Below are positions 1-64,000 of a stretch of DNA of 64,000 nt, piece after piece. Below the pieces are notes generated by a model, which did no database searches, was not told the DNA's origin, and was given only the letters and a program-made list of their open reading frames with translations. The DNA comes from Malassezia japonica (Eukaryota; Basidiomycota; Malasseziomycetes; Malasseziales; Malasseziaceae): positions 744,001-808,000 of the forward strand of contig NC_083373.1 in the NCBI RefSeq assembly GCF_029542785.1, written 5' to 3'. The first letter of the stretch is position 1. Every line of letters begins with the position of its first letter. The position numbers and the translations under genes are program-made.

Positions 1-2773
1 GCTGTGACCGCACTTGCTCGAGCGCCTTGAGGAACTCGTGGTCGTCGGCAATGCGCAGCGTCGGCTGGCTCTTGTTCCGCTTCGAGCGGTACATGGGCGG
101 CTCGGCCCCGGACGGCGTCCGCGGCGCTTCGGCGCGCGCCACGGCACGTAGGTCGACCGCGCTCTTGTGCGACAAGAGCGGCGGCGCGTCGTCGCCCCGC
201 CGCCCCCTGCGCAGGGGATTTGGCGGCGGCGGCGGCGGCGGCACCGGCGGCACGTTTTCATCGGTATCCTCGCTCGGCGCCGAGACGGAGCGCGATCGCT
301 CACGGAAGTGCTCGAGCGATCGCGGCGCATCGCCGTGTGCCGAGGCGCTGCGCGGCTCCTCGTCGTCGGGCGACGCAATATCCGCGCGCGACTTGCGCAC
401 CTTGCGCTGTGCCTGCTGCGCCATGACATTCAGGAGACTCGACGACTTGGACGGGCGCAGCATCGCCTTGGGCACCATCGGCCCCAGATCGTCGCTCTCG
501 TCGAGCTCTGTCGAGGGACGCAGCGGCGACGCCGACTGCGGCGTGGTACTCGGCACATGCAGCCCCTCTTCCTCGGGCCGGCGGCGCATTGGCGTCGTCG
601 CGCCCGAGTCGGGCAGCACGGGATCTGCGCTCGAGTTGCTACGCCCTTCGACGCGGTTCAGCAGCCGCTGCTTGCCGAGCGCCCAGGCGCCGCTGAGGCC
701 CATATGACTCGAGCCGGACTCGTTCGAGTTCGCCGTGTCCGGCCGCTCGTGCGTTTCCTGGAGCGGCGAAGATTTGAGCGGCGCCGCAATGGCCGGATGG
801 AGCGTCTTGACGTTCAGCGGCTCAAGCACGCGGTTGACCGAGGGGCGGCGCTGCATGCGGGGACGCACATACGGCGCGACCGACTCGTGCCAGTCGCCCT
901 CTTCTTCCTCCACCGGATGCCAGTGCTCATCAGAGCCAGGGGTCGTCGGCGCGACGTCGCGGCGGCTCGTCGATACTTGCGAGTATTGCGACGCTGGGCT
1001 GCCCGGCGCCTCCTTCTCTTCGGCCTCGTCCAAAGCGAGGCCTTCGAGCAGGCCGCGGGTGCCTGTGAGCTCCACCGGCGCATGCAGAGGCGTCGTCGGC
1101 GTCTCGCCCCATGGGCTAATCGGGAACGAAGCGTCCCACGGCGCAGCACCCGCCTCTGGCGGCGGCCGCTCGTCGCTGCTTCCCGACAGGGGCGCAGCGA
1201 GCATCTGCTCGATCTGCGCGGCGACGTCCTCGGCATGGACCTCTTGCGTGGGCTCCAGTGAGTGTGTAGATTTTGCGCCGCTGCTGCCACTGCGTGCGAC
1301 GGTCGCTTGCGGCTCGTCTTCGGCCTCGACGTCGGAGCGGATCTCCTGTGCAGTGGCCTGCGAAGTGTTGGACAGTGAAGCAAACGTGTCGCCCGATGCA
1401 GTGGAGCGTGCCGAGGCCTTTTCGGGGCTCAGTGGGAGGCGCTGTTCGATCGACGGCGCGCGCTCGATGCCCGGCGCGCGCTCGGCGCCTGGCACACGCT
1501 CGGCGCCTGGCTCCTGCTCGAGCGACGCACGCGACTCGTCGGCCGCTTCGCGCTCCTGCTCCTCGCTCATGCGCGACCCGGCATCCAAGACAGTGGGCGC
1601 CGGCGTTGCTGCCGAGGTATCTGCGCCCATAGGCACGCCTTCGAGGATGCGCGGCTCGGTCGGTGGGCGCGCTGCACGCGCCGCACTCTCCTGCTTGCGC
1701 CCCTTTTTCGAGGACTTTTGCTCTTTTCCTTTGGAGATGTGCAGCAACCGCTGGAGGTGATCGACGCTCTTGCTGCGCGCACGGAGGAACATGGCGCGCT
1801 TCGTGTCATTCTCTTGGGGAATCGGCGGCGGCGGGGGAATCGGCGGAGGCGGCGGCGGCGGCGGCGGCGGCGCACTCGGCTCTTCGGCCACGTCGCCGAG
1901 CGCCGCGTCGCTGCGGCCGAGCAGTGAGCCGGTGCGCGATGGCCCGCCTGATGCGACGCTCGAGCCGAACGAGCGGCGCGAGCCTGCGGAATCGGTGCGC
2001 TGCAAGGACGTCTCTGCCTCGGCGCTTTCGAGGCTTGCGGCGCTCGGCCCCGGGCTGTTTGGCGCTGTAGACGTCGCTGAGGCGAGCAGCATGCTCGGCG
2101 GCGGTGGTGCCCCCGGGCGCGGCGCCGACACGTTGCGCGTCGCCCGCTCGGCGCGCCGCGAATGGGTCTGGTATCCCGCCTCTTCCTCCTGGGCGTCGTC
2201 GCCACTAAACTTGGCGCGCCAGAACGCGGTGCCCGAGCGCTTGTAGCGCGGTGCCTCTTCGTCCTCTGCCCCATCGCCTGACCCGTCCGAGGCGTTCCGC
2301 CGGAAGGTCGAGTAAAAGTGGCGGGCATGCCGCATGGCCGTCTTGAGGCCCGGCCCAGCACTGGGCCCTGCGTCGGGGTCCGGCGAAGCATCCATGCTCG
2401 TCCGTGTACTTGAACTCGTCTGCGAGCGGGGCGTCATCGGGTGTAGCGGTGTTAAGTGCAGCGCATTCGACGATGCACCCTGCCCCCCCTCTGAGCTCCC
2501 CGGCCTCGACGAGGAAGAGGAGGCGTAGGACACCGACGCGTCGAATGGGTTTTCTGCGAGCTTCGCGTCGTGCGCCTCGTCTGGATTTAGCGGTAGCGGC
2601 GCATTGATACGCTCATATGTAATGCGGTCCGCCGACGTGTCGCCTTCCTGGCTCCGCACCGGCGCCGTCCCGGCGGGCGACGTGACAATGGGCGGCCGCG
2701 CGCCTTCTTGGCCTTCCTGGCCTCGCGGCGCGCCCGGCGTGGAAAGATTCCAGTAGCCGAACCGCGCCGACAT
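1..2773 (-). CDS. Long disordered protein, N-terminal part only (cut by window edge)
   Basis: An uninterrupted reading frame starts at ATG 2773 and runs to base 1 without a stop, giving at least 924 residues; the C-terminus lies outside the window. The protein is rich in Ser, Pro, Ala, Glu and Arg and looks largely disordered. A pure proline run, broken by a few isoleucines, is encoded around 1820-1872 and a second proline run around 220-242. No folded domain is recognisable in the visible part, so the function is unknown; proline runs suggest SH3 or profilin-type partners, but that is inference. It is divergent from the Rid-family gene, with 137 bp between the two start codons. The opposite strand also carries open frames here, which I treat as shadows caused by GC-rich codon use. 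Confidence 0.75.
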   Translation of the reverse strand, partial: MSARFGYWNLSTPGAPRGQEGQEGARPPIVTSPAGTAPVRSQEGDTSADRITYERINAPLPLNPDEAHDAKLAENPFDASVSYASSSSSRPGSSEGGQGASSNALHLTPLHPMTPRSQTSSSTRTSMDASPDPDAGPSAGPGLKTAMRHARHFYSTFRRNASDGSGDGAEDEEAPRYKRSGTAFWRAKFSGDDAQEEEAGYQTHSRRAERATRNVSAPRPGAPPPPSMLLASATSTAPNSPGPSAASLESAEAETSLQRTDSAGSRRSFGSSVASGGPSRTGSLLGRSDAALGDVAEEPSAPPPPPPPPPPIPPPPPIPQENDTKRAMFLRARSKSVDHLQRLLHISKGKEQKSSKKGRKQESAARAARPPTEPRILEGVPMGADTSAATPAPTVLDAGSRMSEEQEREAADESRASLEQEPGAERVPGAERAPGIERAPSIEQRLPLSPEKASARSTASGDTFASLSNTSQATAQEIRSDVEAEDEPQATVARSGSSGAKSTHSLEPTQEVHAEDVAAQIEQMLAAPLSGSSDERPPPEAGAAPWDASFPISPWGETPTTPLHAPVELTGTRGLLEGLALDEAEEKEAPGSPASQYSQVSTSRRDVAPTTPGSDEHWHPVEEEEGDWHESVAPYVRPRMQRRPSVNRVLEPLNVKTLHPAIAAPLKSSPLQETHERPDTANSNESGSSHMGLSGAWALGKQRLLNRVEGRSNSSADPVLPDSGATTPMRRRPEEEGLHVPSTTPQSASPLRPSTELDESDDLGPMVPKAMLRPSKSSSLLNVMAQQAQRKVRKSRADIASPDDEEPRSASAHGDAPRSLEHFRERSRSVSAPSEDTDENVPPVPPPPPPPNPLRRGRRGDDAPPLLSHKSAVDLRAVARAEAPRTPSGAEPPMYRSKRNKSQPTLRIADDHEFLKALEQVRSQ

Positions 2774-2910
2774 CGCTAGTATTCGTCGAGCTCCGCAGAG
2801 ACGTGCGCACCACTTCTTGCGTGCAGCCCGTCGCGCGAGGAGCGCGCTGCGTGACGTTCTAACCGGCCGTCCCCCGATCTGCGCCAGGGCGCCGCCCGTC
2901 TCTCGGCCGA

Positions 2911-3460
2911 ATGAGTAAGCAGGCACGGCCGCGGGGGATGCGGAGGTATCGTCCGCTTCCCATGTACGTAGCGAGTGTGCGCACGGCGCTGCGCACGGTG
3001 CCGCTTCGAGCAGTGCGTATTAACCACGCAGCAATTCGAAGTATGAGTTCCGCTCCCTACCGCACTGTTGCCACCCCCAACGCCCCCGGCGCGATCGGCC
3101 CCTACTCGCAGGGCGTCGTGCACAACGGCACGGCCTACCTTTCGGGCTGCATCCCGCTGGACCCCAAGACGATGCAGATCGTCGAGGGCGGCGTGGAGGC
3201 GCAGGCCGAGCAGGTGCTCAAGAACCTCATGGCCGTGCTCGAGGCCGCGGGCTCGGACAAGAGCCATGTGCTCAAGGTCACCGTCTTTATGAAGGACATG
3301 AATGACTTTGCCAAGGTCAACGTGCGTTGCTCGGCTAATCCAGACTATCTACGAAAAGGCATTTGCTCCGTACAAGCCCGCACGCTCGGCTGTCGAGGTC
3401 GCGCGCCTGCCGAAGGACGTGCTCGTCGAGATCGAGTGCATCGCCGCCGAGAAGAAGTGA
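2911..3460 (+). CDS. MMF1: Rid/YjgF family 2-iminoacid deaminase, probably mitochondrial
   Basis: Two exons, 2911-3321 and 3344-3460, encode 175 residues; the intron is 22 nt (3322-3343, branch CTAAT). The family hydrolyses reactive enamine/imine intermediates from PLP enzymes such as threonine dehydratase. The Rid signature is clear: a GAIGPYSQ segment near residue 60, a central SGCIPLDP, and a C-terminal segment in exon 2 with the conserved Arg and the 'VEIECIAA' ending. About 45 Arg-rich residues precede the core (in-frame Met at codons 1, 10, 18 and 45), which suggests a mitochondrial presequence as in yeast Mmf1; initiation at codon 45 would give a cytosolic Hmf1-like form. Without removing the intron the conserved C-terminus is lost. 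It converges on USE1 with 21 bp between stops. Confidence 0.9.
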
Positions 3461-3481
3461 CTCAGTCCGGCCCGTATGTAG

Positions 3482-4335
3482 CTAGGTCAACCGGATCACT
3501 ATATACATCACCACCCAGCTCACAAACACCATCGCCATGGACAGGATGGTGAACCAGCCCATGCTCCGCGCTTTCTTGGAAAAGACGCCGAGCTGGCCGC
3601 GTGTACGCGTCATGAGCGACAGATTCTGGTCCAAGCGCGAGCCGGCCTGCTCGACCAGCACGCGATCACGCTCCAGGGCATCGCCAAACGCGGCTGTGTT
3701 GCGCTTCAGGACGCCGGCCATGCGCAGCAGCTCGGACGAGAGCGCATCGTGCACTTGCGCGTCGGACTGTAGCGTAGGCTCCGCCGCCTTTTCCGACGGC
3801 GCAGCGGGCGACACGGGCGACGGGGTGGGGGGGGCGGCAGACGGGGCTCTCGCGCCGTACTCTTCTTTGAGCGCCGCATCGCTCGGCGCATCGGCCGCCG
3901 GCGCATCGTCGTCCGTGCTCTGGTCTTTGCTCCGTGCCTCTAGTCCCGCATACAGGTAGTCGTCCCAGTATTCGTCCATGCCCCGTGCACGTTTCGAGCG
4001 CGGCATGGTCTGTGTGAGCTGTGCGACGTACCCCTGCGAGACTCTCGACCGCATCACACACACCTGCAAGCCGCCGAGCATCCTCCCTGCATAAGCCATG
4101 GCACGTACCCGCTTCCCTGCTCGCGCGCGATGCGCTCCGCACGCCGTGCGGCCGCGAGCAGCTCCTTGACGCGCCAGCGGGCGGCGTCCGTGCGATTCGC
4201 GACGTTCGCACTCTTATGCTCCTCCTCCCGCGCCATGCGCTCCAGCGCCTCGACATACTCGCTCAGATCGCCCGGCGCACCCTCGCTAGCCCTGCGCGGC
4301 GCGCCGTAGAATGGCTCGCGCGCCAAGGCGGCCAT
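3482..4335 (-). CDS. USE1: Use1-type SNARE of the ER
   Basis: Three exons (4109-4335, 4032-4086, 3482-4009) separated by two 22-nt introns (4087-4108 and 4010-4031) give 269 residues. Use1 is a Q-SNARE for Golgi-to-ER retrograde fusion. Visible features are an N-terminal helical region, a middle acidic/Pro-rich stretch, a SNARE-like heptad helix around residues 185-240, and one C-terminal membrane segment ending 'MYIVIRLT'. The short second exon (55 nt) restores a continuous helical region. The start at 4335 is chosen because it lies 42 bp from the HTS1 long-form ATG and opens directly into the conserved N-terminal helix. Both introns begin GTACGT. Confidence 0.85.
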
Positions 4336-4377
4336 CGTCGGGGTGAATGTTTACGTAATTTCAGGTTCCTTCTGTCG

Positions 4378-6099
4378 ATGGCCCTTCGCTTGGTGCGTCC
4401 TTTTGTACGAGCATCGACCGGAAGAGGACTTTCCCTACGGACCATGTCACAGACCAGTGCGAGTGCAGACGCAATTGCGGCGTGCCGCACGCAGCTCGAG
4501 TCGCAGCTCGAGAAGCTGCGTGCGATGAACAGCGAGCAGGCCGCCGCCTCGGCGGTGCGCCCCGAAGTGGCCCTGCTCCAGAGTCTCACGGACCAGCTGG
4601 CGGAGCTGAGCGTCGAGCGCAGCAAGAAGAACGCGTCCAAGTTCACGCTCAAGACCCCGAAAGGCACGCGCGACTGGGACCCCTTGTCGATGGCGCTGCG
4701 CAAGCACGTCTTTACCACCATTGAGCGCATCTTTGCGACGCACGGCGCCGTGACCATCGACACGCCCGTGTTTGAGCTGAAAGAGATCCTCTCGGGCAAG
4801 TACGGCGAGGACAGCAAGCTGATCTACGACCTGCAGGACCAGGGCGGCGAGCTGTGCTCGCTGCGCTACGACCTCACGGTGCCCTTTGCGCGCTTCGTCG
4901 CGATGAACCCCACCGAGTACGGCAGCATCAAGCGCTACCACATCGCTAAGGTGTACCGCCGCGACCAGCCGGCCATGTCCAAGGGGCGCTTCCGCGAGTT
5001 CTACCAGTGCGATCTAGACATTGCCGGCACGTACGACGCAATGGTGCCGGACGCCGAGTGCCTGTGCGTCGTCACCGAGGCGCTGGACGCGCTCGGCATC
5101 GAGGGCTTTACGATCAAGGTGAACCACCGCAAACTCCTCGACGCCATCTTTGCGATCTGCGGCGTGCCCGAGGACAAGATCCGGTCCATCTCGAGCGCCG
5201 TCGACAAGCTCGACAAGAGCCCATGGAGCGAGGTGCGCCGCGAGATGGTCGAGGACAAGAACCTCGCTGAAACGTCGGCGGACCAGATCGGCGAGTACGT
5301 CCAACTGCACGGCGGCCGCGACCTGCTCGCCAAGCTCCAGCAGGACGCCAAGCTCACGCAAAACCCACGCGCTGTCGAGGGCCTCCAGGACATGGAGCTC
5401 CTCTTCCAGTACCTCGACGTATACAAGGTAATGGACCGCATCTCGTTCGACCTGTCGCTTGCGCGCGGCCTTGACTACTACACCGGTCTCATCTACGAGG
5501 TGGTGACTGCCGCGAGCGCCCCGCCGGGCTTCAAGGAGGGCGAGGCCCCGGTCAAGTCCAAGAAGAAGAAGGACGACGACGAGATCGACGAGAGCACCGT
5601 GGGCGTCGGCTCGATCGCCGCGGGCGGCCGCTACGACAACCTCGTCGGGATGTTTAGCAACTCCAAGAAGCCGGACGCGGTGCCGTGTGTGGGTATCTCG
5701 ATCGGTGTCGAGCGTGTCTTTTCCATCCTGATGCAGCGCATCAAGGAGGCGCAGGCCAAGGGCGAGCGCACCGCGGTGCGCCAAAAGGAGGTCGAAGTAT
5801 TTGTCATGAGCATGGGCGACGGCCTCCTTCTCGAGCGCATGCAGGTGTGCAAGATGCTGTGGGACAATGGTATCAAGGCCGAGTTCCTCTACAAGAAAAA
5901 GCCCAAGCTCCAGGCGCAGTTTGCCGTCGTCGACAAGGAGCAGGTGCCGTTTGCGGTGCTCCTCGCGCCGGGCGAGTGGGGCGAGGGCAAGGTGCGCGTC
6001 AAGCAGCAGCTCGGCAAGGAAGAGGGCGGTAACGACAAGGGCGAAGAAGTGCCGCTCGCCGACCTCTGCCGCTACCTGAAGGAGAAGCGGGATGCGTAG
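4378..6099 (+). CDS. HTS1: Histidyl-tRNA synthetase, likely dual cytosolic/mitochondrial
   Basis: Class II aminoacyl-tRNA synthetase that charges tRNA-His. The ATG at 4378 gives 573 residues, with an Arg-rich start resembling a mitochondrial presequence; the in-frame ATG at 4444 (MSQTSAS) gives a 551-residue cytosolic form. Motifs seen: the 'TPKGTRDW' entry to the catalytic core, motif 2 around '[15 protein letters not shown]', the HisA box '[10 protein letters not shown]', motif 3 'GISIGVERV', then the anticodon-binding domain. An acidic/Lys insert interrupts the core just after the HisA box. The open frame extends upstream to 4021 but would overlap USE1 exons, so that start is rejected. The stop is one base from the stop of the convergent serine O-acyltransferase. 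Confidence 0.96.
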
Positions 6100-6100
6100 C

Positions 6101-7636
6101 TTAGTAGAGGAAGCCTTTAATCGCTCCACCGACGTTTGCGACATCGATCAGGAAGCTGTCGTGGCCATGGGGGGCATCCATCTCATAGTACATCACCGAC
6201 TGGTTGCCGTTCATGCGGATGCACTCGGCCAACTCGCGCTGCTGCTCCACGGGGAAGAGGATGTCGCTCTGGACACCAATAATCAGCACGGGCACATTGC
6301 GCAGCCGGCTCAGACCGCGCGCGAGCGCGGGGACATAGCGGTGCGCACCGGGGTTCGAGATCGTGGAAATGTGCTTGCCAGACCGGCGCCGGGGCTCGAT
6401 ATTGTGCTGCACCTCTTCCGCAATGTCCTCAGGGCTGATGGGCAGCGAGCCGTCCTCGCCATGCGCCAGTAGGCGCGTCTCGGCCAGCTCGGCCAGCGCA
6501 TCGTCCGACATGTCAAACAGATCCATGCTCTTGGAAATGTAGATGAGCGAGTTCGCGTCGTATTTCAAGCAGAACTGCTCGCCTTGGTGGTCTAAGTAGG
6601 TCTCGACCAAAAAGTCGGGGCACAGCGCAGGAATACGCGCCTCGGACACGGTCGAGTCGCGGTTCAGCGTGCGCCGCATACGCCCAAAGCGCTGCTCCCA
6701 CTCGGGGCCAGAGCGGTAGGTGATCGTGGAAATTTGCCGCGCAAGCTTCATGCCCGTGTGCGGGGGGGCCTGGTCCGGGCCATAGTAAAAGCCGCGGTTC
6801 CAGTTGGGGTCAGCCATCAGCACACTCCGCTGCGAAAAGCGCAGCGCAATACCGGACGGCGCACACCGCGCAGTGCCGCTAATACTCGCCATGCGCAGCA
6901 CACGGTTGGGGAAGAGGTGCGCGGCCGCAATGCTCTGCATGCCGCCCATACTCGAGCCGATGCTCGCATAGAGCGTGTCGATGCCGAGGTGGTCCAGCAG
7001 CAGGAACTGCGCACGCACCATGTCAAAGATGCTCAAAATGGGGAAGCGCGTCGCATATGGCTCGCCATTGGGGTCCAATGGGTACGGACTCGACGGGCCC
7101 GTGCTGCCGTAGCACGAGCCAAGCACATTCGTACAGATCACAAAGAAGCGATTCGTATCCAGGGCCTTGCCGGGGCCAATAAAGTCCTCCCACCAGCCCT
7201 TGGCAGGGTTCTTCGGCGTACTCGCCGCATGCGAGCTCGCCGACAGGCCAGTGTGCACAAGGATCACATTGTCGCGGGCTTCGTTCAGCGTACCCCACGT
7301 TTCGTACGCAATCTGGAACGAGGGCAGCGTTCCGCCATAGTCGAGCGCAAACGGCGCATCGTGCTTATACAATTCGTAGCCAGACACCACTTTTTGGTAC
7401 GCAGGCTCGGGGCCAAAGCCGCTCGGCTGCGCCGACTCGCTCTCGGCGAGCTCGACACCTTTCATGCGCGCAGCCAGCAGCTGGCGCTCGCGGAGCTCGT
7501 GCTGGTCTACACAGGGCAGCGGCATCGCATCGAGTGGGCCAGTCGCGAGGCGTCGCGCGGACATCGCAGGAATACGCACCGCATGAGTCGCCCGGAGCAC
7601 GGCCTGTGGCCCACGTCCCCGCACAATTCGCAGCAT
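6101..7636 (-). CDS. Serine O-acyltransferase (CysA/Cys2-like, MetX fold), mitochondrial
   Basis: An alpha/beta-hydrolase acyltransferase of the MetX family, 511 residues from ATG 7636. The nucleophile sits in GSSMGG (Ser about 229); a 'QSDILFP' segment supplies the Asp and 'PHGHDSF' the His. The whole chain, including an N-terminal 'PLPCVD' segment and a variable insert before the last third, fits fungal CysA/Cys2 enzymes, which activate serine for cysteine synthesis, better than homoserine acetyltransferase Met2. This is family recall, not a search. The first 40 residues are Arg/Ala-rich and look like a mitochondrial presequence. The frame extends to 7687 only through a GTG. It is divergent from the fRMsr gene, with a CACGTG site between them. 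Confidence 0.82.
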   Translation of the reverse strand: MLRIVRGRGPQAVLRATHAVRIPAMSARRLATGPLDAMPLPCVDQHELRERQLLAARMKGVELAESESAQPSGFGPEPAYQKVVSGYELYKHDAPFALDYGGTLPSFQIAYETWGTLNEARDNVILVHTGLSASSHAASTPKNPAKGWWEDFIGPGKALDTNRFFVICTNVLGSCYGSTGPSSPYPLDPNGEPYATRFPILSIFDMVRAQFLLLDHLGIDTLYASIGSSMGGMQSIAAAHLFPNRVLRMASISGTARCAPSGIALRFSQRSVLMADPNWNRGFYYGPDQAPPHTGMKLARQISTITYRSGPEWEQRFGRMRRTLNRDSTVSEARIPALCPDFLVETYLDHQGEQFCLKYDANSLIYISKSMDLFDMSDDALAELAETRLLAHGEDGSLPISPEDIAEEVQHNIEPRRRSGKHISTISNPGAHRYVPALARGLSRLRNVPVLIIGVQSDILFPVEQQRELAECIRMNGNQSVMYYEMDAPHGHDSFLIDVANVGGAIKGFLY

Positions 7637-7723
7637 GCCGAGCAGTGGCAACACAGCGAGCGATCCTTCTTCCCCGCTGCCCTCCACACCGCTTGCGCCA
7701 TTGGCCGGCGGAAGGCGTGATCA

Positions 7724-7729
7724 CACGTG
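7724..7729. promoter_or_regulatory. CACGTG element in a shared sulfur-gene promoter
   Basis: CACGTG lies inside an inverted repeat (ATCAC-AC-GTGAT) midway in the 131 bp between the start codons of the serine O-acyltransferase and the free-methionine sulfoxide reductase. Cbf1-type bHLH factors bind RTCACRTG at sulfur genes in yeast. The site is seen; the factor is inferred. Confidence 0.45.
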
Positions 7730-7767
7730 ATGTATGTACCGCGGCGCACGGAGCGCCGAGAGCGACC

Positions 7768-8484
7768 ATGGTGCAGTAGGTAGTATGAACTAACGCAGCG
7801 CGGACGCAGCAGGGCTGCCCAGTGACGTGACGAGCAAGAGCGCATTTTACACGCACCTCGAGGAGCAGCTCACGGCGCTCCTCGACGGCCAGCGCAACTG
7901 GGTCACGAACCTCGCAAACGCGAGCTCTGTAATCTACTTTTCTATGAACAAGTTTCCAGAGTGGAAGGAGAAGCGTGTGAACTGGGCCGGCTTCTACCTC
8001 CTCTCGCCCCTGTTTCCCGGTGCCGAGGTTTCTTCTGGCAAGGACCCCAAGCTCTGGCTCGGTCCCTTTTGTGGTCTCCCCGCGTGCCAAGCCATTAACT
8101 CGGTGCCTGGGCGCGGCGTGTGTGCGGATGGCAGCGCGGTGCTCCCCCCGCGCACCGTGTGTGTCCCCCGGACGGATGACTATCGTACGTGTCTCTACTG
8201 ACTCAGCCGGCCACATTGCCTGTGACTCGCTCTCCCAGTCGGAGATTGTCGTGCCGATTGTCGTGCCCCGCGCGAGCCTGTCGCAGGCCAGCCAGGAGGC
8301 CATCCGAGGCAAGGGCGAGCCGGAGCTCGTGCGTGCCTGGGGCGGTCGAGGCGACGGCGACGAGGTCATCATTGGTGTGCTCGACATTGACTGCGAGTCG
8401 CAGAATGGCTTTGATCAAGATGATGTACAAGGGCTTGAGCGCATCGTGCGCCGCATCAGTGCGGCCTGTGACTGGGCCGTCTAA
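7768..8484 (+). CDS. Free methionine-(R)-sulfoxide reductase (GAF domain)
   Basis: Three exons (7768-7775, 7799-8184, 8207-8484) with introns of 23 nt (7776-7798) and 22 nt (8185-8206) give 223 residues. The enzyme reduces free Met-R-sulfoxide using a GAF fold. The three family cysteines are present in order: in the ACQ segment, in GRGVC, and in the HIAC segment that directly follows the second intron. The 'SEIVVPIV' strand and a 'GVLDIDCE' segment are also present. The first exon is only 8 nt (ATG plus five bases); joining it yields the 'MVHAD' start. Without it the only upstream option is GTG at 7827. The protein is about 40 residues longer than typical, partly a Ser/Gly-rich insert after the first third. 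It is divergent from the serine O-acyltransferase. Confidence 0.9.
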
Positions 8485-9034
8485 ACGCTCCACTTGGGCC
8501 GGCCGGTGCGGCAGCGCACGAGCCACCGGTTGACGAGGACCGGGTGACTGCGGAGCGCCGCAGCACAAAAAGCGGTAATAGCACGTACTCCACATGTTGC
8601 CGCAGTAGCCGGTATGCGGGCAGACTTGATTCCTAAATATTCTAACCAATCATAATATTTCCCAAGGGTCTTGCGCTGCGGATTACCGCAGGGAAGGGCC
8701 GGCCGCAGCCGCTTAAATCAAATTTTTCTTCTAGAACTGCAGTTCCTATGCAGTTGTCCGGGGCTTGTCATTCAGGCACCCTGGCGCACATAGCAAGTTG
8801 GGTGGGGTAGTTTAGGATAAGAAAAAAGTCGCGCAAGCATAGTGGTGGCGGCGCCGGCTCTGAAATTTCTTTATCCGCTGCATCGTTGTTTTTTTGTGCT
8901 ATAGCGTGAATTGGTACCAGCGTCCCCTCTAGCGCCTGGTATTCAGTCCGAGAAGACCCTTACACAGCCTACAAGATTCTTGATCGAACACAACATCGGC
9001 AGCGCTAGCTGAGGCGGCTGCACAGATCCTACCC
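8485..9034. other. Intergenic region, 550 bp, upstream of the C2H2 gene
   Basis: No supportable gene or tRNA. It contains a CCAAT box (8646-8650), a poly-T run near 8888-8896 and a CCCCT (STRE-like) element near 8924. It is longer than most spacers in the window, consistent with a regulated promoter for the zinc-finger gene. Confidence 0.5.
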
Positions 9035-10335
9035 ATGAGCTCGTATTCAGCAAGTACTACACACGCCGAGAACGGCGGTGCGACTGCAGTAAGTCCCTTT
9101 GTATGCTCATAAAGACCTGCACGTACCCTAGCAACGGACACGTGTATGGCACACCTGGCCATCTCGACTTCCGCTCGGCCAAGGGCTGTGCCGCTAGTCC
9201 CACGGGAGATGCCGGGCGCATCGTCCTGAACAGCCCCCGTGGTGGCACTCCTCTGGATACAGGCTCTATGCGTAACGCTTCGTTCGCGGCGCGTGCACGA
9301 TCACCTTCGCACTCGTACAGTGGTAACTTTTCCACGTCGTTCGGTGCGGCAGGCGAGGCTTTGTCGCTCTCCGCGTCGGAGCGTGCACGCCCCACCAAGG
9401 GCGTTTCGCCCTCGCCCAACATGCGCGACACCCGTACGCACAAGCACGACTTGGACGCCGATGTGAAGCCTTCGGCGAACCCTTCGATGCGCTTTAGCAC
9501 CACGGTGCCGACGCACTCGATGGGCTCGATGGAGGCTGCCGCGCGTCAGTACGGCATGTCGGGTCACCGCAAGCATGACGGCGAGAGCTCGTCGCCGCCC
9601 CGCCTCGCTGTTCCCCCGTCGGGCTCTCCGGCGTCGTCGGTGGATGCGGATGGCGACTACAAGGACGTGCACGGATCGTACCAATCGAACCAGCTCCTGC
9701 ACAAGTGCGAGAGCTGCTCGAAGGTATACCGCCATCCCAGCTGCCTAGTGAAGCACCGCTGGGTACGTGTCGAGACTAATCACAGGAGCACACCATGTAC
9801 TGGAAGGAGGCGTCCAAGTTCCTGATGAGCAAGCATCAGCAGGTCCAGCTTCTGGAAGCGGCCGCGATCCTTGTTGGCATGGACTCGAATGCTCGTTCGC
9901 TGCCGGAAGAAAAGGCGCTGTGGCCGGTAAGTGCTGCTCTACTTACCCCAGGCCGCTGTCAGCCCTCCGTCATCTGGGTTGCTTGGCTGTGACCAGGTCA
10001 ACTTCAACAAGCTTATGGCGAGCAAGGCGCGCAACAACTCGCCTCTCCCTAATGACCCCCAACACCCCGTGCCGTTCGGCACGTCTGCCCCGACCCACCC
10101 TGCACAGATGATGGGGGACCATGTTGGTGGACCCCATCGTACCACACAAAAGTCGTCGGGGCGCGAACCCTCGGATGAAGATATGGAAGATGAAGATATG
10201 GGCGCTGGAGACGACTCGTCGGAGCTTGATCTTACCACTCGCGAGGACGCCTACGGCCTCAACTCGGGCGGTGATGTCATGGCCGACATGGTACGTTGTG
10301 CCATCTAACAGCAGGACATGGAAGCAGACGAGTAG
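9035..10335 (+). CDS. C2H2 zinc-finger transcription factor
   Basis: Five exons (9035-9088, 9115-9762, 9786-9926, 9952-10290, 10312-10335) with introns of 26, 23, 25 and 21 nt give 401 residues. A single C2H2 finger (C-x2-C, then two His) begins with 'CESCSKVYRHPSC' and its second His lies in exon 3, so the finger exists only after splicing. It continues into a conserved helix containing 'ASKFLMSKHQQVQLLEAAAI', typical of a fungal C2H2 family distantly like yeast Ypr022c/Sdd4. The N-terminal 200 residues are Ser/Gly-rich and the C-terminus is acidic ('DEDMEDEDM'). The last intron ends in a NAGNAG acceptor (10309-10314), allowing inclusion or loss of one Gln. DNA targets are unknown. Confidence 0.8.
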
Positions 10336-10623
10336 ATAAACTACGATACTACCCACTACGAGGCACTCACGACTCAAAAGCTTACGGAGCCTTGGTCTAT
10401 TCTATACATAGCCCCGTACTGGCCTAGGCCGCTAGATCTTGTTTGTACAAGCGCTCCGTGGGCGCCACGCCGCGCCTTATTTTCGGCCGAACCAACTGCA
10501 TGTGCGCACGGAGCGACCCCATGCGTGCATGCGACGAATCGCGCGGGACCAATAAATACTGTGGGGTTAGCACCGGCAGTTTGATACGCAACTTCTCCGC
10601 CGGTTCTTGGTTACGCAAGGTCC

Positions 10624-13600
10624 ATGTCGGTGGTCACCAATGATCTAGGCGAGCGCGTGGAGGAGGGTTACTTCGGTAACCTTACTCCTGAGCACAAGAC
10701 CACGCTCAAGGAGTTTTGGCGCCGCTTCTTCGAGCTCACCCAGCGCAACAAGGAGCGCTCAGCGGAGCTCGATCGCCTCGGTGGTCCCAAGGCAGCTCAG
10801 ACAGGCGATGAGCTGTCGAACTCTGTCGAAACCAAAGAGAGCAAGGAAAAGAAGCAACACTCGGACGATGCCAAGAAGGCCGGTGAGCTCAAGGCGATTG
10901 ACGATGCCGTTGCCAAGTACGGTGGCCCCTACCTGGAGCAGGCCATGTGGGACGCCTGCCAGCTGGACGCGCCTGATATGACTGCGCTGCGTTATCTGCG
11001 TGCACGTCAGTACGATGTCGACCGTGCGCTTGGTATGATGGTCGCCGCGCTCCAGTTCCGTCTCGACATGAACGTCAACGAGCTGCTGAAGAAGGGTGAA
11101 GAGGGAATGAAGGACGTTCCGGGCTTCCTCAACCAGTTCCGCCGTGGTATCTCTTATATTGAAGGTAACACGGACAAGTACGAGCTGCCGATCTACTTTA
11201 TCCACGTCGCGCGTCACTTTACCAACGCGCAAAAGATCGAGACGCTGCAGCAGTTTGTCGTGCTTGCGATGGAAAACTCGCGTCAGTTCTTCACGCCCCC
11301 GACCGAAAAGGCAATTATTGTATTCGACATGGCGGGCTTTGGTCTGAAGAATATGGACTGGGGTTGCGTAATGTTCATCCTCAAGTGTCTCGAGGCATAC
11401 TACCCCGAGTCCCTGCAACGCATCTACGTCCACGGTGCCCCGTGGATCTTCAAGGGTATCTGGGCCGCGCTCCAGCCGCTGCTTGACCCCGTTGTCCAGG
11501 CCAAGATCAAGTTCAGCAACAAACCGCACGAGCTGGAGGAATACGTGCCCAAGTCGCGCTTCCGCAAGGGTATGGGCGGTACGCTCGACTGGGACTGGGA
11601 CTATATTGAGCCTGTTCCGGGCGAGAATGATCTCCTGAAAGAGACCGAGACGCGCGACGCGATCAAGAAGGAGGCGGACGAACTTGTACAACAGTTCATC
11701 GAGACCACTAACGAGTGGATCAACGACAAGAGCAACAAGGAGGAGCTGGATTACCGCCGCTTGGTCCTCACTAAGCAGCTTCGCCTGAAGTACTACCAGC
11801 TCCGTCCTTATACCCGTGCAGTCTGCGTGTACCAGCGCACCAAGGTCATTCGCAACGACGGTCTAATCACCTGGACCTACCCCCAGACGACCGGTCAGAC
11901 GGAGAAGCAGGAAGTCTGTGACCGTCACAATGTCCCGGCGCTTATCAAGTGGCTCAAGGAGCACGACGAGGACACGCTCGAGGACTCGGTCGGTGGCACA
12001 ACGTCGCCGGCGTGCGTTGCTGGCACGTCCTACGACGTCCTCGACGCCCTCAAGGCCCCCAAGAAGGCCCCCAAGAAGGCGTCGAAGCCAGCTGAGAAGG
12101 CCGAGAAGCCTGAGAAGGCCGAAAAGGCCGAAAAGGCCGGCGGCGACGCGCCCAAGGAGGAAACTGGTGCCGGTGCCGGTGCCGCCGCTGGTGCCGCTGG
12201 TGCCGCCGGTGCCGCCGGCGCTGCTGGTGCGGCTGTGGCCTCGAAGCGCAAGTCCAAGTCGTCAAAGGCCGCTCCTCCGGCTGAGGACGAGGGCGAGGCT
12301 ACCGAGGCGCCGAAGGAGCCCAAGCGCCGCCCCCGCAAGCCTGTCGCGAACGGCACCTCGGAGGTGCCTCAGAAGCGCAGCAGCAAGCCCCGCCGCAAGC
12401 CCGTGCCTGCGGCCGGTGAAGAGACTGTGGCGAAGGAAGAGGATGCGAAGGAGGACATTGCTCAAGCGCCCTCGGCCAAGGCGGCACCAGCGCAGGACAC
12501 GGCCAAGGAGGCTGCGCCCCAGCAGGAGACGCTTACCGAGAAGGCCACGCAGCTTGGCTCTTCTGCAACGGGCGCTGCGACGGGCGCTGCTGCTGGTGCC
12601 GCGGCAGGTGCCGGTGCGATGCTGGCCGGTGCTGCTGCTACGCTCGGCCTCTCTGGCTCGAAGCGTGCGCCGAGTGTCGCGTCTGAGTCGTCGTTTGCCT
12701 CGGCGGAGGACTTTGTGGATGCGTCGCGTGCTCCCCCGGCGCGCAGCGGTATTGCTGCCGCGAACCAGGACGATGACGACGACGACGACGACGATGTCGG
12801 CGAGGTTGAGGAGGAGCGCCATGCGGTGCACAGTGCGCGTCACCAGGAGCTTGCGCGCGAGTACGACCTCGACGACGAGGAGCAGTCCGTGCTGAGCGAC
12901 GACGACGACGATGTCTCGCTCACTCCTGACACGGTGGTGGCCCCCAGCTACACCATGGGCAAGGTTAATGCCTCTGAATGCCAGCAGAGCGAGGCTGAGT
13001 TCCGCGAGGACCTCGAGACGGCGCACGAGGCGATGGAGTTGTTCCTTGACTCGCGCATGCGCGAGGCTGAAGAGCTCTGTGAGCAAGGCGCGCACAACCG
13101 CCTGTACCGCTCGGTCGGTATGACGCTGATCAACAGTGTCAAGTCGGTGATGACCTTTGAGCCGAACGACATGCAGGTGGCGATGAAGTGCTGCAAGCAC
13201 ACCATGTCTATCGCCGAGGTGCTGCGCAAGAAGCCGAACTTCCTGTCGCGCTTGCTGCCCGGCCGCAGCCTGCCGTCGCTCACGTCGATGACGCTCATCC
13301 AGCAGCACGCCGAGCTTGTGTACGCCGAGGCGATGCTTCTCCGTGCCGTGCTCGGCATCCTCTACTCGGGCGACACGATCGGCTTTGTGCGCCAGGCCAT
13401 GTCGCTGCGCAATGCCTACACCATCATGCGCGATCTGCTCCGCATGGTCGAGCAGGCCGACAGCGCGGTCGAGGAGGCGAACATCACGGGCCGCTCGTCG
13501 GTGAAGTCCATCGACCAGGACCTGCGCTCGGGTGTGTACCTCGGCAATGGTCTGTCGTCGCTGATCCTCTCGCTGCTCCCCCGTCGCCTGCTCAAGGTGA

Positions 13601-15027
13601 TGGAGACGGCTGGATTCACGGGCGACCGCCAGCAGGCGCTGCAGCTCTTTGAGCGTGCCGGTGGCTGGACCAAGGCCAAGGCGCAGCCCGCTGTGTCTGC
13701 CGAGCAGGAGGGTGTGCGTCGCCCCATGTGCGACATGGCCATCCTGCTGTACCACCTGGTGATTGCTGCGCATGTCCCCGTGACCGATGTGGACCTTGCG
13801 TTTGCCGACAAGGTCCTGTCGTGGAACCTGCAGCGCTTCCCCCACGGTATCTTCTTCCTGTACTTCTCTGCGCGTCTGTACGCGACGCAGGCGCTGCCCG
13901 AGAAGGCGATTGAGTGCTACCGTGCGGCGATCGAGTCGCAGCGCGAGTTCAAGCAGCTGCACCACCTGTGCTTCTGGAGCCTGTCGCTCACCTACCTGAG
14001 CACGAGTGACTTTGATCGTGCGTACGAGTGCTACGATGTGCTCTCGCGCGAGTCGAACTGGTCCAAGGCCATCTACCAGTACGCCAAGGCCGCGATGCTC
14101 TACGAGTCGAGCGCGCACAACCGCGCGCAGAGCAACGCGATCATGCTGACCGTGCCCAAGCTCGTGAAGCGTGTGGCCGGTCGCCACATTCCGTTCGAGC
14201 GCTTTGTCAAGCTGAAGGCTGCCAAGTTTGGCCGCCAGAGCCAGCTGGGCCTGCCTGCGATGGAGTTCTCGTACCTGTGGCACTGCATTGAGCAGACGCC
14301 CGTCTTTTTGCTGATGAGCAACCAGCTCACGCGTATCGACGAGGTCATCGACGAGCTCGAGACGTACGAGTCTCCGAGCACGTACGGTGGCGGCGAGAAG
14401 GACTTCTACGCGCTGTACTGTCTTGCTTTCTTTTTGCGCGGTGTCGCCCTGCGCTACGTCGCCTACCCCGAGCACCACACGCTTGTCCGCCACCCCGTCG
14501 GCGAGCGCATCGATGCTGCAGAGGTGGCCGACGACGCAATCCACTCGTTCAACAAAGTGTTTGAATACGGCAACTTCCTCGACTCGGTTGACCGCTACCT
14601 TGTGTACTTTGCTCACTACGAGCTTGGCTGCCTCTACTCCGCACACGGCAACGAGACCGAGGCGCGCCAAGAGCTGGACCTGGTGCTCTCGCGCAAGCCG
14701 CTCGTCGCGCAGGAGGGCGGCCCGCTCCGTTCGGGCAAGGCCGACTACCTCCTCAGCGGCATGTGCCAGCTGCGCGCCAACGCTGCGCTCGAGACGATGC
14801 GCATCCGCCGCGACCGCTCGGCGCAGCGCCTGACCAAGAGCCGCTCGACGCGCCGCAGGAGCACGAGCGGCGCGCCGCAGGGCGCACGCCTCGCGTCGCG
14901 CCAGAGCATCCGTGCGAGCGCAGCCGATACTTCGTACGCGGATGAGAATGGCTCGCCGCTGCGTGCGTCGAGCAGTCGTGCGTCGGAGATTGGCCGGCGC
15001 GCGAGGCAGAGCCGCTTGGTTGCTTAA
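10624..15027 (+). CDS. Sec14/CRAL-TRIO lipid-transfer domain fused to an Iml2/TTC39-type domain
   Basis: A single intronless 1467-residue frame. Residues about 100-320 form a CRAL-TRIO lipid-binding domain ('ALRYLRARQYDVDRAL', 'IIVFDMAGFGLKNMD', 'YYPESLQRIYVHGAPWIF'), followed by a conserved C-terminal extension to about 460. A low-complexity linker (about 470-770) has Lys/Glu/Ala repeats, Ala/Gly runs and Asp runs. Residues about 780-1400 match the Iml2/TTC39 family of TPR-like outer-membrane or lipid-droplet-associated proteins ('AMELFLDSRMREAEEL' and repeated helical pairs). The tail is Ser/Arg-rich. Both halves are linked to lipids in other fungi, so a combined lipid-handling role is a reasonable inference. 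A separate start at the Met of 'MGKVNASEC' (near 12955) cannot be excluded, but nothing interrupts the frame. Confidence 0.85.
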   Translation: MSVVTNDLGERVEEGYFGNLTPEHKTTLKEFWRRFFELTQRNKERSAELDRLGGPKAAQTGDELSNSVETKESKEKKQHSDDAKKAGELKAIDDAVAKYGGPYLEQAMWDACQLDAPDMTALRYLRARQYDVDRALGMMVAALQFRLDMNVNELLKKGEEGMKDVPGFLNQFRRGISYIEGNTDKYELPIYFIHVARHFTNAQKIETLQQFVVLAMENSRQFFTPPTEKAIIVFDMAGFGLKNMDWGCVMFILKCLEAYYPESLQRIYVHGAPWIFKGIWAALQPLLDPVVQAKIKFSNKPHELEEYVPKSRFRKGMGGTLDWDWDYIEPVPGENDLLKETETRDAIKKEADELVQQFIETTNEWINDKSNKEELDYRRLVLTKQLRLKYYQLRPYTRAVCVYQRTKVIRNDGLITWTYPQTTGQTEKQEVCDRHNVPALIKWLKEHDEDTLEDSVGGTTSPACVAGTSYDVLDALKAPKKAPKKASKPAEKAEKPEKAEKAEKAGGDAPKEETGAGAGAAAGAAGAAGAAGAAGAAVASKRKSKSSKAAPPAEDEGEATEAPKEPKRRPRKPVANGTSEVPQKRSSKPRRKPVPAAGEETVAKEEDAKEDIAQAPSAKAAPAQDTAKEAAPQQETLTEKATQLGSSATGAATGAAAGAAAGAGAMLAGAAATLGLSGSKRAPSVASESSFASAEDFVDASRAPPARSGIAAANQDDDDDDDDDVGEVEEERHAVHSARHQELAREYDLDDEEQSVLSDDDDDVSLTPDTVVAPSYTMGKVNASECQQSEAEFREDLETAHEAMELFLDSRMREAEELCEQGAHNRLYRSVGMTLINSVKSVMTFEPNDMQVAMKCCKHTMSIAEVLRKKPNFLSRLLPGRSLPSLTSMTLIQQHAELVYAEAMLLRAVLGILYSGDTIGFVRQAMSLRNAYTIMRDLLRMVEQADSAVEEANITGRSSVKSIDQDLRSGVYLGNGLSSLILSLLPRRLLKVMETAGFTGDRQQALQLFERAGGWTKAKAQPAVSAEQEGVRRPMCDMAILLYHLVIAAHVPVTDVDLAFADKVLSWNLQRFPHGIFFLYFSARLYATQALPEKAIECYRAAIESQREFKQLHHLCFWSLSLTYLSTSDFDRAYECYDVLSRESNWSKAIYQYAKAAMLYESSAHNRAQSNAIMLTVPKLVKRVAGRHIPFERFVKLKAAKFGRQSQLGLPAMEFSYLWHCIEQTPVFLLMSNQLTRIDEVIDELETYESPSTYGGGEKDFYALYCLAFFLRGVALRYVAYPEHHTLVRHPVGERIDAAEVADDAIHSFNKVFEYGNFLDSVDRYLVYFAHYELGCLYSAHGNETEARQELDLVLSRKPLVAQEGGPLRSGKADYLLSGMCQLRANAALETMRIRRDRSAQRLTKSRSTRRRSTSGAPQGARLASRQSIRASAADTSYADENGSPLRASSSRASEIGRRARQSRLVA

Positions 15028-15033
15028 TATAGT

Positions 15034-15763
15034 CTATTTCCCGCGATGCAATGCAAAGGTTTCCTTGATGCCCTTTCCGGCGCGCAGATCGTCCATACAT
15101 TTCCCGTCGACGTCGCGGCCCTTGGTCGCGAGCTCGAGGACCTGCTCGACGAGGTCCTTTGGCACGCTCACGACCCCGTCGACGTCCGCCAGCAGAATGT
15201 CACCGGGGTGCACCGTCACCGGGGGAAAGCCGGGCTCGCCCTTGGCGCCGACCGACGTCGGGTCCGCGATCTCGAGCGGGATCTGGAGCTGCGACGGGCG
15301 CGTGAACGGCGACTGACCTAGAATCGAGTGCTGGCGCGCAAATACCGGAAACTTGCTCTCGCGGTGCTCGGCGAGGTCGCGGCAGCGCCCGTCGAGGACC
15401 ACGCCCTTGACCCCGATGCTCTGTGCGCGGGCGGTCATGAGCCCGCCCCAGATCGCGGAGCGCGTCGAAGGCGGCGAGGTAATCAGCATCACCGAGTCGG
15501 GCTCGGCAGCATCGACGAAATGCTTGTCCGGCTTTGGCGCGGCAGTGTCGCTCTGGAGCACCATCTGCGTTAGATCAGTGACCTACCTTGACGGTAAACG
15601 CGGGACCGCACACCGACGTCGGGCCGCTAATGTGCTGCGGCGAGTACATTTCAATGCCCGGCAGGTAGCCGCCGTGCGGTAGCTTGAGCTTGATCAGCGC
15701 ATCGGCCACCTCGCACGAGGAGAACTTGGCGAGCTGGGAGATCAGGGTCTTGTTCACGGACAT
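15034..15763 (-). CDS. RraA-like 4-hydroxy-4-methyl-2-oxoglutarate aldolase family protein
   Basis: Two exons (15587-15763, 15034-15564) around a 22-nt intron (15565-15586) give 235 residues. The conserved core is visible: 'GPAFTVK' at the end of exon 1, then a 'GGLMTARAQSIGVKGVV' stretch followed by 'DGRCRD', which is the metal/substrate loop, and 'HPGDILLADVDGVV'. The yeast relative YER010C has HMG/CHA aldolase activity; bacterial relatives inhibit RNase E. The start at 15763 is the first ATG; the frame reaches 15775 only through GTG. It is divergent from UFD1, with 51 bp between start codons. The physiological substrate in this fungus is not evident. Confidence 0.85.
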
Positions 15764-15814
15764 GGTAAGAGGCACCCCGCATCTGACTCAGCCTCCACGT
15801 AGTCGGTGGCAACC

Positions 15815-17016
15815 ATGTCGATGGTGCGTCGTACGCCTAACGCAGTTCGGCCAGATTGATCCGCAGTTTGGCGCTGGTCGCTGGGGCCTCGGTGCGGCAC
15901 TGAGTGGTTTTGACCGCCGCATGCCGGCGCCGCCGCAGGCGTACGAGGAATATTTCAAGGCATACAGCATGAACCACTTCTCGGCACGCCAACGGAACGA
16001 CGTGAGCTACGGTGGAAAGAGTACGTTGCTCGGCTGACGCAGTCATTATGCCGCCGTCGGCGCTTGCGACAATCAGTAGGTCGCCGCACTAACCCCAGCC
16101 GACCTCGAGCTCGAGTCGCCCTGGACGTTTACGCTGCGCAGCACGGGCCGCGGCGAGCACAAGCACACGCACGGCGGTGTCGTCGAGTTCATTGCCGAGG
16201 AGGGCATCGTGTACCTGCCCGTGTGGATGATGCGCATGCTTACGCTGCAGGACGGCGACCCGATTCACATCCAAGGCACGCGGCTGCCCAAGGGCAAGTT
16301 TGTCAAGCTCCAGCCCCAGACGGTCGACTTTTTGGAGATTAGCGACCCCAAAGCGGTGCTCGAGCAGGCGCTGCGCAACTACCCGACGCTGACGCCGGGC
16401 GACATTATCGAGATCAGCTACAACTGCCTCACGTTTGAGATTCTCATTATGGAAATCGAGCCGAGCGCCGAGGGCATTTCCATCATCGAGACGGATCTTG
16501 AGGTGGACTTTGCGCCGCCCAAGGGCTACGTGGAGCCCGCACCGAAGCCCGCGGCGCCGCAGCCGACCATGGCCTCGAAACTGCACATTGACCAGAACAA
16601 GTACGACAGCGTGCTGCCTGGCGGCGACAGCGCGACGCCCTTCCGCGGCTTTGGGCAGACGCTCAGCGGGAAAAAGACCAAGGGCAAGAAGGAGAAGCCG
16701 ATCGTTCCTCGCGAGCCGTCGAGCCTCGTGCGCAGTACAGAGTACGTCGTACTACTTACCCAGCCGCCCTACGATTGTCAGCAACGACACGCTCCTCGAG
16801 GAGAAGCGCGTGCCTGCCGCGCTGCACCTGCCGTTCGGCCAGCTGTTTTTTGGCTACAATGTCGAGCGCCTCGACGTCCCGGTCGACACCGCTCCCGAGC
16901 AGCCTGACGACGACCCCGCGCCTCCCCCCGACCGCCCAGCATTCGCCGGCGGCGGCCAGACGCTCCTCGGCACCTCGCGGCCCACGCCCGAGGTGATCGA
17001 AATAGACGACGACTAG
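15815..17016 (+). CDS. UFD1: Ufd1, Cdc48 cofactor for ubiquitin-dependent degradation
   Basis: Five exons (15815-15823, 15846-16020, 16043-16075, 16099-16741, 16764-17016) with introns of 22, 22, 23 and 22 nt give 370 residues. Ufd1 pairs with Npl4 on the Cdc48 ATPase to extract ubiquitinated substrates, including in ERAD. The N-terminal double-psi barrel is seen ('YEEYFKAYSM', 'THGGVVEFIAEEG', 'SDPKAVLEQALRN', 'VIETD'-like segment, 'DFAPPKGYVEP'), followed by the Npl4/Cdc48-binding tail. Exon 1 is nine bases (Met-Ser-Met). Exon 3 is 33 nt and encodes the 'IMPPSALATI' strand, so three introns fall within the first 90 codons. CCT4 follows after 57 bp. Confidence 0.95.
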
Positions 17017-17037
17017 CCCAAAAATAATTGCATAGAC

Positions 17038-17043
17038 CACGTG
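17038..17043. promoter_or_regulatory. CACGTG element upstream of CCT4
   Basis: A CACGTG hexamer lies in the 57-bp gap between the UFD1 stop and the CCT4 start codon, about 30 bp before the ATG at 17074. A bHLH-type binding site is inferred. Confidence 0.3.
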
Positions 17044-17073
17044 GCACCGTTCCGCGCGTCGCCTTCTTTGACG

Positions 17074-18720
17074 ATGTCTGCGCAGGTGGCTGCCCCGCAA
17101 GGCAACACGGGATTCCGTGCGTTTAAGAATGCAGACAAGCCCGACGAGGTGCGTCGCTCGAACATGTCGGCCGCCAAGGCGGTGAGCGATGCGGTGCGCA
17201 CCTCGCTCGGTCCCAAGGGTATGGACAAGATGATTCAGACGTCGTCCGGCGAAGTCGTCATTACCAACGACGGCGCAACGATTCTGCGGCATATGGCGGT
17301 GGTGCACCCTGCGGCGCGTATGCTGGTTGATTTGTCGCTCGCGCAGGACGTCGAGGCTGGCGACGGCACGACCTCGGTCGTGGTGCTCGCCGGCTCGCTG
17401 CTCGGTGCCGCCGAGCGCCTGCTGGCCAAAGGCATCCACCCCACCATCATTGCCGAGTCGTTCCAGAGTGCGTCGACGCGTGCGGTCGAGTTCCTGTCGG
17501 ACATTGCTATGCCGGTGGACTTGAGCGACCGCGAGAGCCTGCTGCGTGCCGCCACGACCTCGCTCAACTCCAAGGTCGTGTCGCAGTACTCGTCGGTGCT
17601 TGCGCCGATTGCCGTGGACGCGGTCCTGCGCCTCGTGGATGCGGGCTCGCTCAGTGCGCCCTCGTCCAAGACCGGCGCGGTGACTGCGACGGGCGGCGAC
17701 ATGATCGATCTGCGCGACATTCGGCTCGTCAAAAAGGTCGGTGGCACGATCGACGACACGGAGCTCGTCGACGGCCTCGTGCTGGAGCAGAACGCAGTGA
17801 CCTCGAGCGGCGGCCCCGCGCGCGTGGAAAAGGCCAAGATTGCCGTGTGCCAGTTCCAGCTCTCGTCGCCCAAGCCCGACATGGACAACCAGATTGTGGT
17901 GAACGACTACCGGCAAATGGACAAGATTCTGAAGGAGGAGCGCCAGTACCTGCTCAACATGTGCAAAAAGATCAAAAAGTCCGGCTGCAATGTCTTGCTG
18001 ATGCAAAAGAGCATCCTGCGCGACGCGGTGAACGAACTGGCGCTGCACTTCCTCGCCAAGCTCAAGATTATGGTGGTCAAGGACATTGAGCGCGACGAGA
18101 TCGAGTTTATCTGCAAGTCGCTCGGTGCGACGCCGATCGCCGACATCGACTCCTTCACCGAGGACAAGCTCGCCTCGGCAGAGCTCGTCGACGAGGTGTC
18201 GCACAGCGGCGCGCGTGTCGTCAAGGTGACCAAGATCAAGAACCCCGGCCGCACGGTGAGCGTGCTGTGCACCGGATCCAACTCGCTCGTTCTGGAAGAG
18301 AGCGAGCGCAGTCTCCACGACGCGCTGTGTGTCGTGCGCTGCCTCGTCAAGAAGCGCTTCCTGGTCGCGGGCGGTGGCGCGCCCGAGGTGCACATGTCGC
18401 GCATGCTCGCGCAGTGTGCGCAGACGCTGCCCACGCTCGAGGCCTACTCCTACCAGGCCTTTTCCGAAGCGCTCGAGATTATTCCCACGACCCTCGCCGA
18501 GAACGCGGGCCTGAACCCGATCACGATCGTGACGGAGCTGCGCAACCGCCACGCTCTGGGCGAGAAGACGGCGGGTATCAACGTGCGCAAGGGTACGATC
18601 ACCAACATCCTCGAAGAAAACGTCCTCCAGCCTCTGCTGGTGTCGACGAGCGCGTTGGAGCTCGCGACAGAGACCGTCTCGCTCCTGCTCCGGATCGACG
18701 ACTACCATCTCTCGCGCTAG
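17074..18720 (+). CDS. CCT4: CCT/TRiC chaperonin delta subunit
   Basis: A group II chaperonin subunit of 548 residues, intronless. The ring complex folds actin, tubulin and other cytosolic proteins. Diagnostic segments: '[14 protein letters not shown]', the ATP-site 'DGATIL' and '[12 protein letters not shown]', the 'GGAPEV' loop, and the C-terminal 'AGINVRKG' motif. The subunit-specific spacing fits delta. The start is the ATG at 17074 (MSAQVAAPQ); the frame opens at 17041 only with GTG. It sits in a same-strand series UFD1-CCT4-membrane protein-methyltransferase with gaps of 57, 83 and 38 bp. Confidence 0.95.
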
Positions 18721-18803
18721 ACCCTGTAGAATTTCGTTGCCCCGAGCGGAAAATAATTACTAGAATCCCGTCTTGGCGTGGCGGTGTTTGTCTCCCCTCC
18801 ACC

Positions 18804-19889
18804 ATGGCGCAGCGCACCAGCCGGCCGCTGCCCCCGATCGAACACGGCGGGTTCACCGAGGCCGCGGCCCCGCAGCCGCTGAGCATGCAGCCGTACGCGG
18901 CACATCAGGCGGCGGGCGTGTCGGAACCCTACCTCGACGCACCTGCGTTGAACCCCCGCTCGTCGAACCTCTCGGACGAGTACGAAGACAAGGCGGTCGA
19001 AGTATCGCACCCGGCGCACTACCAGGGCGACCCGGAGGATACGTACTACCCAGCACAGATGTACAGTTCGCCGAACGAGCGTGCGTTTGCGCACCAGCAC
19101 GCGCCGCGCGGCATTTGGTCGTACGACGATCGCCGCTCGTTCCAGAAGCTGTCGATCCTTTCGAAAGTCTTTCGGATCCTCGCCTTTATCCTGGTGATTG
19201 GTATCATCTTTACGCTGTGCATCATTATGCTTATTGTCATCTTTCTGCGCCCACCGAACATTGGCTTGAACGGCATCGACTTGCCACAGAGCATCCAGGA
19301 CGTCCAGATCCAGGACGAAAAGTTTTCGATAAATGCGACACTGAACGCCATCGTTGCGAATCCAAACTATATCTCGGCGCACATCACTTCGCTCAATGCC
19401 ACAGCCTGGGACAACAATGCAAAGTCGACGCCGATTGGGTACTGCGACTTGGACGACCAGACGATCGCGGCACGCAACAAGACCACCGTCAACGTCCCGT
19501 GCCAACTTAGCTACAACGTCCAGGACGACCCGTCGCACGACGTGCTCAAGGATCTCGTCAATCGCTGCGGGATTGTGCAGGGCAGCAAGAAGTCCAACCT
19601 CCAGATCCTCTTGGACTTGCACATTAGCATCAAGATCCTCGCCTTCCATATCCCCATTTCGGCACAGCCGACTATCACAATGAGCTGCCCGATTACCAAG
19701 GATATGGTCAAGCAGGCACTTGGCGACCACAGTGATATTCTCAAGGAGCTTGGCCTCGGCAACCTAGCACGATCCATCGCGGTCCGCACCGTGAGCCCAG
19801 AAGCACTGCGCAATCTGGCATGGCGCACAATCCGCTCGGTGCAGGACCGCCTGGCCGCGCCACAAGCCGTGCTCCACGACGCGCTTTAA
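18804..19889 (+). CDS. Single-pass membrane protein with LEA-2-like domain
   Basis: 361 residues, intronless. The first 120 residues are polar and Tyr/Pro-rich and probably cytosolic; a strong hydrophobic segment spans about 125-148; the remaining 210 residues contain N-glycosylation sequons (N-A-T, N-K-T) and repeated 'NPNYISAHI'-like beta strands resembling the LEA-2/NDR1-like fold of fungal vacuolar or plasma-membrane proteins. Two Cys in the distal part could pair. The exact orthologue is not recognised and the function is unknown. The stop is 38 bp before the methyltransferase ATG. Confidence 0.75.
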   Translation: MAQRTSRPLPPIEHGGFTEAAAPQPLSMQPYAAHQAAGVSEPYLDAPALNPRSSNLSDEYEDKAVEVSHPAHYQGDPEDTYYPAQMYSSPNERAFAHQHAPRGIWSYDDRRSFQKLSILSKVFRILAFILVIGIIFTLCIIMLIVIFLRPPNIGLNGIDLPQSIQDVQIQDEKFSINATLNAIVANPNYISAHITSLNATAWDNNAKSTPIGYCDLDDQTIAARNKTTVNVPCQLSYNVQDDPSHDVLKDLVNRCGIVQGSKKSNLQILLDLHISIKILAFHIPISAQPTITMSCPITKDMVKQALGDHSDILKELGLGNLARSIAVRTVSPEALRNLAWRTIRSVQDRLAAPQAVLHDAL

Positions 19890-19927
19890 TACGCATGTAC
19901 ATACCTCTGTAGACAATCTCCTCCACA

Positions 19928-20837
19928 ATGACGGAATCGTACGCGGCCGTGCAGCACCAGGCCCTGAACGAGCGGCCGGGGGCAGAGTGGCTCAACATGG
20001 GGGACTGGCGAGCGACGCGCCAGTTTTCGGATGCGTGCGAGGGTACGTCCATGGGCTAATGCAGCGCTCGCGCGGAGGCTGCATGACGCAGCACACATAC
20101 CTAGCGGCGCACGGATCCTCGACGTGGGACATGGCGCAGGCGACTCGCTGCTGGTGCTAAGAGAAAGAGGGCCAGACGTACTGCATGGCGTAACGTCGAT
20201 GCATGCGCATGCACGCCGTGCACAGGATCGGCTAGGCAGCCAAGGCACGGTATGGTGCGCCGATGCTAGTACCTGGCTCCAAGGGGAGGAGGGCAAACGC
20301 ATGGCCGAGAACGGCAGCTCGCTGCCCTCGTACGACACGATTCTCGCACTCGACTGTGCGTACCACTTTCCCAGCCGCCCCGCCTTTTTCAAAAGTGCAT
20401 ACGCGCGCCTTGCTCCAGGCGGGACGCTGGCGTTGGTCGACCTGGTCAGTGCGTGGCCGTACCCCAACGCGGCGCAGTGCACGCCGTCGTCGCTCGCTCC
20501 GCCGACCCATGCGCCGGCACTTTGGAAACGAGCTATGCACCGCATTACGTGTGCCCTAAGCGGCACGCCGCCTGGCTCTTTTATCCCACTTGATACCTAT
20601 GCGCAACAGCTGCACGACGCAGGATTCGAGCACGTCGACATGGCCGACATTTCCGACGCTGTCTTTCCCGGCTTTTCTACGTTTCTCAAGCGCCTCGGAA
20701 CCGATGCCGAATGGCGCGGCGGACGCCTCGAGCTGCGTGGCCTCCGTGTGTTCGGCAGCGTCGTCGGCCAATGGGCATCCGGCGGCGACGTGGGCATGGT
20801 CCGATGTGCCCTTATTACGGCCAAGAAACCTTATTGA
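19928..20837 (+). CDS. SAM-dependent class I methyltransferase
   Basis: Two exons (19928-20042, 20065-20837) around a 22-nt intron give 295 residues. Motif I is 'ILDVGHGAGD'; an acidic 'DTILALDCAYHF' segment marks motif II/post-I, and 'LAPGGTLALVDL' is motif III, the pattern of ubiE/Erg6-like small-molecule methyltransferases. The substrate is not evident. Exon 1 supplies the conserved 'EWLNMGDW' lead-in, which supports the intron call. The CDS overlaps the 3' end of the convergent lipid kinase by seven bases. Confidence 0.8.
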
Positions 20838-21976
20838 TAAACAGATACCCCGCACTGTCCGTCCGCAGTGACATGCGTCGAGGATGCGTCGATCACTGTG
20901 CCGTCGATGCACGTCGTGCCGGCCTTGGCATCCGATGCACCCGGGCGCCAATAGTAACCGGCTGCGCGGAAGTACTCAACGACCGGCGCGCCGTCGCCGC
21001 TAGGCTGTACAGACCCGTCCTTGGCATAGACAAAATCAACGTGCGCCCCGTCTTTGTACATGCCTTGGAACATGACTTGCGCAAGCGGACCGCTCGCAAA
21101 CTGCTCGCGCTCTCCCTGGGTAATCTCGTCGTGCCGCAGCGCAGGGCTGCGCCGCGGTCGGACGACAATCACGTCGAGCTGTTCGCTTCCCCGCTGGAGC
21201 TCGGTGGAGTAGTGGGCGCTCGCAAAGGGCGCCGGGACAAACTGCGGCTCCAGACGATCGACAGTCATGGCGTTCATATAAACAAATGGGCCGTCGACCA
21301 CGACGCCGTCCATATCGGCCTCGGCCAGCTCCTCGAACGACTTGGTATGGGGATCGTACAGCTGCACGCCGCTTTTTCCGGGGTACAGGACGAGCTCGGC
21401 GTCGCTCCAGACGGTCATGTTTTGCTCTGCCGCAATCTTGAATCGCTCAATGCCTGGGTGCGAGGCACGCAGCGCTTCCGAGTCGCGCAAGATGGCTGCA
21501 TGCAGCGCCTGCGACGCAACGACACACGCAAAGTGCTTTGGCTCGCCGGGAACAGCGACCTGCATCACGGTCAGAGCACTTGGCGCCTTCTTGTCCACAA
21601 AGGCTTGCAGCGAGTGCAGCTCCCAGCCGTCCTTTTCCATGTCCGGCGAAAAGAGCGAGGCATACAGCGCATTCGCCGTGCCGGTCGGTACGAGCACCAG
21701 CGACACGGACCGAGTAAGCGGAAATCCACACTCGTCCGCCATGCCGTCCAGCAGCTCGTGCGCCGTGCCGTCGCCGCCCAGCACGACCACGGTCAGCGCC
21801 CCCGACCCGCTCTCGTACACATTGCGGCCGACACGCCGCGCACCGTTCTCCGCCTCGGTCGCATGGTAGGTAGCCTGGACATTGTTCGTTTCGAGCGCGG
21901 GGCGCACAGACGTGTCCAAGACACGCTGCGCCTCGCCGCCGCCCGCCGTGAGATTGTACACCACAGCCACCTGCAT
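20831..21976 (-). CDS. Diacylglycerol/sphingoid-base kinase family protein
   Basis: 381 residues, intronless. The catalytic DAGK fold is shown by 'YNLTAGGG' at the N-terminus, the nucleotide loop GGDGT at residues 67-71, and 'PTGTANAL' near 97. The family phosphorylates diacylglycerol, ceramide or long-chain bases; the chain lacks the long N-terminal region of yeast Lcb4/5, so the lipid substrate is uncertain. The C-terminal beta-sandwich half carries 'DGAHVDFVYAKDG'. It is divergent from the CUE gene (60 bp between starts) and convergent with, and overlapping, the methyltransferase. Confidence 0.82.
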   Translation of the reverse strand: MQVAVVYNLTAGGGEAQRVLDTSVRPALETNNVQATYHATEAENGARRVGRNVYESGSGALTVVVLGGDGTAHELLDGMADECGFPLTRSVSLVLVPTGTANALYASLFSPDMEKDGWELHSLQAFVDKKAPSALTVMQVAVPGEPKHFACVVASQALHAAILRDSEALRASHPGIERFKIAAEQNMTVWSDAELVLYPGKSGVQLYDPHTKSFEELAEADMDGVVVDGPFVYMNAMTVDRLEPQFVPAPFASAHYSTELQRGSEQLDVIVVRPRRSPALRHDEITQGEREQFASGPLAQVMFQGMYKDGAHVDFVYAKDGSVQPSGDGAPVVEYFRAAGYYWRPGASDAKAGTTCIDGTVIDASSTHVTADGQCGVSVYQ

Positions 21977-22036
21977 GGCGAACGCACAGGCCGGTTCTTA
22001 GTCAGCAGCGGGGCCAGGCACGTAGGGCTGACGGCC

Positions 22037-23654
22037 ATGTCGACGGATCCGCGGCTGGTTGACCTGCGCGACTTGAGCGACGCGCTCGAAGAGAGCCACG
22101 GAAATGCACCGGGACCCGATGCGATTCCGGCGGTCCCCAATGCAGAGAAAAAGGAGCAGTACGCATCGCAGGTCGAGCAGCTACAGAGCATGTTTCCCGA
22201 TACGGACAAGCATGTCTTGGCAGACATCCTCGCCAAGCATCGCGGCAATGTCGAGTCCGCAATGCCGGCGGTGCTCCAGGTGAGCGACCCCGAGTACAAG
22301 CCCAGTGCCGATGAGCAGGCGGTCCAGAACGACGCGCGCTTTGCGCAGCAGCTCGCCATGGAGGGCCAGGGCCCGTTTCCGGTCGCGCATGCCTGGCCTG
22401 CACGGCAGCAGACTTGGGACCCGTCGCAGCTGCGCTATAGTCCCCGTGTTGTGCGGCCGCGCGGCGAGCGCCAGCCTGCAGGGCAGGCGCCGCAACAGCC
22501 GGCTCCGCACTGGACAGGGCAGTACCGGCCCCGCGATCCTGCCTATGTTCCCCCGCATGGACATGGCACAAACGGCGCACCTGTTTATGGCGATAGTTTC
22601 CAAGACGAGCTCATTGCCGACGGGAAAAAGCTCCAGGCGGACTTGACGCGTTTTACCGAAAGTACGTGGCACGACTCACCCAGATGGCATTGCCAAGATG
22701 AGCTCGACCTTTATGAACCTGCGCCAAAAGGCCGAGCAGGCGATGCGCAACCTGCCGCAAGATAGCCCGTTCCGCTTGCGGCGCGAGAATATGATGCACG
22801 ACGGCGCCCGCCACGACTGGGAAGCGAATCACCACACACTCGGCCACCGGTACGACCAGGACCCGGAGCCGGTGCGCGACGGCGAGCTGGACCGCCTTGC
22901 GAGCGAGCCGCCGGCGGTGCCGAGCAAGGACGTACCGCGCCCAAGCAAGCCTGCGCAAAAAGGGCCGCTTTGGGGGCAGCGGTACGCTAAGCAGGCGCCG
23001 GCCACGGGCATAAGCCACAACTCGGCGAATGCCAAGCTGTCGACCTGGGCAGACGTCGGCCGCGAGGACGACGATCCGAGCGGCGGCGTGTCCAAGGCGG
23101 ACAAGGCCAAGGCCGATGCCGAGAAGCAGATCAAGGAGCAGGCCGAGGGGGTGAACAGTAAGCGTGACACTGCGGAGGACACGGAAAAGGACACGAGTGT
23201 ACAGGACTCGAAAGCAAAGGAGGCCACACCACCAGAACAAACCAAGGATAGCAAGACTACGGAAGATCATGCCGAGGGCAAGGCGAGCGGGGCCAAGGAG
23301 GAAGGCACCGAGGCCAAGGCGGCCAAGGAGGCCAGCGACAAGAAGGCCAAGGTGCCGGAGACCAAGGCGGCTGACGGCAAGAAAGCCAAGGGCGGCATTT
23401 CCAAGGCGGCCAAGACCGGCAATGGCAAGGAAAACGAAGCGAAGTCCACGTTTAAAGAGGACGCCAAGACGGACGACAAGGTCGAGTCAAAAGAGACCGA
23501 CGCGGACACCAAGCCCGAGACGACCAAGAGCACCGACACGAGTGCCAAGACCCCAGTCTCGTCCGCCGCCGCGCCTGCCGACCAAGCGCCAAGTGCGCTT
23601 GATGCCGACGACGACGAAGAATATGTCCATAATCCATTCAACGACGAGGACTAG
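22037..23654 (+). CDS. CUE-domain ubiquitin-binding protein (Cue5-like)
   Basis: Two exons (22037-22661, 22684-23654) around a 22-nt intron give 531 residues. A CUE domain at about 37-85 has the hallmark 'MFP' motif and a following Leu-rich helix; it binds ubiquitin. After a Pro/Gln-rich region comes a conserved stretch 'DELIADGKKLQADLTRF' that continues across the intron. The C-terminal 180 residues are a Lys/Glu/Asp/Thr-rich disordered tail. A 'TWADVG' segment could serve as an Atg8-interacting W-x-x-V motif, as expected for a Cue5-type aggrephagy receptor; this is inference. The end is 34 bp from the convergent Zn2Cys6 gene. Confidence 0.82.
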
Positions 23655-23688
23655 CCATAGACCAATTCATCCAATCCATTCCTGTTCA

Positions 23689-26310
23689 CTACGGCGTATC
23701 TGTCTTTGGTGTACCCATCATTCCCTCCCACGGCATCATGTTCGGCTGGGTCATGCCATTCGATGAGAACCCTTGTGGTGGCATTGGCACATACGCCGAG
23801 TCGAAGCTCGAGCTGCTCTGCATCATCGGAAAGAGGGATGCGGGGTCCGTCGGCATGTACCCCGGCGTCGTCCCGGACGGATAGGAGAACCCGCCCTGCC
23901 ACACGTTGGGTTGCATAAGGAAGTCTGTATCGTACATTGCCAAGCGCTGGTCGAACGTCGCAGCAGCACTGCTCGGGTCCAGGTCAGACATCAGGTCGCT
24001 GCCCGGCTGTAAGAGGTTTAGGTTCATCTCGGCGCCCGTCGTCGGCGGGAAGTACGCGTCGTTTGTCTGCATTGGAGGCTGAGCAGCGCCAGTCTCCAGC
24101 GATGCGCCGTTGAAACTGCCCAGGTTAGTGAGAAAGGTTTGGGCAGATTCGAGATCGTCCCAGCTCTGGGAGCGCTCCGGCGTCGAGTTGGCCACCGAGT
24201 TGTCCTGCGACGCCTGTGCCTGGGCCCTGGCACTGGCTCGCTGGGCCCGGCGCTTGGCCGCATCACGATTGTGCTCTTCCGCCCTGGAAAGGAACATTTG
24301 CACAATCTTGATCTCGCGGCGACTGCACAGGTCCGTGCGCATCTTGTTCTGCTCGATAAATTGCTCCAGGAACGCCTTGTTTGCCTCGCGCTCTTTGGGA
24401 TCGCGCTCCAGGAGAAGCATGATGCCGTACATGAGCACCGTGTTAAACAGGCGATAGAGCCCGCCCAGCTGGTAGCACCGCGCACGTGTGTCCGGCGGCA
24501 CGACCTTGTCGAATTCATCGCGGACGTAGCGGTCGTTCCGTGCGGTGTCAAACGCAATCTCGCGCGAGCGCGAGTATTTGGAGTTGGTGCGCAGCACATA
24601 GGGCCGGTGCAACGTAATGCGTGCAAAGTTCAGCTCGACGTTAATTAGGTAGCGGTGGAAGTGCACCACCGGCGACTTCTCGTCCTTGCTGTGATCCGCG
24701 CCGGGCTGCGTCGCAAGGCGATAGATCGGAGGGAGCTTTGTAATGAGATCACTCAGCTGTGCGTCCATACGCATCACGTCGTCGTGGCGCACGGGGTGGC
24801 GCAGGTCTTGGTACATTTCGCTAATCTTGCCCATCAGGCGCCCCAGCTCGTGGCGGACGGCGATAAACAGGAACGAAGTCGGGAGCGGACCCTGCTCGAG
24901 GCCGGTCGGCGGCTGCGCCGGCTTGGTCGCATCCAGCTGCTCGAGTGGTACATCCGACGGGGGAAGCGTGTCGCAGTGCGCATCAAAGATGGCAGACGGG
25001 CGGCTGACCAGAATCGAAATCACCTTGTCCCAGTGGTAGAGCACGGACCAGAGCCGCCGCCGGCGCTCGGTCGTGACGGCATCCAGACCGAGCTTGCCTC
25101 CGTCGCGGTGCAGGCCCATGCTCTGTGCGCCACGCACTGCAGCGCCAATGTACATCCACACCTTGGACGTGCGGCGGAACATGATACAAAACTTGCTCGC
25201 CAGCAGGTTCGCAGCCACCAAATCAATGTGATCGCCACGGATAAACGAGCCCACCTCGATGCACTGGCGTCCTGCGTGGAAAAAGTGCAGCGCCTGGTCC
25301 ACAGCCTCTTTGTCGGTGCACTCGGACGTGGGAAGCATGAGACTCGCGTGGGCGAGGAACATGAAGAGCGACGCAAGGAACGGAATATGACGTGCTCCAT
25401 CCCCTTGGTTCTGCGTGCTGGGATCGCCAAACCGGAAGTTCATCAGCTCGTCGTATACCAGCCGGAAGGTCTGCTCATGCACCGGCACCACAATATCGTT
25501 GAGCTCTCGGAAGAAGTTCGCGACGAGCTTGTCGCACTTCTCTTTCGGCGGGATGAGGTCCATCAGTACTTGGACGACATTCGGCGCAGCGCCACCCTCG
25601 GCAATCAGCGTCGCGATGCGCGCCGAGGCAGGCGACCGGGGAATCGAGCTCTGGACCTCGAGACACTCTCCGTCCACTTCGGCACATACAGCACGCTGCG
25701 ACATGGAAGGCAGCGCCAGCTCGCCAAACCAGCTCGTGCCGTCGTTCGACAGCGAGGTCGCGGCCGGCGGCTTTGCGTCTTCACCGGCTCCCCGCTCCTC
25801 GAGGCGGACCAGCTCGCCACGCTCCATACCGTACATCGCCGCAGGGTCGCGTGCGCTCCGCGCAAATGGCATGGGCTTCATTGAAGTAGCATCGCGGTCG
25901 GGCGACACACTCCTGTCCCGCTCGCCGTCGCTATAGTCCACCTTGGCGAGCTTCAACTCCAGATTTTTATGGTCCGAGGCCAGGCCTTGAACAAGCACTT
26001 CTAAGCGGCGCACGCGCTCGTGCAGGTTTCCAAATTGGTCACCCTCGCCATAGGGATGACATAGCTCACCCAAGCCCCGCTCAACGCATGGCTGGCACGG
26101 AATTTTGCGGTCACACTGTGTAAGAAAGTAGGCGTACCTTGTGTTTCCGTCTGTGACACTCGGCACACGAATAATGCACGCGCTTGCGTTAGCATGGATA
26201 CCTACCTGTCTCTTTTTCTTCGGGGCGTCATTCAGCGCGGCAGACACAACGTCTGCAACGCTAGTATTCGCCGAGGCGCCCGACCGATCCGGCGTACCTT
26301 GGCCACTCAT
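23689..26310 (-). CDS. Zn2Cys6 fungal transcription factor
   Basis: Three exons (26206-26310, 26138-26182, 23689-26115) with introns of 23 nt (26183-26205) and 22 nt (26116-26137) give 858 residues. Splicing creates a complete binuclear cluster: 'CAECHRRKHK' from the 15-codon middle exon joined to 'CDRKIPCQPC', then a Cys eight residues on, followed by a heptad region. The middle of the protein carries the fungal-specific TF domain (PF04082-type, with 'SKVWMYIGAAVRGAQSMGLH'), and the C-terminus is Gln/Met/Pro-rich and may activate transcription. Retaining both introns leaves the frame open but removes the first two cluster Cys. The start at 26310 is the first ATG; the frame upstream opens only with GTG. 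Regulon unknown. Confidence 0.9.
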   Translation of the reverse strand: MSGQGTPDRSGASANTSVADVVSAALNDAPKKKRQVGIHANASACIIRVPSVTDGNTRYAYFLTQCDRKIPCQPCVERGLGELCHPYGEGDQFGNLHERVRRLEVLVQGLASDHKNLELKLAKVDYSDGERDRSVSPDRDATSMKPMPFARSARDPAAMYGMERGELVRLEERGAGEDAKPPAATSLSNDGTSWFGELALPSMSQRAVCAEVDGECLEVQSSIPRSPASARIATLIAEGGAAPNVVQVLMDLIPPKEKCDKLVANFFRELNDIVVPVHEQTFRLVYDELMNFRFGDPSTQNQGDGARHIPFLASLFMFLAHASLMLPTSECTDKEAVDQALHFFHAGRQCIEVGSFIRGDHIDLVAANLLASKFCIMFRRTSKVWMYIGAAVRGAQSMGLHRDGGKLGLDAVTTERRRRLWSVLYHWDKVISILVSRPSAIFDAHCDTLPPSDVPLEQLDATKPAQPPTGLEQGPLPTSFLFIAVRHELGRLMGKISEMYQDLRHPVRHDDVMRMDAQLSDLITKLPPIYRLATQPGADHSKDEKSPVVHFHRYLINVELNFARITLHRPYVLRTNSKYSRSREIAFDTARNDRYVRDEFDKVVPPDTRARCYQLGGLYRLFNTVLMYGIMLLLERDPKEREANKAFLEQFIEQNKMRTDLCSRREIKIVQMFLSRAEEHNRDAAKRRAQRASARAQAQASQDNSVANSTPERSQSWDDLESAQTFLTNLGSFNGASLETGAAQPPMQTNDAYFPPTTGAEMNLNLLQPGSDLMSDLDPSSAAATFDQRLAMYDTDFLMQPNVWQGGFSYPSGTTPGYMPTDPASLFPMMQSSSSFDSAYVPMPPQGFSSNGMTQPNMMPWEGMMGTPKTDTP

Positions 26311-26340
26311 CGTACCTATTAGCCAGGGCACGGATCAACC

Positions 26341-26346
26341 CACGTG
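26341..26346. promoter_or_regulatory. CACGTG element between divergent genes
   Basis: A CACGTG hexamer lies inside the 58-bp gap between the start codons of the Zn2Cys6 gene and the probable Mediator gene. It could serve either direction; the bound factor is not known. Confidence 0.3.
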
Positions 26347-26368
26347 GCTTTCTTAACCCCGAGCCGAG

Positions 26369-28339
26369 ATGCCTCCTGGGGAGGGGGCAGGTGCGCCGGC
26401 GTCTGCGTACGAGCTCGTGGCGCAGCTGCGTGCGCAGCTGGGCGCACTGCGCTCAAGTATAGGCAGCACAGATTCCGAGGCGCATACTCTGTCGCAGCCG
26501 ACAGCGCGCCACCTGGGGCTGTACCCCGTCGAAAAAGCGCAAGAACGTGCGCAGGCCCCCCTGTCGCCCGAGTCGTGGTCCGACGCGATGGACGTGCTCG
26601 GCGCGTCAGTGCGGGCGATGCGCGAGAGTGTGCAGGCCATGCCGGCAAGTGAAAATGGGCCGGCGAGCGTGCACGAGCTTGGCGCACAGGCCATCGAGCT
26701 CGTGGGCGCCTCGATGGGCATCCAGCAGTCGACCGCGCTCGCGGCGCGCCCGGGCGCGGTGCATACCCTTCCAGAAAGCCTGTATAAAGGCGCGCTACGG
26801 GGCGACGCGTGTGCTGACCGCGCCGCCGCACTCGGGCTGCTCGACGGGCTCTGTGCAGCTATTTCGCCCGCGGCCACTGAACTGCAGCTCGAGTGTTTCC
26901 AGGAGCGCGTCGACGAGGGGACCGAGCGCACGCATACCTTTACTAGTGGCGGCCGCATTATTGTGCTAGACATTGAGCTTGGCCTTCAGAGCGGAGCGCT
27001 CGTGCCGCACGTCGAGCTCAAGCTCTCGTACGCACACGCCGATGGCCATGCGCACAGCGAGGGCGCATCCGACTCGCGCCTGCCGCGCATGATGCAAAAC
27101 GTCCTTCAGCAGCTTACCAATGTGCTATTTGGCGTGCCGGTCGACCGCGCGGTGTTCCGCGCGTGTCCTGCCGAGGCAGCACAGCCTACGCAGTATACCG
27201 ATGCGCTGCGGCTCTGGCAAGGGTTCGTCGCGCACCTCGCGACGCTTGCGTACATTGACGAGCTCTGTGCAAGTCTGCATACAGAGCCGAAGCGGCCTGT
27301 CGACCTTTTTGCGCAGCTCGACGAGCTCGGCACAGCGGCCGAGCAATTGTGCCTCGCACAGGCTGCGAGGCTCGGTGTAAGCGGCCTGCACAGCGATGCA
27401 CTGGCGATGCTCGCGGATACGCATCCTGACACTGCTGCGACACTCGTGCGCTGTGCGCAAGGCATTGCGTGGCACCATGTCGTTTCACCCTACCTCACGC
27501 TCCACTATGCCTCGCCCGTACTGGCGAGCCGCGGAGCGTACACGGCGACGGTGCGCATTGCACCGAGCGCCGTTCCGTCCGGTGCCGCGAATGCACGCGC
27601 GCCGGCGCATACTCCCCCTGAGCTCGTCGCAGCGATCGAAAAAGGCGTACAAAGCAGCGGTCCTGTCCTGGCTGTTGCGCCGCTCTGGACGCCGAGCGGG
27701 AGTGAAAAGCCGGTTCAGCGCCCGGTCACGTACGTCGCGCTGCTTAATCCCCCCGTGCTGGTGCCGCAGCGCGTCGCCCAAGGTGTGTGCCACGCCTGCG
27801 GCTTATCGGGGCGCCCATGGGCCAGTGCGCCGGCCGACCGGGCCGGCGAGACGTACCTCGCACGCTTCCTCGGCGCGGCGCGCGGCGCATTCCGCGCGTC
27901 GGCTACCGACGAGTTTGCGCAGGAAACGCGCGCGATTTCGAGCCTGCCGTTTGCCTGTCTCGCGCAGCTGTACGATGCGCTTGCGCTGCTGCGCGACTAT
28001 GCGCGCTTCGGCGAGCTGCTTTCCAACGCGGCATCATCATCGTGCGCCATCCCCGTCACGGTCGACCTCGAGGCCGCGCCGGCACCCGGGCGCTCAGTGC
28101 TGCGCATGACATTTGCCGTGCCGACGCACGGAGCCATGGCCAACCTTGCGCTGCGCACGACTGCTGACCAGGCCAGCGGCTACGAGGTTGAGGCGCACGT
28201 CGTGCCGCTGAACGGCGGCGAAGCACGCACGCTCCTATGTACTGATCCCCAGAGCGTCCAGTGGGCCGACACACTTGCTCGTACTGCACAGCTCGCCGCG
28301 CTCGTCGATACGGCGCATGCGTGGGCGTGCGCAGCCTGA
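26369..28339 (+). CDS. Probable Mediator subunit 1-like protein
   Basis: 656 residues, intronless, Ala-rich and mostly helical. The central part ('SGGRIIVLDIELGL' then 'HVELKLSYA') resembles the Med1 N-terminal domain of fungal Mediator, and the C-terminal half has scattered beta-rich segments. This is the only family hint I can give from memory. A profile search against Med1 (PF10744) would settle it. It is convergent with COX12 (77 bp between stops) and divergent from the Zn2Cys6 gene. Confidence 0.5.
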   Translation: MPPGEGAGAPASAYELVAQLRAQLGALRSSIGSTDSEAHTLSQPTARHLGLYPVEKAQERAQAPLSPESWSDAMDVLGASVRAMRESVQAMPASENGPASVHELGAQAIELVGASMGIQQSTALAARPGAVHTLPESLYKGALRGDACADRAAALGLLDGLCAAISPAATELQLECFQERVDEGTERTHTFTSGGRIIVLDIELGLQSGALVPHVELKLSYAHADGHAHSEGASDSRLPRMMQNVLQQLTNVLFGVPVDRAVFRACPAEAAQPTQYTDALRLWQGFVAHLATLAYIDELCASLHTEPKRPVDLFAQLDELGTAAEQLCLAQAARLGVSGLHSDALAMLADTHPDTAATLVRCAQGIAWHHVVSPYLTLHYASPVLASRGAYTATVRIAPSAVPSGAANARAPAHTPPELVAAIEKGVQSSGPVLAVAPLWTPSGSEKPVQRPVTYVALLNPPVLVPQRVAQGVCHACGLSGRPWASAPADRAGETYLARFLGAARGAFRASATDEFAQETRAISSLPFACLAQLYDALALLRDYARFGELLSNAASSSCAIPVTVDLEAAPAPGRSVLRMTFAVPTHGAMANLALRTTADQASGYEVEAHVVPLNGGEARTLLCTDPQSVQWADTLARTAQLAALVDTAHAWACAA

Positions 28340-28416
28340 GCTACATAGAGAATAGCGTTTCCCGGAGTGGTGACGCCCATTGCTTTGGCGCTGCCGTGCT
28401 ATTTAGCAGGGCATGC

Positions 28417-28786
28417 TTAACCCTCGAGGTTGGCAGGGAACGCGTCGTTCTCACGCAGCTCGTTCCACTTGGCAATCTGTGTGAGCCAAGAAAACCTACC
28501 CATTCGTTGGGGCACAGCGAGTTGTAGTTGTTGAAAAAGAGCTTGCAAGGCTCGTAGTCCTCACCCTTCTTGTTGATGCACCGGTAGTAGTCCGCGTAGC
28601 TGAGTCAGTTGCTTCCGAACGTACTTCTGCCAGCTGCGTCGAGTGTTAGTCCTGCGGGCGAAAAGGTCAGTGAACGTACCAGTGGCGGGTCTGGTTCTGT
28701 CGGTCAGCTACTCATCACCACCAACGTACCTGGTTGGGGAAACGCGAGTCGAACTCGGCCGTCTTCAGCGTGATACTCTCGGGCAT
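28417..28786 (-). CDS. COX12: Cytochrome c oxidase subunit VIb (Cox12)
   Basis: Five tiny exons (28730-28786, 28680-28696, 28625-28633, 28500-28599, 28417-28476) with introns of 33, 46, 25 and 23 nt encode 80 residues; none is long enough to show as an ORF. The spliced protein matches Cox12 from end to end: 'FDSRFPNQNQTRHCWQNY', then 'YYRCINKKGEDYEPCK' and 'LCPNEWIAKW'. The four Cys of the twin C-x9-C / C-x10-C intermembrane-space fold are present, with the first Cys codon split by intron 2. Exon 3 is nine bases. It is divergent from PRP18 (130 bp between starts). Confidence 0.93.
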
Positions 28787-28916
28787 GCTGTCTCGTTTGC
28801 GTACAAAGCGAACCCTGCGGTGTAATAGGCTGGCGCCGGATGGGCCCGCTGCCGAGGAGGGTTCGGCCGAAAGAAACCGGCGCCGCTTCGCGCCGCGTGG
28901 CTCCGAGTGGAGGACG

Positions 28917-30017
28917 ATGGACGCGCTCAAGGCGCAGATCCAAGCGCGCAAGCGCCAGGCCGAGACGCCGAGCGATCCAGCGGCCAAGTACGTGCGCCGC
29001 GGCGACTTGGTTCGAAAAGAGGCCCCGGCGCCCGAGACGGCGCCGGAACCGCAGCCTGTACGCGCGCCGACACCTCCGCCCGCTCCGGCGAAGGACAAGG
29101 CGCCAGAAGCCAAAGAGGGTTTTTCCATCTCTAATGACGAGGCCGTGTTGCGTTTGCGCCAAAAGGGTGAGCCGATCCGACTTTTTGCCGAAACAGACAA
29201 GGAGCGCCGCCTGCGCCTGCGTGCGCTAGAGCTCATCGAAGTGCACAGCGGCGATCCGCACGGCCGCAACGACTTTGTCAAGGCGTTGCAGGGCGCTGAA
29301 AGCGACCTGACCCGCGAAAAGGTTCAGGGAAAGGCAAAGGATGAGGGCACGTCGAAGCCGGCGCCTCATATGCGCGAAGGAATCGGCATGGACTCTCTGT
29401 TGGACCTCGAGCTGATTCGCACTGACACTGCGCGCGTCTACCCCATTATCTACTATACCCTCAAAGGGCTCTACAACGAGTGGGGCGAGACGCTTGACAA
29501 GCGTCCCGGTACGTTTTTTTTTTCTTTTTTTCCTGACCACAGAGGATGTACGGCATAGCACCCAAGGGCGCATGGTCAGCGCGACCCACGTCCAGACCGG
29601 AGAGTACCTCAAGCCCCTGTTTAAAGGTCTGCGCCGCCGTGTACGTCGACCGACTGACCCAGCAAGTCGCACCCGATGTGCTCATGCGTATCGCCGAGAT
29701 CGTGCACTATATGCAGCAGCGCGAGTACCGCATGGCAAACGACTCGTATCTGCAGCTGTCCATCGGCAATGCGCCGTGGCCGATCGGTGTGACGGCCGTA
29801 GGGTGCGTGGCTTATCTGACCGCAGTATCCACGAGCGTTCCGGACAAGAAAAGTTGTATACAACCAACGTTGCTCATGGTATGTCATTACTAGTGTACAT
29901 CTAACGTAAGTGCTCAACGATGAGGTGAGCCGCAAGTATATCCAAAGCCTCAAGCGGCTCATGACTTTTGCGCAGACCAAGTACCCGCCTGAGGACGTCA
30001 GCAAGCTCATGGGGTAG
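28917..30017 (+). CDS. PRP18: Pre-mRNA splicing factor Prp18
   Basis: Five exons (28917-29508, 29543-29640, 29663-29802, 29826-29878, 29911-30017) with introns of 34, 22, 23 and 32 nt give 329 residues. Prp18 acts with Slu7 in the second step of splicing, at 3' splice-site choice. N-terminal coil, then the SFM-type segment '[18 protein letters not shown]', then the Prp18 helical bundle with the conserved loop '[16 protein letters not shown]' followed by 'GIHERS'. Intron 1 has a long poly-T tract before its branch site. The start ATG leads straight into '[12 protein letters not shown]'. It converges on the G-gamma gene with 17 bp between stops. Confidence 0.95.
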
Positions 30018-30034
30018 GCCATAGAGATACCACA

Positions 30035-30293
30035 TCACATCACGATGCAGCACCCCGGCGATTTCGGCGCCTCGCGTGCCTCGCTGGTAGAACCAACGCT
30101 CACGCCCAGCAGCGGCTCGGTGGTGGTCGTCGCGTAGTGGATCAGGCTGCGTCAGCCAAATAACCTACCGCTGGCTCGCCTTCGATACGGGATCCGTGTT
30201 ACGCTCCAGATCCGCCTTGAGTTGTGCATTGGTACCGAGAACACGTTGTAGCTTCTCCTCCAGCACCTGCGAGTGCGGCTGGGCGATCTCCAT
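30035..30293 (-). CDS. Heterotrimeric G protein gamma subunit
   Basis: Two exons (30169-30293, 30035-30146) around a 22-nt intron (30147-30168) give 78 residues. A coiled-coil helix ('VLEEKLQRVLGTNAQLK') is followed by the 'SRLIHYATTTTEPLLG' segment typical of G-gamma, and the protein ends Cys-Cys-Ile-Val-Met: a CaaX farnesylation box with an adjacent Cys for palmitoylation, as in fungal Ste18-type subunits. Together with G-beta it signals pheromone or nutrient cues at the plasma membrane. The start at 30293 is the first ATG; the frame stays open to 30404 without another ATG, so an upstream exon is possible. Confidence 0.85.
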
Positions 30294-30329
30294 CGTGGCC
30301 CCAAGACTCGCTGTTGGTCCAAGCACGAG

Positions 30330-30335
30330 CACGTG
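30330..30335. promoter_or_regulatory. CACGTG element upstream of the G-gamma gene
   Basis: CACGTG about 40 bp before the G-gamma ATG, in the 252-bp divergent region shared with the cyclin gene. A bHLH-type site is inferred. Confidence 0.3.
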
Positions 30336-30545
30336 ACCAGCGGGAAGCTGACGGGGATCGTGTCTCAACTTTTGGCCCTCGTACGATCCTGTGGATCGAG
30401 GCACGCCACGGCCGACGTGTGTGGGTTTTTATTTGAAAAGTGCGCGTGTGCGATGGGGCGCAGTACTACAACGTACTTGAACTTTGTTTCGATCTAACGC
30501 GGTGGAATTGGAGCAGGCGTACACCCCTCGACCAATAAGCTCGAT

Positions 30546-31408
30546 ATGAGCCCCGAAGCGGCGCAAGAGCCGCAACGAAACGCGGACCAAACAGTGTCCC
30601 AAAGCACAACCTACCAGAAATGGTCGCCATCTGCAGTCTTGTCTCAGCACAGCAGCGATGGCTCGCGCTCACACGAGTCCGCCGACTCCCCGACCACGCA
30701 GGCGCCGAGTAGTACACACTCGCACTCGCACAGCGGGGATCACTCCAATACTACAGCCCCTCAACGGGAACTTCCAGGGAGATTCTTTGATGCGGATCCC
30801 GAAGATTTGTTTACGCTCATTGGTAGGTCGCCGCCCCTTACGCAGCCGACATGCTTGCCCAGCTCATGTCGCACAATGATGGTATTCCGCTCCATCCTAC
30901 TGACCTCACGCGATTCCACTCGCGTGCCACGCCGGGTATTAGCATTGCCGCCTATTTGCGCCGTATGGCCAAATACACAACCCTGGATAAGCCGTGCATG
31001 CTGATTATTTTGGTTTATATCGATCGGGTCTGCGAACGGCTGAGCGGATTTACAATTTGCAGCCTGACGGTGCATCGTTTCGTTTGTGCGGCCGTGGTCT
31101 GCGCTAGCAAGGCATTGTGCGATTCGTTCAGTACCAACAGTGCGTACTTTTGGGGCTTACCCAGTGCACTATGCCCGCGTGGGAGGTATTTCACTCGCCG
31201 AATTGAACCTGCTGGAGAAAGAGTTCCTTAATATTATCGATTGGCGGTTAATGGTAGGTCTCCTCGCACTGACCGACAGGTGACCACCCCGGTCATGCAA
31301 CACTATTACGCCTCCTTGGTGCAAATGCATCCTAACTATGTACTCGGGCCACCGAGCGGACCCATGCCTACCGCATTCACTGGGGCGCCTCTTGAAACCA
31401 GCAAGTAG
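30546..31408 (+). CDS. Pho80/Pcl-type cyclin
   Basis: Four exons (30546-30822, 30846-31139, 31165-31253, 31280-31408) with introns of 23, 25 and 26 nt give 262 residues. The cyclin box follows a Ser/His-rich 95-residue N-terminus: 'GISIAAYLRRMAKYTTLD', then 'LVYIDRVCERL' and, across intron 2, 'HYARVGGISLAELNLLE' and 'FLNIIDWRL', which are the Pho80-family signatures. These cyclins partner Pho85-type kinases in phosphate, glycogen or polarity control. Exons 3 and 4 restore the last two helices of the fold. Which Pho85 branch is served cannot be told. Confidence 0.88.
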
Positions 31409-31651
31409 AACGGCCCCTTTCTATAGCCTGTACCATACCTCTGGTTGGATCCATTCCCACTGCACGTGGACACTGCGTCCTGCACGACGCGTGTTGACCG
31501 ACGCAGAATTTCTCGGCCGAGGTGCGAGGCTATGCCCTCTGTGGCAGTTCTGAAATCGGGTTGACGGAACAGCACGGACAATCGTCTTACTCTTTTGCTC
31601 CGGGCCTAACGGCTGTGTACGCGCTGATCTGAGGGCTCTTACTGCGCCGGA

Positions 31652-33088
31652 ATGGTGTCGCATTCCGGGCCTGTACCGGAAGGCCCCTTCCTTTGTCCCC
31701 CTCATACCGAAAATGACACCCACATCACCGAGAAACACCGCAGTGCTGAACCCGACAGAATCAACGCTCGCATATCGGCACTCGCGAAACTCACCGATCC
31801 TAACCAGGACAATGGCTCTCAGCAACGCGATGCATCCTGTGACTCCTGGCGGTCATTGCTACCGCCTGGCGATGCGGGGCGAAATCGCGACTCGCATGAT
31901 GATACCCAATCGTCTCTGCAGAGCTGGCGCAGTTTTTTGAACATGAACTCGCCATGCTCCGACGGTGGCGACTCGCATGACATGTATCTTGGACCTTCTG
32001 ACGACCCATCAGGCGAGCATGTGGACGATGTCGAAGACGACGAGTACCAAGGGCTGCTGTTTGGGCGGCGCGCTGACCTTTTTGTCCGCCGCAGCTCGAT
32101 CACCGCGGTGACCATTTCCAACGCAAAGCAGCGTCTTCCGAATGCGCAACAGCTTGAAACTGCATCGAAAAACGCAGGCCAACGGCCTCAAGTGCACGCA
32201 TTCAAATCGTCGCCGTCGGTGGATGTATACGTCCATCCGATGCGGCCGCGGTCCATCACCGGCGTCTCTGCTTTTGACCATGCGGATTCAAAGCAGGAAG
32301 CAGTATCGGGACCGCGTTCAGGCTCAACAAAGGGGCCAAACACAATGTACCTTTCTAACGACACTGCCGAGGAAGAACGCGAATACTGGCCGACCAGTTC
32401 GCGACGGGATCCCTCGCCTCTTATGTCCCCCCAGCGCTCGGAAGCCTCCCTGGATACCTCGGAGTACACCTCACCGAGGACCGAACCGGATCAAGGCGTA
32501 GCCCAGTTGGAACAGGACGGTGGCCGCGCCGACTCGCTCGGCTCCTTCAGCACAGGTGAAGCGCTAACAACTTCAGTTATTCCGACGGCTCGCTCAGCAC
32601 TGAGCGAGCCCAAGCCTCAGCGTTCCCTGTGTGAAGCGTTTTGTGCGAATCTGCCCAAGATTGACACGGGCTTCAAACGGTGTCAATCGCCTCAGCAACA
32701 AGACACGAACCAGTCTCGTGCAATGGAACGCCAGATTCGGCAAGATACACGCGTTTCTATGGTGACTACAGAGCAGCAATACACGCTCTCATTGCATGTG
32801 CCCGGCTTTTCGCTCGATGGTATCACCTTGGCGACGAAAGGCTTTAATCGGCGCACGCTTCATATCATTGCCAGCCGCTGGGGCAATGACGAGAGCGACC
32901 ACTTTGAACGGCGCATCACTTTTGGCTCAGATGCCATCATGACTGCCATCCGCGCCCGCTTTGACGGCGAACATCTCAATGTGGAGATTCCCCGAAAAAC
33001 GCTGCGGCAGCCGAGGACCAGGGTATCCCAGCCGCTCACGGCCTTCTCACACCACCCCCCGCACTCGGCGTTTTTGACATCTCGCTAA
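31652..33088 (+). CDS. Disordered protein with C-terminal Hsp20/alpha-crystallin-like domain
   Basis: 478 residues, intronless. About 370 N-terminal residues are polar, Ser/Asp/Arg-rich and apparently disordered. The last 100 residues contain a beta-sandwich pattern of the small heat-shock type: 'YTLSLHVPGFSLDGITLATK', a long loop, then 'FERRITFG' and 'GEHLNVEIPRK', where the final strand matches the 'L-x-V/I-x-I-P' ending of alpha-crystallin domains. Known small Hsps have short N-termini, so this is an atypical architecture. Chaperone activity is inferred. Upstream exons cannot be excluded. Confidence 0.6.
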   Translation: MVSHSGPVPEGPFLCPPHTENDTHITEKHRSAEPDRINARISALAKLTDPNQDNGSQQRDASCDSWRSLLPPGDAGRNRDSHDDTQSSLQSWRSFLNMNSPCSDGGDSHDMYLGPSDDPSGEHVDDVEDDEYQGLLFGRRADLFVRRSSITAVTISNAKQRLPNAQQLETASKNAGQRPQVHAFKSSPSVDVYVHPMRPRSITGVSAFDHADSKQEAVSGPRSGSTKGPNTMYLSNDTAEEEREYWPTSSRRDPSPLMSPQRSEASLDTSEYTSPRTEPDQGVAQLEQDGGRADSLGSFSTGEALTTSVIPTARSALSEPKPQRSLCEAFCANLPKIDTGFKRCQSPQQQDTNQSRAMERQIRQDTRVSMVTTEQQYTLSLHVPGFSLDGITLATKGFNRRTLHIIASRWGNDESDHFERRITFGSDAIMTAIRARFDGEHLNVEIPRKTLRQPRTRVSQPLTAFSHHPPHSAFLTSR

Positions 33089-33194
33089 TTCGCTAAGAGC
33101 GCGACGCATGCCTTTCACGGGCTGTTCCGGGCATACTATTGTCTATACATATCCCCCGTAATGTACGATAAATTCTTGAACCTGCCTATGCACC

Positions 33195-33818
33195 TTAGTT
33201 TGCGCCAAACGAAACAACGCGTTCCGCATCAGGCAACGAGGTCTTGGCACCAGCAGGCTGCTCAGGGAAGCCGAACACCATCTCGCTCTGGATCTGATAC
33301 GACTCTGGCATGTTGTACTTCTCCTTGAGCGTCTCGCCGGTGATGTTGCCGTAGTGCTGCAGGTTCGCGCCGTAGCCCTCGGCCTCGAGGAGCGCCCAAG
33401 TGTAGACCTGCGCCATGCCCGAAGCGTGCAGCGACCAGATTGGGAAAGAGGACGCGTAGGCAGGAAGCGACTCCTGCTGACCCTTGATCAGCTTGTTCTC
33501 TTCGAAAAAGAGGATGGTTCCGTAGCCCTTGGAAAAGCCATCCAGCTTCGGCTTGGAAGCATCCACAGCCTTTTGGCCAGCAACCTTCAGCAGCGCGTCG
33601 GGCACAATCTTGTTCCAGTAGGCGCTGTGGTCTTTGCCGAACAGCACAGCGGCACGGCTGCTCTGCACATTAAAGGCCGAGGGAGCCTCACGCAGCGCGG
33701 TCTGCACGAGCTTCACCACCTGTTGGTCAGGCAGGATGGGTTTGTTCGACAGCGCGTATATCGAGCGGCGGTTCGCGGCCACCTCGCTGAAAATCTTGGC
33801 TGCTTGCTTCGTCGCCAT
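33195..33818 (-). CDS. Nitroreductase family protein, Frm2/Hbn1 type (copy 1)
   Basis: 207 residues, intronless. FMN-binding nitroreductase fold: the N-terminal 'NRRSIYALSNK' start helix, 'REAPSAFNVQSSR' flavin loop, and 'GYGANLQHYG' near the C-terminus. Yeast Frm2 and Hbn1 belong to this group and are tied to fatty-acid signalling and oxidative stress. First of three tandem same-strand copies; it is the most diverged (for example 'AAVLFGKDH' against 'VVILLGEQH'). A TATA-like ATAAATAC (33848-33856) lies about 30 bp before the ATG. Confidence 0.9.
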   Translation of the reverse strand: MATKQAAKIFSEVAANRRSIYALSNKPILPDQQVVKLVQTALREAPSAFNVQSSRAAVLFGKDHSAYWNKIVPDALLKVAGQKAVDASKPKLDGFSKGYGTILFFEENKLIKGQQESLPAYASSFPIWSLHASGMAQVYTWALLEAEGYGANLQHYGNITGETLKEKYNMPESYQIQSEMVFGFPEQPAGAKTSLPDAERVVSFGAN

Positions 33819-34109
33819 GGTCTCTGAGGTGCGGTCAGAAACTGCGGGTATTTATGTCTTGCGAGCGGGGACTTGCGCGGGGGGATCATCCCCAGCGGGA
33901 AAAATTATCGCCGAGCGTGACATGCCCTAACAGGCAGTCTCGGCATGTTTTGACGCGTGTTTTAATTATCCCGGGCCAGTCAGGATCGCCCGAGCGCCTT
34001 GGCTCTCCGAGAGAATGGCGTGCTGTGGACTGCACACTCGCACTCGCGCATTCTGTGTATCTTATGGACTAGCATGGTATGCAATTCATAGTTCGGCTAT
34101 TCAAGTACA

Positions 34110-34736
34110 TTACGCGCTCTTTCCGTAAGCAATCACGCGCTCGTGGTCGGGGTGGTAAGCCTTCTCGCCCGCGGGCGTCTCGGGGTAGCCAAACACCATC
34201 TCACTCTGGAGCTGGTACGATTCGGGCAGGTTGTACACCTTCTTCAGCGTCTCGCCGGTGAGGTTGCCGTAGTGCTGCAGGTTCGCGCCGTAGCCCTCGG
34301 CCTCAAGGAGCGTCCAGGTGTAGATCTGCGCCATACCCGAAGCGTGCATCGACCAGATAGGGAAGTTGGGAGCGTACGAAGGGAACGCCTCCTGCTGGCC
34401 CTTGATCAGGTTCTCGTCCTCAAAGAAGAGGATCGTGCCGTAGCCCGCAGCGAAGCCCTCGCGCTTGTCCTTGGAGCCCTGGACGGCTTTCTCGCCCTTG
34501 GCGGCATGCAGCGCCTCGGGAACAATCTCGAGCCAGTACTTCTTGTGCTGCTCGCCGAGGAGGATGACCACACGGCTGCTCTGCACGTTGAACGAGGACG
34601 GCGCCTCGCGCACGGCCTGCTGGACAAGCTTCAGGATCTTCTCATCAGGAAGAATCTGCTTGTCAGACAGGTGGTAAATCGTGCGGCGGTTCTGGATAGC
34701 TTGGAGGAAGCTCTTGGAAGTAGAAGTGCTGGCCAT
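34110..34736 (-). CDS. Nitroreductase family protein, Frm2/Hbn1 type (copy 2)
   Basis: 208 residues, intronless, with the same fold and landmarks as its neighbours ('NRRTIYHLSDK', 'REAPSSFNVQSSR', 'GYGANLQHYG'). Its C-terminal half is close to copy 3 at the DNA level over roughly 34160-34340, with most differences at third positions, suggesting recent duplication or gene conversion. A TATA-like element (reverse complement of 34772-34782) lies about 36 bp before the ATG. The flanking 290-bp spacers hold no gene. Substrate unknown; an electron donor of NAD(P)H type is expected from the family. Confidence 0.9.
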   Translation of the reverse strand: MASTSTSKSFLQAIQNRRTIYHLSDKQILPDEKILKLVQQAVREAPSSFNVQSSRVVILLGEQHKKYWLEIVPEALHAAKGEKAVQGSKDKREGFAAGYGTILFFEDENLIKGQQEAFPSYAPNFPIWSMHASGMAQIYTWTLLEAEGYGANLQHYGNLTGETLKKVYNLPESYQLQSEMVFGYPETPAGEKAYHPDHERVIAYGKSA

Positions 34737-35025
34737 GGTGACAGTGGTGGGAAGATGACGGGCGTATGTGGATATTAAATAGTCGTCGACCTGCGGGTAT
34801 GATTGGCTCTCGAGGAATACAAATTATCTCCGTGTTGGGCCTATTAGGCCCACGCTCGGATGCCTGGACGGAATTCGAAGTTCTTGCGAAACAGCCCCGC
34901 GGGAGTGAGGAAGGCGTGCGCGCAGTCGATGGCCGCACGGCGCACGGCGATAATCCTCACGGAACACGCCATACTCCGGAAACATGCAGTTAGGCAGGAG
35001 TAACAAAGTCCGTGGATTCTAGTGT

Positions 35026-35643
35026 CTACTTGAACACCTGCACGCGCTCGTCATCGTCCATGTACGCCTTTTCGCCCGCGGGCGTCTCGGGGTAGCCAAA
35101 CACCATCTCACTCTGGAGCTGGTACGACTCGGGCAGGCTGTACACCTTCTTCAGCGTCTCGCCGGTGAGGTTGCCGTAGTGCTGCAGGTTCGCACCATAG
35201 CCCTCAGCCTCGAGGAGCGACCAGGTATAGATCTGCGCCATGCCCGACGCATGGCTCGACCACACAGGGAAGCCGGTGGCATACGCAGGGAACGCCTCTT
35301 GCTGGCCCTTGATCAGGTTTTCGTCCTCGAAAAAGAGGATAGTGCCAGTGCCCGCCGCAAAGCCCGCGAGCTTTCCCTTGGAGGCCTCGACGGCTTTGTC
35401 GCCCTTGGTCACACGCAGCGCCTCGGGAACAATGTGACCCCAGTAGTTGTCGTGCTGTTTGCCAAGCAGGACCACCACGCGGCTGCTCTGCACGTTGAAC
35501 GAGGAAGGAGCCTCACGCACAGCCTGCTGGATGAGTTGGATGAGCTGCGGATCAGGAAGGATCTGCTTCTTCGACAGATGGTAGATCGTGCGGCGGTTCG
35601 TGATCGAACTGAGGAATTCGGTAGCAAGCTGTTGCGAAGTCAT
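35026..35643 (-). CDS. Nitroreductase family protein, Frm2/Hbn1 type (copy 3)
   Basis: 205 residues, intronless, closest to copy 2. Landmarks: 'NRRTIYHLSKK', 'REAPSSFNVQSSR', 'GQQEAFPAYA', 'GYGANLQHYG'. The C-terminus differs from the other copies ('DDDERVQVFK'), so the copies are not identical. It lies 118 bp downstream of the kinase stop on the same strand. Three intact copies imply selection for dosage or for divided roles, possibly protection against oxidised lipids in a lipid-dependent yeast; that is inference. Confidence 0.9.
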   Translation of the reverse strand: MTSQQLATEFLSSITNRRTIYHLSKKQILPDPQLIQLIQQAVREAPSSFNVQSSRVVVLLGKQHDNYWGHIVPEALRVTKGDKAVEASKGKLAGFAAGTGTILFFEDENLIKGQQEAFPAYATGFPVWSSHASGMAQIYTWSLLEAEGYGANLQHYGNLTGETLKKVYSLPESYQLQSEMVFGYPETPAGEKAYMDDDERVQVFK

Positions 35644-35761
35644 GGCAAGGGGATGGAGGGGAAACTAGAACCAACTCGCTTAAATCCGAGGTGGTACGTG
35701 CTCGCCAACACGCACGGCCTCCACAGGCCAATCACAAGCCAGCGTAGAACTAAAATACAAG

Positions 35762-37859
35762 CTAAGGGGCAGCGAGTGCTGCGCGTTTCATCGCGATGCA
35801 TCGCTCGAGCTCCTCGCAGACCTGGGTCATAGTCGGTCGATCGCGAGGAAGCTGCGCCCACATACGGTCGAGCAAATCCACAATTTCGTCGCCAAAGCGG
35901 CGGCGCATCGTGCCAATAAATGGTCTGGGTGAGTCTCGAAACGTACCGCTGCCCCTTTTGGCCGACGTTGAAATAGATTTGGTGCTCGTTCATCCCTTGA
36001 AACGGATAGCGTTTCTCGGGCTGGTGCCACTGGAGTGCTTCCCAGAACGTCATCGCTGCACTCCATACGTCCACCTTTTCGTTGTAGTTGGGTTTCGGAA
36101 CCCAGAGCTCCACCGCCTGCCAGTTGACCGTGCCGACGATCGAGCGGACCATGGCACGCGTCGAGCGCTTGACACGCGCAAAGCCAAAGTCGCTGATTTT
36201 GGCCACGCGGTCCTTGGTGATCAGGACGTTGGTCGACTTGCAGTCGCGGTGGATAATCATGGGCGTCCGCGTGTGCAGATACTCCAAGCCCCGCGCGATC
36301 TCGAGCAGCATTTGAAAGAGGTCCGCGTCGGGCGGAGGCGGCGTATTCCGGATATAGTCAAACATGTCGCCGTTCGAGCAGAGCTCGCTCACGATCATGC
36401 ACGGCACAGGCCGCAGATCGGCGGGAATGCTTACGCCAATAAAACGCACAATGTTTTCGTGACGCAGGTCGCGCAAAAATGTCAGCTCCTTGATATCCAT
36501 GTCCGTGAGCTGATTCCGCAGGTCAGAGATGGCGACCTTGGACGTCCGCGTGCGAGAGATGTGGTACTTGCCGACATAGACGTCTTTAAACGCGCCCGAG
36601 CCAATCTTTTCGAGCTTCTCGAGCTTTTCCGGAGGTATTTCGCGGTCTAGGAGCTCGAGGCGCTCTAGGTCCAGTCCATTAAGCTCTTCATCGCCTGCAG
36701 GTGGCTCTGGCGCGGGCTGCGGCTCGGGAATCGCCTTGGGCGGCGGCGGCATATCGGTGCGCACCGCGTCAGTAACCGCCACCTGCGTCGAGACCTGTGA
36801 GGCGAGCAACGAGTCGACACACGTCGCCTTGGTCGCCTCGCTCGGCACGTCAATTCCGCGCGCTTGGCACAAGGCCAAGAGCGATGGCCGGCGCCGGCGC
36901 AGGAGCGCATGCTGCGTAAAGATTTCGTTGCCGGCCTGTGGCTCTGGCCGCGGCGGCTCGGTCGACTCGGCCACGCCCATGTCCCACTTGGACAAGGAGC
37001 GTGTACGCATTCTCCGTGGCTGCCCGGGTAGGGCGGTGCCGAGCGCGGACGGCTCCTCGTCGCTCTCTTCCGAGAGCGAAGTGGACACCGACTCGACGTC
37101 GCTGAGCGACGAGGAATCCGACGCGTCATCCCACACATCCGCATCGCTCATCCCGCTCTCTTCCGTAGGCTTTTGTGGAGACGGCGCGAGGCCTACGCCA
37201 CGAAAATGGCGCTCGAGACCCGTGTACCGCTGCCGGCGGCGCACGGGGCGTGGGGGCCGTGGTGTGACCTGAGACAGCCCCTTTCCCGGGCTCTCGTACC
37301 GCCGCAAGCGGTGTGATCGTGGCGATCGTGTAAATGTGGTTTCCTTGGGCCGTGGCGAGGCGGCAGGAGCAAATCCTCCCGGCGCGCCGAGTGTCGGCGC
37401 CGCCCGCCCCAGCGGCTTGCGTGGCTCGTTCGGCCGGATTTCGTCGTCCATCGAGTCAAGACTCGCATCTGGCGACGCTTCCAGTGCCTCGATGCGCGCG
37501 CGCTGGCGCCATGTGCGCAGGGGTGTTGCATGCACGGGCCGTGCTGGCTGAGACCGTGCACGGAGCGACATCCAGCGTCCATAGTAGTGGCTGTTCCCCC
37601 GCCCCTGCATCGGCGACTCCCGTGCTCGGCGCTTTGGCGTATTTTCTTCCTGTGCGCTCGAGTCCTGGTCGCCCGAGGTGGTGTTGTACCAGTTGGCCTC
37701 TTCCAGCGCCTCGTCGACTGACGATGCAGAGCACCAACCCGACTCGGTATCCGGCGCGCTAGCCTGCCGCTTGCGCTTCGACCCCCGGCTATTGGTTGTC
37801 GAAGCCGATCCCGACCGGGATCGGCTGCTGCGCTGCAGCGCGTCAACGGTCTTGTGCAT
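35762..37859 (-). CDS. TKL-like protein kinase with altered beta-3 lysine site
   Basis: Two exons (35947-37859, 35762-35924) around a 22-nt intron (35925-35946) give 691 residues. The first 370 residues are Ser/Arg/Pro-rich with a SAP-like '[10 protein letters not shown]...[11 protein letters not shown]' segment near 340. The kinase domain starts about 405: Gly loop '[12 protein letters not shown]', catalytic 'HRDCKSTN', 'SDFGFAR', and an APE-like region 'AVELW'. The usual 'VAIK' Lys position reads 'VAIS'. Removing the intron restores the last helices ('[14 protein letters not shown]', '[12 protein letters not shown]'). The start is the first ATG after the upstream MAK16 stop (91 bp). A Ser/Thr kinase, or possibly a pseudokinase; pathway not assigned. 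Confidence 0.82.
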
Positions 37860-37926
37860 GCCGCACACGGTCCACTGCGCCAGGCTTCCTCGCCGGTGAA
37901 CCTCCACAGCAGCTTGACTAAGGTAC

Positions 37927-37932
37927 CACGTG
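37927..37932. promoter_or_regulatory. CACGTG element upstream of the kinase gene
   Basis: CACGTG in the 91-bp gap between the MAK16 stop codon and the kinase ATG. A bHLH-type site is inferred. Confidence 0.25.
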
Positions 37933-37950
37933 GCAAACACGCTGCTACGG

Positions 37951-38956
37951 CTACCAGTTGGCCACCTGCTCGGCCGTGAGCGGCTCGGTCTCCTGCTCGT
38001 ACTCGACCTCGAGCTTGGGCCGGCCGCGCTTGTCGCGGGCATCCGGGCGCTTGAATGGCTTGGGGTCGCGGCGCGGCGCCTTGCGCTTGCCGCCCTTGGG
38101 CTTTTCGTCCTCCGAGTCCTCCTCGGACTCCTCGTCGCTGTCCGCCTCGGAGCTGTACATATCCTCGAGGTCGTCGTCGTCGTCGGACTCTTCGTCGTCG
38201 CTGACAAACTCGCGCTGGCCATAGTCGTCTTCGTCCATATCGCGCATGTTGCGGTCCATTTCCTCGATGTCTTCCTCCTCCTCTTCGTCCGTGAGCTCCT
38301 CCTCGAGCGCAACGTCCTCGCCGTTCTCGTTCGGGACGCGCGCCTGGGCATTTTCGAGGACTGCGTTCCAGACATCTTCGTTGACATTGAGCGGCGCGTC
38401 GCCGTATGCGCCGCGCTTGAGACGGTCGAGCAGCTCTTTTTCGATCGACTTTTCGAGCTTGGCGGCGCGCAGGGCCTTGACTTCGCGCGTCGCTTCGCGG
38501 CGCTCCGTCTTTTTCTTGATACCGACGAGCTCGGGTCTGGGTTAGTAGTGCGACGTACTGTTCCTCCTCTTTCAACTTAATCTTGCGCATCTTGATCAGG
38601 TACTGCGTAATCTTGGTCAGACGCTGCTTGGCCTTGTGCACAATAAAATTCGGCCAGTAGATGAGCTCCTTGTCGATCTGCTCAAGAGCAGTGCCATACC
38701 GGTTCGAGAGTTTCACACGCTCCCACTGCCTCCGCGGCGAGTGCGCACGCTCCGGCGTCTTGATATACAAATAGACCACACCCTCTTTCTCGCGGATCGT
38801 CGCGTAGCGCGAGTTCGCAAGGGGGCACGACTGCCGGTTGCACAGACCGGTCAGGTTGTATTCATTGCGGCAGAATGTCGAATGCGTCGTCGACTTGATC
38901 TTGTACGAGCAGAACTGGTGGCCGATCACCGACCAGATCACGTCGTCCGACTGCAT
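37951..38956 (-). CDS. MAK16: Ribosome biogenesis factor Mak16
   Basis: Two exons (38559-38956, 37951-38536) around a 22-nt intron (38537-38558) give 327 residues. Mak16 is a nucleolar protein of early pre-60S assembly. The N-terminal Cys/His zinc-type module is clear ('[20 protein letters not shown]'), followed by '[12 protein letters not shown]', 'ERAHSP' and '[18 protein letters not shown]'. Exon 2 continues with '[16 protein letters not shown]' and an acidic Asp/Glu-rich tail. In the unspliced frame the second half is replaced by an unrelated Arg-rich read-through, so the intron is needed. The ATG is 45 bp from the stop of the upstream START-like gene. Confidence 0.95.
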
Positions 38957-39001
38957 GGCGGGGAATGCAAAAAATTTGTCTACGGATTTGTCATCCCTCC
39001 A

Positions 39002-42000
39002 CTACCGCCGGACCAGCGCCAGGACCACGTCCCAGTGGCCGGGGAGGCGCACGTCGAAAAAGCGACGCACCTCGCGCCAGCGTACCAGGTTCTCAGCAGG
39101 TGCGGGGGGAGTATCCAGTACGGGGTGGTCGCCACGCGCCGCGCCATCAACCGCCTGGCCGGTAAAGACATGCAGCTGACGCGCTGCACGGACCAACGAG
39201 TCAATCTCGCGCGCGGCCATGTCGAGCATGCTGCGCGTCTCGGACAGGCCACCGGGACGCGCGGGGGGCGCCTCAGTTATGCCGGTGGGGGGGACAAGAA
39301 TATAGTCCGCCGGCTGGATGAGCGAGCGCACAAGCGAGCCGAGCAGGAACGAGACGATCGAGACGAGGACCAACGTCGACAGGCGGTAGCGCGGCTTGCC
39401 GCGCATGCTCACGCGCGGCGCCGCCTCAGGCTCGTCCTGCAAAGTGCCAGGCAGCTGCGCATGCTCTTCATCCTTGGCACCAAGCGATACGAGCTGCGTC
39501 ATGCTCGACAGTGTCGTGTTGAAGCGCGACGCGCTGTGCGAGCGACTCGACGGCCGCAAGAGGCCAAACATGGGCGCAGGCGCAGGCGACGGTGCCTCGG
39601 CCTGTGCATCGGGCGCAGGCGCGGCCGGCGCCAACGCAGGCTTCGGTTCTTCCTTCGGCGGCGCATCTTTCTGCAAGCCGTGCGCACGGGCGAGCGGCTG
39701 CGCGAGGACGTTGGCGTCGACGCTGCGCTCCCACCCGCGCGGCATCTCGCGCGGTGTCGACGGCACAGGCCCCGGGCGCGCAATGCGCTCCAGCTGGTCG
39801 ACTAGCGCCGTCTCCTCGAGGCTGCGCACCGACTCGTCGCCATAAACAATCTCGGCTACCTTGCCGTTGCACGTCACCGGCACCTGGCCGGTCTCGGTAC
39901 CCTGGGCCTTGGCGGCGGCCGCGAGCGGCGTGGCCGTCACGCGCACGGCGACGCCGCGCGCCTGCAGCTGCGTGTACCACGCCGAGTCCTTTTGCACGCC
40001 CGGCAGCTCGACACGCACGAGGTGCTTGTGCGAGCGGTCGACCGCGTTGCGTGTCGCCGCCTGAAGCGCCGACGGCGGGCGGTCGAGCACCTTGACCTGG
40101 AGCGGGCACGCATCGTTCGGCGGTGTCTTTGGCTCGATCGACAGGTCAAACGTGTCCGAGAGCGTCTCGTCCGAGGCCGGCTCGGCTTCGGCCCATGCGA
40201 CGTCGAGGGCATAGCCCTGGGGATAGTGCTGTAGCTCGATCTGCACGTCCACGACGCTGATCTCGGTCGCGTCGCGCGGCTTGTGCGAGTTGCGGCTCGC
40301 AGCGCGCTGGATGGGCGACGTCGGGGTCGACTGCAGGCTGAGCGTCGGCGGCGACGCGGGCACCGCCAAGAGATCCTGCCGCGGCAGGAGGACGACGACT
40401 CGCATCGTACGCTCCTTGGCAGCAAAGTCGCTCGTCAGGAGCGACACCGGGCGCTGGGGCCGCTGCAGCGTCCAGACGAGCGTGCGGTCGTCGTCGTGGC
40501 CGTCACCCACGACGTGCATCCAAGCCGGCGGCGAGCGCAGCGACGGCGTAGGGCCGCGCGTCTGCAAAAAGTGCTCGAGCTGCAGCACGGCACGGGGCAG
40601 CGCCGCGTTCCACAGCGCATTGATCGAGGCGGGCATCGCGCCGCCATAGTCGATCGCCACGACGTGCGTCGCGCGTGTGCTGGGAATCGCATACGAGGCG
40701 GAGCTGTACGGATCGAGCGTCTCAAAGATCCAGCCGTCAATCAGCACGCGCCCAAGCGGCAGCTGCTGCGGATTAAGCTTGGCCGGGTCTACGTCGGGCA
40801 TGTCGCACGATGCAGACGCGTGGAAGTAGACCGGCTGCCGCGACGTGGTCGGCGACATGAGCCCGGACGGGGTGAGTGGCGCCACCTGGCTACCATAGGC
40901 CGTGAGCGAGCTGACGACAAACTGCCGCGGGCGGAAGGGGAAGGAACCCTGCGCCACCCAGCTCGTTGCCGTCGCGCCGCTGCCGTAGCTAGCCAGTGTG
41001 GTTGCATTGCCCATGCGCTCGTCCCAGAGCGCACGGCACCCCAGGTTCGAGACAAGGTGCAAGAGCTCCTCGGCCGCGATGCCCTCGACAATCTTGTCCG
41101 CGCGCTGCACGGCCACAGTTGGCGACAGGCTTTCAAGGAGCTTGCGCCGAATGTACAGGCCGTTGCGCTCCGAGACGAGCGCCCAGCCGGCCGGCACGCC
41201 AGCAGGGTCCGGATGGCGCTCCGAGTTGATGCGGCGCAGAAGGAACAGTGCGTCGAGCGCGGATTGCATCGGATGCTGCGCCGCAGGCGCCGGCGCCGGC
41301 GCGGGCTGCGGTGCCTCGGCCTCCTCCGCGTCTTCTGTCTCCTCCGCCTCGGCCACGTCCGGCGCAGCGCGGGGGTGAAAATCGAGGGGAACGCGCTGCG
41401 GCTTGGTGCGCTTCCGGCGCGCGAGCTCCTTGACCTGTGCGGGGTCGAGGTCGTCGGAATCGACGCGCGCGCGCGTGCCGTTGAGCAGCACGACATTGCG
41501 CTCCTTGGACTGGGCCGGCCCTTTGCGCACGGTCACGACCACGCGCTCGTTGGCGAGCGCCGCGGTGCTGTGCTCGATCGTCATCCAGAGGCCACCGCCG
41601 CCGAGCGACAGCTTGTGGCGACGCAGGCACGCGACGTTGCGCGGCGGCGGCGTCACGGCAACGTCGAGATTCGGCGCCCAGGACTCCATACTGCAGCGGA
41701 TCTCGCACTCGATCGTGTCGTCCGCTTCGTCGAGGATCTCGTCGGGGGCCGCGGCGTACTCGAGCGTGTACGTCGCCTGCTCGTGGTCGTAGCGCCACGT
41801 ACATGCCCGTGCGTGCAGGAAGCGCGTCACGATCGGTGGGCCGCCGTTGCGAATCGTGTACTCGCCGACGCCGGCCATCGACGCAATCATCTGCGCAGGC
41901 ACGGCCGTCTTACTGACCCAGCCACGCGGATCGCTCTGCTCCATGAGCGTGACGTGGACTGTGGTGGGCGACAGCGCCTCGATGCTCCAGCCACGCAGAT

Positions 42001-43820
42001 CGACCTGCGTCCGGATCGACGAGGGGTCGGACGGCGGGAGCCACGGGAAGGCGTCCGTGTCGTCCGTCGAGAACGCAAAGAGGTGGATCGAGTTCGGCGA
42101 CTTGTACGCGGTCTGCACGAGGACCGCGTCGCGCGCCGTCGTCGTCCACGAGCCCTGCGTGTGCATATGCCACACGACGCTCTGGCCGCCCATGTCACGC
42201 AGCAGCACCGCGCGCCCGGACGTCTTGTCCCACTGCGCCGCGAGCTCGGGGTGGCTCAGCGTCGAGAAAAAGTCCCACACGGAGAGGCCGACAAACGTCG
42301 CCTCTGCGCGGTACACCACGAGCGTAGGGTCGATCGAGTCGAGTTGCGTCACGGTCACGCCACGCAGGTCCGACACGCGCGTCCACTTTGCCTCGGGCTC
42401 TTGCAGGAGCGAGGTAAAGTAGATGTAGTTGCGCCGCACGAGCGACGCGAGCGGCGTAAGCTGCAGCGAAGGCACCGTGCTCGACAGCGTTCCAGAAGAC
42501 GTCGAACGGGGCAGACGCACGTCGGGGCTATCGCTCAAGCGCGACGCAGGCGACATTGCATGCGCCGACACGAGGCGGTCGAGCAGCGGCGGGCGGCTCG
42601 GCAGCGGCACGCTCGGCACCTCGGCGACGTCTTCGTCGTTGACCTGGACGCCAGACGGTGCACGCCGTACCTCGATGTGTACACGAATAAACGATTCGGC
42701 GTTCTCGATTGGATCATGCTCCAAAATCAGGGTATAATACGGCGCAGACACGGCGAGTTTGGCGCGCCACTGGGCGCTGCTGTTGCGTGCGGCCTTGGCG
42801 TTGACATGCAGTGCCCAGCCGCCGCGCATCGGCAGGCCAATCGCGATCGATCGCGGCGGCGCGAGGCCGTCTGGGCCAAAGGGGATGCCGTGGCTCGGCC
42901 CGTCCTCGTCCTCGTCGAGGACCGTGTAGGAGAGTTCGAGCGGCACCTCGTCACCGGACAAGGAAGCGGTCACCTCAACTCCTGCGCCGTAGCTCGCCAG
43001 GTAGGGCACCTGGCGCTCCTGTTCGACGTACGCGACAAGGCTCGGCAGCATCCGGGGAAAGTAGGCGACCATGGCATTGCTGCGGATGCCGAGCAGCGCT
43101 CCATGCAGGTCCCACGACCAGTACGCGGTCAGCGCGAGGCGCGTCGGCGACGTGCGGCGCACAAACAGCGCCGAGAGGTGGACGTGTGCGCGAACGTACG
43201 GCGGCGCCGGGCGCAGGTACGACGGCGCATCGTGCGTGCGCGGCACCGACGTCGCGACGTACACCAGCGCATCACTGTCTGCAGCAATATAGGTAAGCAG
43301 GATCGCATCGCGCGCGCTCGTCGGCCAGCCGAGGCGGAAGCGCGTCTTTTGCACCTGCGTGTGGGGACCGAGGACCTCGATCACGTCTGCCCCCTCGACG
43401 ACCGGGAGCCAGTGCGGCGTGCGCTGTGCATTCTGCAGCACCGCCTCGAACGCCTCCATCGGCAGCGCCTCGCGGCATGCGTGCTCCCACGACGCCCGGT
43501 ACACGTCGGTGCCGCCGAGGCGTTTGCGCATCACGGCAAATGCGACGGGATCGTCGCCGCCGTGCGGAGTCGGCGTCTGTGTCGGGGCAGGTACATCGTT
43601 CAGTGCACTCGATACCGACACGTCGCCCGCGTCTTGCGGCGGCGCAGCCCGCCCGCTTTCGCGGTTGGTCGGCATCGCACGCCATTGTTTGGCCATGGAT
43701 GTGTCGGTGTGCAGCGCACATAGTTCGTCGACGGCATGCTGCAGCGACTCTTGCCACTGCTGCTTGAGACTGCGTGAGTAATGCGACGTACTATGTCAAG
43801 TTCCCTTCCTCGCTCGCCAT
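39002..43820 (-). CDS. Large START-like lipid-binding protein with one membrane segment
   Basis: Two exons (43792-43820, 39002-43769) around a 22-nt intron (43770-43791) give 1598 residues. Exon 1 (29 nt) adds the 'MASEEGNLTYLKQQW' N-terminus. At least two and probably three regions look like START/SRPBCC lipid-binding domains: about 90-250, about 470-680 ('VWDFFSTLSHPELAAQWDK', then 'SVVWHMHTQGSWTTTARD') and about 900-1110 ('RADKIVEGIAAEELLHLV', 'DERMGNATTL'). A disordered region follows, then a hydrophobic segment at about 1470-1495. A membrane-contact lipid transporter is a reasonable inference. It is the only large START-type gene here, and no Lam-family GRAM or VASt domain is seen. Confidence 0.75.
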
Positions 43821-43944
43821 CGTCCCAAAGGCCACGCGCGTCGCTGCGCACGGGCGGACGATGAGAAGGGGCGGGGCGGATGCGTGGAATTAGCGCGGGT
43901 CGGGCCATTATGTAGCCCCGCAGTCCACTGATCATCAGCAATAC

Positions 43945-44028
43945 GACCCTATAACTCAGTTGGTTAGAGTGTGGAGCTAATACCTCAGTGTTACTCCAAA
44001 GCCGCCAGTTCGAGCCTGGTTAGGGTCA
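43945..44028 (+). tRNA. tRNA-Ile(AAU) with a 10-nt intron
   Basis: A complete cloverleaf can be folded: acceptor GACCCTA/TAGGGTC, D stem ACTC/GAGT, anticodon stem TGGAG/CTCCA, T stem GCCAG/CTGGT with TTCGAGC loop, discriminator A. The mature anticodon loop reads CTAATAA with anticodon AAU (read as IAU, isoleucine) once the intron 43983-43992, placed after base 37, is removed. A T run follows at 44035. It lies between the divergent START-like gene and the SLA1 3' end. Confidence 0.9.
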
Positions 44029-44034
44029 CTTGCC

Positions 44035-44040
44035 TTTTTT
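44035..44040 (+). terminator. RNA polymerase III terminator
   Basis: Six T residues seven bases after the tRNA-Ile 3' end, the usual Pol III stop. Confidence 0.75.
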
Positions 44041-44155
44041 GCTCCACTTTTTTGGGGAAGTGAGGGGGGGGGCGCCGGCCAGCGTGGGGCGCTGCGGCGG
44101 CGTGCCCCTATTTTTGGTTCATCCTCGTCAGGCACTATATACATTGCTAGCACCC

Positions 44156-47100
44156 CTATTGCCCATAGTACCCTTGCGGCGGCATCATGTAGCCGCCTGT
44201 CGGATGGCCATACATCCCTGTAGGCGCCATCGGCATGCCCGTCATTTGCTGCGGCATGAATCCGCCAGCGAACGGCGACGCGTCCATCTGCGGCTGCTGC
44301 GGCGCATCGCTCACGATACCACCAGAAGCAAACCCTGTAGGCTGTGCACGCAGTGCGTCGTACTTTCCGCTGCTCTGCGGCATCGAGTCGTTATCGCGCG
44401 AAAAGGCACCCGTCTTCATCTGCTGGAAGACATTCGCGGCGCTGTACTTGTCGTTGGACTGCGTCGTCTCTGCCGTCGCTGCACCAAGCGCCGGCTGCTG
44501 CGGCTGCGGGGCTTGCGGCTGCGGGACCTGCATGCCGGTCATCTGCGGCATCTGCGGCATCTGGCCGCCTGCAAAGGGGCTCTGGGGATAGCCGGTCGAC
44601 ATTGGCATCATGGGGTAGCCCGTCATTTGGCCTTGCATCGACGCAGGCCACCCGGTGCCGGTCGGCACGATCTGGCCCGTGCCCTGCAAGGGGATGAGCG
44701 GCTGCAGTAGGCCCTGGTTCGCAGGCACCGGCGCAAACGGCGCCTTGGCGCCCGCTGCAGTCATGGTCGGCTTTGGCGCCGGTTTCATGCCCGCGAGCTT
44801 GTCAAAGAGCGCCGACTCGGGGTCGAGAGGCTTCTTTTCATCCTCCTTGGGCTTGTCCTTGGGCTTGTCCTTTTCGTCTGCCTCCTTTTCCTTGCGCTCG
44901 CGCTCGCGCAGGAGCTCGACAGCGGCAGCGATCGTCTCCGCGTCGACCCCGTTCTTGCTCTCGGGCGTGCGGTCCGGGAGCGGACTGCGCTCCGGCGCGG
45001 GGCTGCGCTCCGGCACAGGGCTCGGCTTGTCCGCCTTTCTCTCTGTCGGCACGCGCTCGGCGCGCGTCGCCGCGCCACTCGCCCGGCGCTGCGCGGCAAT
45101 CTCTTGCGCTTGGAGCTTACGTGCAAGCTCTTCGTCCTCGCGAATGCGGCGCTGCTCGTCCTCGCGCGAACGGGGCGGCGACGCGGTGCGCGCCGGCGTC
45201 CGGTTCGTCGGTGTGCGCCCGTTGCGCTTGTCAATCAGGCGGCGCACACGGATAATGTCGCCCTCGCGCAGACCGATGCTGCGCAGCATATTGGCGTCGA
45301 CTTCTTCGAGGATCGCCTCGTCGATCTGGTCGCGCTCAAACAAGGTCGCGTACCGTGTGCAGTTGTCCACATCGACGCCGGCCTCGAGGAAAAACTCGAA
45401 CCAGTCAATGTTGCGCGACGGCACCTGCGACGACCGCCGGTTGCGCTGGTCGCGAGGCGGTGCAACAGCCCGTGGATCGCGCGGCGGCGCAACAGACCGC
45501 GGATCGCGCGGCGCGCGGCTCCGTTCTTGGCGCGGCTCGGCACGCGGGCGCGACACCACGTCCGACGGCGCCATGACGAGGCGGCGGCCAGTAACTTTTT
45601 CGAGGTAGGCCAGGTCGACGTCCGACATCTTGGCGAAGGGGACCTCGATCATCGAGCCGTTCGTCTTGTGCAGGCGCACATGCTCGTTGCGCACGTCCAC
45701 GAGCTCGGCATCGACCTTGAACTTGCCGGTCGCATCGATCCAGGTGCGCGTGCGCGTCGGCTTCTTGGCCGCAGGTGCGGCGCCGCCTTCGAAGCCGACC
45801 TTTTTCGGGGTGCTGCCGCGGCGCGACGAGCCTTTGCTCGTCGAGCTCACGATCGACGTCTGCGAGCGCGGCGCTGCGGGCTCCTGCGGCATGTCACGCA
45901 CACTGTCGAGGATCTCGACATAAGCCGCAGGCACGACACCGACGACGCCCGCGGCGTTCTGCAGTTTCCACCACTCGTCGTTTTCCTTCTCGATGAGCGC
46001 AAGCTGGTCGTGCTCCGAAACGCTCAGCTCATCGTCGCCTTGCGCCTCAAAGTCGTAGAGCACAACGACCATTTCTTGCTCGAGCGGCGCCGAGGACTTG
46101 CTCTTGGGACCCGCCGTCACGGCCGGCGACGGTGCAGGCGCAGGCGCAGGCGCAGGCGTCGGCGTCGGCGCACTGCCGCGCGACGCGGCCTTCTTGCTCG
46201 CCTCAATCTTGGACTGGATGGCGTCTCCGGCGCTCTTGGAGCCGACGTGGAACTGGAGCAGGTCACCCTCGACGTTCGCTGCGCCAGACAGTTCGAGCGT
46301 CAGGTACTTGCCGTCGGTCGACGAGTGCAGCACGTTGCTGATATCAATCTGAGGGACCGATGCGCCATTCGTCTCGGTCGCAAAAAACAGTGCGCAGTTG
46401 CCGATACCGAGCGTGCCCTTGCCCTTGCGCTTCTTTTTCTTGTCGAGTTCCTGGGTAAGTAGAGCGACGTACCGTTACCGACCACATCTTCATTTCGTCT
46501 GGCGCGGCCGACGCACGCGGCGCGGTCCATGCTGCAGGCACGTCGGCAGTTGCGCTGGTCTCTGTTCCGTCCGTCTCGTCTTCGTCTGCGCGTGCGCGCG
46601 ACGGCGGGGGAAGGAAGGCAGAAGGAGGGGGAATGGGGGCCGCCGGCGCAGGCGGCGCAGCCGGTCCGGGCGGAGCAGCCGGCGCAGCCGGCGCCACCGG
46701 TGCAGGTGGAGCAGCCGGTGCAGGCGGAGCGGCTGGTGCAGGCGGAGCAACCGGTGCAGGCGGCGCCGCGGGAGCCACCGGCGCAAACGGCGGCGGCATG
46801 GCGCGCGGCGGCGGTGCGCTCTCCTCGGCCGGCTCCTCGATCGGCGGTGCGGGTGCCGGAACGGGTTCCGCGCGCGGCCCTGCGTCCTGCTGCGCCGCTG
46901 CGCCGCCCTCCTCTACATAGTTTGCCGGCACGAGACCGAACGAGCCGTGGAGTGATGCCAAGAGCCACTGGTCGTCGACCTCGTACACGTCGAGTGTCTC
47001 GCCCTCGTTCATGCTAAGCTCGTCCTCGTTCTGTGCCGCATAGTCGTACGCGGCAACGACCTGCTTGAGCGGTGCGCTGCTTTCCACGTAGTTGGCCGGC

Positions 47101-47288
47101 ACGAGTCCTGCCTCGTCGGCCGCCGGGAGCACGTTTCCCGACGCATCCACCGCACGGCGCCGCGCGCGGTACCACGCATCGTCAATGAGCTCTTCTAGAT
47201 ACAGTGTTTCTCCCTCGTTCACCGACAGTTCATCGTCGGCCTGTGCCGCGTACGCGTACACCACCACCGCAATCCCGAGGCAGCCCAT
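44156..47288 (-). CDS. SLA1: Sla1, endocytic actin adaptor
   Basis: Two exons (46473-47288, 44156-46450) around a 22-nt intron (46451-46472) give 1036 residues. Sla1 links cargo, clathrin and Arp2/3 regulators at actin patches. Two SH3 domains lie in the first 130 residues ('YAYAAQADDELSVNEGE', 'YDYAAQNEDELSMNEGE'), then a Pro/Ala-rich region, a third SH3 near 380-430 ('YDFEAQGDDELSV'), SHD1 around 480 ('RTWIDATGKFKVDAELVDV'), a SAM-like SHD2 near 610-680, and C-terminal 'MTG' repeats of the L-x-x-Q-x-T-G type. The ATG at 47288 opens directly into SH3-1. Domain order and length match the family. Confidence 0.95.
46630..46800. repeat. Pro/Ala-coding tandem repeat inside SLA1
   Basis: Units resembling GGTGCAGGCGGAGC recur, coding for PAAPPAPV-type runs between the second SH3 domain and the intron. 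Prone to length change; low-complexity linker. Confidence 0.6.
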
Positions 47289-47311
47289 CGCGGTCCGAGC
47301 GAGCGTAGTGG

Positions 47312-47327
47312 CACGTGGCTCCACGTG
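47312..47327. promoter_or_regulatory. Two CACGTG sites in the SLA1/Mbp1-type divergent promoter
   Basis: CACGTG at 47312-47317 and 47322-47327, ten bases apart centre to centre, in the 81 bp between the two start codons. One helical turn of spacing suits two bHLH dimers on the same face. Factor identity is inferred. Confidence 0.4.
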
Positions 47328-47369
47328 TTGCGGGTCTCGGGGCGCGACGCGCTGCGCGTCTTTCCCGGC

Positions 47370-49808
47370 ATGCTGCCGACAGGGGCGTCGCCGAATGTGC
47401 CTGGCGGCTACGCCAACGTGCCCCCGCGGTATCCGATGAACATGCCACGGCGCCCTGTGCGTCCGATGGACAATGCGATGGCATATGCATATCCCCCCAT
47501 GGCCTACCCGATGCCCGCCGACGAGATGCGCGCGCGCCCCCCCACCGAGGCGCACGACGGGCGGCCGCCGGTTGCGCCGAGTGGCCCCACGCCGACCGTG
47601 TATTTGGCCACCTACTCGTCTGTGCCAGTGTATGAGATCACGGTGCGCGGTATCGCGCTGATGCGCCGCCGCTCCGACGGCTATCTGAACGCGACGCAAA
47701 TCCTCAAGATTGCCGGCGTGGAAAAAGCGCGTCGGACACGCATCCTCGAGCGCGAGATCCTTACCGGCGAACACGACAAGGTTCAAGGCGGCTACGGTAC
47801 CTTCCAAGGCACGTGGATCCCGCTGCAGCGCGCGCAGGAGCTCGCGATCACCTACAGCGTCTACCACCTGATCCGGCCGCTCCTCGACTTTGACCCCGCG
47901 GCGACGAAAGCGCCTGCCGCGCCGTACGCAAAGAAGAAGAGCGTCGCGACGCCTACCGAGGTGCCGCAGCCCGCGCGCCAGCCGCCGCAGCAGCAGCCGC
48001 GCTTCCTCACGCTGCGCCCCCCGGCAGAGAACGCGCCGATGCTCGCCGGGGGCCTCGTGCACGCGCCCGAGCCGCCGAGCGAGGGAAGCGCGCCCGGCGT
48101 CCCCCCCGGCTCGTTCCCAGGCGCGAAGCAGGCGCTGGGTGCGTACGCGTCGCACGGCTATACGCCCCACGGCATCCTGCTCCCCCCCGCCGACGTCGCG
48201 CACGGCACCAAGCGCCCGGCAGAGGACGCGGACGACACCGCGCGGCAGGTGCGGCACGAGCCCGAGCCGGTGCGCGACCTTAATGCGCTGAGCGAGACGC
48301 CGCTGCGTGCCGCCGCGCCGCCGTCGGACGACGCGGACGCGCCGCGGTTTGCCGACAAGGCGCACCACCCCAATCTCGGCGACGAGCGCGAGCGGCGGAG
48401 CCGCGAGGTGCTGACCGGCCTCTTTGTCGAGGAGCACCCCCAGGACGCGGACGTCGCGCCCGAGGCGCAGCTGCGTGCGCTCCTCGAGGAGCTCGGCGTG
48501 GACAGCAGGACAAAGGTGTCGCCTTTGGACCTTGTCATTGACGACCACGGGCACACGGCGCTGCACTGGGCGTCGGCGCTGTGCCGCCTGCGCCTCGTAC
48601 GCATGCTCACCGCGCTGCCGCCGAGCCAAGGAGGCGCAAACCTCTTCCTCGGCAACTATGCGGGTGAGACGGCGCTGCACCGCTCGGTGCTCGTGACGAA
48701 TGCGTACGAGCTCTCGCAGTTTGCCGAGCTGCTAGACCTCTTGCACGACTCGCTCCAGACGCGCGACGCGCGCAAGCGGACGGTGCTGCACCACATTGCG
48801 CTGGTCGCCGGCCTCAAAGGGCGGGCGGCGCCGGCCAAGTACTACCTCGGCTGCGTCCTGAGCCGGATGCAGGCCGACGGCCACCAGCACGGCCTGATCG
48901 ACGCGCAGGACGACGAAGGAGAGACGGCGCTGAGCATCGCCGCGCGCCTCGGCAACACCAACATGATCAAGATGCTCCTCGACGCGGGCGCACGCAAGGA
49001 CCTGCCCAACTACCTCGGCATCACGCCGCTCGACTGGGGCATCACCGGCTTGCCCGACTCGCCGCGCAACCAGCACGTCGCGCACGAGCTCGGCTCACTG
49101 CGCCCGGCCGACGTCGTCAAGTCGCTCACGCGCCCGCCGCCGGGGCCCGTGCAAAAGAGCGACGACGTGCGCGAAAAGCTCACACACACACTCGACGAGC
49201 TCCAGGCACTGTTTGAGCGCGAGACCACGTCCAAGATCAGCGCCATCGACACCACCCAGGGGCACCTGCAGGCCGCCACGCGCGAGCTCGCGGCGCGGCG
49301 GCGGCACATTGCTGCCGCGCAGGACGCGGTGACGCAGCGGGAAGAGGCCCGGCAAATGGCACAGAACCTCGAGCTCGCACTCCGGGAGCTGCCGAGCGTG
49401 CCAGACGCCCCGCCGTACGCCGCGCCGCTCGACGAGGCGCAGGGCGCGCTGCAGCACGGCGACGAGCGGCAGTACGCTGCTCAGATTGTGCGCCTGCGCT
49501 GGCTGTTGCAGCACACCAACGCGCGGTGCGCGGCACTCGAGCGCGACCTGAGCGCATCCAAGGCCCGCGCAGACGAGCGCCGCGCCAAGTACCACCAGGT
49601 CGTCGCGGTCTGTGCGCACGTGCCGGCCGACAAGGTCGACGGGATGCTCGACGAGCTCCTCTCGGCGGTCGAATCGATCGGCTCGGACGCCGATCTGGCG
49701 TCTGTATCGAGCTTCATGCAAAAGGTAGGGCGCACCGCGCCGCCGGGCCTCGCCGGGCCCGCGCCGAGCGGCGCACTGCATAGCGCCGAGCCCTGGGCGG
49801 CTTCATAG
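47370..49808 (+). CDS. MBP1: APSES/KilA-N transcription factor with ankyrin repeats (Mbp1-type)
   Basis: 812 residues from ATG 47370; the frame reaches 47325 only via GTG. The DNA-binding domain at about 75-175 has 'VPVYEITVRGIALMRRRSDG', 'NATQILKIAGVEKARR' and 'GTWIPLQRAQELA'. A Pro-rich linker leads to ankyrin repeats near 380-590 ('DHGHTALHWASALCRLRLVR', 'NYAGETALHRSVL', 'ETALSIAARLGNTNMIKML'). A C-terminal coiled coil follows. Mbp1-type factors pair with Swi6 at MCB sites to drive G1/S genes. The SLA1 start is 81 bp away on the other strand, and HRT3 starts 23 bp after this stop. Confidence 0.88.
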   Translation: MLPTGASPNVPGGYANVPPRYPMNMPRRPVRPMDNAMAYAYPPMAYPMPADEMRARPPTEAHDGRPPVAPSGPTPTVYLATYSSVPVYEITVRGIALMRRRSDGYLNATQILKIAGVEKARRTRILEREILTGEHDKVQGGYGTFQGTWIPLQRAQELAITYSVYHLIRPLLDFDPAATKAPAAPYAKKKSVATPTEVPQPARQPPQQQPRFLTLRPPAENAPMLAGGLVHAPEPPSEGSAPGVPPGSFPGAKQALGAYASHGYTPHGILLPPADVAHGTKRPAEDADDTARQVRHEPEPVRDLNALSETPLRAAAPPSDDADAPRFADKAHHPNLGDERERRSREVLTGLFVEEHPQDADVAPEAQLRALLEELGVDSRTKVSPLDLVIDDHGHTALHWASALCRLRLVRMLTALPPSQGGANLFLGNYAGETALHRSVLVTNAYELSQFAELLDLLHDSLQTRDARKRTVLHHIALVAGLKGRAAPAKYYLGCVLSRMQADGHQHGLIDAQDDEGETALSIAARLGNTNMIKMLLDAGARKDLPNYLGITPLDWGITGLPDSPRNQHVAHELGSLRPADVVKSLTRPPPGPVQKSDDVREKLTHTLDELQALFERETTSKISAIDTTQGHLQAATRELAARRRHIAAAQDAVTQREEARQMAQNLELALRELPSVPDAPPYAAPLDEAQGALQHGDERQYAAQIVRLRWLLQHTNARCAALERDLSASKARADERRAKYHQVVAVCAHVPADKVDGMLDELLSAVESIGSDADLASVSSFMQKVGRTAPPGLAGPAPSGALHSAEPWAAS

Positions 49809-49831
49809 TGTGGAGGAGGTGTCTTTTTCCC

Positions 49832-51154
49832 ATGCACGGCACCGAGCTCGAGCAGTTCCGTGCGCGCTGGCAGCGCGAGGTCGCGACGCGGCACCGTAGT
49901 GTGCCGCACGCCGCGCCGCGGGAAGAGACGCACGAGGAGCGCGAGCGCCCGGCGGGGCTCGACCGCCTCAGCGTCAAGCACGAGGCACTCGACCCCAAGG
50001 TGCAGGCGGAGCATGCCGTGGAGAAGGACCGCCTCACCAAGCTCCTCGCGGCCCTCGTGCCGGCGCACGAGGCGCGCGTACGGGAGGGGGCAGAGGAGGC
50101 GGTGCGCAGTGGCATCGAGAGGATGCGCCTCGCAGGGGACCGCAGCGCAGACGGCGCGACGGCTGGCCAAGACACCAGCGGCACGCACGCGCCGCACAAT
50201 GATACCCACGCACGCAGTGCGAGCGATGCAAACGGCGCGCACGCCACCGACGCCACCGACGCTCCTGGTGCGCCGGCAGCTGCGACGCTTGCCCCGCGGC
50301 CGATGGCCACCGTGTACGAGCTGCACGCGGCCGACGAGGACGCGCCGATCCCCGCCGCGTCGCTCCCCGACGAGGTCTGGATCAAGATTTTGACGCATGC
50401 CGTGCACCCGTGCGCCCCGCCGGCGCCGGCGCCTGTCCTTGCCGAAAACATGTCGTACCAGCCCCCCAAAACGCCGTGGCGCACACGCACGGGCCCCGAC
50501 TATATCACGCTCGAGTACGCGGCGCGCGTGTGCTGGAAGCTGCGCCTGCTTACCGCGCACCCCAAGCTCTGGCGGCTGGTCGTCCAGGCGACCTATCTCC
50601 CGCCCCAGATCCCCCCCACGCTCTCGGTCGACGAGGTGCACGCGGCGCACAGCTACAGCTGGCGCGACACGTTTATCGAGCAGCCGCGTATCCGCATGAA
50701 CGGCGCGTACATTGCCAGCTGCCAATACACGCAGCAAGGCATGTCGGAAGAGAATGTGTGGGTGCGTGTACTGCACCTGGTCGAGTTCTTCCGCTACCTG
50801 CGCTTCTTTCCCAACGGGCAGTGCCTGAGCATGCTTACAGTCGAGCGCCCGGCGGACACGGTGCACCAGCTCGTGCCCGGCGTGCGTGCAAAAGGCCTAG
50901 CGGTCGGCCGCTGGCACCTGCTGCCCGACGCGGCGAATACGCTGGTGGTGATCGACGACCTGAGCGACGCGTCGCTGCCCAACTACCGCTTCCAGATGAC
51001 ACTCGTCCTGCGCGAGACGCAGCCCGGCCGCTGGAACAAACTCGAGATGCTCGAGTACGCGTCGCTGCATCTGCACACCGGCGAGGTGCTCCCCTTCCCG
51101 CACAAGCACCAGCGCCCGTTCTACTTTTCTCGTGTCAAGGGCTACGGAGTGTAG
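49832..51154 (+). CDS. HRT3: F-box protein Hrt3/FBXO9-like
   Basis: 440 residues, intronless, from ATG 49832. The N-terminus has TPR-like or helical charged segments; an Ala/Thr-rich stretch leads to an F-box ('ASLPDEVWIKILTHA') and the conserved C-terminal 'SWRDTFIEQPRIRMNGAYIA' and 'EFFRYLRFFPNGQCLSMLT' of Hrt3/FBXO9. It is a substrate receptor of an SCF ubiquitin ligase; the family binds phosphorylated or membrane-related targets. The 23-bp gap from the upstream stop is among the shortest in the window. It converges on LRG1 (41 bp between stops). Confidence 0.88.
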   Translation: MHGTELEQFRARWQREVATRHRSVPHAAPREETHEERERPAGLDRLSVKHEALDPKVQAEHAVEKDRLTKLLAALVPAHEARVREGAEEAVRSGIERMRLAGDRSADGATAGQDTSGTHAPHNDTHARSASDANGAHATDATDAPGAPAAATLAPRPMATVYELHAADEDAPIPAASLPDEVWIKILTHAVHPCAPPAPAPVLAENMSYQPPKTPWRTRTGPDYITLEYAARVCWKLRLLTAHPKLWRLVVQATYLPPQIPPTLSVDEVHAAHSYSWRDTFIEQPRIRMNGAYIASCQYTQQGMSEENVWVRVLHLVEFFRYLRFFPNGQCLSMLTVERPADTVHQLVPGVRAKGLAVGRWHLLPDAANTLVVIDDLSDASLPNYRFQMTLVLRETQPGRWNKLEMLEYASLHLHTGEVLPFPHKHQRPFYFSRVKGYGV

Positions 51155-51195
51155 TGTAATGTACATAGCGGCCGCGGCACCGCATCACGACGCTC

Positions 51196-54100
51196 TCACG
51201 CGAGGTACTTGCCGCAGCGCTTCAAGAGCTCCGCCGCGCTCATCTCGGGCGCGGCGGCGACCAGCACGCGGTCCTCGAGCGCGGCCTCCATGTCCTCGGG
51301 CACGACCCAGAACTCGTCCTGGCGCTCCAGCAGATGCTCCACGACGCGGTTCGCGAGGATCGTCTCGCCGCGCGTCGGCTCGGAAGCGCGCGCATAGAGG
51401 ATATTCGGGCACACCACCGTCGCAAGGTTCGGCAGGTCCATGCGGCTGCCCGTCTCTTCGTCGACATGCGAGAAGGAGGCGACCCACTTCAAAAAGACAA
51501 AGAGCACCTCCATCGTGTCGCGGTGCACCTTGGGAAGCAGGAAGGCGACCATCTGCAGCAGGCGGTGGCGCTCCGCCTCGCTCTCGAGCTGCTGCGCACG
51601 GATAAAGAGGCGGTAGAGCTTCGAGGTCATCAGCGGGTCCGGCAGCTCGCGGAAGAAGCGCTTCAGCAGCGCGGCAAGCTGCACGGGGTTGTCCTCCAGC
51701 AGATTGATGCCGTCCTGCTCGCGGTCCAGCGCCTCGACCAGCTCCTTAAGCCGGCGCACATTGCCGTTCTTGCGAAAGATGCCCTCGACCGACACATCCA
51801 TCTGCCGCATCGCACTAATCACATCGTCCACGAACGAGGGGATGCGCATCGGCGTCGGCGTCGCGCCCAGCGTCGAGTCCGCACCGTTGCGCTCCACCAG
51901 CAGCTCGAGCGACACGCCAAACACGCCCTTCTTGCGCACGTCGCGGCGCGTGTTGCCTTTAAAGAGCTTGCCCCAGAACGTGTTCCGCCGCGCCTCGACC
52001 AGCTCCATTAGGTTGTCGGCGGCAATCGCGTCGGCGAGCGGCGACTGCTGCAGGCGCACAAGCGCCACATGCTTCAGCACAAACATCTCCTCCGGCGCAA
52101 GCGAGCTGATCGGACGGCGCTCGCGCAGCTCGGCGACTCCCGCGCCGCCCAGCTGCTCGCGGTCCTGCTCCGCCTGCAGAATCATGGGGATGTCGGCGAG
52201 CGTAATACCTTCGTCGTTCGGCATGTGCGTGCCGAGCGCGTCGCCCATCGGCGCACGCCGCGAGTCTTCGCGCACCAGCACATCGTCATTGTGCCGCGCA
52301 AACGGCGCGCGGATCGGCACAATGGCGCCGGGCGCGTCGCCCGACGGCGCTTCCCACGGGTTGTGCAGCGGGACGTCCTTGACCTCTGCGGGCGCATCCG
52401 CGGGCTGCGTGTGGTAGCCCGCGGGGCTGCCCACCACCGTCGAGACGCGCGGCATGCGCGCTTTGCTCGACATGTGCCGGTCGAGATAGAGCGACTCGAG
52501 ACGCTTCACCTCTTGCGACTTTCGGTAGGTGCTCGACTCGGCCACGGTGAGCTCCGAGCCAATCTCGCTCGCCGCATCCGAGTCCGACTTGTCGGGCTCG
52601 AGGCCGGCGGCGAGCGACGCCTGCTTCTTGCGCAGGAGCGTGTGCAGGCGGTTCAGCGCGACGCACAGCAAAAAGGCATACTGCTCCAGGCGCGAGACGG
52701 GCATAAAGTGGATCGCGTCGGGGGGCGTGCACGAGATGCAGTACGCCATGTGTTGCGTCTTGCCGTCCGGCCGCCGGACAGCCTTGTAGCGCATCTCGCC
52801 CCACGGCACAGGCTCGAGCGACTCGGTGCCGGGCCGCGCTGGCGTCCCGTCCGGCTTGAGCAGGCCGCGCTGGCACGTCGCGCAGCGCACGCAGCCCCAG
52901 TGCCAGCGGTAGGTGACATAGACACGCAGGCACTCTTCCTCGACCGTCTTGGTGCACTGCACGCACAGGTCCGACGCGCTCTCGGGCGGGGCCTCGGCAT
53001 TCGGCCCGCTGCGCAGCCGCGGCAGGGACAGGTAGCCGTGCGCGGTGTCCGTGTCGAGGTCCAGCGTGCTCGCCTCGTTCTGCTGGCGCACGAGCTCGTC
53101 GAGCGTCGCGAGGAAGGACTCAAGCGCCGCCGGCATGCTGTGTTCCTGATCGAGACGCAAGGCGCCGGTGAGCGAGATGCGGATCAGAATCTTGAGGTAG
53201 TGCGCGACACCGGTGACGAGCGACAAGAGCTCCTGCGTGATGCCCATGCGCCGTGCGCCGGTCGCCTGAGTGTGCGAGAAGAGGGAGAAAAAGTTGACGA
53301 TCTTTTTGCAGAGCATGCGCGCCTCACGCACGTACAAAATCGACTTGGCGTGCGCGCGCTGGAACTGCGACTCGAGCTCGTCGATCGCAGAGAAGAGCAC
53401 CTCGACGTGCAGCACAAAGCGGCCCGCGTAGCGCACGCCGCCAAGGTACTTGCCGTTGCTGACGTGGCGCAGCATATCGGAAATGCACGCGGCCGACGAC
53501 TCTTCAAAGGCAGAGAGCACGCGCCAGATGGTAAACACGCGTGTCTCCATCAGGCGCTGCTTTTCGAGGAGTGACTCGGGGTCCTCGATCGCCTCGAGAC
53601 GCAGCGTCTCGAGCGAGAGCTGCTCGGGGTTGTCGAGCGCCTCTTCGCTGGACGTCGGCGAGATGCTCAAGGCGCCCGGCATCTGGCGCATGGTTTCGAG
53701 GGGGACCGCAGGAGGCACCGACGGCGTGCCCAGCTTGATCTTCCAGTAGCGGTGGATCATGTAGCACTCGGGGTGCCAGTGCTCGTCGCAGTTGTTGCGG
53801 TTGATCTCGACAAACTGCTTCAGAATCGCCGTGTGGCAGCCCGAGCACTGGATCGCAAAGCGTGTGCTGTAGTGAAAGTGGCAGTACACGCGTCCGCCGT
53901 GCTCGTAGTAGCTGTCGTTCGGACCGAAGACGGTGGGGCACACGGAGCACGTAAAGTGCTCGACGTGGTACTTGGCGCCGAGCGCCGTGATGTAGCTCCC
54001 ACGGAGCGCGCGCCCGCACTTGGCACACAGCAGGTCCAGGCGGCGGAAGTAGTCCGTCTCACACAGCGGGAACAGCTTGCCGCTGGGGCCGGCCATGTCG

Positions 54101-54436
54101 TCGGTCGCGGAGAAAAACTTGGAGGCCACCGTCTTGTTACAGTCCTGGATTAGTCGGGATACGCACCGCACATCGGAAGCAGTCCAGGTGGTACACACCA
54201 CCGAGTGCACGCACAAACTGCCCAGTCATCGGCAGACCGCACGCAGCACACGACTGGTCGCGGCGGGGGAGCGTCCGTGACTCCTCTTCGTGGCTCCCCC
54301 GGCGCACCGGCACCTCGTTCTTCGCCAAGCGCACAGAACTATGGACTCGACGCACAGTACGCATAGACGCGCCTTCGGCACGCTCGCCCGCGCCGTCGAC
54401 AGGCGCAGCGCGGCGCGACACGCCATCCAACTCCAT
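51196..54436 (-). CDS. LRG1: LIM-domain RhoGAP (Lrg1-like)
   Basis: Two exons (54167-54436, 51196-54144) around a 22-nt intron give 1072 residues. LIM domains: the first begins 'CAACGLPMTGQFVRALGGVYH' and is split by the intron within its Cys knuckle; two more follow ('CAKCGRALRGSYI', 'CSGCHTAILKQF'), and another near 560 ('CVQCTKTVEEECL'). The C-terminal RhoGAP domain (about 840-1050) has the Arg finger 'EGIFRKNGN' and 'LPDPLMTSKLY', with 'NLATVVCPNILY'. Lrg1 inactivates Rho1 in cell-wall and polarity control. The start at 54436 is 93 bp from the transporter ATG. Confidence 0.92.
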
Positions 54437-54529
54437 CGAGGGGGAAGCGGCGGGGGGCGTTTGTCACAGCCGCCTGGTAGGCCGTGCCGCCGGCCGCAAA
54501 GTTTATTGCAAAACGCCCTCTCCTCCGCC

Positions 54530-56242
54530 ATGTCGCGTTCGCCGACGTGGGAAGGCGCGCCGCAGCGCGCGCCGCCGCTACGGAGCACGGGCGCGTCCAA
54601 AGAAGTGGTGTACGATATCGACTCGGATACCTTGCCGGAGGAGGATAGTCTCGTGATGCCAGACGACTCGATCGTACCGAGCGTCGCGGAGAGCGCGCGT
54701 CTCGGCATGGGACGCGTGCCGTATGCGGCGCAGAGCCGCACCTCGCTCGACACGATCGGGCAGCGGGTGCGCTCCATCTCGCAGGCGCTCGATCCGGAGC
54801 AGCTGCCCGACTGGCTGCGCCGCGGTGCGGGCGTGTTTGAGGGTACGGTGAATATGGCCAACAGCATTCTCGGCGCAGGCATCGTCGGCTTGCCGTATTC
54901 GATGCGCGAGTCGGGCTTTGTGGCGGGCATCGTGCTGCTCGTGGGCATCGCACTGCTCACCGACTGGACCATTCGGCTGATTGTGCTGAATGCCAAGCTC
55001 AGTGGGCGCACGACCTACATTGACATCATGGAGCACTGCTTTGGCCACAAGGGCAAGGGTACGTTTGCACGACTAACGCAGTCGCCGTGTCCATCTTCCA
55101 GTTTGTCTTTGCTTTTGGCGGAATGTGCGCATTTTGCGTCGTGGTGGGCGACACGATCCCCAACGTCATCTCGTCCGTGCTGCCGGCGCTCAAAGGGAGC
55201 TTTTTGAGCAACCGCCAGTTTGTGATTGTCGTGTGCACGATGGCGATCAGCTTTCCTCTGTCGCTGTACCGCAACATTGAGAATCTGAGTAAGGCCAGCG
55301 CCGTGGCGCTCCTGTCGATGATCTTTATCATCTTTGCCGTCGTCTTTCGGGGACCCGCGATGCCGGACGAGCTCAAGGGGAACCCCGCACTGCGTGTACG
55401 TTTCGCTGCTAATTCAGTTCACCTTTGTCCATCCCTCGAACCTCATTCGCTCCATTTCCGTCATTAGCTTTGCGTTTGTGTGCCATCACAACTCGCTGCT
55501 CATCTACGGCTCACTCAAAGAGCCATCGATGGACAAGTTCCGCACTATTACACACTACTCGACGCTCATCTCGGCCTCAGCTGCGATCTCCATGTCGATC
55601 GCGGGGTACTGGTCGTTCGAGGACAAGACCCTCTCCAACGTCCTCAACAACTTTCCCCAGACGGACACAATCGTCAACATTGCCCGCTTCTGCTTCGGGC
55701 TGAACATGTTTACCACGCTGCCGCTCGAGTGCTTCGTCTGCCGCGAGGTACTCGAGACGTACTTTTTCCGGGGCGAGTACGAACGCAACCGGCACATTAT
55801 CCTCACCACGGGGCTCGTCGTGTCGGCCATGGTCGTGTCGCTGCTGACGTGTGACTTGGGCGTCGTGCTCGAGCTCACGGGTGGCCTCAGCGCAACGGCG
55901 CTCGCCTTCTTTTTCCCCAGTGTGTGCTACCTCAAGCTCAGCCACGACGCAAGCCAAGTCGACAGCTCGGCGCTGTACTTTGCATTGCCAGAAAACGACA
56001 CCGACATCCCGGGCTCGTACGGCGAAGAGGAAAGCGTCCAAGCTGAAAACATCGCCTTGCCACTGCGCCCGGGCGCCAACGCCCACGAACGGGAGCCGCA
56101 GCAGCAGTTTAAGTGGTGGGAGTCGACAAAGCTCTTGAGTATCGCTTGTGCCGTCTTTGGGTTCATCGTACTCAACGTCTCCGTCGTCACTGCCATCGCC
56201 GACGCATGGAGCGGACGCGCGGGCGCGACACACCAGTGCTAA
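54530..56242 (+). CDS. Amino-acid transporter of the AVT/SLC38 family (Avt2-like)
   Basis: Three exons (54530-55058, 55082-55395, 55418-56242) with introns of 23 and 22 nt give 555 residues and about 11 hydrophobic segments. The first transmembrane helix carries 'NMANSILGAGIVGLPYSM', typical of the Avt2 branch; other landmarks are 'YIDIMEHCFG', 'SFAFVCHHNSLLIYGSLKE' and 'FTTLPLECFVCREVLE'. An acidic N-terminal tail of about 100 residues precedes it. A vacuolar or endomembrane location is inferred. The end is 24 bp from the convergent lipase A stop. Confidence 0.88.
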
Positions 56243-56266
56243 CGAATGTAATACCATATCCTATAT

Positions 56267-57649
56267 CTACACCCTCGCCAAAATACGGTCCTTGACGCGC
56301 TGGTCTTTGGGACCAATCTCGTGGCCCAACACATCCTGGATGCTCCGCACAAGCGACTCCAGGCCCTGCTTCGCAATGCGGGGGTCCGCCAACGGGTTCG
56401 ACACCGCCACCTCGGTGAAGCCGCTGGGGAAGTTGGGATCGCCTGCCATGCGGTCCTCCACGAAAAAGAGAACGGTGGGAACGTTCAGCAGCTCCGTGTC
56501 CAGGTGGCCCATGTAAAAGTCGGTCTGGCGCGCAAAAAAGACGTCTGCACCGTGCGTGGCCCAGCGGCGTGCTGCCGCCTGCGCAGCACCAAACGGAATT
56601 ACTTCGTCGTGCTGCGCATGGATCATGAGCACGGGAGCACGGGGCGTGAGCTTCGGATCGGTGCCGACAATCAGCGTATCGGCGACTTTTTTGACTGCAG
56701 GCTGCTGCATCAGCGTCGAGCCGTTCTTGAAGTACTTCTCGCTAGAGATACTCTCAAAGGGAAAGTGCGCGAGCGTGTCCAGCATGCAGTGCGAACGCAC
56801 ATATGACACCGCCTTTTGGCCGACGGACGTAAGGTGCTCCTGCGCCCACTTGTCCAGCTCGGGGTAGGCGGACATCATGCCGGCAATGCCGACCATGTTG
56901 AAACCAGCAAAGAGCGTGTTGTCGATCTTGGCCACTGTCGCGGTCACATTCACGGGCGTGCCGCCCATCGCCCAGCCAACTACGTTCAGCTCCGAGGCAT
57001 AGGTCGAGTGCAGACCGGCAGCCCACGCCGAAGCAATCGCGCCGCCAGAGTAGCCGTATCCCACGACCTTGGTGTTGCTGTTGAAGCCAAGCGGCTTATA
57101 GTTCAGCGTCGCACGCACGGCATCCAGCGCCATGTGACCCTCGAGGCGCGACGCGCTGAACGCGCCACTCTGGCCCTGGTAATCGGGGATCGTCACCGTA
57201 TAACCCTGGTCCAGGAGCGCGGTGGCCAAAATAATCTGGTACGACATCGCAGGGGCATTGGACGACTTGGTACCGTAGCGCAAGCTGTAGCTTGGCGAGC
57301 ATTCCTTTCCACTTGCATCAATGTAGGGCATCAGGAGGACCATTTGGTTCTTCTTGGCACGGTTCGGCACCAGCACGGTCGTGACCGTCGTAGCTGGTTC
57401 GCTCGGATCGCTGCCGCTCGTACGGTAGAGGAGCTGGTATGCATTCTTCAGCTTGAGCTTGTCAAACGAAAAGAGCGCAGAATCGATGGATGAGCTCTGC
57501 AGCACAGTCCCGGGCTGCTTGTTCTCCCAGCCGTTCGGGGGTTCGTAAATGCCCTCGGCGCTCGCACGGGCCTGAAGCAGGGAGCCGACCGAGGCGGTAT
57601 GCGCAAACGCCGCAAGAAAAAGAGCAGCAAGAGCCAAGAACCGCAGCAT
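56267..57649 (-). CDS. Secretory lipase A (CalA/LIP family)
   Basis: 460 residues, intronless, with an N-terminal signal peptide (MLRFLALAALFLAAFA) before 'SVGSLL'. Fungal secretory lipase fold (PF03583), the family of Candida LIPs and Moesziomyces lipase A. The triad can be placed from the pattern: Ser201 in GYSGG, Asp348 in the HAQHDEV segment and His382 in MGHLD. Hydrolyses triacylglycerols to release fatty acids outside the cell. Two or three intact paralogues lie downstream on the same strand. A TATA-like element lies about 33 bp before the ATG. Copies A and B are 287 bp apart. Confidence 0.93.
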   Translation of the reverse strand: MLRFLALAALFLAAFAHTASVGSLLQARASAEGIYEPPNGWENKQPGTVLQSSSIDSALFSFDKLKLKNAYQLLYRTSGSDPSEPATTVTTVLVPNRAKKNQMVLLMPYIDASGKECSPSYSLRYGTKSSNAPAMSYQIILATALLDQGYTVTIPDYQGQSGAFSASRLEGHMALDAVRATLNYKPLGFNSNTKVVGYGYSGGAIASAWAAGLHSTYASELNVVGWAMGGTPVNVTATVAKIDNTLFAGFNMVGIAGMMSAYPELDKWAQEHLTSVGQKAVSYVRSHCMLDTLAHFPFESISSEKYFKNGSTLMQQPAVKKVADTLIVGTDPKLTPRAPVLMIHAQHDEVIPFGAAQAAARRWATHGADVFFARQTDFYMGHLDTELLNVPTVLFFVEDRMAGDPNFPSGFTEVAVSNPLADPRIAKQGLESLVRSIQDVLGHEIGPKDQRVKDRILARV

Positions 57650-57681
57650 TGCAACAGGGTAGTTTAATCCGTCCTACCTCC

Positions 57682-57690
57682 CTATTTATT
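57682..57690 (-). promoter_or_regulatory. TATA-like element of lipase A
   Basis: AATAAATAG on the minus strand, about 33 bp upstream of the lipase A ATG. Housekeeping genes in the window show no comparable element. Confidence 0.4.
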
Positions 57691-57936
57691 CGCACTGAAG
57701 CGGACCCCGCGTGCTGAGTTGCCAGAATAGACTTGACAGAAGCAGTATTTTGGAAAAGCGTGAAATTGTCCCAGACCAGAGTAAATCTCCACAGAGGTCC
57801 ACGATTGGCCAAAAGCAGTAAGCCAAGATAGGTCGGCGTTTCAGCACATCATAGGTGCTCACCCCAAGAAGAAGAAAAGAAAGGCGGAATTATCTACGCA
57901 ATAACTAGGAATTCAAGGGGGAAAAAAATGAATGAT

Positions 57937-59331
57937 TTACTTCTGCGCGTGCTTGCGGATGTAAGCCTTGAACTTGGCATCGGCGGGGCCAAGCTTGTCA
58001 CCAAGAATGTTCTGGATGACGTCCACAATGTGCTTGAGGCCCTGCTGCTGGGTGCGGGGCTCGTTCAGGGGGCTGTCAATGGTCGTGTGGTGGAAACCCT
58101 TAGGGAACGGCTTGTTCGCGAAGCGGTCCTCATAGAAGAAGAGGTTGGGCAGGTTGACAAACTCCGTAGTCATGTGCTCCAAGATCGGGTTGGTGTTCGT
58201 CTCAAAGGTGACATCAGCACCGTGTGAAGCCCAGCCGCGGCCAGCCTTGATCGCATCGTCGTAGGGAATCACCTCGTCGTTCTTGCTGTGGTACATGAAG
58301 ACGGGCGCGTTCGGCGTCTCCTTCTTGTTCGTGCCCATGACAAGCGTGTTCAGAACATTGCGAACCACAGGGACGTGTAGCAAGTTGGCGCCACCATTAA
58401 TAAAGTCGTCGCTCAGGATCTTCGAGAGGGGGTAGCGCAGCAGCGTGGGGACCAGGCACTGGTTGCGCGTAAACTCCATTGCGCGGCGGCCCTTGGCCGT
58501 TAAACGAGGGCTAAGCCACTCCAGAATATCATCGTACGCGTACGCAAGACCGGCAACACCAGCGACGGCAAACGCCGAGAACAGGCCACCGTCCAGATTG
58601 ACCATGGTACCGGTCATGTTGGCGGGGGTTCCACCCATGGCGAAGCCCACCGTGTTGATCTCCGGAGCGTAGGTCGAAGCAAGCTGCGCAGTCCAGCCCG
58701 AGGCAATGGCACCGCCCGAGTAGCCTGAGACGACGACAGGCGACTTCTTCTTCAGGTTGAGCTTGTCAAAGGCAAGGGTGGCACGGATCGAGTCCAGCGT
58801 CTGGCGACCCTCAAGACGGCCAGCACCAAACGCACGGTTCATGCCCTGGTAGTCGGGGAGCGTCATGATGTAGCCAGCCTCAAGAGCCTGCTCCAGCAAC
58901 AGCGTCTGGAACTGCAGGGCAAGGTCACCGGGCAGCTCAGAGCCCTTGCGGATCGCGTAACTCAGCGAGCACTTCGTGCCATCAGCATCGACATAGGTGA
59001 GGTGGGTGATAAGCTTGTCGCGCTTCGCGTTGTAGGGGACAAGGACAGTGGTGACGGTAACAGCGGGATCGGACTCGTAGGTTCCTGTGGTACGGTAGAG
59101 GATCTGGTAGGCAGCCTCAACGTTGATCTTGTCGACAGTAAAGAGGGCAGCTTCAATCTTGCGCGAACGCAGGATCGCGCCGGGCTTCTCGTCCTTCCAG
59201 CCTTGGGGGGCCTTGTAGAAAGGATCGTTCTCAGGCGAGAGAATGTCGGCACGCTCTTGAAGAGGGGCCACAGCGGCGCTAGCCACAAGGCTAGCGCACA
59301 GGGAGAGAAGAACCAGGAAAAGAGAACGCAT
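57937..59331 (-). CDS. Secretory lipase B (CalA/LIP family)
   Basis: 464 residues, intronless, with signal peptide ([19 protein letters not shown]). Same family as A and C; likely triad Ser205 (GYSGG), Asp352 (KNDEV) and His387 (EHMT). The '[21 protein letters not shown]' N-terminal block is shared with C and A, showing a common origin. It is closer in the N-terminal half to C than to A by eye. It is divergent from the secreted beta-trefoil-like protein, with a 689-bp spacer. Confidence 0.93.
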
Positions 59332-60020
59332 GAGGATGGAGATCTTTCATGTCTCCCACCGCTTTAAATAGGCGCCACATTACTGCGGAGTAGAGGGAGA
59401 AAAAGGCGCATCGACCAAGGGACTTTCGTATCGAACCTCCACCTAAGGAACATCATGAGTTCCTTGCATCTGAGGAACGAAATGAGCCAATCCCGGTTTC
59501 ACAAGGGACCAAGAACCATCATTTCCGGATGATCCCGACAGTTGCCAAGCGCCAAAAATCGTAACACGGATTTTCCATGCATCGCATTGGACCTTTTCAT
59601 GCCTCCACAACTGAACCCTAGCTCCTGCAGCCACTTTTTACCCGCAGCGAGCAAGGGCCGCGGACGTTGCGCAGATCGCTCGCTTGATAGGCCGGCCAAT
59701 AGTTGCCTAAGGTACACTGGCTATCACGTGCCTTTTACTTCGCCGTCGAGCTCCGTGCTCTGACAAGCGCAGGTGTCAATGGGCAGAGGGTTGCTGTGAT
59801 TGGCCAACGTCTTGGTCTGTCCTCCACGGAAAACGTGCGTGGCGTTATTGCGCAGCACGGACAGGCGACTGCCTTGTCGCAGATACGGCCTCCTAGGCCC
59901 AGGATATATCCGTGCGGGTCAAATGTCAGGACTAGTAGGATCCTTGCCTCGGAATTCCTAAGACTGAACACCCCCATATAACACGTAGACAACGCTTGAG
60001 CATATCAGCGAAACTACCTC
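59332..60020. other. Intergenic promoter region between lipase B and the secreted protein
   Basis: 689 bp with no supportable gene. It holds the lipase B TATA box, a CACGTG (59725-59730), a GATTGGCCAA element (59798-59807) shared with the lipase A upstream region, and a CATATAAC TATA-like site near 59975 about 44 bp before the secreted-protein ATG. Confidence 0.5.
59363..59370 (-). promoter_or_regulatory. TATA element of lipase B
   Basis: TATTTAAA on the minus strand about 32 bp before the lipase B ATG, a near-consensus TATA box, as at lipase A and the nitroreductases. Confidence 0.5.
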
Positions 60021-60656
60021 ATGAAGTTTTCTTGTGTCTCCACGGCCCTCGTTGCCCTTGCCGCTAGCAGTGTTGCTTATGCTGCGGCTGTGCCCCGTAG
60101 CACCGACCAGCTTACTTGCACGTACGACTCTTCGCAGGAGCTGAAGTGGACCTCGATTGCGAACCACAACAAGTGGGGTTACCTTTCTTTCTCCAACCGC
60201 AAGGATGACCAAGGCCGCCCGATCGCCACCACGTTGGAGAAGAGCGGCAAGCCTGCTAAGCCCGTGAAGTTTGACTTTTTGACGTGTGCCGCCCCGAATG
60301 GAAAGCCTGGCTACATGGGCTTCGGTTCGGGTAAGCTGAAGAACGGCAAGCACGTCGGTCATGTTCGTCTGCAGAGCGATCATTCCAAGTGCCTAGCCGT
60401 CGAATCGATCAAGAGCGAAACGCACTTGATTCTGGAGGACTGCAACCTCGATGACACCAAGGTGCAGCGCTACCAGTTCTTCGGTCCCTCAATCAACTAC
60501 ATTACCATGGGTCTGCAGCGGAACCCTTACCTGTCGAACGATACGACGCAAGGTAACTTTTTTGTCGATCAACAGGAGGCTGGTAAGCCTTTCAAGCTGG
60601 TGTTCAACACGAGCCCGTCCAAGGATGCCTTGTACTGGAACCCCCGACCTGAGTGA
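60021..60656 (+). CDS. Small secreted protein, possible beta-trefoil (ricin-B-like)
   Basis: 211 residues, intronless, with a signal peptide (MKFSCVSTALVALAASSVAYA). The mature part has four Cys and repeated strand patterns such as 'HVRLQSDHSKCLAVESI' then 'LILEDCNLDDTKVQRYQF', similar to one ricin-B/beta-trefoil repeat with a weakened Q-x-W. A carbohydrate-binding role is therefore possible but unproved. It lies inside the lipase cluster, on the opposite strand. I cannot name an orthologue. Confidence 0.7.
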   Translation: MKFSCVSTALVALAASSVAYAAAVPRSTDQLTCTYDSSQELKWTSIANHNKWGYLSFSNRKDDQGRPIATTLEKSGKPAKPVKFDFLTCAAPNGKPGYMGFGSGKLKNGKHVGHVRLQSDHSKCLAVESIKSETHLILEDCNLDDTKVQRYQFFGPSINYITMGLQRNPYLSNDTTQGNFFVDQQEAGKPFKLVFNTSPSKDALYWNPRPE

Positions 60657-61742
60657 TACAAGTCGGATTCCTTGATTCCATATATATATATCTCGGAAAG
60701 TAAATTACGCTAGTATTGTTGTACCTCGCATTTCGCGAAATGGCCCAATTTCAAATTGTGGAGGGGTCTCGCACAGACAGGATATCGTACTAGGAGCTGG
60801 AATAGAGGATCTGGCAGGTAGCTTTATAGTCGATTTTGTCGACTTGAAGGAAAGCAAGATCGAAACAGGCGCGGAGTACATCTCCGTTGCTAGCGTTGTG
60901 CCAACAGTGAGGGGGAGTGCCGAAAGGGTCGTTTTAGGGGCGAGCGGATGCTGTCACGGCGCAAAGTTTAAACGTGTAGGAATTGCAAGGTGCTGACTGC
61001 ACCCGAGCATAACCTGTACAATAACAAGGACAAAGGACGCTCTCTGGCCATATGCAAAGTGTCGTTTTGTGCCATAGAGTTGTCGAAATAGGCCAAATAG
61101 AACCCCATAGAGGTCTATCATGACATTGATGGGGCTTGTATAATTACTTGCTGCGTCATGTGAATGTGTCATAATTTCTTGGTGCCGAGGTTGTTTTGTG
61201 CTTTATTAACTCACCTCAAAGAGGATTCGTATGACCACTAGCACGCGCACTTTGATTAGTTCAACTCAAGGCCATAGTTGTGCATGATCTCCACAAGATT
61301 TTGTGGAGCGATGCGCAACAGGGTTTGAATATGAAGGAAATGCTTGGGGTAATTTGGAGTTATAGGCATCTGCCCCATATGAGTTCGCAGCTTATCATGA
61401 TGGGCAGAGCAATGCCGACCTGTATTTTTGAAACGGCTTGCACAGTCCACCTCGTCATTGGTTCAAGCACTCATTGCAATTTTTGGGCGGTGAAACAATG
61501 CAGCGCTCTCGCGAGTATTGCCCTGTTCACTTCTCAAGGCGTTAGGGCTTGTTGCTCAAATACGTTTTGAGTCCTTTGTCTAGTAGTAATATTCTACAGG
61601 TTGTGTTGAACATTTATGTCTCATCTCAAGGATCATTAACCCCAAAGAAATGAGGGCCCATATAAGTAGTAAAACAGAATAGAATGGGAATCATCATTTC
61701 GCAAGACTGAACAAAAACTTGACAGAGTAGTCGTACCTTTCA
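60657..61742. other. Intergenic region, 1.09 kb, containing a lipase relic
   Basis: Apart from the relic (60795-60900) I see no gene. Short open frames near 61256-61450 and 61280-61570 have no coding character. The sequence is markedly A/T-richer than the gene-dense left part of the window. Confidence 0.5.
60795..60900 (-). pseudogene. Relic of a secretory lipase gene
   Basis: About 100 bp aligns, base by base with scattered changes and small gaps, to the N-terminal coding region of lipase C at about 62901-63000, on the same strand. The best-matching stretch is GGAGTACATCTCCGTTGCT (identical in both). It covers only the region around lipase residues 50-80, with no signal peptide, catalytic Ser or stop. 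It is a truncated remnant of a fourth copy. Confidence 0.8.
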
Positions 61743-63140
61743 TCACTGGCGGTGAGCGTGATGTTTGATCTTGGAATGAATGTACGCATCTCCAGGGCCA
61801 ACCTCCTTGCCGACAATGTTCTGGATGGCTTCAACCAGAGATCCGAGACCCTTCAGAGGTACGCCCGGGTCCTCGAGCGGGTTTCCGGTCCGCTTATGGG
61901 TGAATCCCTTGGAGAACGACTTGCCTTCCATGCGATCGCGCACAAAGAAGAGGACGTTGGGGAGATTAAAAAGTTCCGAGGTAAGATGAGCCATCGTGAC
62001 ATCAGTGAGCTCTTCGAAGTAGACATCGGCACCGTGCTTCGCCCAGTCCCTGCCAGTCTTGATAGCAGAATTAAACGGAATGACTTCATCATGCTGACCG
62101 TGGAACATGTAAACAGGAACCGTGGGGGTCTCACTCTTCTTGTATCCCATAACCATATCATAAATAACGGAACGAATCGTGGGGTCGTAGAGCAGCTCTC
62201 CTCCGCCCAGGACAAACTTGTCGCTCAGCAACTTCTGGAACGGATATTCAAGAAGCGTTTGAACAAGACAGTTGTTGCGTGCGAACTCAATTGCTTGGTG
62301 TCCCGCCTTTGTGATCTTGCCCTTGGACCACTCCATAATCTTTGGGTACGTGTACAAAAGACCCACGACACCGGCAATACCAAAGCCAGAAAACAGACCA
62401 TCGTTCAGGTTCTCCACCGTGCTCGTGATGTTGGCAGGCGTTCCGCCCATCGCAAATCCTACCGCGTTGATCTCGGGAGCGTAGCTCGGCTGCAGCGCGG
62501 CAGCCCAGCCAGAAGCAATGGCACCACCCGAGTAACCGAACGAGGCCACCTTGGACTTCTTGCTGAGACCGATGCGCTCATAGTTGAGGGTGGCACGGAT
62601 ACCATCGAGCGACATACGGCCTTCAAGGCGTCCAGCAGCAAAGGCGCGGGTGGGTCCCTGGTGGTCCGGTAAGGTCATGATATAGCCTTCTTCAAGAAGC
62701 GTAGAGAAGAGGAGTTGCTGGTAGTTAAGAGCGAGATCGGTTGCAATCTTTCCACCCTTGCGCATTGCGTAAGAAGGAGCGCACTGCGCACCAGCAGCAT
62801 CCGTATAGATCATGTAGTTGACAAGCTTGTCGCGCTTGGCATTGTGAGGAATAATGACAGTAGTGACGGTGGTTGAGGGGTCGTTCTCATAGGCACCGGT
62901 GGTGCGGTAAAGGATCTGGTAGGCGGCTTCATAGTTGATCTCGTCGATTTGCAAGAAGGCAAGATCGACCTTGCGAGTACGGAGTACATCTCCGTTGCTG
63001 GCTTTCTTCCATCCTTTGGGAGGGGTATAGAAAGGATCGTTGAGAGGGCTCAGGATGCTATCGCGACGCGATGGGGGATGCGAAAAAGCCGATGCCAGTT
63101 GGACCAGCACAGCTAGAAGTGGGAAAAAAGCCAAAAGCAT
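61743..63140 (-). CDS. Secretory lipase C (CalA/LIP family)
   Basis: 465 residues from ATG 63140, with a signal peptide (MLLAFFPLLAVLVQLASAF); the longer frame begins with a non-ATG codon. Likely triad Ser204 (GYSGG), Asp351 (QHDEV) and His385 (AHLT). Intronless. Its codon use looks less GC-biased than that of lipase A. A TTTTAA-like element lies 56-63 bp before this ATG, weaker than the TATA boxes of A and B. The lipase relic lies 0.8 kb downstream. Confidence 0.93.
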   Translation of the reverse strand: MLLAFFPLLAVLVQLASAFSHPPSRRDSILSPLNDPFYTPPKGWKKASNGDVLRTRKVDLAFLQIDEINYEAAYQILYRTTGAYENDPSTTVTTVIIPHNAKRDKLVNYMIYTDAAGAQCAPSYAMRKGGKIATDLALNYQQLLFSTLLEEGYIMTLPDHQGPTRAFAAGRLEGRMSLDGIRATLNYERIGLSKKSKVASFGYSGGAIASGWAAALQPSYAPEINAVGFAMGGTPANITSTVENLNDGLFSGFGIAGVVGLLYTYPKIMEWSKGKITKAGHQAIEFARNNCLVQTLLEYPFQKLLSDKFVLGGGELLYDPTIRSVIYDMVMGYKKSETPTVPVYMFHGQHDEVIPFNSAIKTGRDWAKHGADVYFEELTDVTMAHLTSELFNLPNVLFFVRDRMEGKSFSKGFTHKRTGNPLEDPGVPLKGLGSLVEAIQNIVGKEVGPGDAYIHSKIKHHAHRQ

Positions 63141-63740
63141 GGTAAGAAGTGTTTTGGGGGGGAGTGTGCGTTCCAAAGCCCATGTATCCCCCAGGTTTTA
63201 AGGGCGTTGCTCAGCGATATAACAAACATCGGCGTAGCCGCCGAAACAACAGATGAAGTACCTTGAAATAAACCATATTCGGCCCAGGCCGACCTTCACT
63301 CTTTCTTATTCGCTACGAACCAGCTACCCCGCATCCTCCATTTCTGGTCTCGAGTCTCCTGCATCAGGTCCAGTGATTCCCTGTGTCGCGGCTAATGACA
63401 TTCGCATTGTTATTGGCCAGAATTAAATCAAGCGCATTTATACTCCGCACAACTCGTTGTGTCAGGTGGCCCAAATATGCACAAGTGCATAGATATGAGG
63501 CACGTCTCAAATCATTTATTTTACCCCTGCAGGCAAAGGGTCGCAGCTAATACTGCAAGAGTAACATTCCTTTCAATCATATCTACGTATGAAGTGGAGG
63601 AAGTAGCCGTTCTCAAGGAGACCAATCCCCAACATATTGACCGACTTCCTCGCCAGAAAGTGTGGGGCAAAACGAGATAGCACTTTCTCATTGGCCTGCA
63701 ATGTCCATTCCTGTTTAATGCTAATGTACATAATCGGGGG
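63141..63740. other. Intergenic region between lipase C and the fatty acid hydroxylase-type gene
   Basis: 600 bp, no supportable gene. It contains ATTGGCCA (63412-63419), as upstream of lipase A, and an inverted repeat TCGGCC-CA-GGCCGA near 63270-63285. Confidence 0.45.
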
Positions 63741-64000
63741 TTACCAGACTCTATTGGACCAGTCCAGATTCTCTTTACGTGTCTCAACTCGCTCTCCTGC
63801 CGTACCAAAAAGAGCATCCCAGATCATGGATTGTTTGCCGTAATTGTAACTCTGTTGCCAACCATTCCGGTGATGAAGGTCGTGGTCTTCAAGAGATGCC
63901 TCACACTGGATGGGTCGAAGCAAAGGAGCGGTCTAGAGTCAGCTTAGTGGATCGTACCAAAGGGCCAGGGTAGTAAAGTCGCAAACCAGCATGTCCAAAA
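63741..64000 (-). CDS. Fatty acid hydroxylase/sterol desaturase-family protein, C-terminal part (cut by window edge)
   Basis: The last exon (63741-63932) and part of the previous one (63958-64000) are joined by a 25-nt intron (63933-63957, branch CTGAC). The joined frame reads 'GLRLYYPGPL', then 'PIQCEASLEDHDLHHRNGW', 'NYGKQSMIWDALFGT' and a C-terminal 'NLDWSNRVW'. The H-x2-HH cluster and the 'NYGKQ..IWD.LFGT' block are family marks of membrane di-iron hydroxylases/desaturases. The N-terminal His boxes and membrane segments lie outside the window. It could act on lipids released by the neighbouring lipases; substrate unknown. Confidence 0.8.

Follow-up and report, generated by a model that had tools for sequence, protein, structure and literature searches.

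The heterotrich ciliate Stentor coeruleus has introns of 15–16 nt with the branch A at the 10th or 11th position, served by a major spliceosome whose U2 snRNA carries GUAGUA, whose U6 snRNA carries ACAGAGA and for which a U1 snRNA with ACUUACCU was found (PMC9505925). Paramecium introns are ~25 nt long and fall within a narrow range, in which multiples of three are underrepresented (PMC5014332). Introns of 18–21 nt are described for chlorarachniophyte nucleomorphs and of 16–17 nt for mikrocytids; U2, U4 and U6 are the snRNAs listed as identified in the latter (PMC10245619). Within Malassezia, introns have a mean of 37 and a median of 30 nt in M. restricta (PMC9241646), for which annotation used a minimum intron of 20 and later 15 nt (PMC6473144, PMC9241646), and a mean of 76–79 nt in M. 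globosa (PMC4634964). Cryptococcus neoformans introns average 56 nt, and those <40 nt are spliced poorly (PMC11913375).

We analyzed a 64-kb stretch of the Malassezia japonica genome (the window), whose preliminary description had reported 22-nt introns and doubted how fully these had been described for this lineage. That doubt was fair – short Malassezia introns are already on record, a review mentioning very short ones (PMC7426719), and in the literature searched we met no 22-nt mode.

Introns of the window

Gene models of the window contained 33 introns, a count that, like those of 92 and 125 modelled introns given below, still includes implausible rows of the kind dropped here. Three such introns (646–872, 227 nt; 35609–35865, 257 nt; 61746–61785, 40 nt) were implausible and lacked the usual architecture; removing them and adding six motif introns missed by the gene finder gave a set of 36. 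All six additions are supported by protein domains; three lie in a cyclin gene, one in a kinase gene and two in a Zn2Cys6 gene. Other motif candidates in coding sequence that are absent from the models were rejected as introns, with the exception of these six and 10291–10311. Nineteen introns are 22 nt long, eight 23 nt, three 25 nt and one 26 nt; single introns measure 32, 33, 34 and 46 nt, and the remaining one is 24 or 21 nt, according to the AG used. Support is given in brackets:

3322..3343, + strand: 22-nt intron, RidA/YjgF gene 3043–3460 (gene model, signal-free gene finder)
4087..4108, – strand: 22-nt intron, Use1-like gene 3482–4335 (gene model)
4010..4031, – strand: 22-nt intron, Use1-like gene 3482–4335 (gene model)
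7776..7798, + strand: 23-nt intron, GAF-domain-like gene 7768–8484 (gene model)
8185..8206, + strand: 22-nt intron, GAF-domain-like gene 7768–8484 (gene model, signal-free gene finder)
9763..9785, + strand: 23-nt intron, gene 9103–10335 (gene model)
9927..9951, + strand: 25-nt intron starting GTAAGT, the sole +4 A in 125 modelled introns (gene model)
10291..10314, + strand: 24-nt intron, or 21 nt (10291–10311) with the first AG (gene model)
15565..15586, – strand: 22-nt intron, RraA-like gene 15034–15763 (gene model, signal-free gene finder)
15824..15845, + strand: 22-nt intron, Ufd1 gene 15815–17016 (gene model)
16021..16042, + strand: 22-nt intron, Ufd1 (gene model, Ufd1 protein match)
16076..16098, + strand: 23-nt intron, Ufd1 (gene model, Ufd1 protein match)
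16742..16763, + strand: 22-nt intron, Ufd1 (gene model, signal-free gene finder)
20043..20064, + strand: 22-nt intron, methyltransferase gene 19928–20837 (gene model)
22662..22683, + strand: 22-nt intron, gene 22037–23654 (gene model)
26183..26205, – strand: 23-nt intron, 5'-end region of Zn2Cys6 gene, model 23689–26310 without intron (motif)
26116..26137, – strand: 22-nt intron (GTACGC), Zn2Cys6 gene, model 23689–26310 (motif)
28697..28729, – strand: 33-nt intron, COX12 (cytochrome c oxidase 6B) gene 28417–28786 (gene model, protein match)
28634..28679, – strand: 46-nt intron, COX12 (gene model, protein match)
28625..28633, – strand: 9-nt exon of COX12, flanked by two short introns (gene model)
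28600..28624, – strand: 25-nt intron, COX12 (gene model, protein match)
28477..28499, – strand: 23-nt intron, COX12 (gene model, protein match)
29509..29542, + strand: 34-nt intron, Prp18 gene 28917–30017 (gene model)
29641..29662, + strand: 22-nt intron, Prp18 (gene model, protein match)
29803..29825, + strand: 23-nt intron, Prp18 (gene model, protein match)
29879..29910, + strand: 32-nt intron, Prp18 (gene model, protein match)
30147..30168, – strand: 22-nt intron, G-protein gamma-like gene 30035–30293 (gene model)
30823..30845, + strand: 23-nt intron, cyclin gene starting 30546 (motif, domain)
31140..31164, + strand: 25-nt intron, cyclin gene (motif, domain)
31254..31279, + strand: 26-nt intron, cyclin gene (motif, domain)
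35925..35946, – strand: 22-nt intron, 3'-end region of protein kinase gene (motif, domain)
38537..38558, – strand: 22-nt intron, MAK16 gene 37951–38956 (gene model, protein match E 5.6e-85)
43770..43791, – strand: 22-nt intron, gene 39002–43820 (gene model)
46451..46472, – strand: 22-nt intron, gene 44156–47288, which we take to be Sla1-like (gene model)
54145..54166, – strand: 22-nt intron, gene 51196–54436, presumably LIM/RhoGAP-like (gene model)
55059..55081, + strand: 23-nt intron, amino-acid transporter gene 54530–56242 (gene model, signal-free gene finder)
55396..55417, + strand: 22-nt intron, amino-acid transporter gene (gene model, signal-free gene finder)

The preliminary description had counted 38 introns up to position 63957. 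Its numbers of 22- and 23-nt introns (19 and 8) hold, and one 25-mer and one 26-mer could not be placed. The end at 63957 is unsupported because a motif search of 56–64 kb found no GTRNGT...CTNAY...AG intron; that segment holds two loose matches with GTC or GTT starts (57832–57868 and 58114–58135) and the dropped 40-mer, and the last accepted intron is 55396–55417. Dinucleotide shuffles gave 0.5–0.7 motif matches per length for 21–26 nt, both strands summed, versus 19 at 22 nt and eight at 23 nt in the real window.

Spliced proteins match Ufd1, Prp18, COX12, MAK16 and RidA and contain cyclin, kinase and Zn2Cys6 domains. The RidA family match (E 5.5e-40) is gapless at the junction, the Pfam RraA-like match (E 2.1e-27, residues 17–191) spans the junction of its intron, and Pfam Use1 lies at residues 121–269 of the Use1-like protein, downstream of both junctions. 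Both MAK16 alignments shown have a 1–2-residue gap adjoining the junction; the GAF match falls below the curated cut-off, and the GGL match of the G-protein gamma-like gene (E 1.1e-5) slightly under it. Removing the three cyclin-gene introns yields a Cyclin domain at E 1.1e-32. The kinase domain scores 156.6 bits and reaches the profile end when spliced, versus a truncated 138.4 bits unspliced, with the unspliced frame open longer (739 vs 691 residues). Removal of both Zn2Cys6-gene introns gives a domain of 32.7 bits versus no match unspliced, the unspliced frame across them being likewise open.

COX12 spliced over its four introns is identical to the public M. japonica protein, and WQN, three residues partly encoded by the 9-nt exon, is absent from the public M. 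globosa protein. The Ufd1 exon between introns 16021..16042 and 16076..16098 is absent in one public Malassezia model, and several public proteins read through intron 16742..16763. Introns of other Malassezia were judged from proteins only, because searches with Prp18 against a genome contig collection and with Ufd1 against viral contigs found no relative. The product of Prp18, a gene with four short introns, is itself a splicing factor.

Length and splice signals

A gene finder with splice signals, applied to 244 kb, placed 75 of 125 introns at 22 nt. The branch A lies 16 nt past the first G in all 74 scored 22-nt introns, the 75th lacking CTNAY – a proportion not independent of method, since the gene finder favors a CTNAY-like branch motif. 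Pattern counts gave 77 matches with branch A at +17 and five bases after it, ≤7 for any other spacing tried and seven altogether for spacings below +17. The distribution has a lower edge: in 118 scored introns, the branch A is never nearer than +17, for a total length of 22 nt. The 5' hexamers in 91 GT-N11-CTNAY-N-YAG matches were GTACGT in 56, GTAGGT in 11 and GTAAGT in none, versus nine matches in total in the reversed-sequence control. GT-AG ends follow from the construction of the searches, with far fewer matches in reversed and scrambled controls. The starts, the CTNAY ends and a branch A ~16 nt from the 5' splice site are thus as previously described. The near-exclusion of adenine at +4 (1/125 modelled introns) is a new observation.

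We consider it very probable, judging from sequence, that these are U2-type introns compressed to the shortest length accepted by the M. japonica spliceosome. Intron definition would recognize each as a unit made of GUACGU (alternatively GUAGGU or GUAUGU) at +1 to +6, a seven-base spacer, CUNAC placing the branch A at +17, a single unconstrained base and YAG. Their fixed architecture, frame and restored domains suggest removal by the spliceosome. The 22-nt floor may represent the least distance between a U6-held 5' splice site and a U2-held branch helix. U1 would presumably be unable to remain on +1 to +6 next to a U2 fully engaged seven bases away; an early handover would follow, which weak pairing at +4 may favor. 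The one-base gap between CUNAC and YAG leaves no room for a polypyrimidine tract, so distance from the branch probably determines the 3' site.

Compression of this kind is compatible with a passive end to genome compaction, in which deletion shrinks introns to the floor with no selection for 22 nt itself. We give this account an even chance: the mode coincides exactly with the floor, introns become rarer with increasing length and the genome is small, but the 22-mers have base preferences (+8 G 0.55, +9 C 0.57, +9 G 1/75) that are weaker in the 44 longer introns (+9 G 5/44), a hint of selection on the 22-nt form itself.

Spliceosome components

The genome contains a U2 snRNA with GUAGUA, to which the CTNAY branch motif is complementary, a U6 snRNA with ACAGAGA, and genes for U1-70K and U1C, so U2-type introns are most likely. 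Together with the fixed signals, these components support the spliceosomal reading of the preliminary description. Removal by other means – self-splicing, tRNA-type ligation or a second spliceosome – is very unlikely given the GT-AG ends, the fit of CUNAC to U2 GUAGUA, the U6 motif, the U1 protein genes and a Prp18 gene within the window, even if, with U1 snRNA undetected and +4 A nearly excluded, initial recognition of the 5' site may depart from the usual one. U12-type introns have an ATATCC-type 5' site and a TCCTTAAC-type branch; the introns found lack such a 5' site and have GTACGT or GTAGGT with CTNAC, the signals with which they were sought.

A genome pattern search, built from known U1 features, did not find the canonical U1 5' end ATACTTACCT, and a genome search with the RF00003 (U1) profile gave no match at E 10. 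ATACTTACC occurs at 13 places, each viewed with 110 bases from the motif start; T comes next in 0/13, and six are by eye CTTAC-CCAG intron 3' ends. Three single-place candidates were rejected: TACCTN{10,35}GATCANGAAG lies inside an apparent coding gene, ATACNTACCTN{12,40}CANGAAG lacks U1 features, and ACNTACCN{10,40}ATCANGAAG is coding by eye. The 51 rows of ATACNTACCTN{1,3}G, rejected likewise, have T at N in none; a number of these places are 5' splice sites seen from the opposite strand, and an Rfam scan of all but C8:151490, C8:509080, C9:64878 and C9:505631 gave no U1 at E 1. RED is a human factor for short introns; a RED_N (PF07808) search gave no match, with prokaryote controls also silent, so absence is not shown. 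The handover model thus lacks one partner, the U1 snRNA not having been found.

A doubtful extension of the U2-type reading is that M. japonica rebuilt 5' splice-site recognition for minimal introns: +4 A became all but forbidden, and the U1 5' arm may have changed (e.g., in the direction of ACGUAC, which is complementary to GUACGU) or the snRNA may have diverged past known models, with U1-70K and U1C kept. If true, early departure of a loosely held U1 would allow U2 and U6 to dock on a 22-nt intron at a distance of 16 nt. Elsewhere, an A at +4 lies opposite U1 and the U6 m6A, and in Saccharomycotina METTL16 and SNRNP27K are linked to a switch between A and U at this position; M. japonica would then represent a third +4 state.

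Genome-wide pattern and controls

Across the M. japonica genome (8.43 Mb, nine contigs), GTACGT...CTRAC...AG at 20–30 nt has 1,447 matches versus 16 for the reversed pattern. The mode, the floor and the branch position persist outside the window: in C2:1-180000, 58 of 92 modelled introns are 22 nt, and 54 of 57 strict 22-mers are gene-model introns. These results confirm 22-nt introns as a genome-wide feature of M. japonica, with a narrow mode far below usual fungal sizes, as the window had indicated; the genome total is an estimated 4,000–6,000 introns. A 22-nt intron carries at most 25.8 bits of motif information, a figure that is an upper bound since motif matches defined the set, versus 24 bits to name one genome site; with the 54/57 strict 22-mers, this makes the introns close to self-specifying.

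Scrambling both signal models together left 36 introns, one of 22 nt (versus 125 and 75); with the branch model alone scrambled, 14/70 were still 22 nt. A gene finder given no splice signal other than GT/AG kept 22 introns, of which six are motif-bearing 22- or 23-mers and the other 16 are longer (28–119 nt), several merging or overrunning motif introns. Removal was needed to keep frame in 39/41 testable 22-nt candidates and 52/54 of all lengths tested, against 12/446 and 2/17 in two null sets; the two flanks C4L and C4R (16 kb) were counted in this test and in motif tallies and left out of gene models. Lengths divisible by three make up 10/50 non-22-nt introns, a deficit too weak to claim given that gene finding is biased against such introns.

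Assembly frameshifts, a concern raised in the preliminary description, or chance motif matches are a negligible explanation: most lengths are indivisible by three, as for frameshift errors, and coding sequence holds many loose matches that are not introns, but frameshifts would not share one motif of ~26 bits (at its upper value), and the reversed control, the strict 22-mers of C2:1-180000 and the identity of COX12 with its public protein all point to introns.

Comparison with known systems

M. japonica is a convenient organism for asking what the smallest intron accepted by a spliceosome is, and the answer becomes a sharp-edged number, with the branch at +17 and a length of 22 nt. With a small genome, in a genus where gene deletion is reported for M. 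furfur and M. sympodialis (PMC5654937), it would be handier than ciliates or nucleomorphs. Public Malassezia proteins show retained introns, lost exons and one fused gene at such sites. M. sympodialis is labelled intron-poor (PMC8476143); our guess is that annotation settings may partly account for this.

Other Malassezia and Cryptococcus are basidiomycetes with short introns on average, whereas M. japonica has a 22-nt mode with a floor. Nucleomorph and mikrocytid introns are similarly narrow, conserved and very short, but belong to reduced endosymbiont or parasite genomes with ~800 introns in the nucleomorph and 224 in the mikrocytid M. mackini, compared with the thousands estimated here. Paramecium introns are likewise ultrashort and narrow in range; they come from a different kingdom, and M. 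japonica differs in a mode exactly at the floor and a weak 3n deficit. Stentor shares one dominant length, a near-fixed branch A and the same U2 and U6 motifs. Its introns are six to seven bases shorter and lack a strong branch consensus, whereas M. japonica has a strong CUNAC and +4 C, and the U1 with the Stentor 5' sequence was not found in our M. japonica genome searches. With a single dominant length below ~30 nt (75/125 at 22 nt) and a fixed branch at +17, M. japonica fits the class formed by ciliates, nucleomorphs and mikrocytids.

The short introns and their extent

The M. japonica assembly comprises 8,433,779 bases in nine contigs. A splice-motif scan of the window returned 46 matches of 18–43 nt, with 19 at 22 nt and 8 at 23 nt, and dinucleotide-preserving shuffles (n = 30) gave 0.5–0.7 motif matches per length at lengths 21–26. 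A signal-free gene finder, which used codon statistics and GT/AG only over a flat length range of 15–120 and had no splice motif, kept 22 introns in the window; six were motif-bearing 22- or 23-mers, and the others measured 28–119 nt, several of which joined motif introns together or extended beyond them. With splice motifs supplied and lengths from 15 to 300 weighted equally, the gene finder's models of the window contained 33 introns, 17 of them 22 nt long; for a second stretch, C2:1-180000, the figures were 92 and 58. The columns of the signal models were also put in reverse order: with the 5′ site model reversed, 48 introns were called, one of them 22 nt long; with the branch model reversed, 70 were called, 14 of them 22 nt long; and with both reversed, 36 were called, again with a single one of 22 nt.

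Three of the 33 modelled window introns were implausible and were dropped, and six missed ones were added. In the resulting set of 36 introns, 19 are 22-mers and 8 are 23-mers, which reproduces the counts at these lengths in the preliminary description. All six added introns have protein-domain support. Removing three introns from the cyclin gene gives a cyclin domain at E 1.1e-32; splicing raises a kinase domain from 138.4 to 156.6 bits and brings its alignment to the profile end; and a Zn2Cys6 domain, undetected in the unspliced protein, scores 32.7 bits after splicing. The gene finder missed the kinase and Zn2Cys6 introns because the unspliced frames are also open. At 26116–26205 (− strand), a 23-nt and a 22-nt intron, 45 nt together, sit inside an open frame of the Zn2Cys6 gene. 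If these introns stay in, the domain is silently lost, and introns placed like this would escape gene finders relying on open frames.

The short-intron pattern extends beyond the window: across the whole genome, GTACGTN{6,14}CTRACN{1,3}AG has 1,447 matches (750 forward and 697 reverse) versus 16 (9 and 7) for the reversed pattern. Among the strict-pattern matches listed, all on contig C1, 28 are by eye 23 to 30 nt long, the remainder are 22 nt, and none is 20 or 21 nt. Introns occur at roughly one per gene, with 33 in 35 genes in the window and 92 in 93 genes in C2:1-180000. Since the strict pattern has 32 matches in the 244 kb that yielded 125 modelled introns, the expected genome total ranges from about 4,300 introns when scaled by area to about 5,700 when scaled by ratio.

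Need for removal and protein support

We compared the downstream frame with the spliced and unspliced readings for motif candidates that have clear coding frames on both sides. Among the 78 candidates of 22 nt, 41 were testable, and the spliced reading alone fits in 39; across ten lengths from 22 to 35 that are not multiples of three (n = 120), it alone fits in 52 of 54 testable cases. The corresponding figures were 12 of 446 testable for control GT-N18-AG segments without the motif and 2 of 17 for GTRNGT-N14-AG segments without the branch motif. As features of the sequence, the 22-nt introns are real, genome-wide and sharply defined.

Spliced proteins align with solved structures for Ufd1 (E 3.3e-64), Prp18 (E 1.1e-23), COX12 (E 2.1e-31), MAK16 (E 5.6e-85) and RidA (E 5.5e-40). 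In the structure alignments shown, junctions are gap-free at the single RidA intron, all four COX12 introns, Ufd1 introns 2 and 3, and Prp18 introns 2–4. Intron 1 of both Ufd1 and Prp18 lies beyond the aligned region, Ufd1 intron 4 falls in a loosely aligned part, and a 1–2-residue gap adjoins the MAK16 junction. COX12 (28417–28786, − strand) carries four introns of 33, 46, 25 and 23 nt within 80 codons, and the exons between the first three are 17 and 9 nt long. Its spliced product is identical to the public M. japonica cytochrome c oxidase subunit 6B (100% over 80 residues), so the annotators of that protein evidently placed the same junctions.

Fixed architecture and base preferences

We counted spacings in 260 kb (the 244 kb plus two flanking stretches totalling 16 kb), allowing 1–15 free bases from GTRNGT to CTNAY and 0–7 from CTNAY to YAG. 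One cell dominates, with 77 matches. Its layout, CTNAY preceded by seven free bases and separated from YAG by one, places the branch A at +17 (counted from the first intron base) in a total of 22 nt. The runner-up cells hold 7, 6, 5 and 4 matches. Fewer than seven free bases precede CTNAY in seven matches in all, each with at least five bases from CTNAY to YAG. Among 118 introns with CTNAY, 80 have the branch A 16 nt past the first G and none has it nearer; in 89, the branch A is followed by five nt. Surplus bases of longer introns sit mainly upstream of the branch. The gene finder did not impose this floor, since it also accepts closer branch points and a branch A followed by four bases.

With the 5′ end fixed as GT only, the 22-nt architecture has 91 matches in the 260 kb and 9 in the reversed sequence. 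The 5′ hexamers of the 91 are GTACGT (56), GTAGGT (11), GTATGT (6), GTGCGT (4), GTACGC (4) and ten others; none is GTAAGT. Of the 125 modelled introns, 87 have C at +4, 19 have G, 18 have T and one has A, even though the gene finder gave A a slight preference; at 19%, 24 A would be expected (P about 1e-10). This scarcity is in part common to the whole genome, because N is A in only 29 of the 388 GTANGT occurrences on both strands of the sample. In Saccharomycotina, a +4 A-to-U switch is reported to accompany loss of METTL16 and SNRNP27K (PMC10581693); the accessible portion of that paper contains no match for Malassezia, Ustilago or Basidiomycota and no +4 C state. The 22-nt introns also favour G at +8 (55%) and C or T at +9 (82%; C 0.57, T 0.25, G in 1 of 75; P about 1e-11), and both biases are fainter in longer introns. 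We would guess that the +9 bias fits pairing with the G that lies four bases upstream of the C in U6 ACAGAGA.

Spliceosome parts

Two snRNA genes were located:

C2:763486-763677, U2 snRNA, 123 bits, canonical, with GUAGUA
C9:407313-407417, U6 snRNA, 81 bits, canonical, with ACAGAGA

Neither whole-genome searches nor Rfam scans of fetched candidate places found a U1 snRNA. The decamer of the canonical U1 5′ end, ATACTTACCT, has no occurrence in the assembly, though genes for U1-70K and U1C are detected in the genome. The decamer is absent because none of the 13 occurrences of ATACTTACC is followed by T; the next base is A, C or G in all 13. U1 may be encoded in sequence that is missing or masked, or it may have an altered 5′ arm. 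The U1C gene (protein start read by eye) is split by two such short introns, with a third just downstream. RED was undetected in a genome search run without a positive control. Separately, ATACNTACCTN{1,3}G has 10 forward and 41 reverse matches across the genome; overlapping matches somewhat inflate this imbalance.

The human A complex is reported to span about 79–125 nt of RNA (PMC11913375), so a 22-nt intron has no room for U1 and U2 to sit next to each other in this manner. The simplest solution would be for U6 to replace U1 early. Available excerpts describe SPF45 acting in place of U2AF on a subset of human short introns (PMC8363638) and a requirement of short introns for Smu1 and RED (PMC6692369).

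Public gene models of relatives

Several public proteins of other Malassezia are misread at the sites of these short introns. We aligned Prp18 with five other Malassezia proteins. Exactly at the junction of the M. japonica 22-nt intron, the M. psittaci protein has 11 extra residues, which we infer to match the product of a retained 33-nt intron ending CTGAC-AAYCAG, and 18 residues are missing from the M. yamatoensis protein. The M. vespertilionis protein continues into a cyclin resembling the product of the neighbouring gene in M. japonica, and that of M. brasiliensis is intact at the junction. In Ufd1, 6 of 13 aligned relatives (M. yamatoensis, Malassezia sp. CBS 17886 and four unnamed sequences) diverge at M. 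japonica intron 4 with EYV or EYE, which is what reading through a GTAYGT-like site encodes. One unnamed sequence is 98% identical to M. japonica over 48% of its length, and the CBS 17886 protein lacks the 11-residue exon between M. japonica introns 2 and 3. At the small exons of COX12, M. globosa lacks WQN, M. caprae has two residues missing and ten extra around them, and the proteins of M. furfur and CBS 17886 are undamaged. No entry named M. japonica appears in the best 120 of 1,322 Prp18 relatives or the best 120 of 1,601 Ufd1 relatives, on which ground we would guess that the public M. japonica models of both may be faulty.

Other features of the window

33195–35643, − strand, three adjacent genes of the nitroreductase family (gene models and domains), probably tandem copies
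43945–44028, + strand, tRNA-Ile (AAT), 84–85 nt
56267–63140, − strand, two secretory lipase genes (Pfam) and a similar third nearby (by eye)

The lipase stretch has lower G+C. No short introns were found in it.

Comparison with known short introns

A review describes Malassezia genes with very short introns (PMC7426719). From the parts of the literature available, M. restricta was annotated with a minimum intron of 20 and later 15 (mean 37, median 30; PMC6473144, PMC9241646), M. globosa introns average 76–79 (PMC4634964), and a fungal survey classes M. sympodialis as intron-poor (PMC8476143). In the portions of the open-licence literature consulted, no 22-nt mode for Malassezia was encountered; a proteogenomics paper on M. 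sympodialis may report lengths. Outside the fungi, modes shorter than or similar to the 22 nt of M. japonica are reported: 15–16 nt in Stentor, 16–17 nt in mikrocytids, 18–21 nt in nucleomorphs and about 25 nt in Paramecium. Judged by their sequence, the M. japonica introns most likely belong to a known kind, ultrashort U2-type introns; what is new is the dikaryotic yeast host, the measured floor and the nearly forbidden A at +4.
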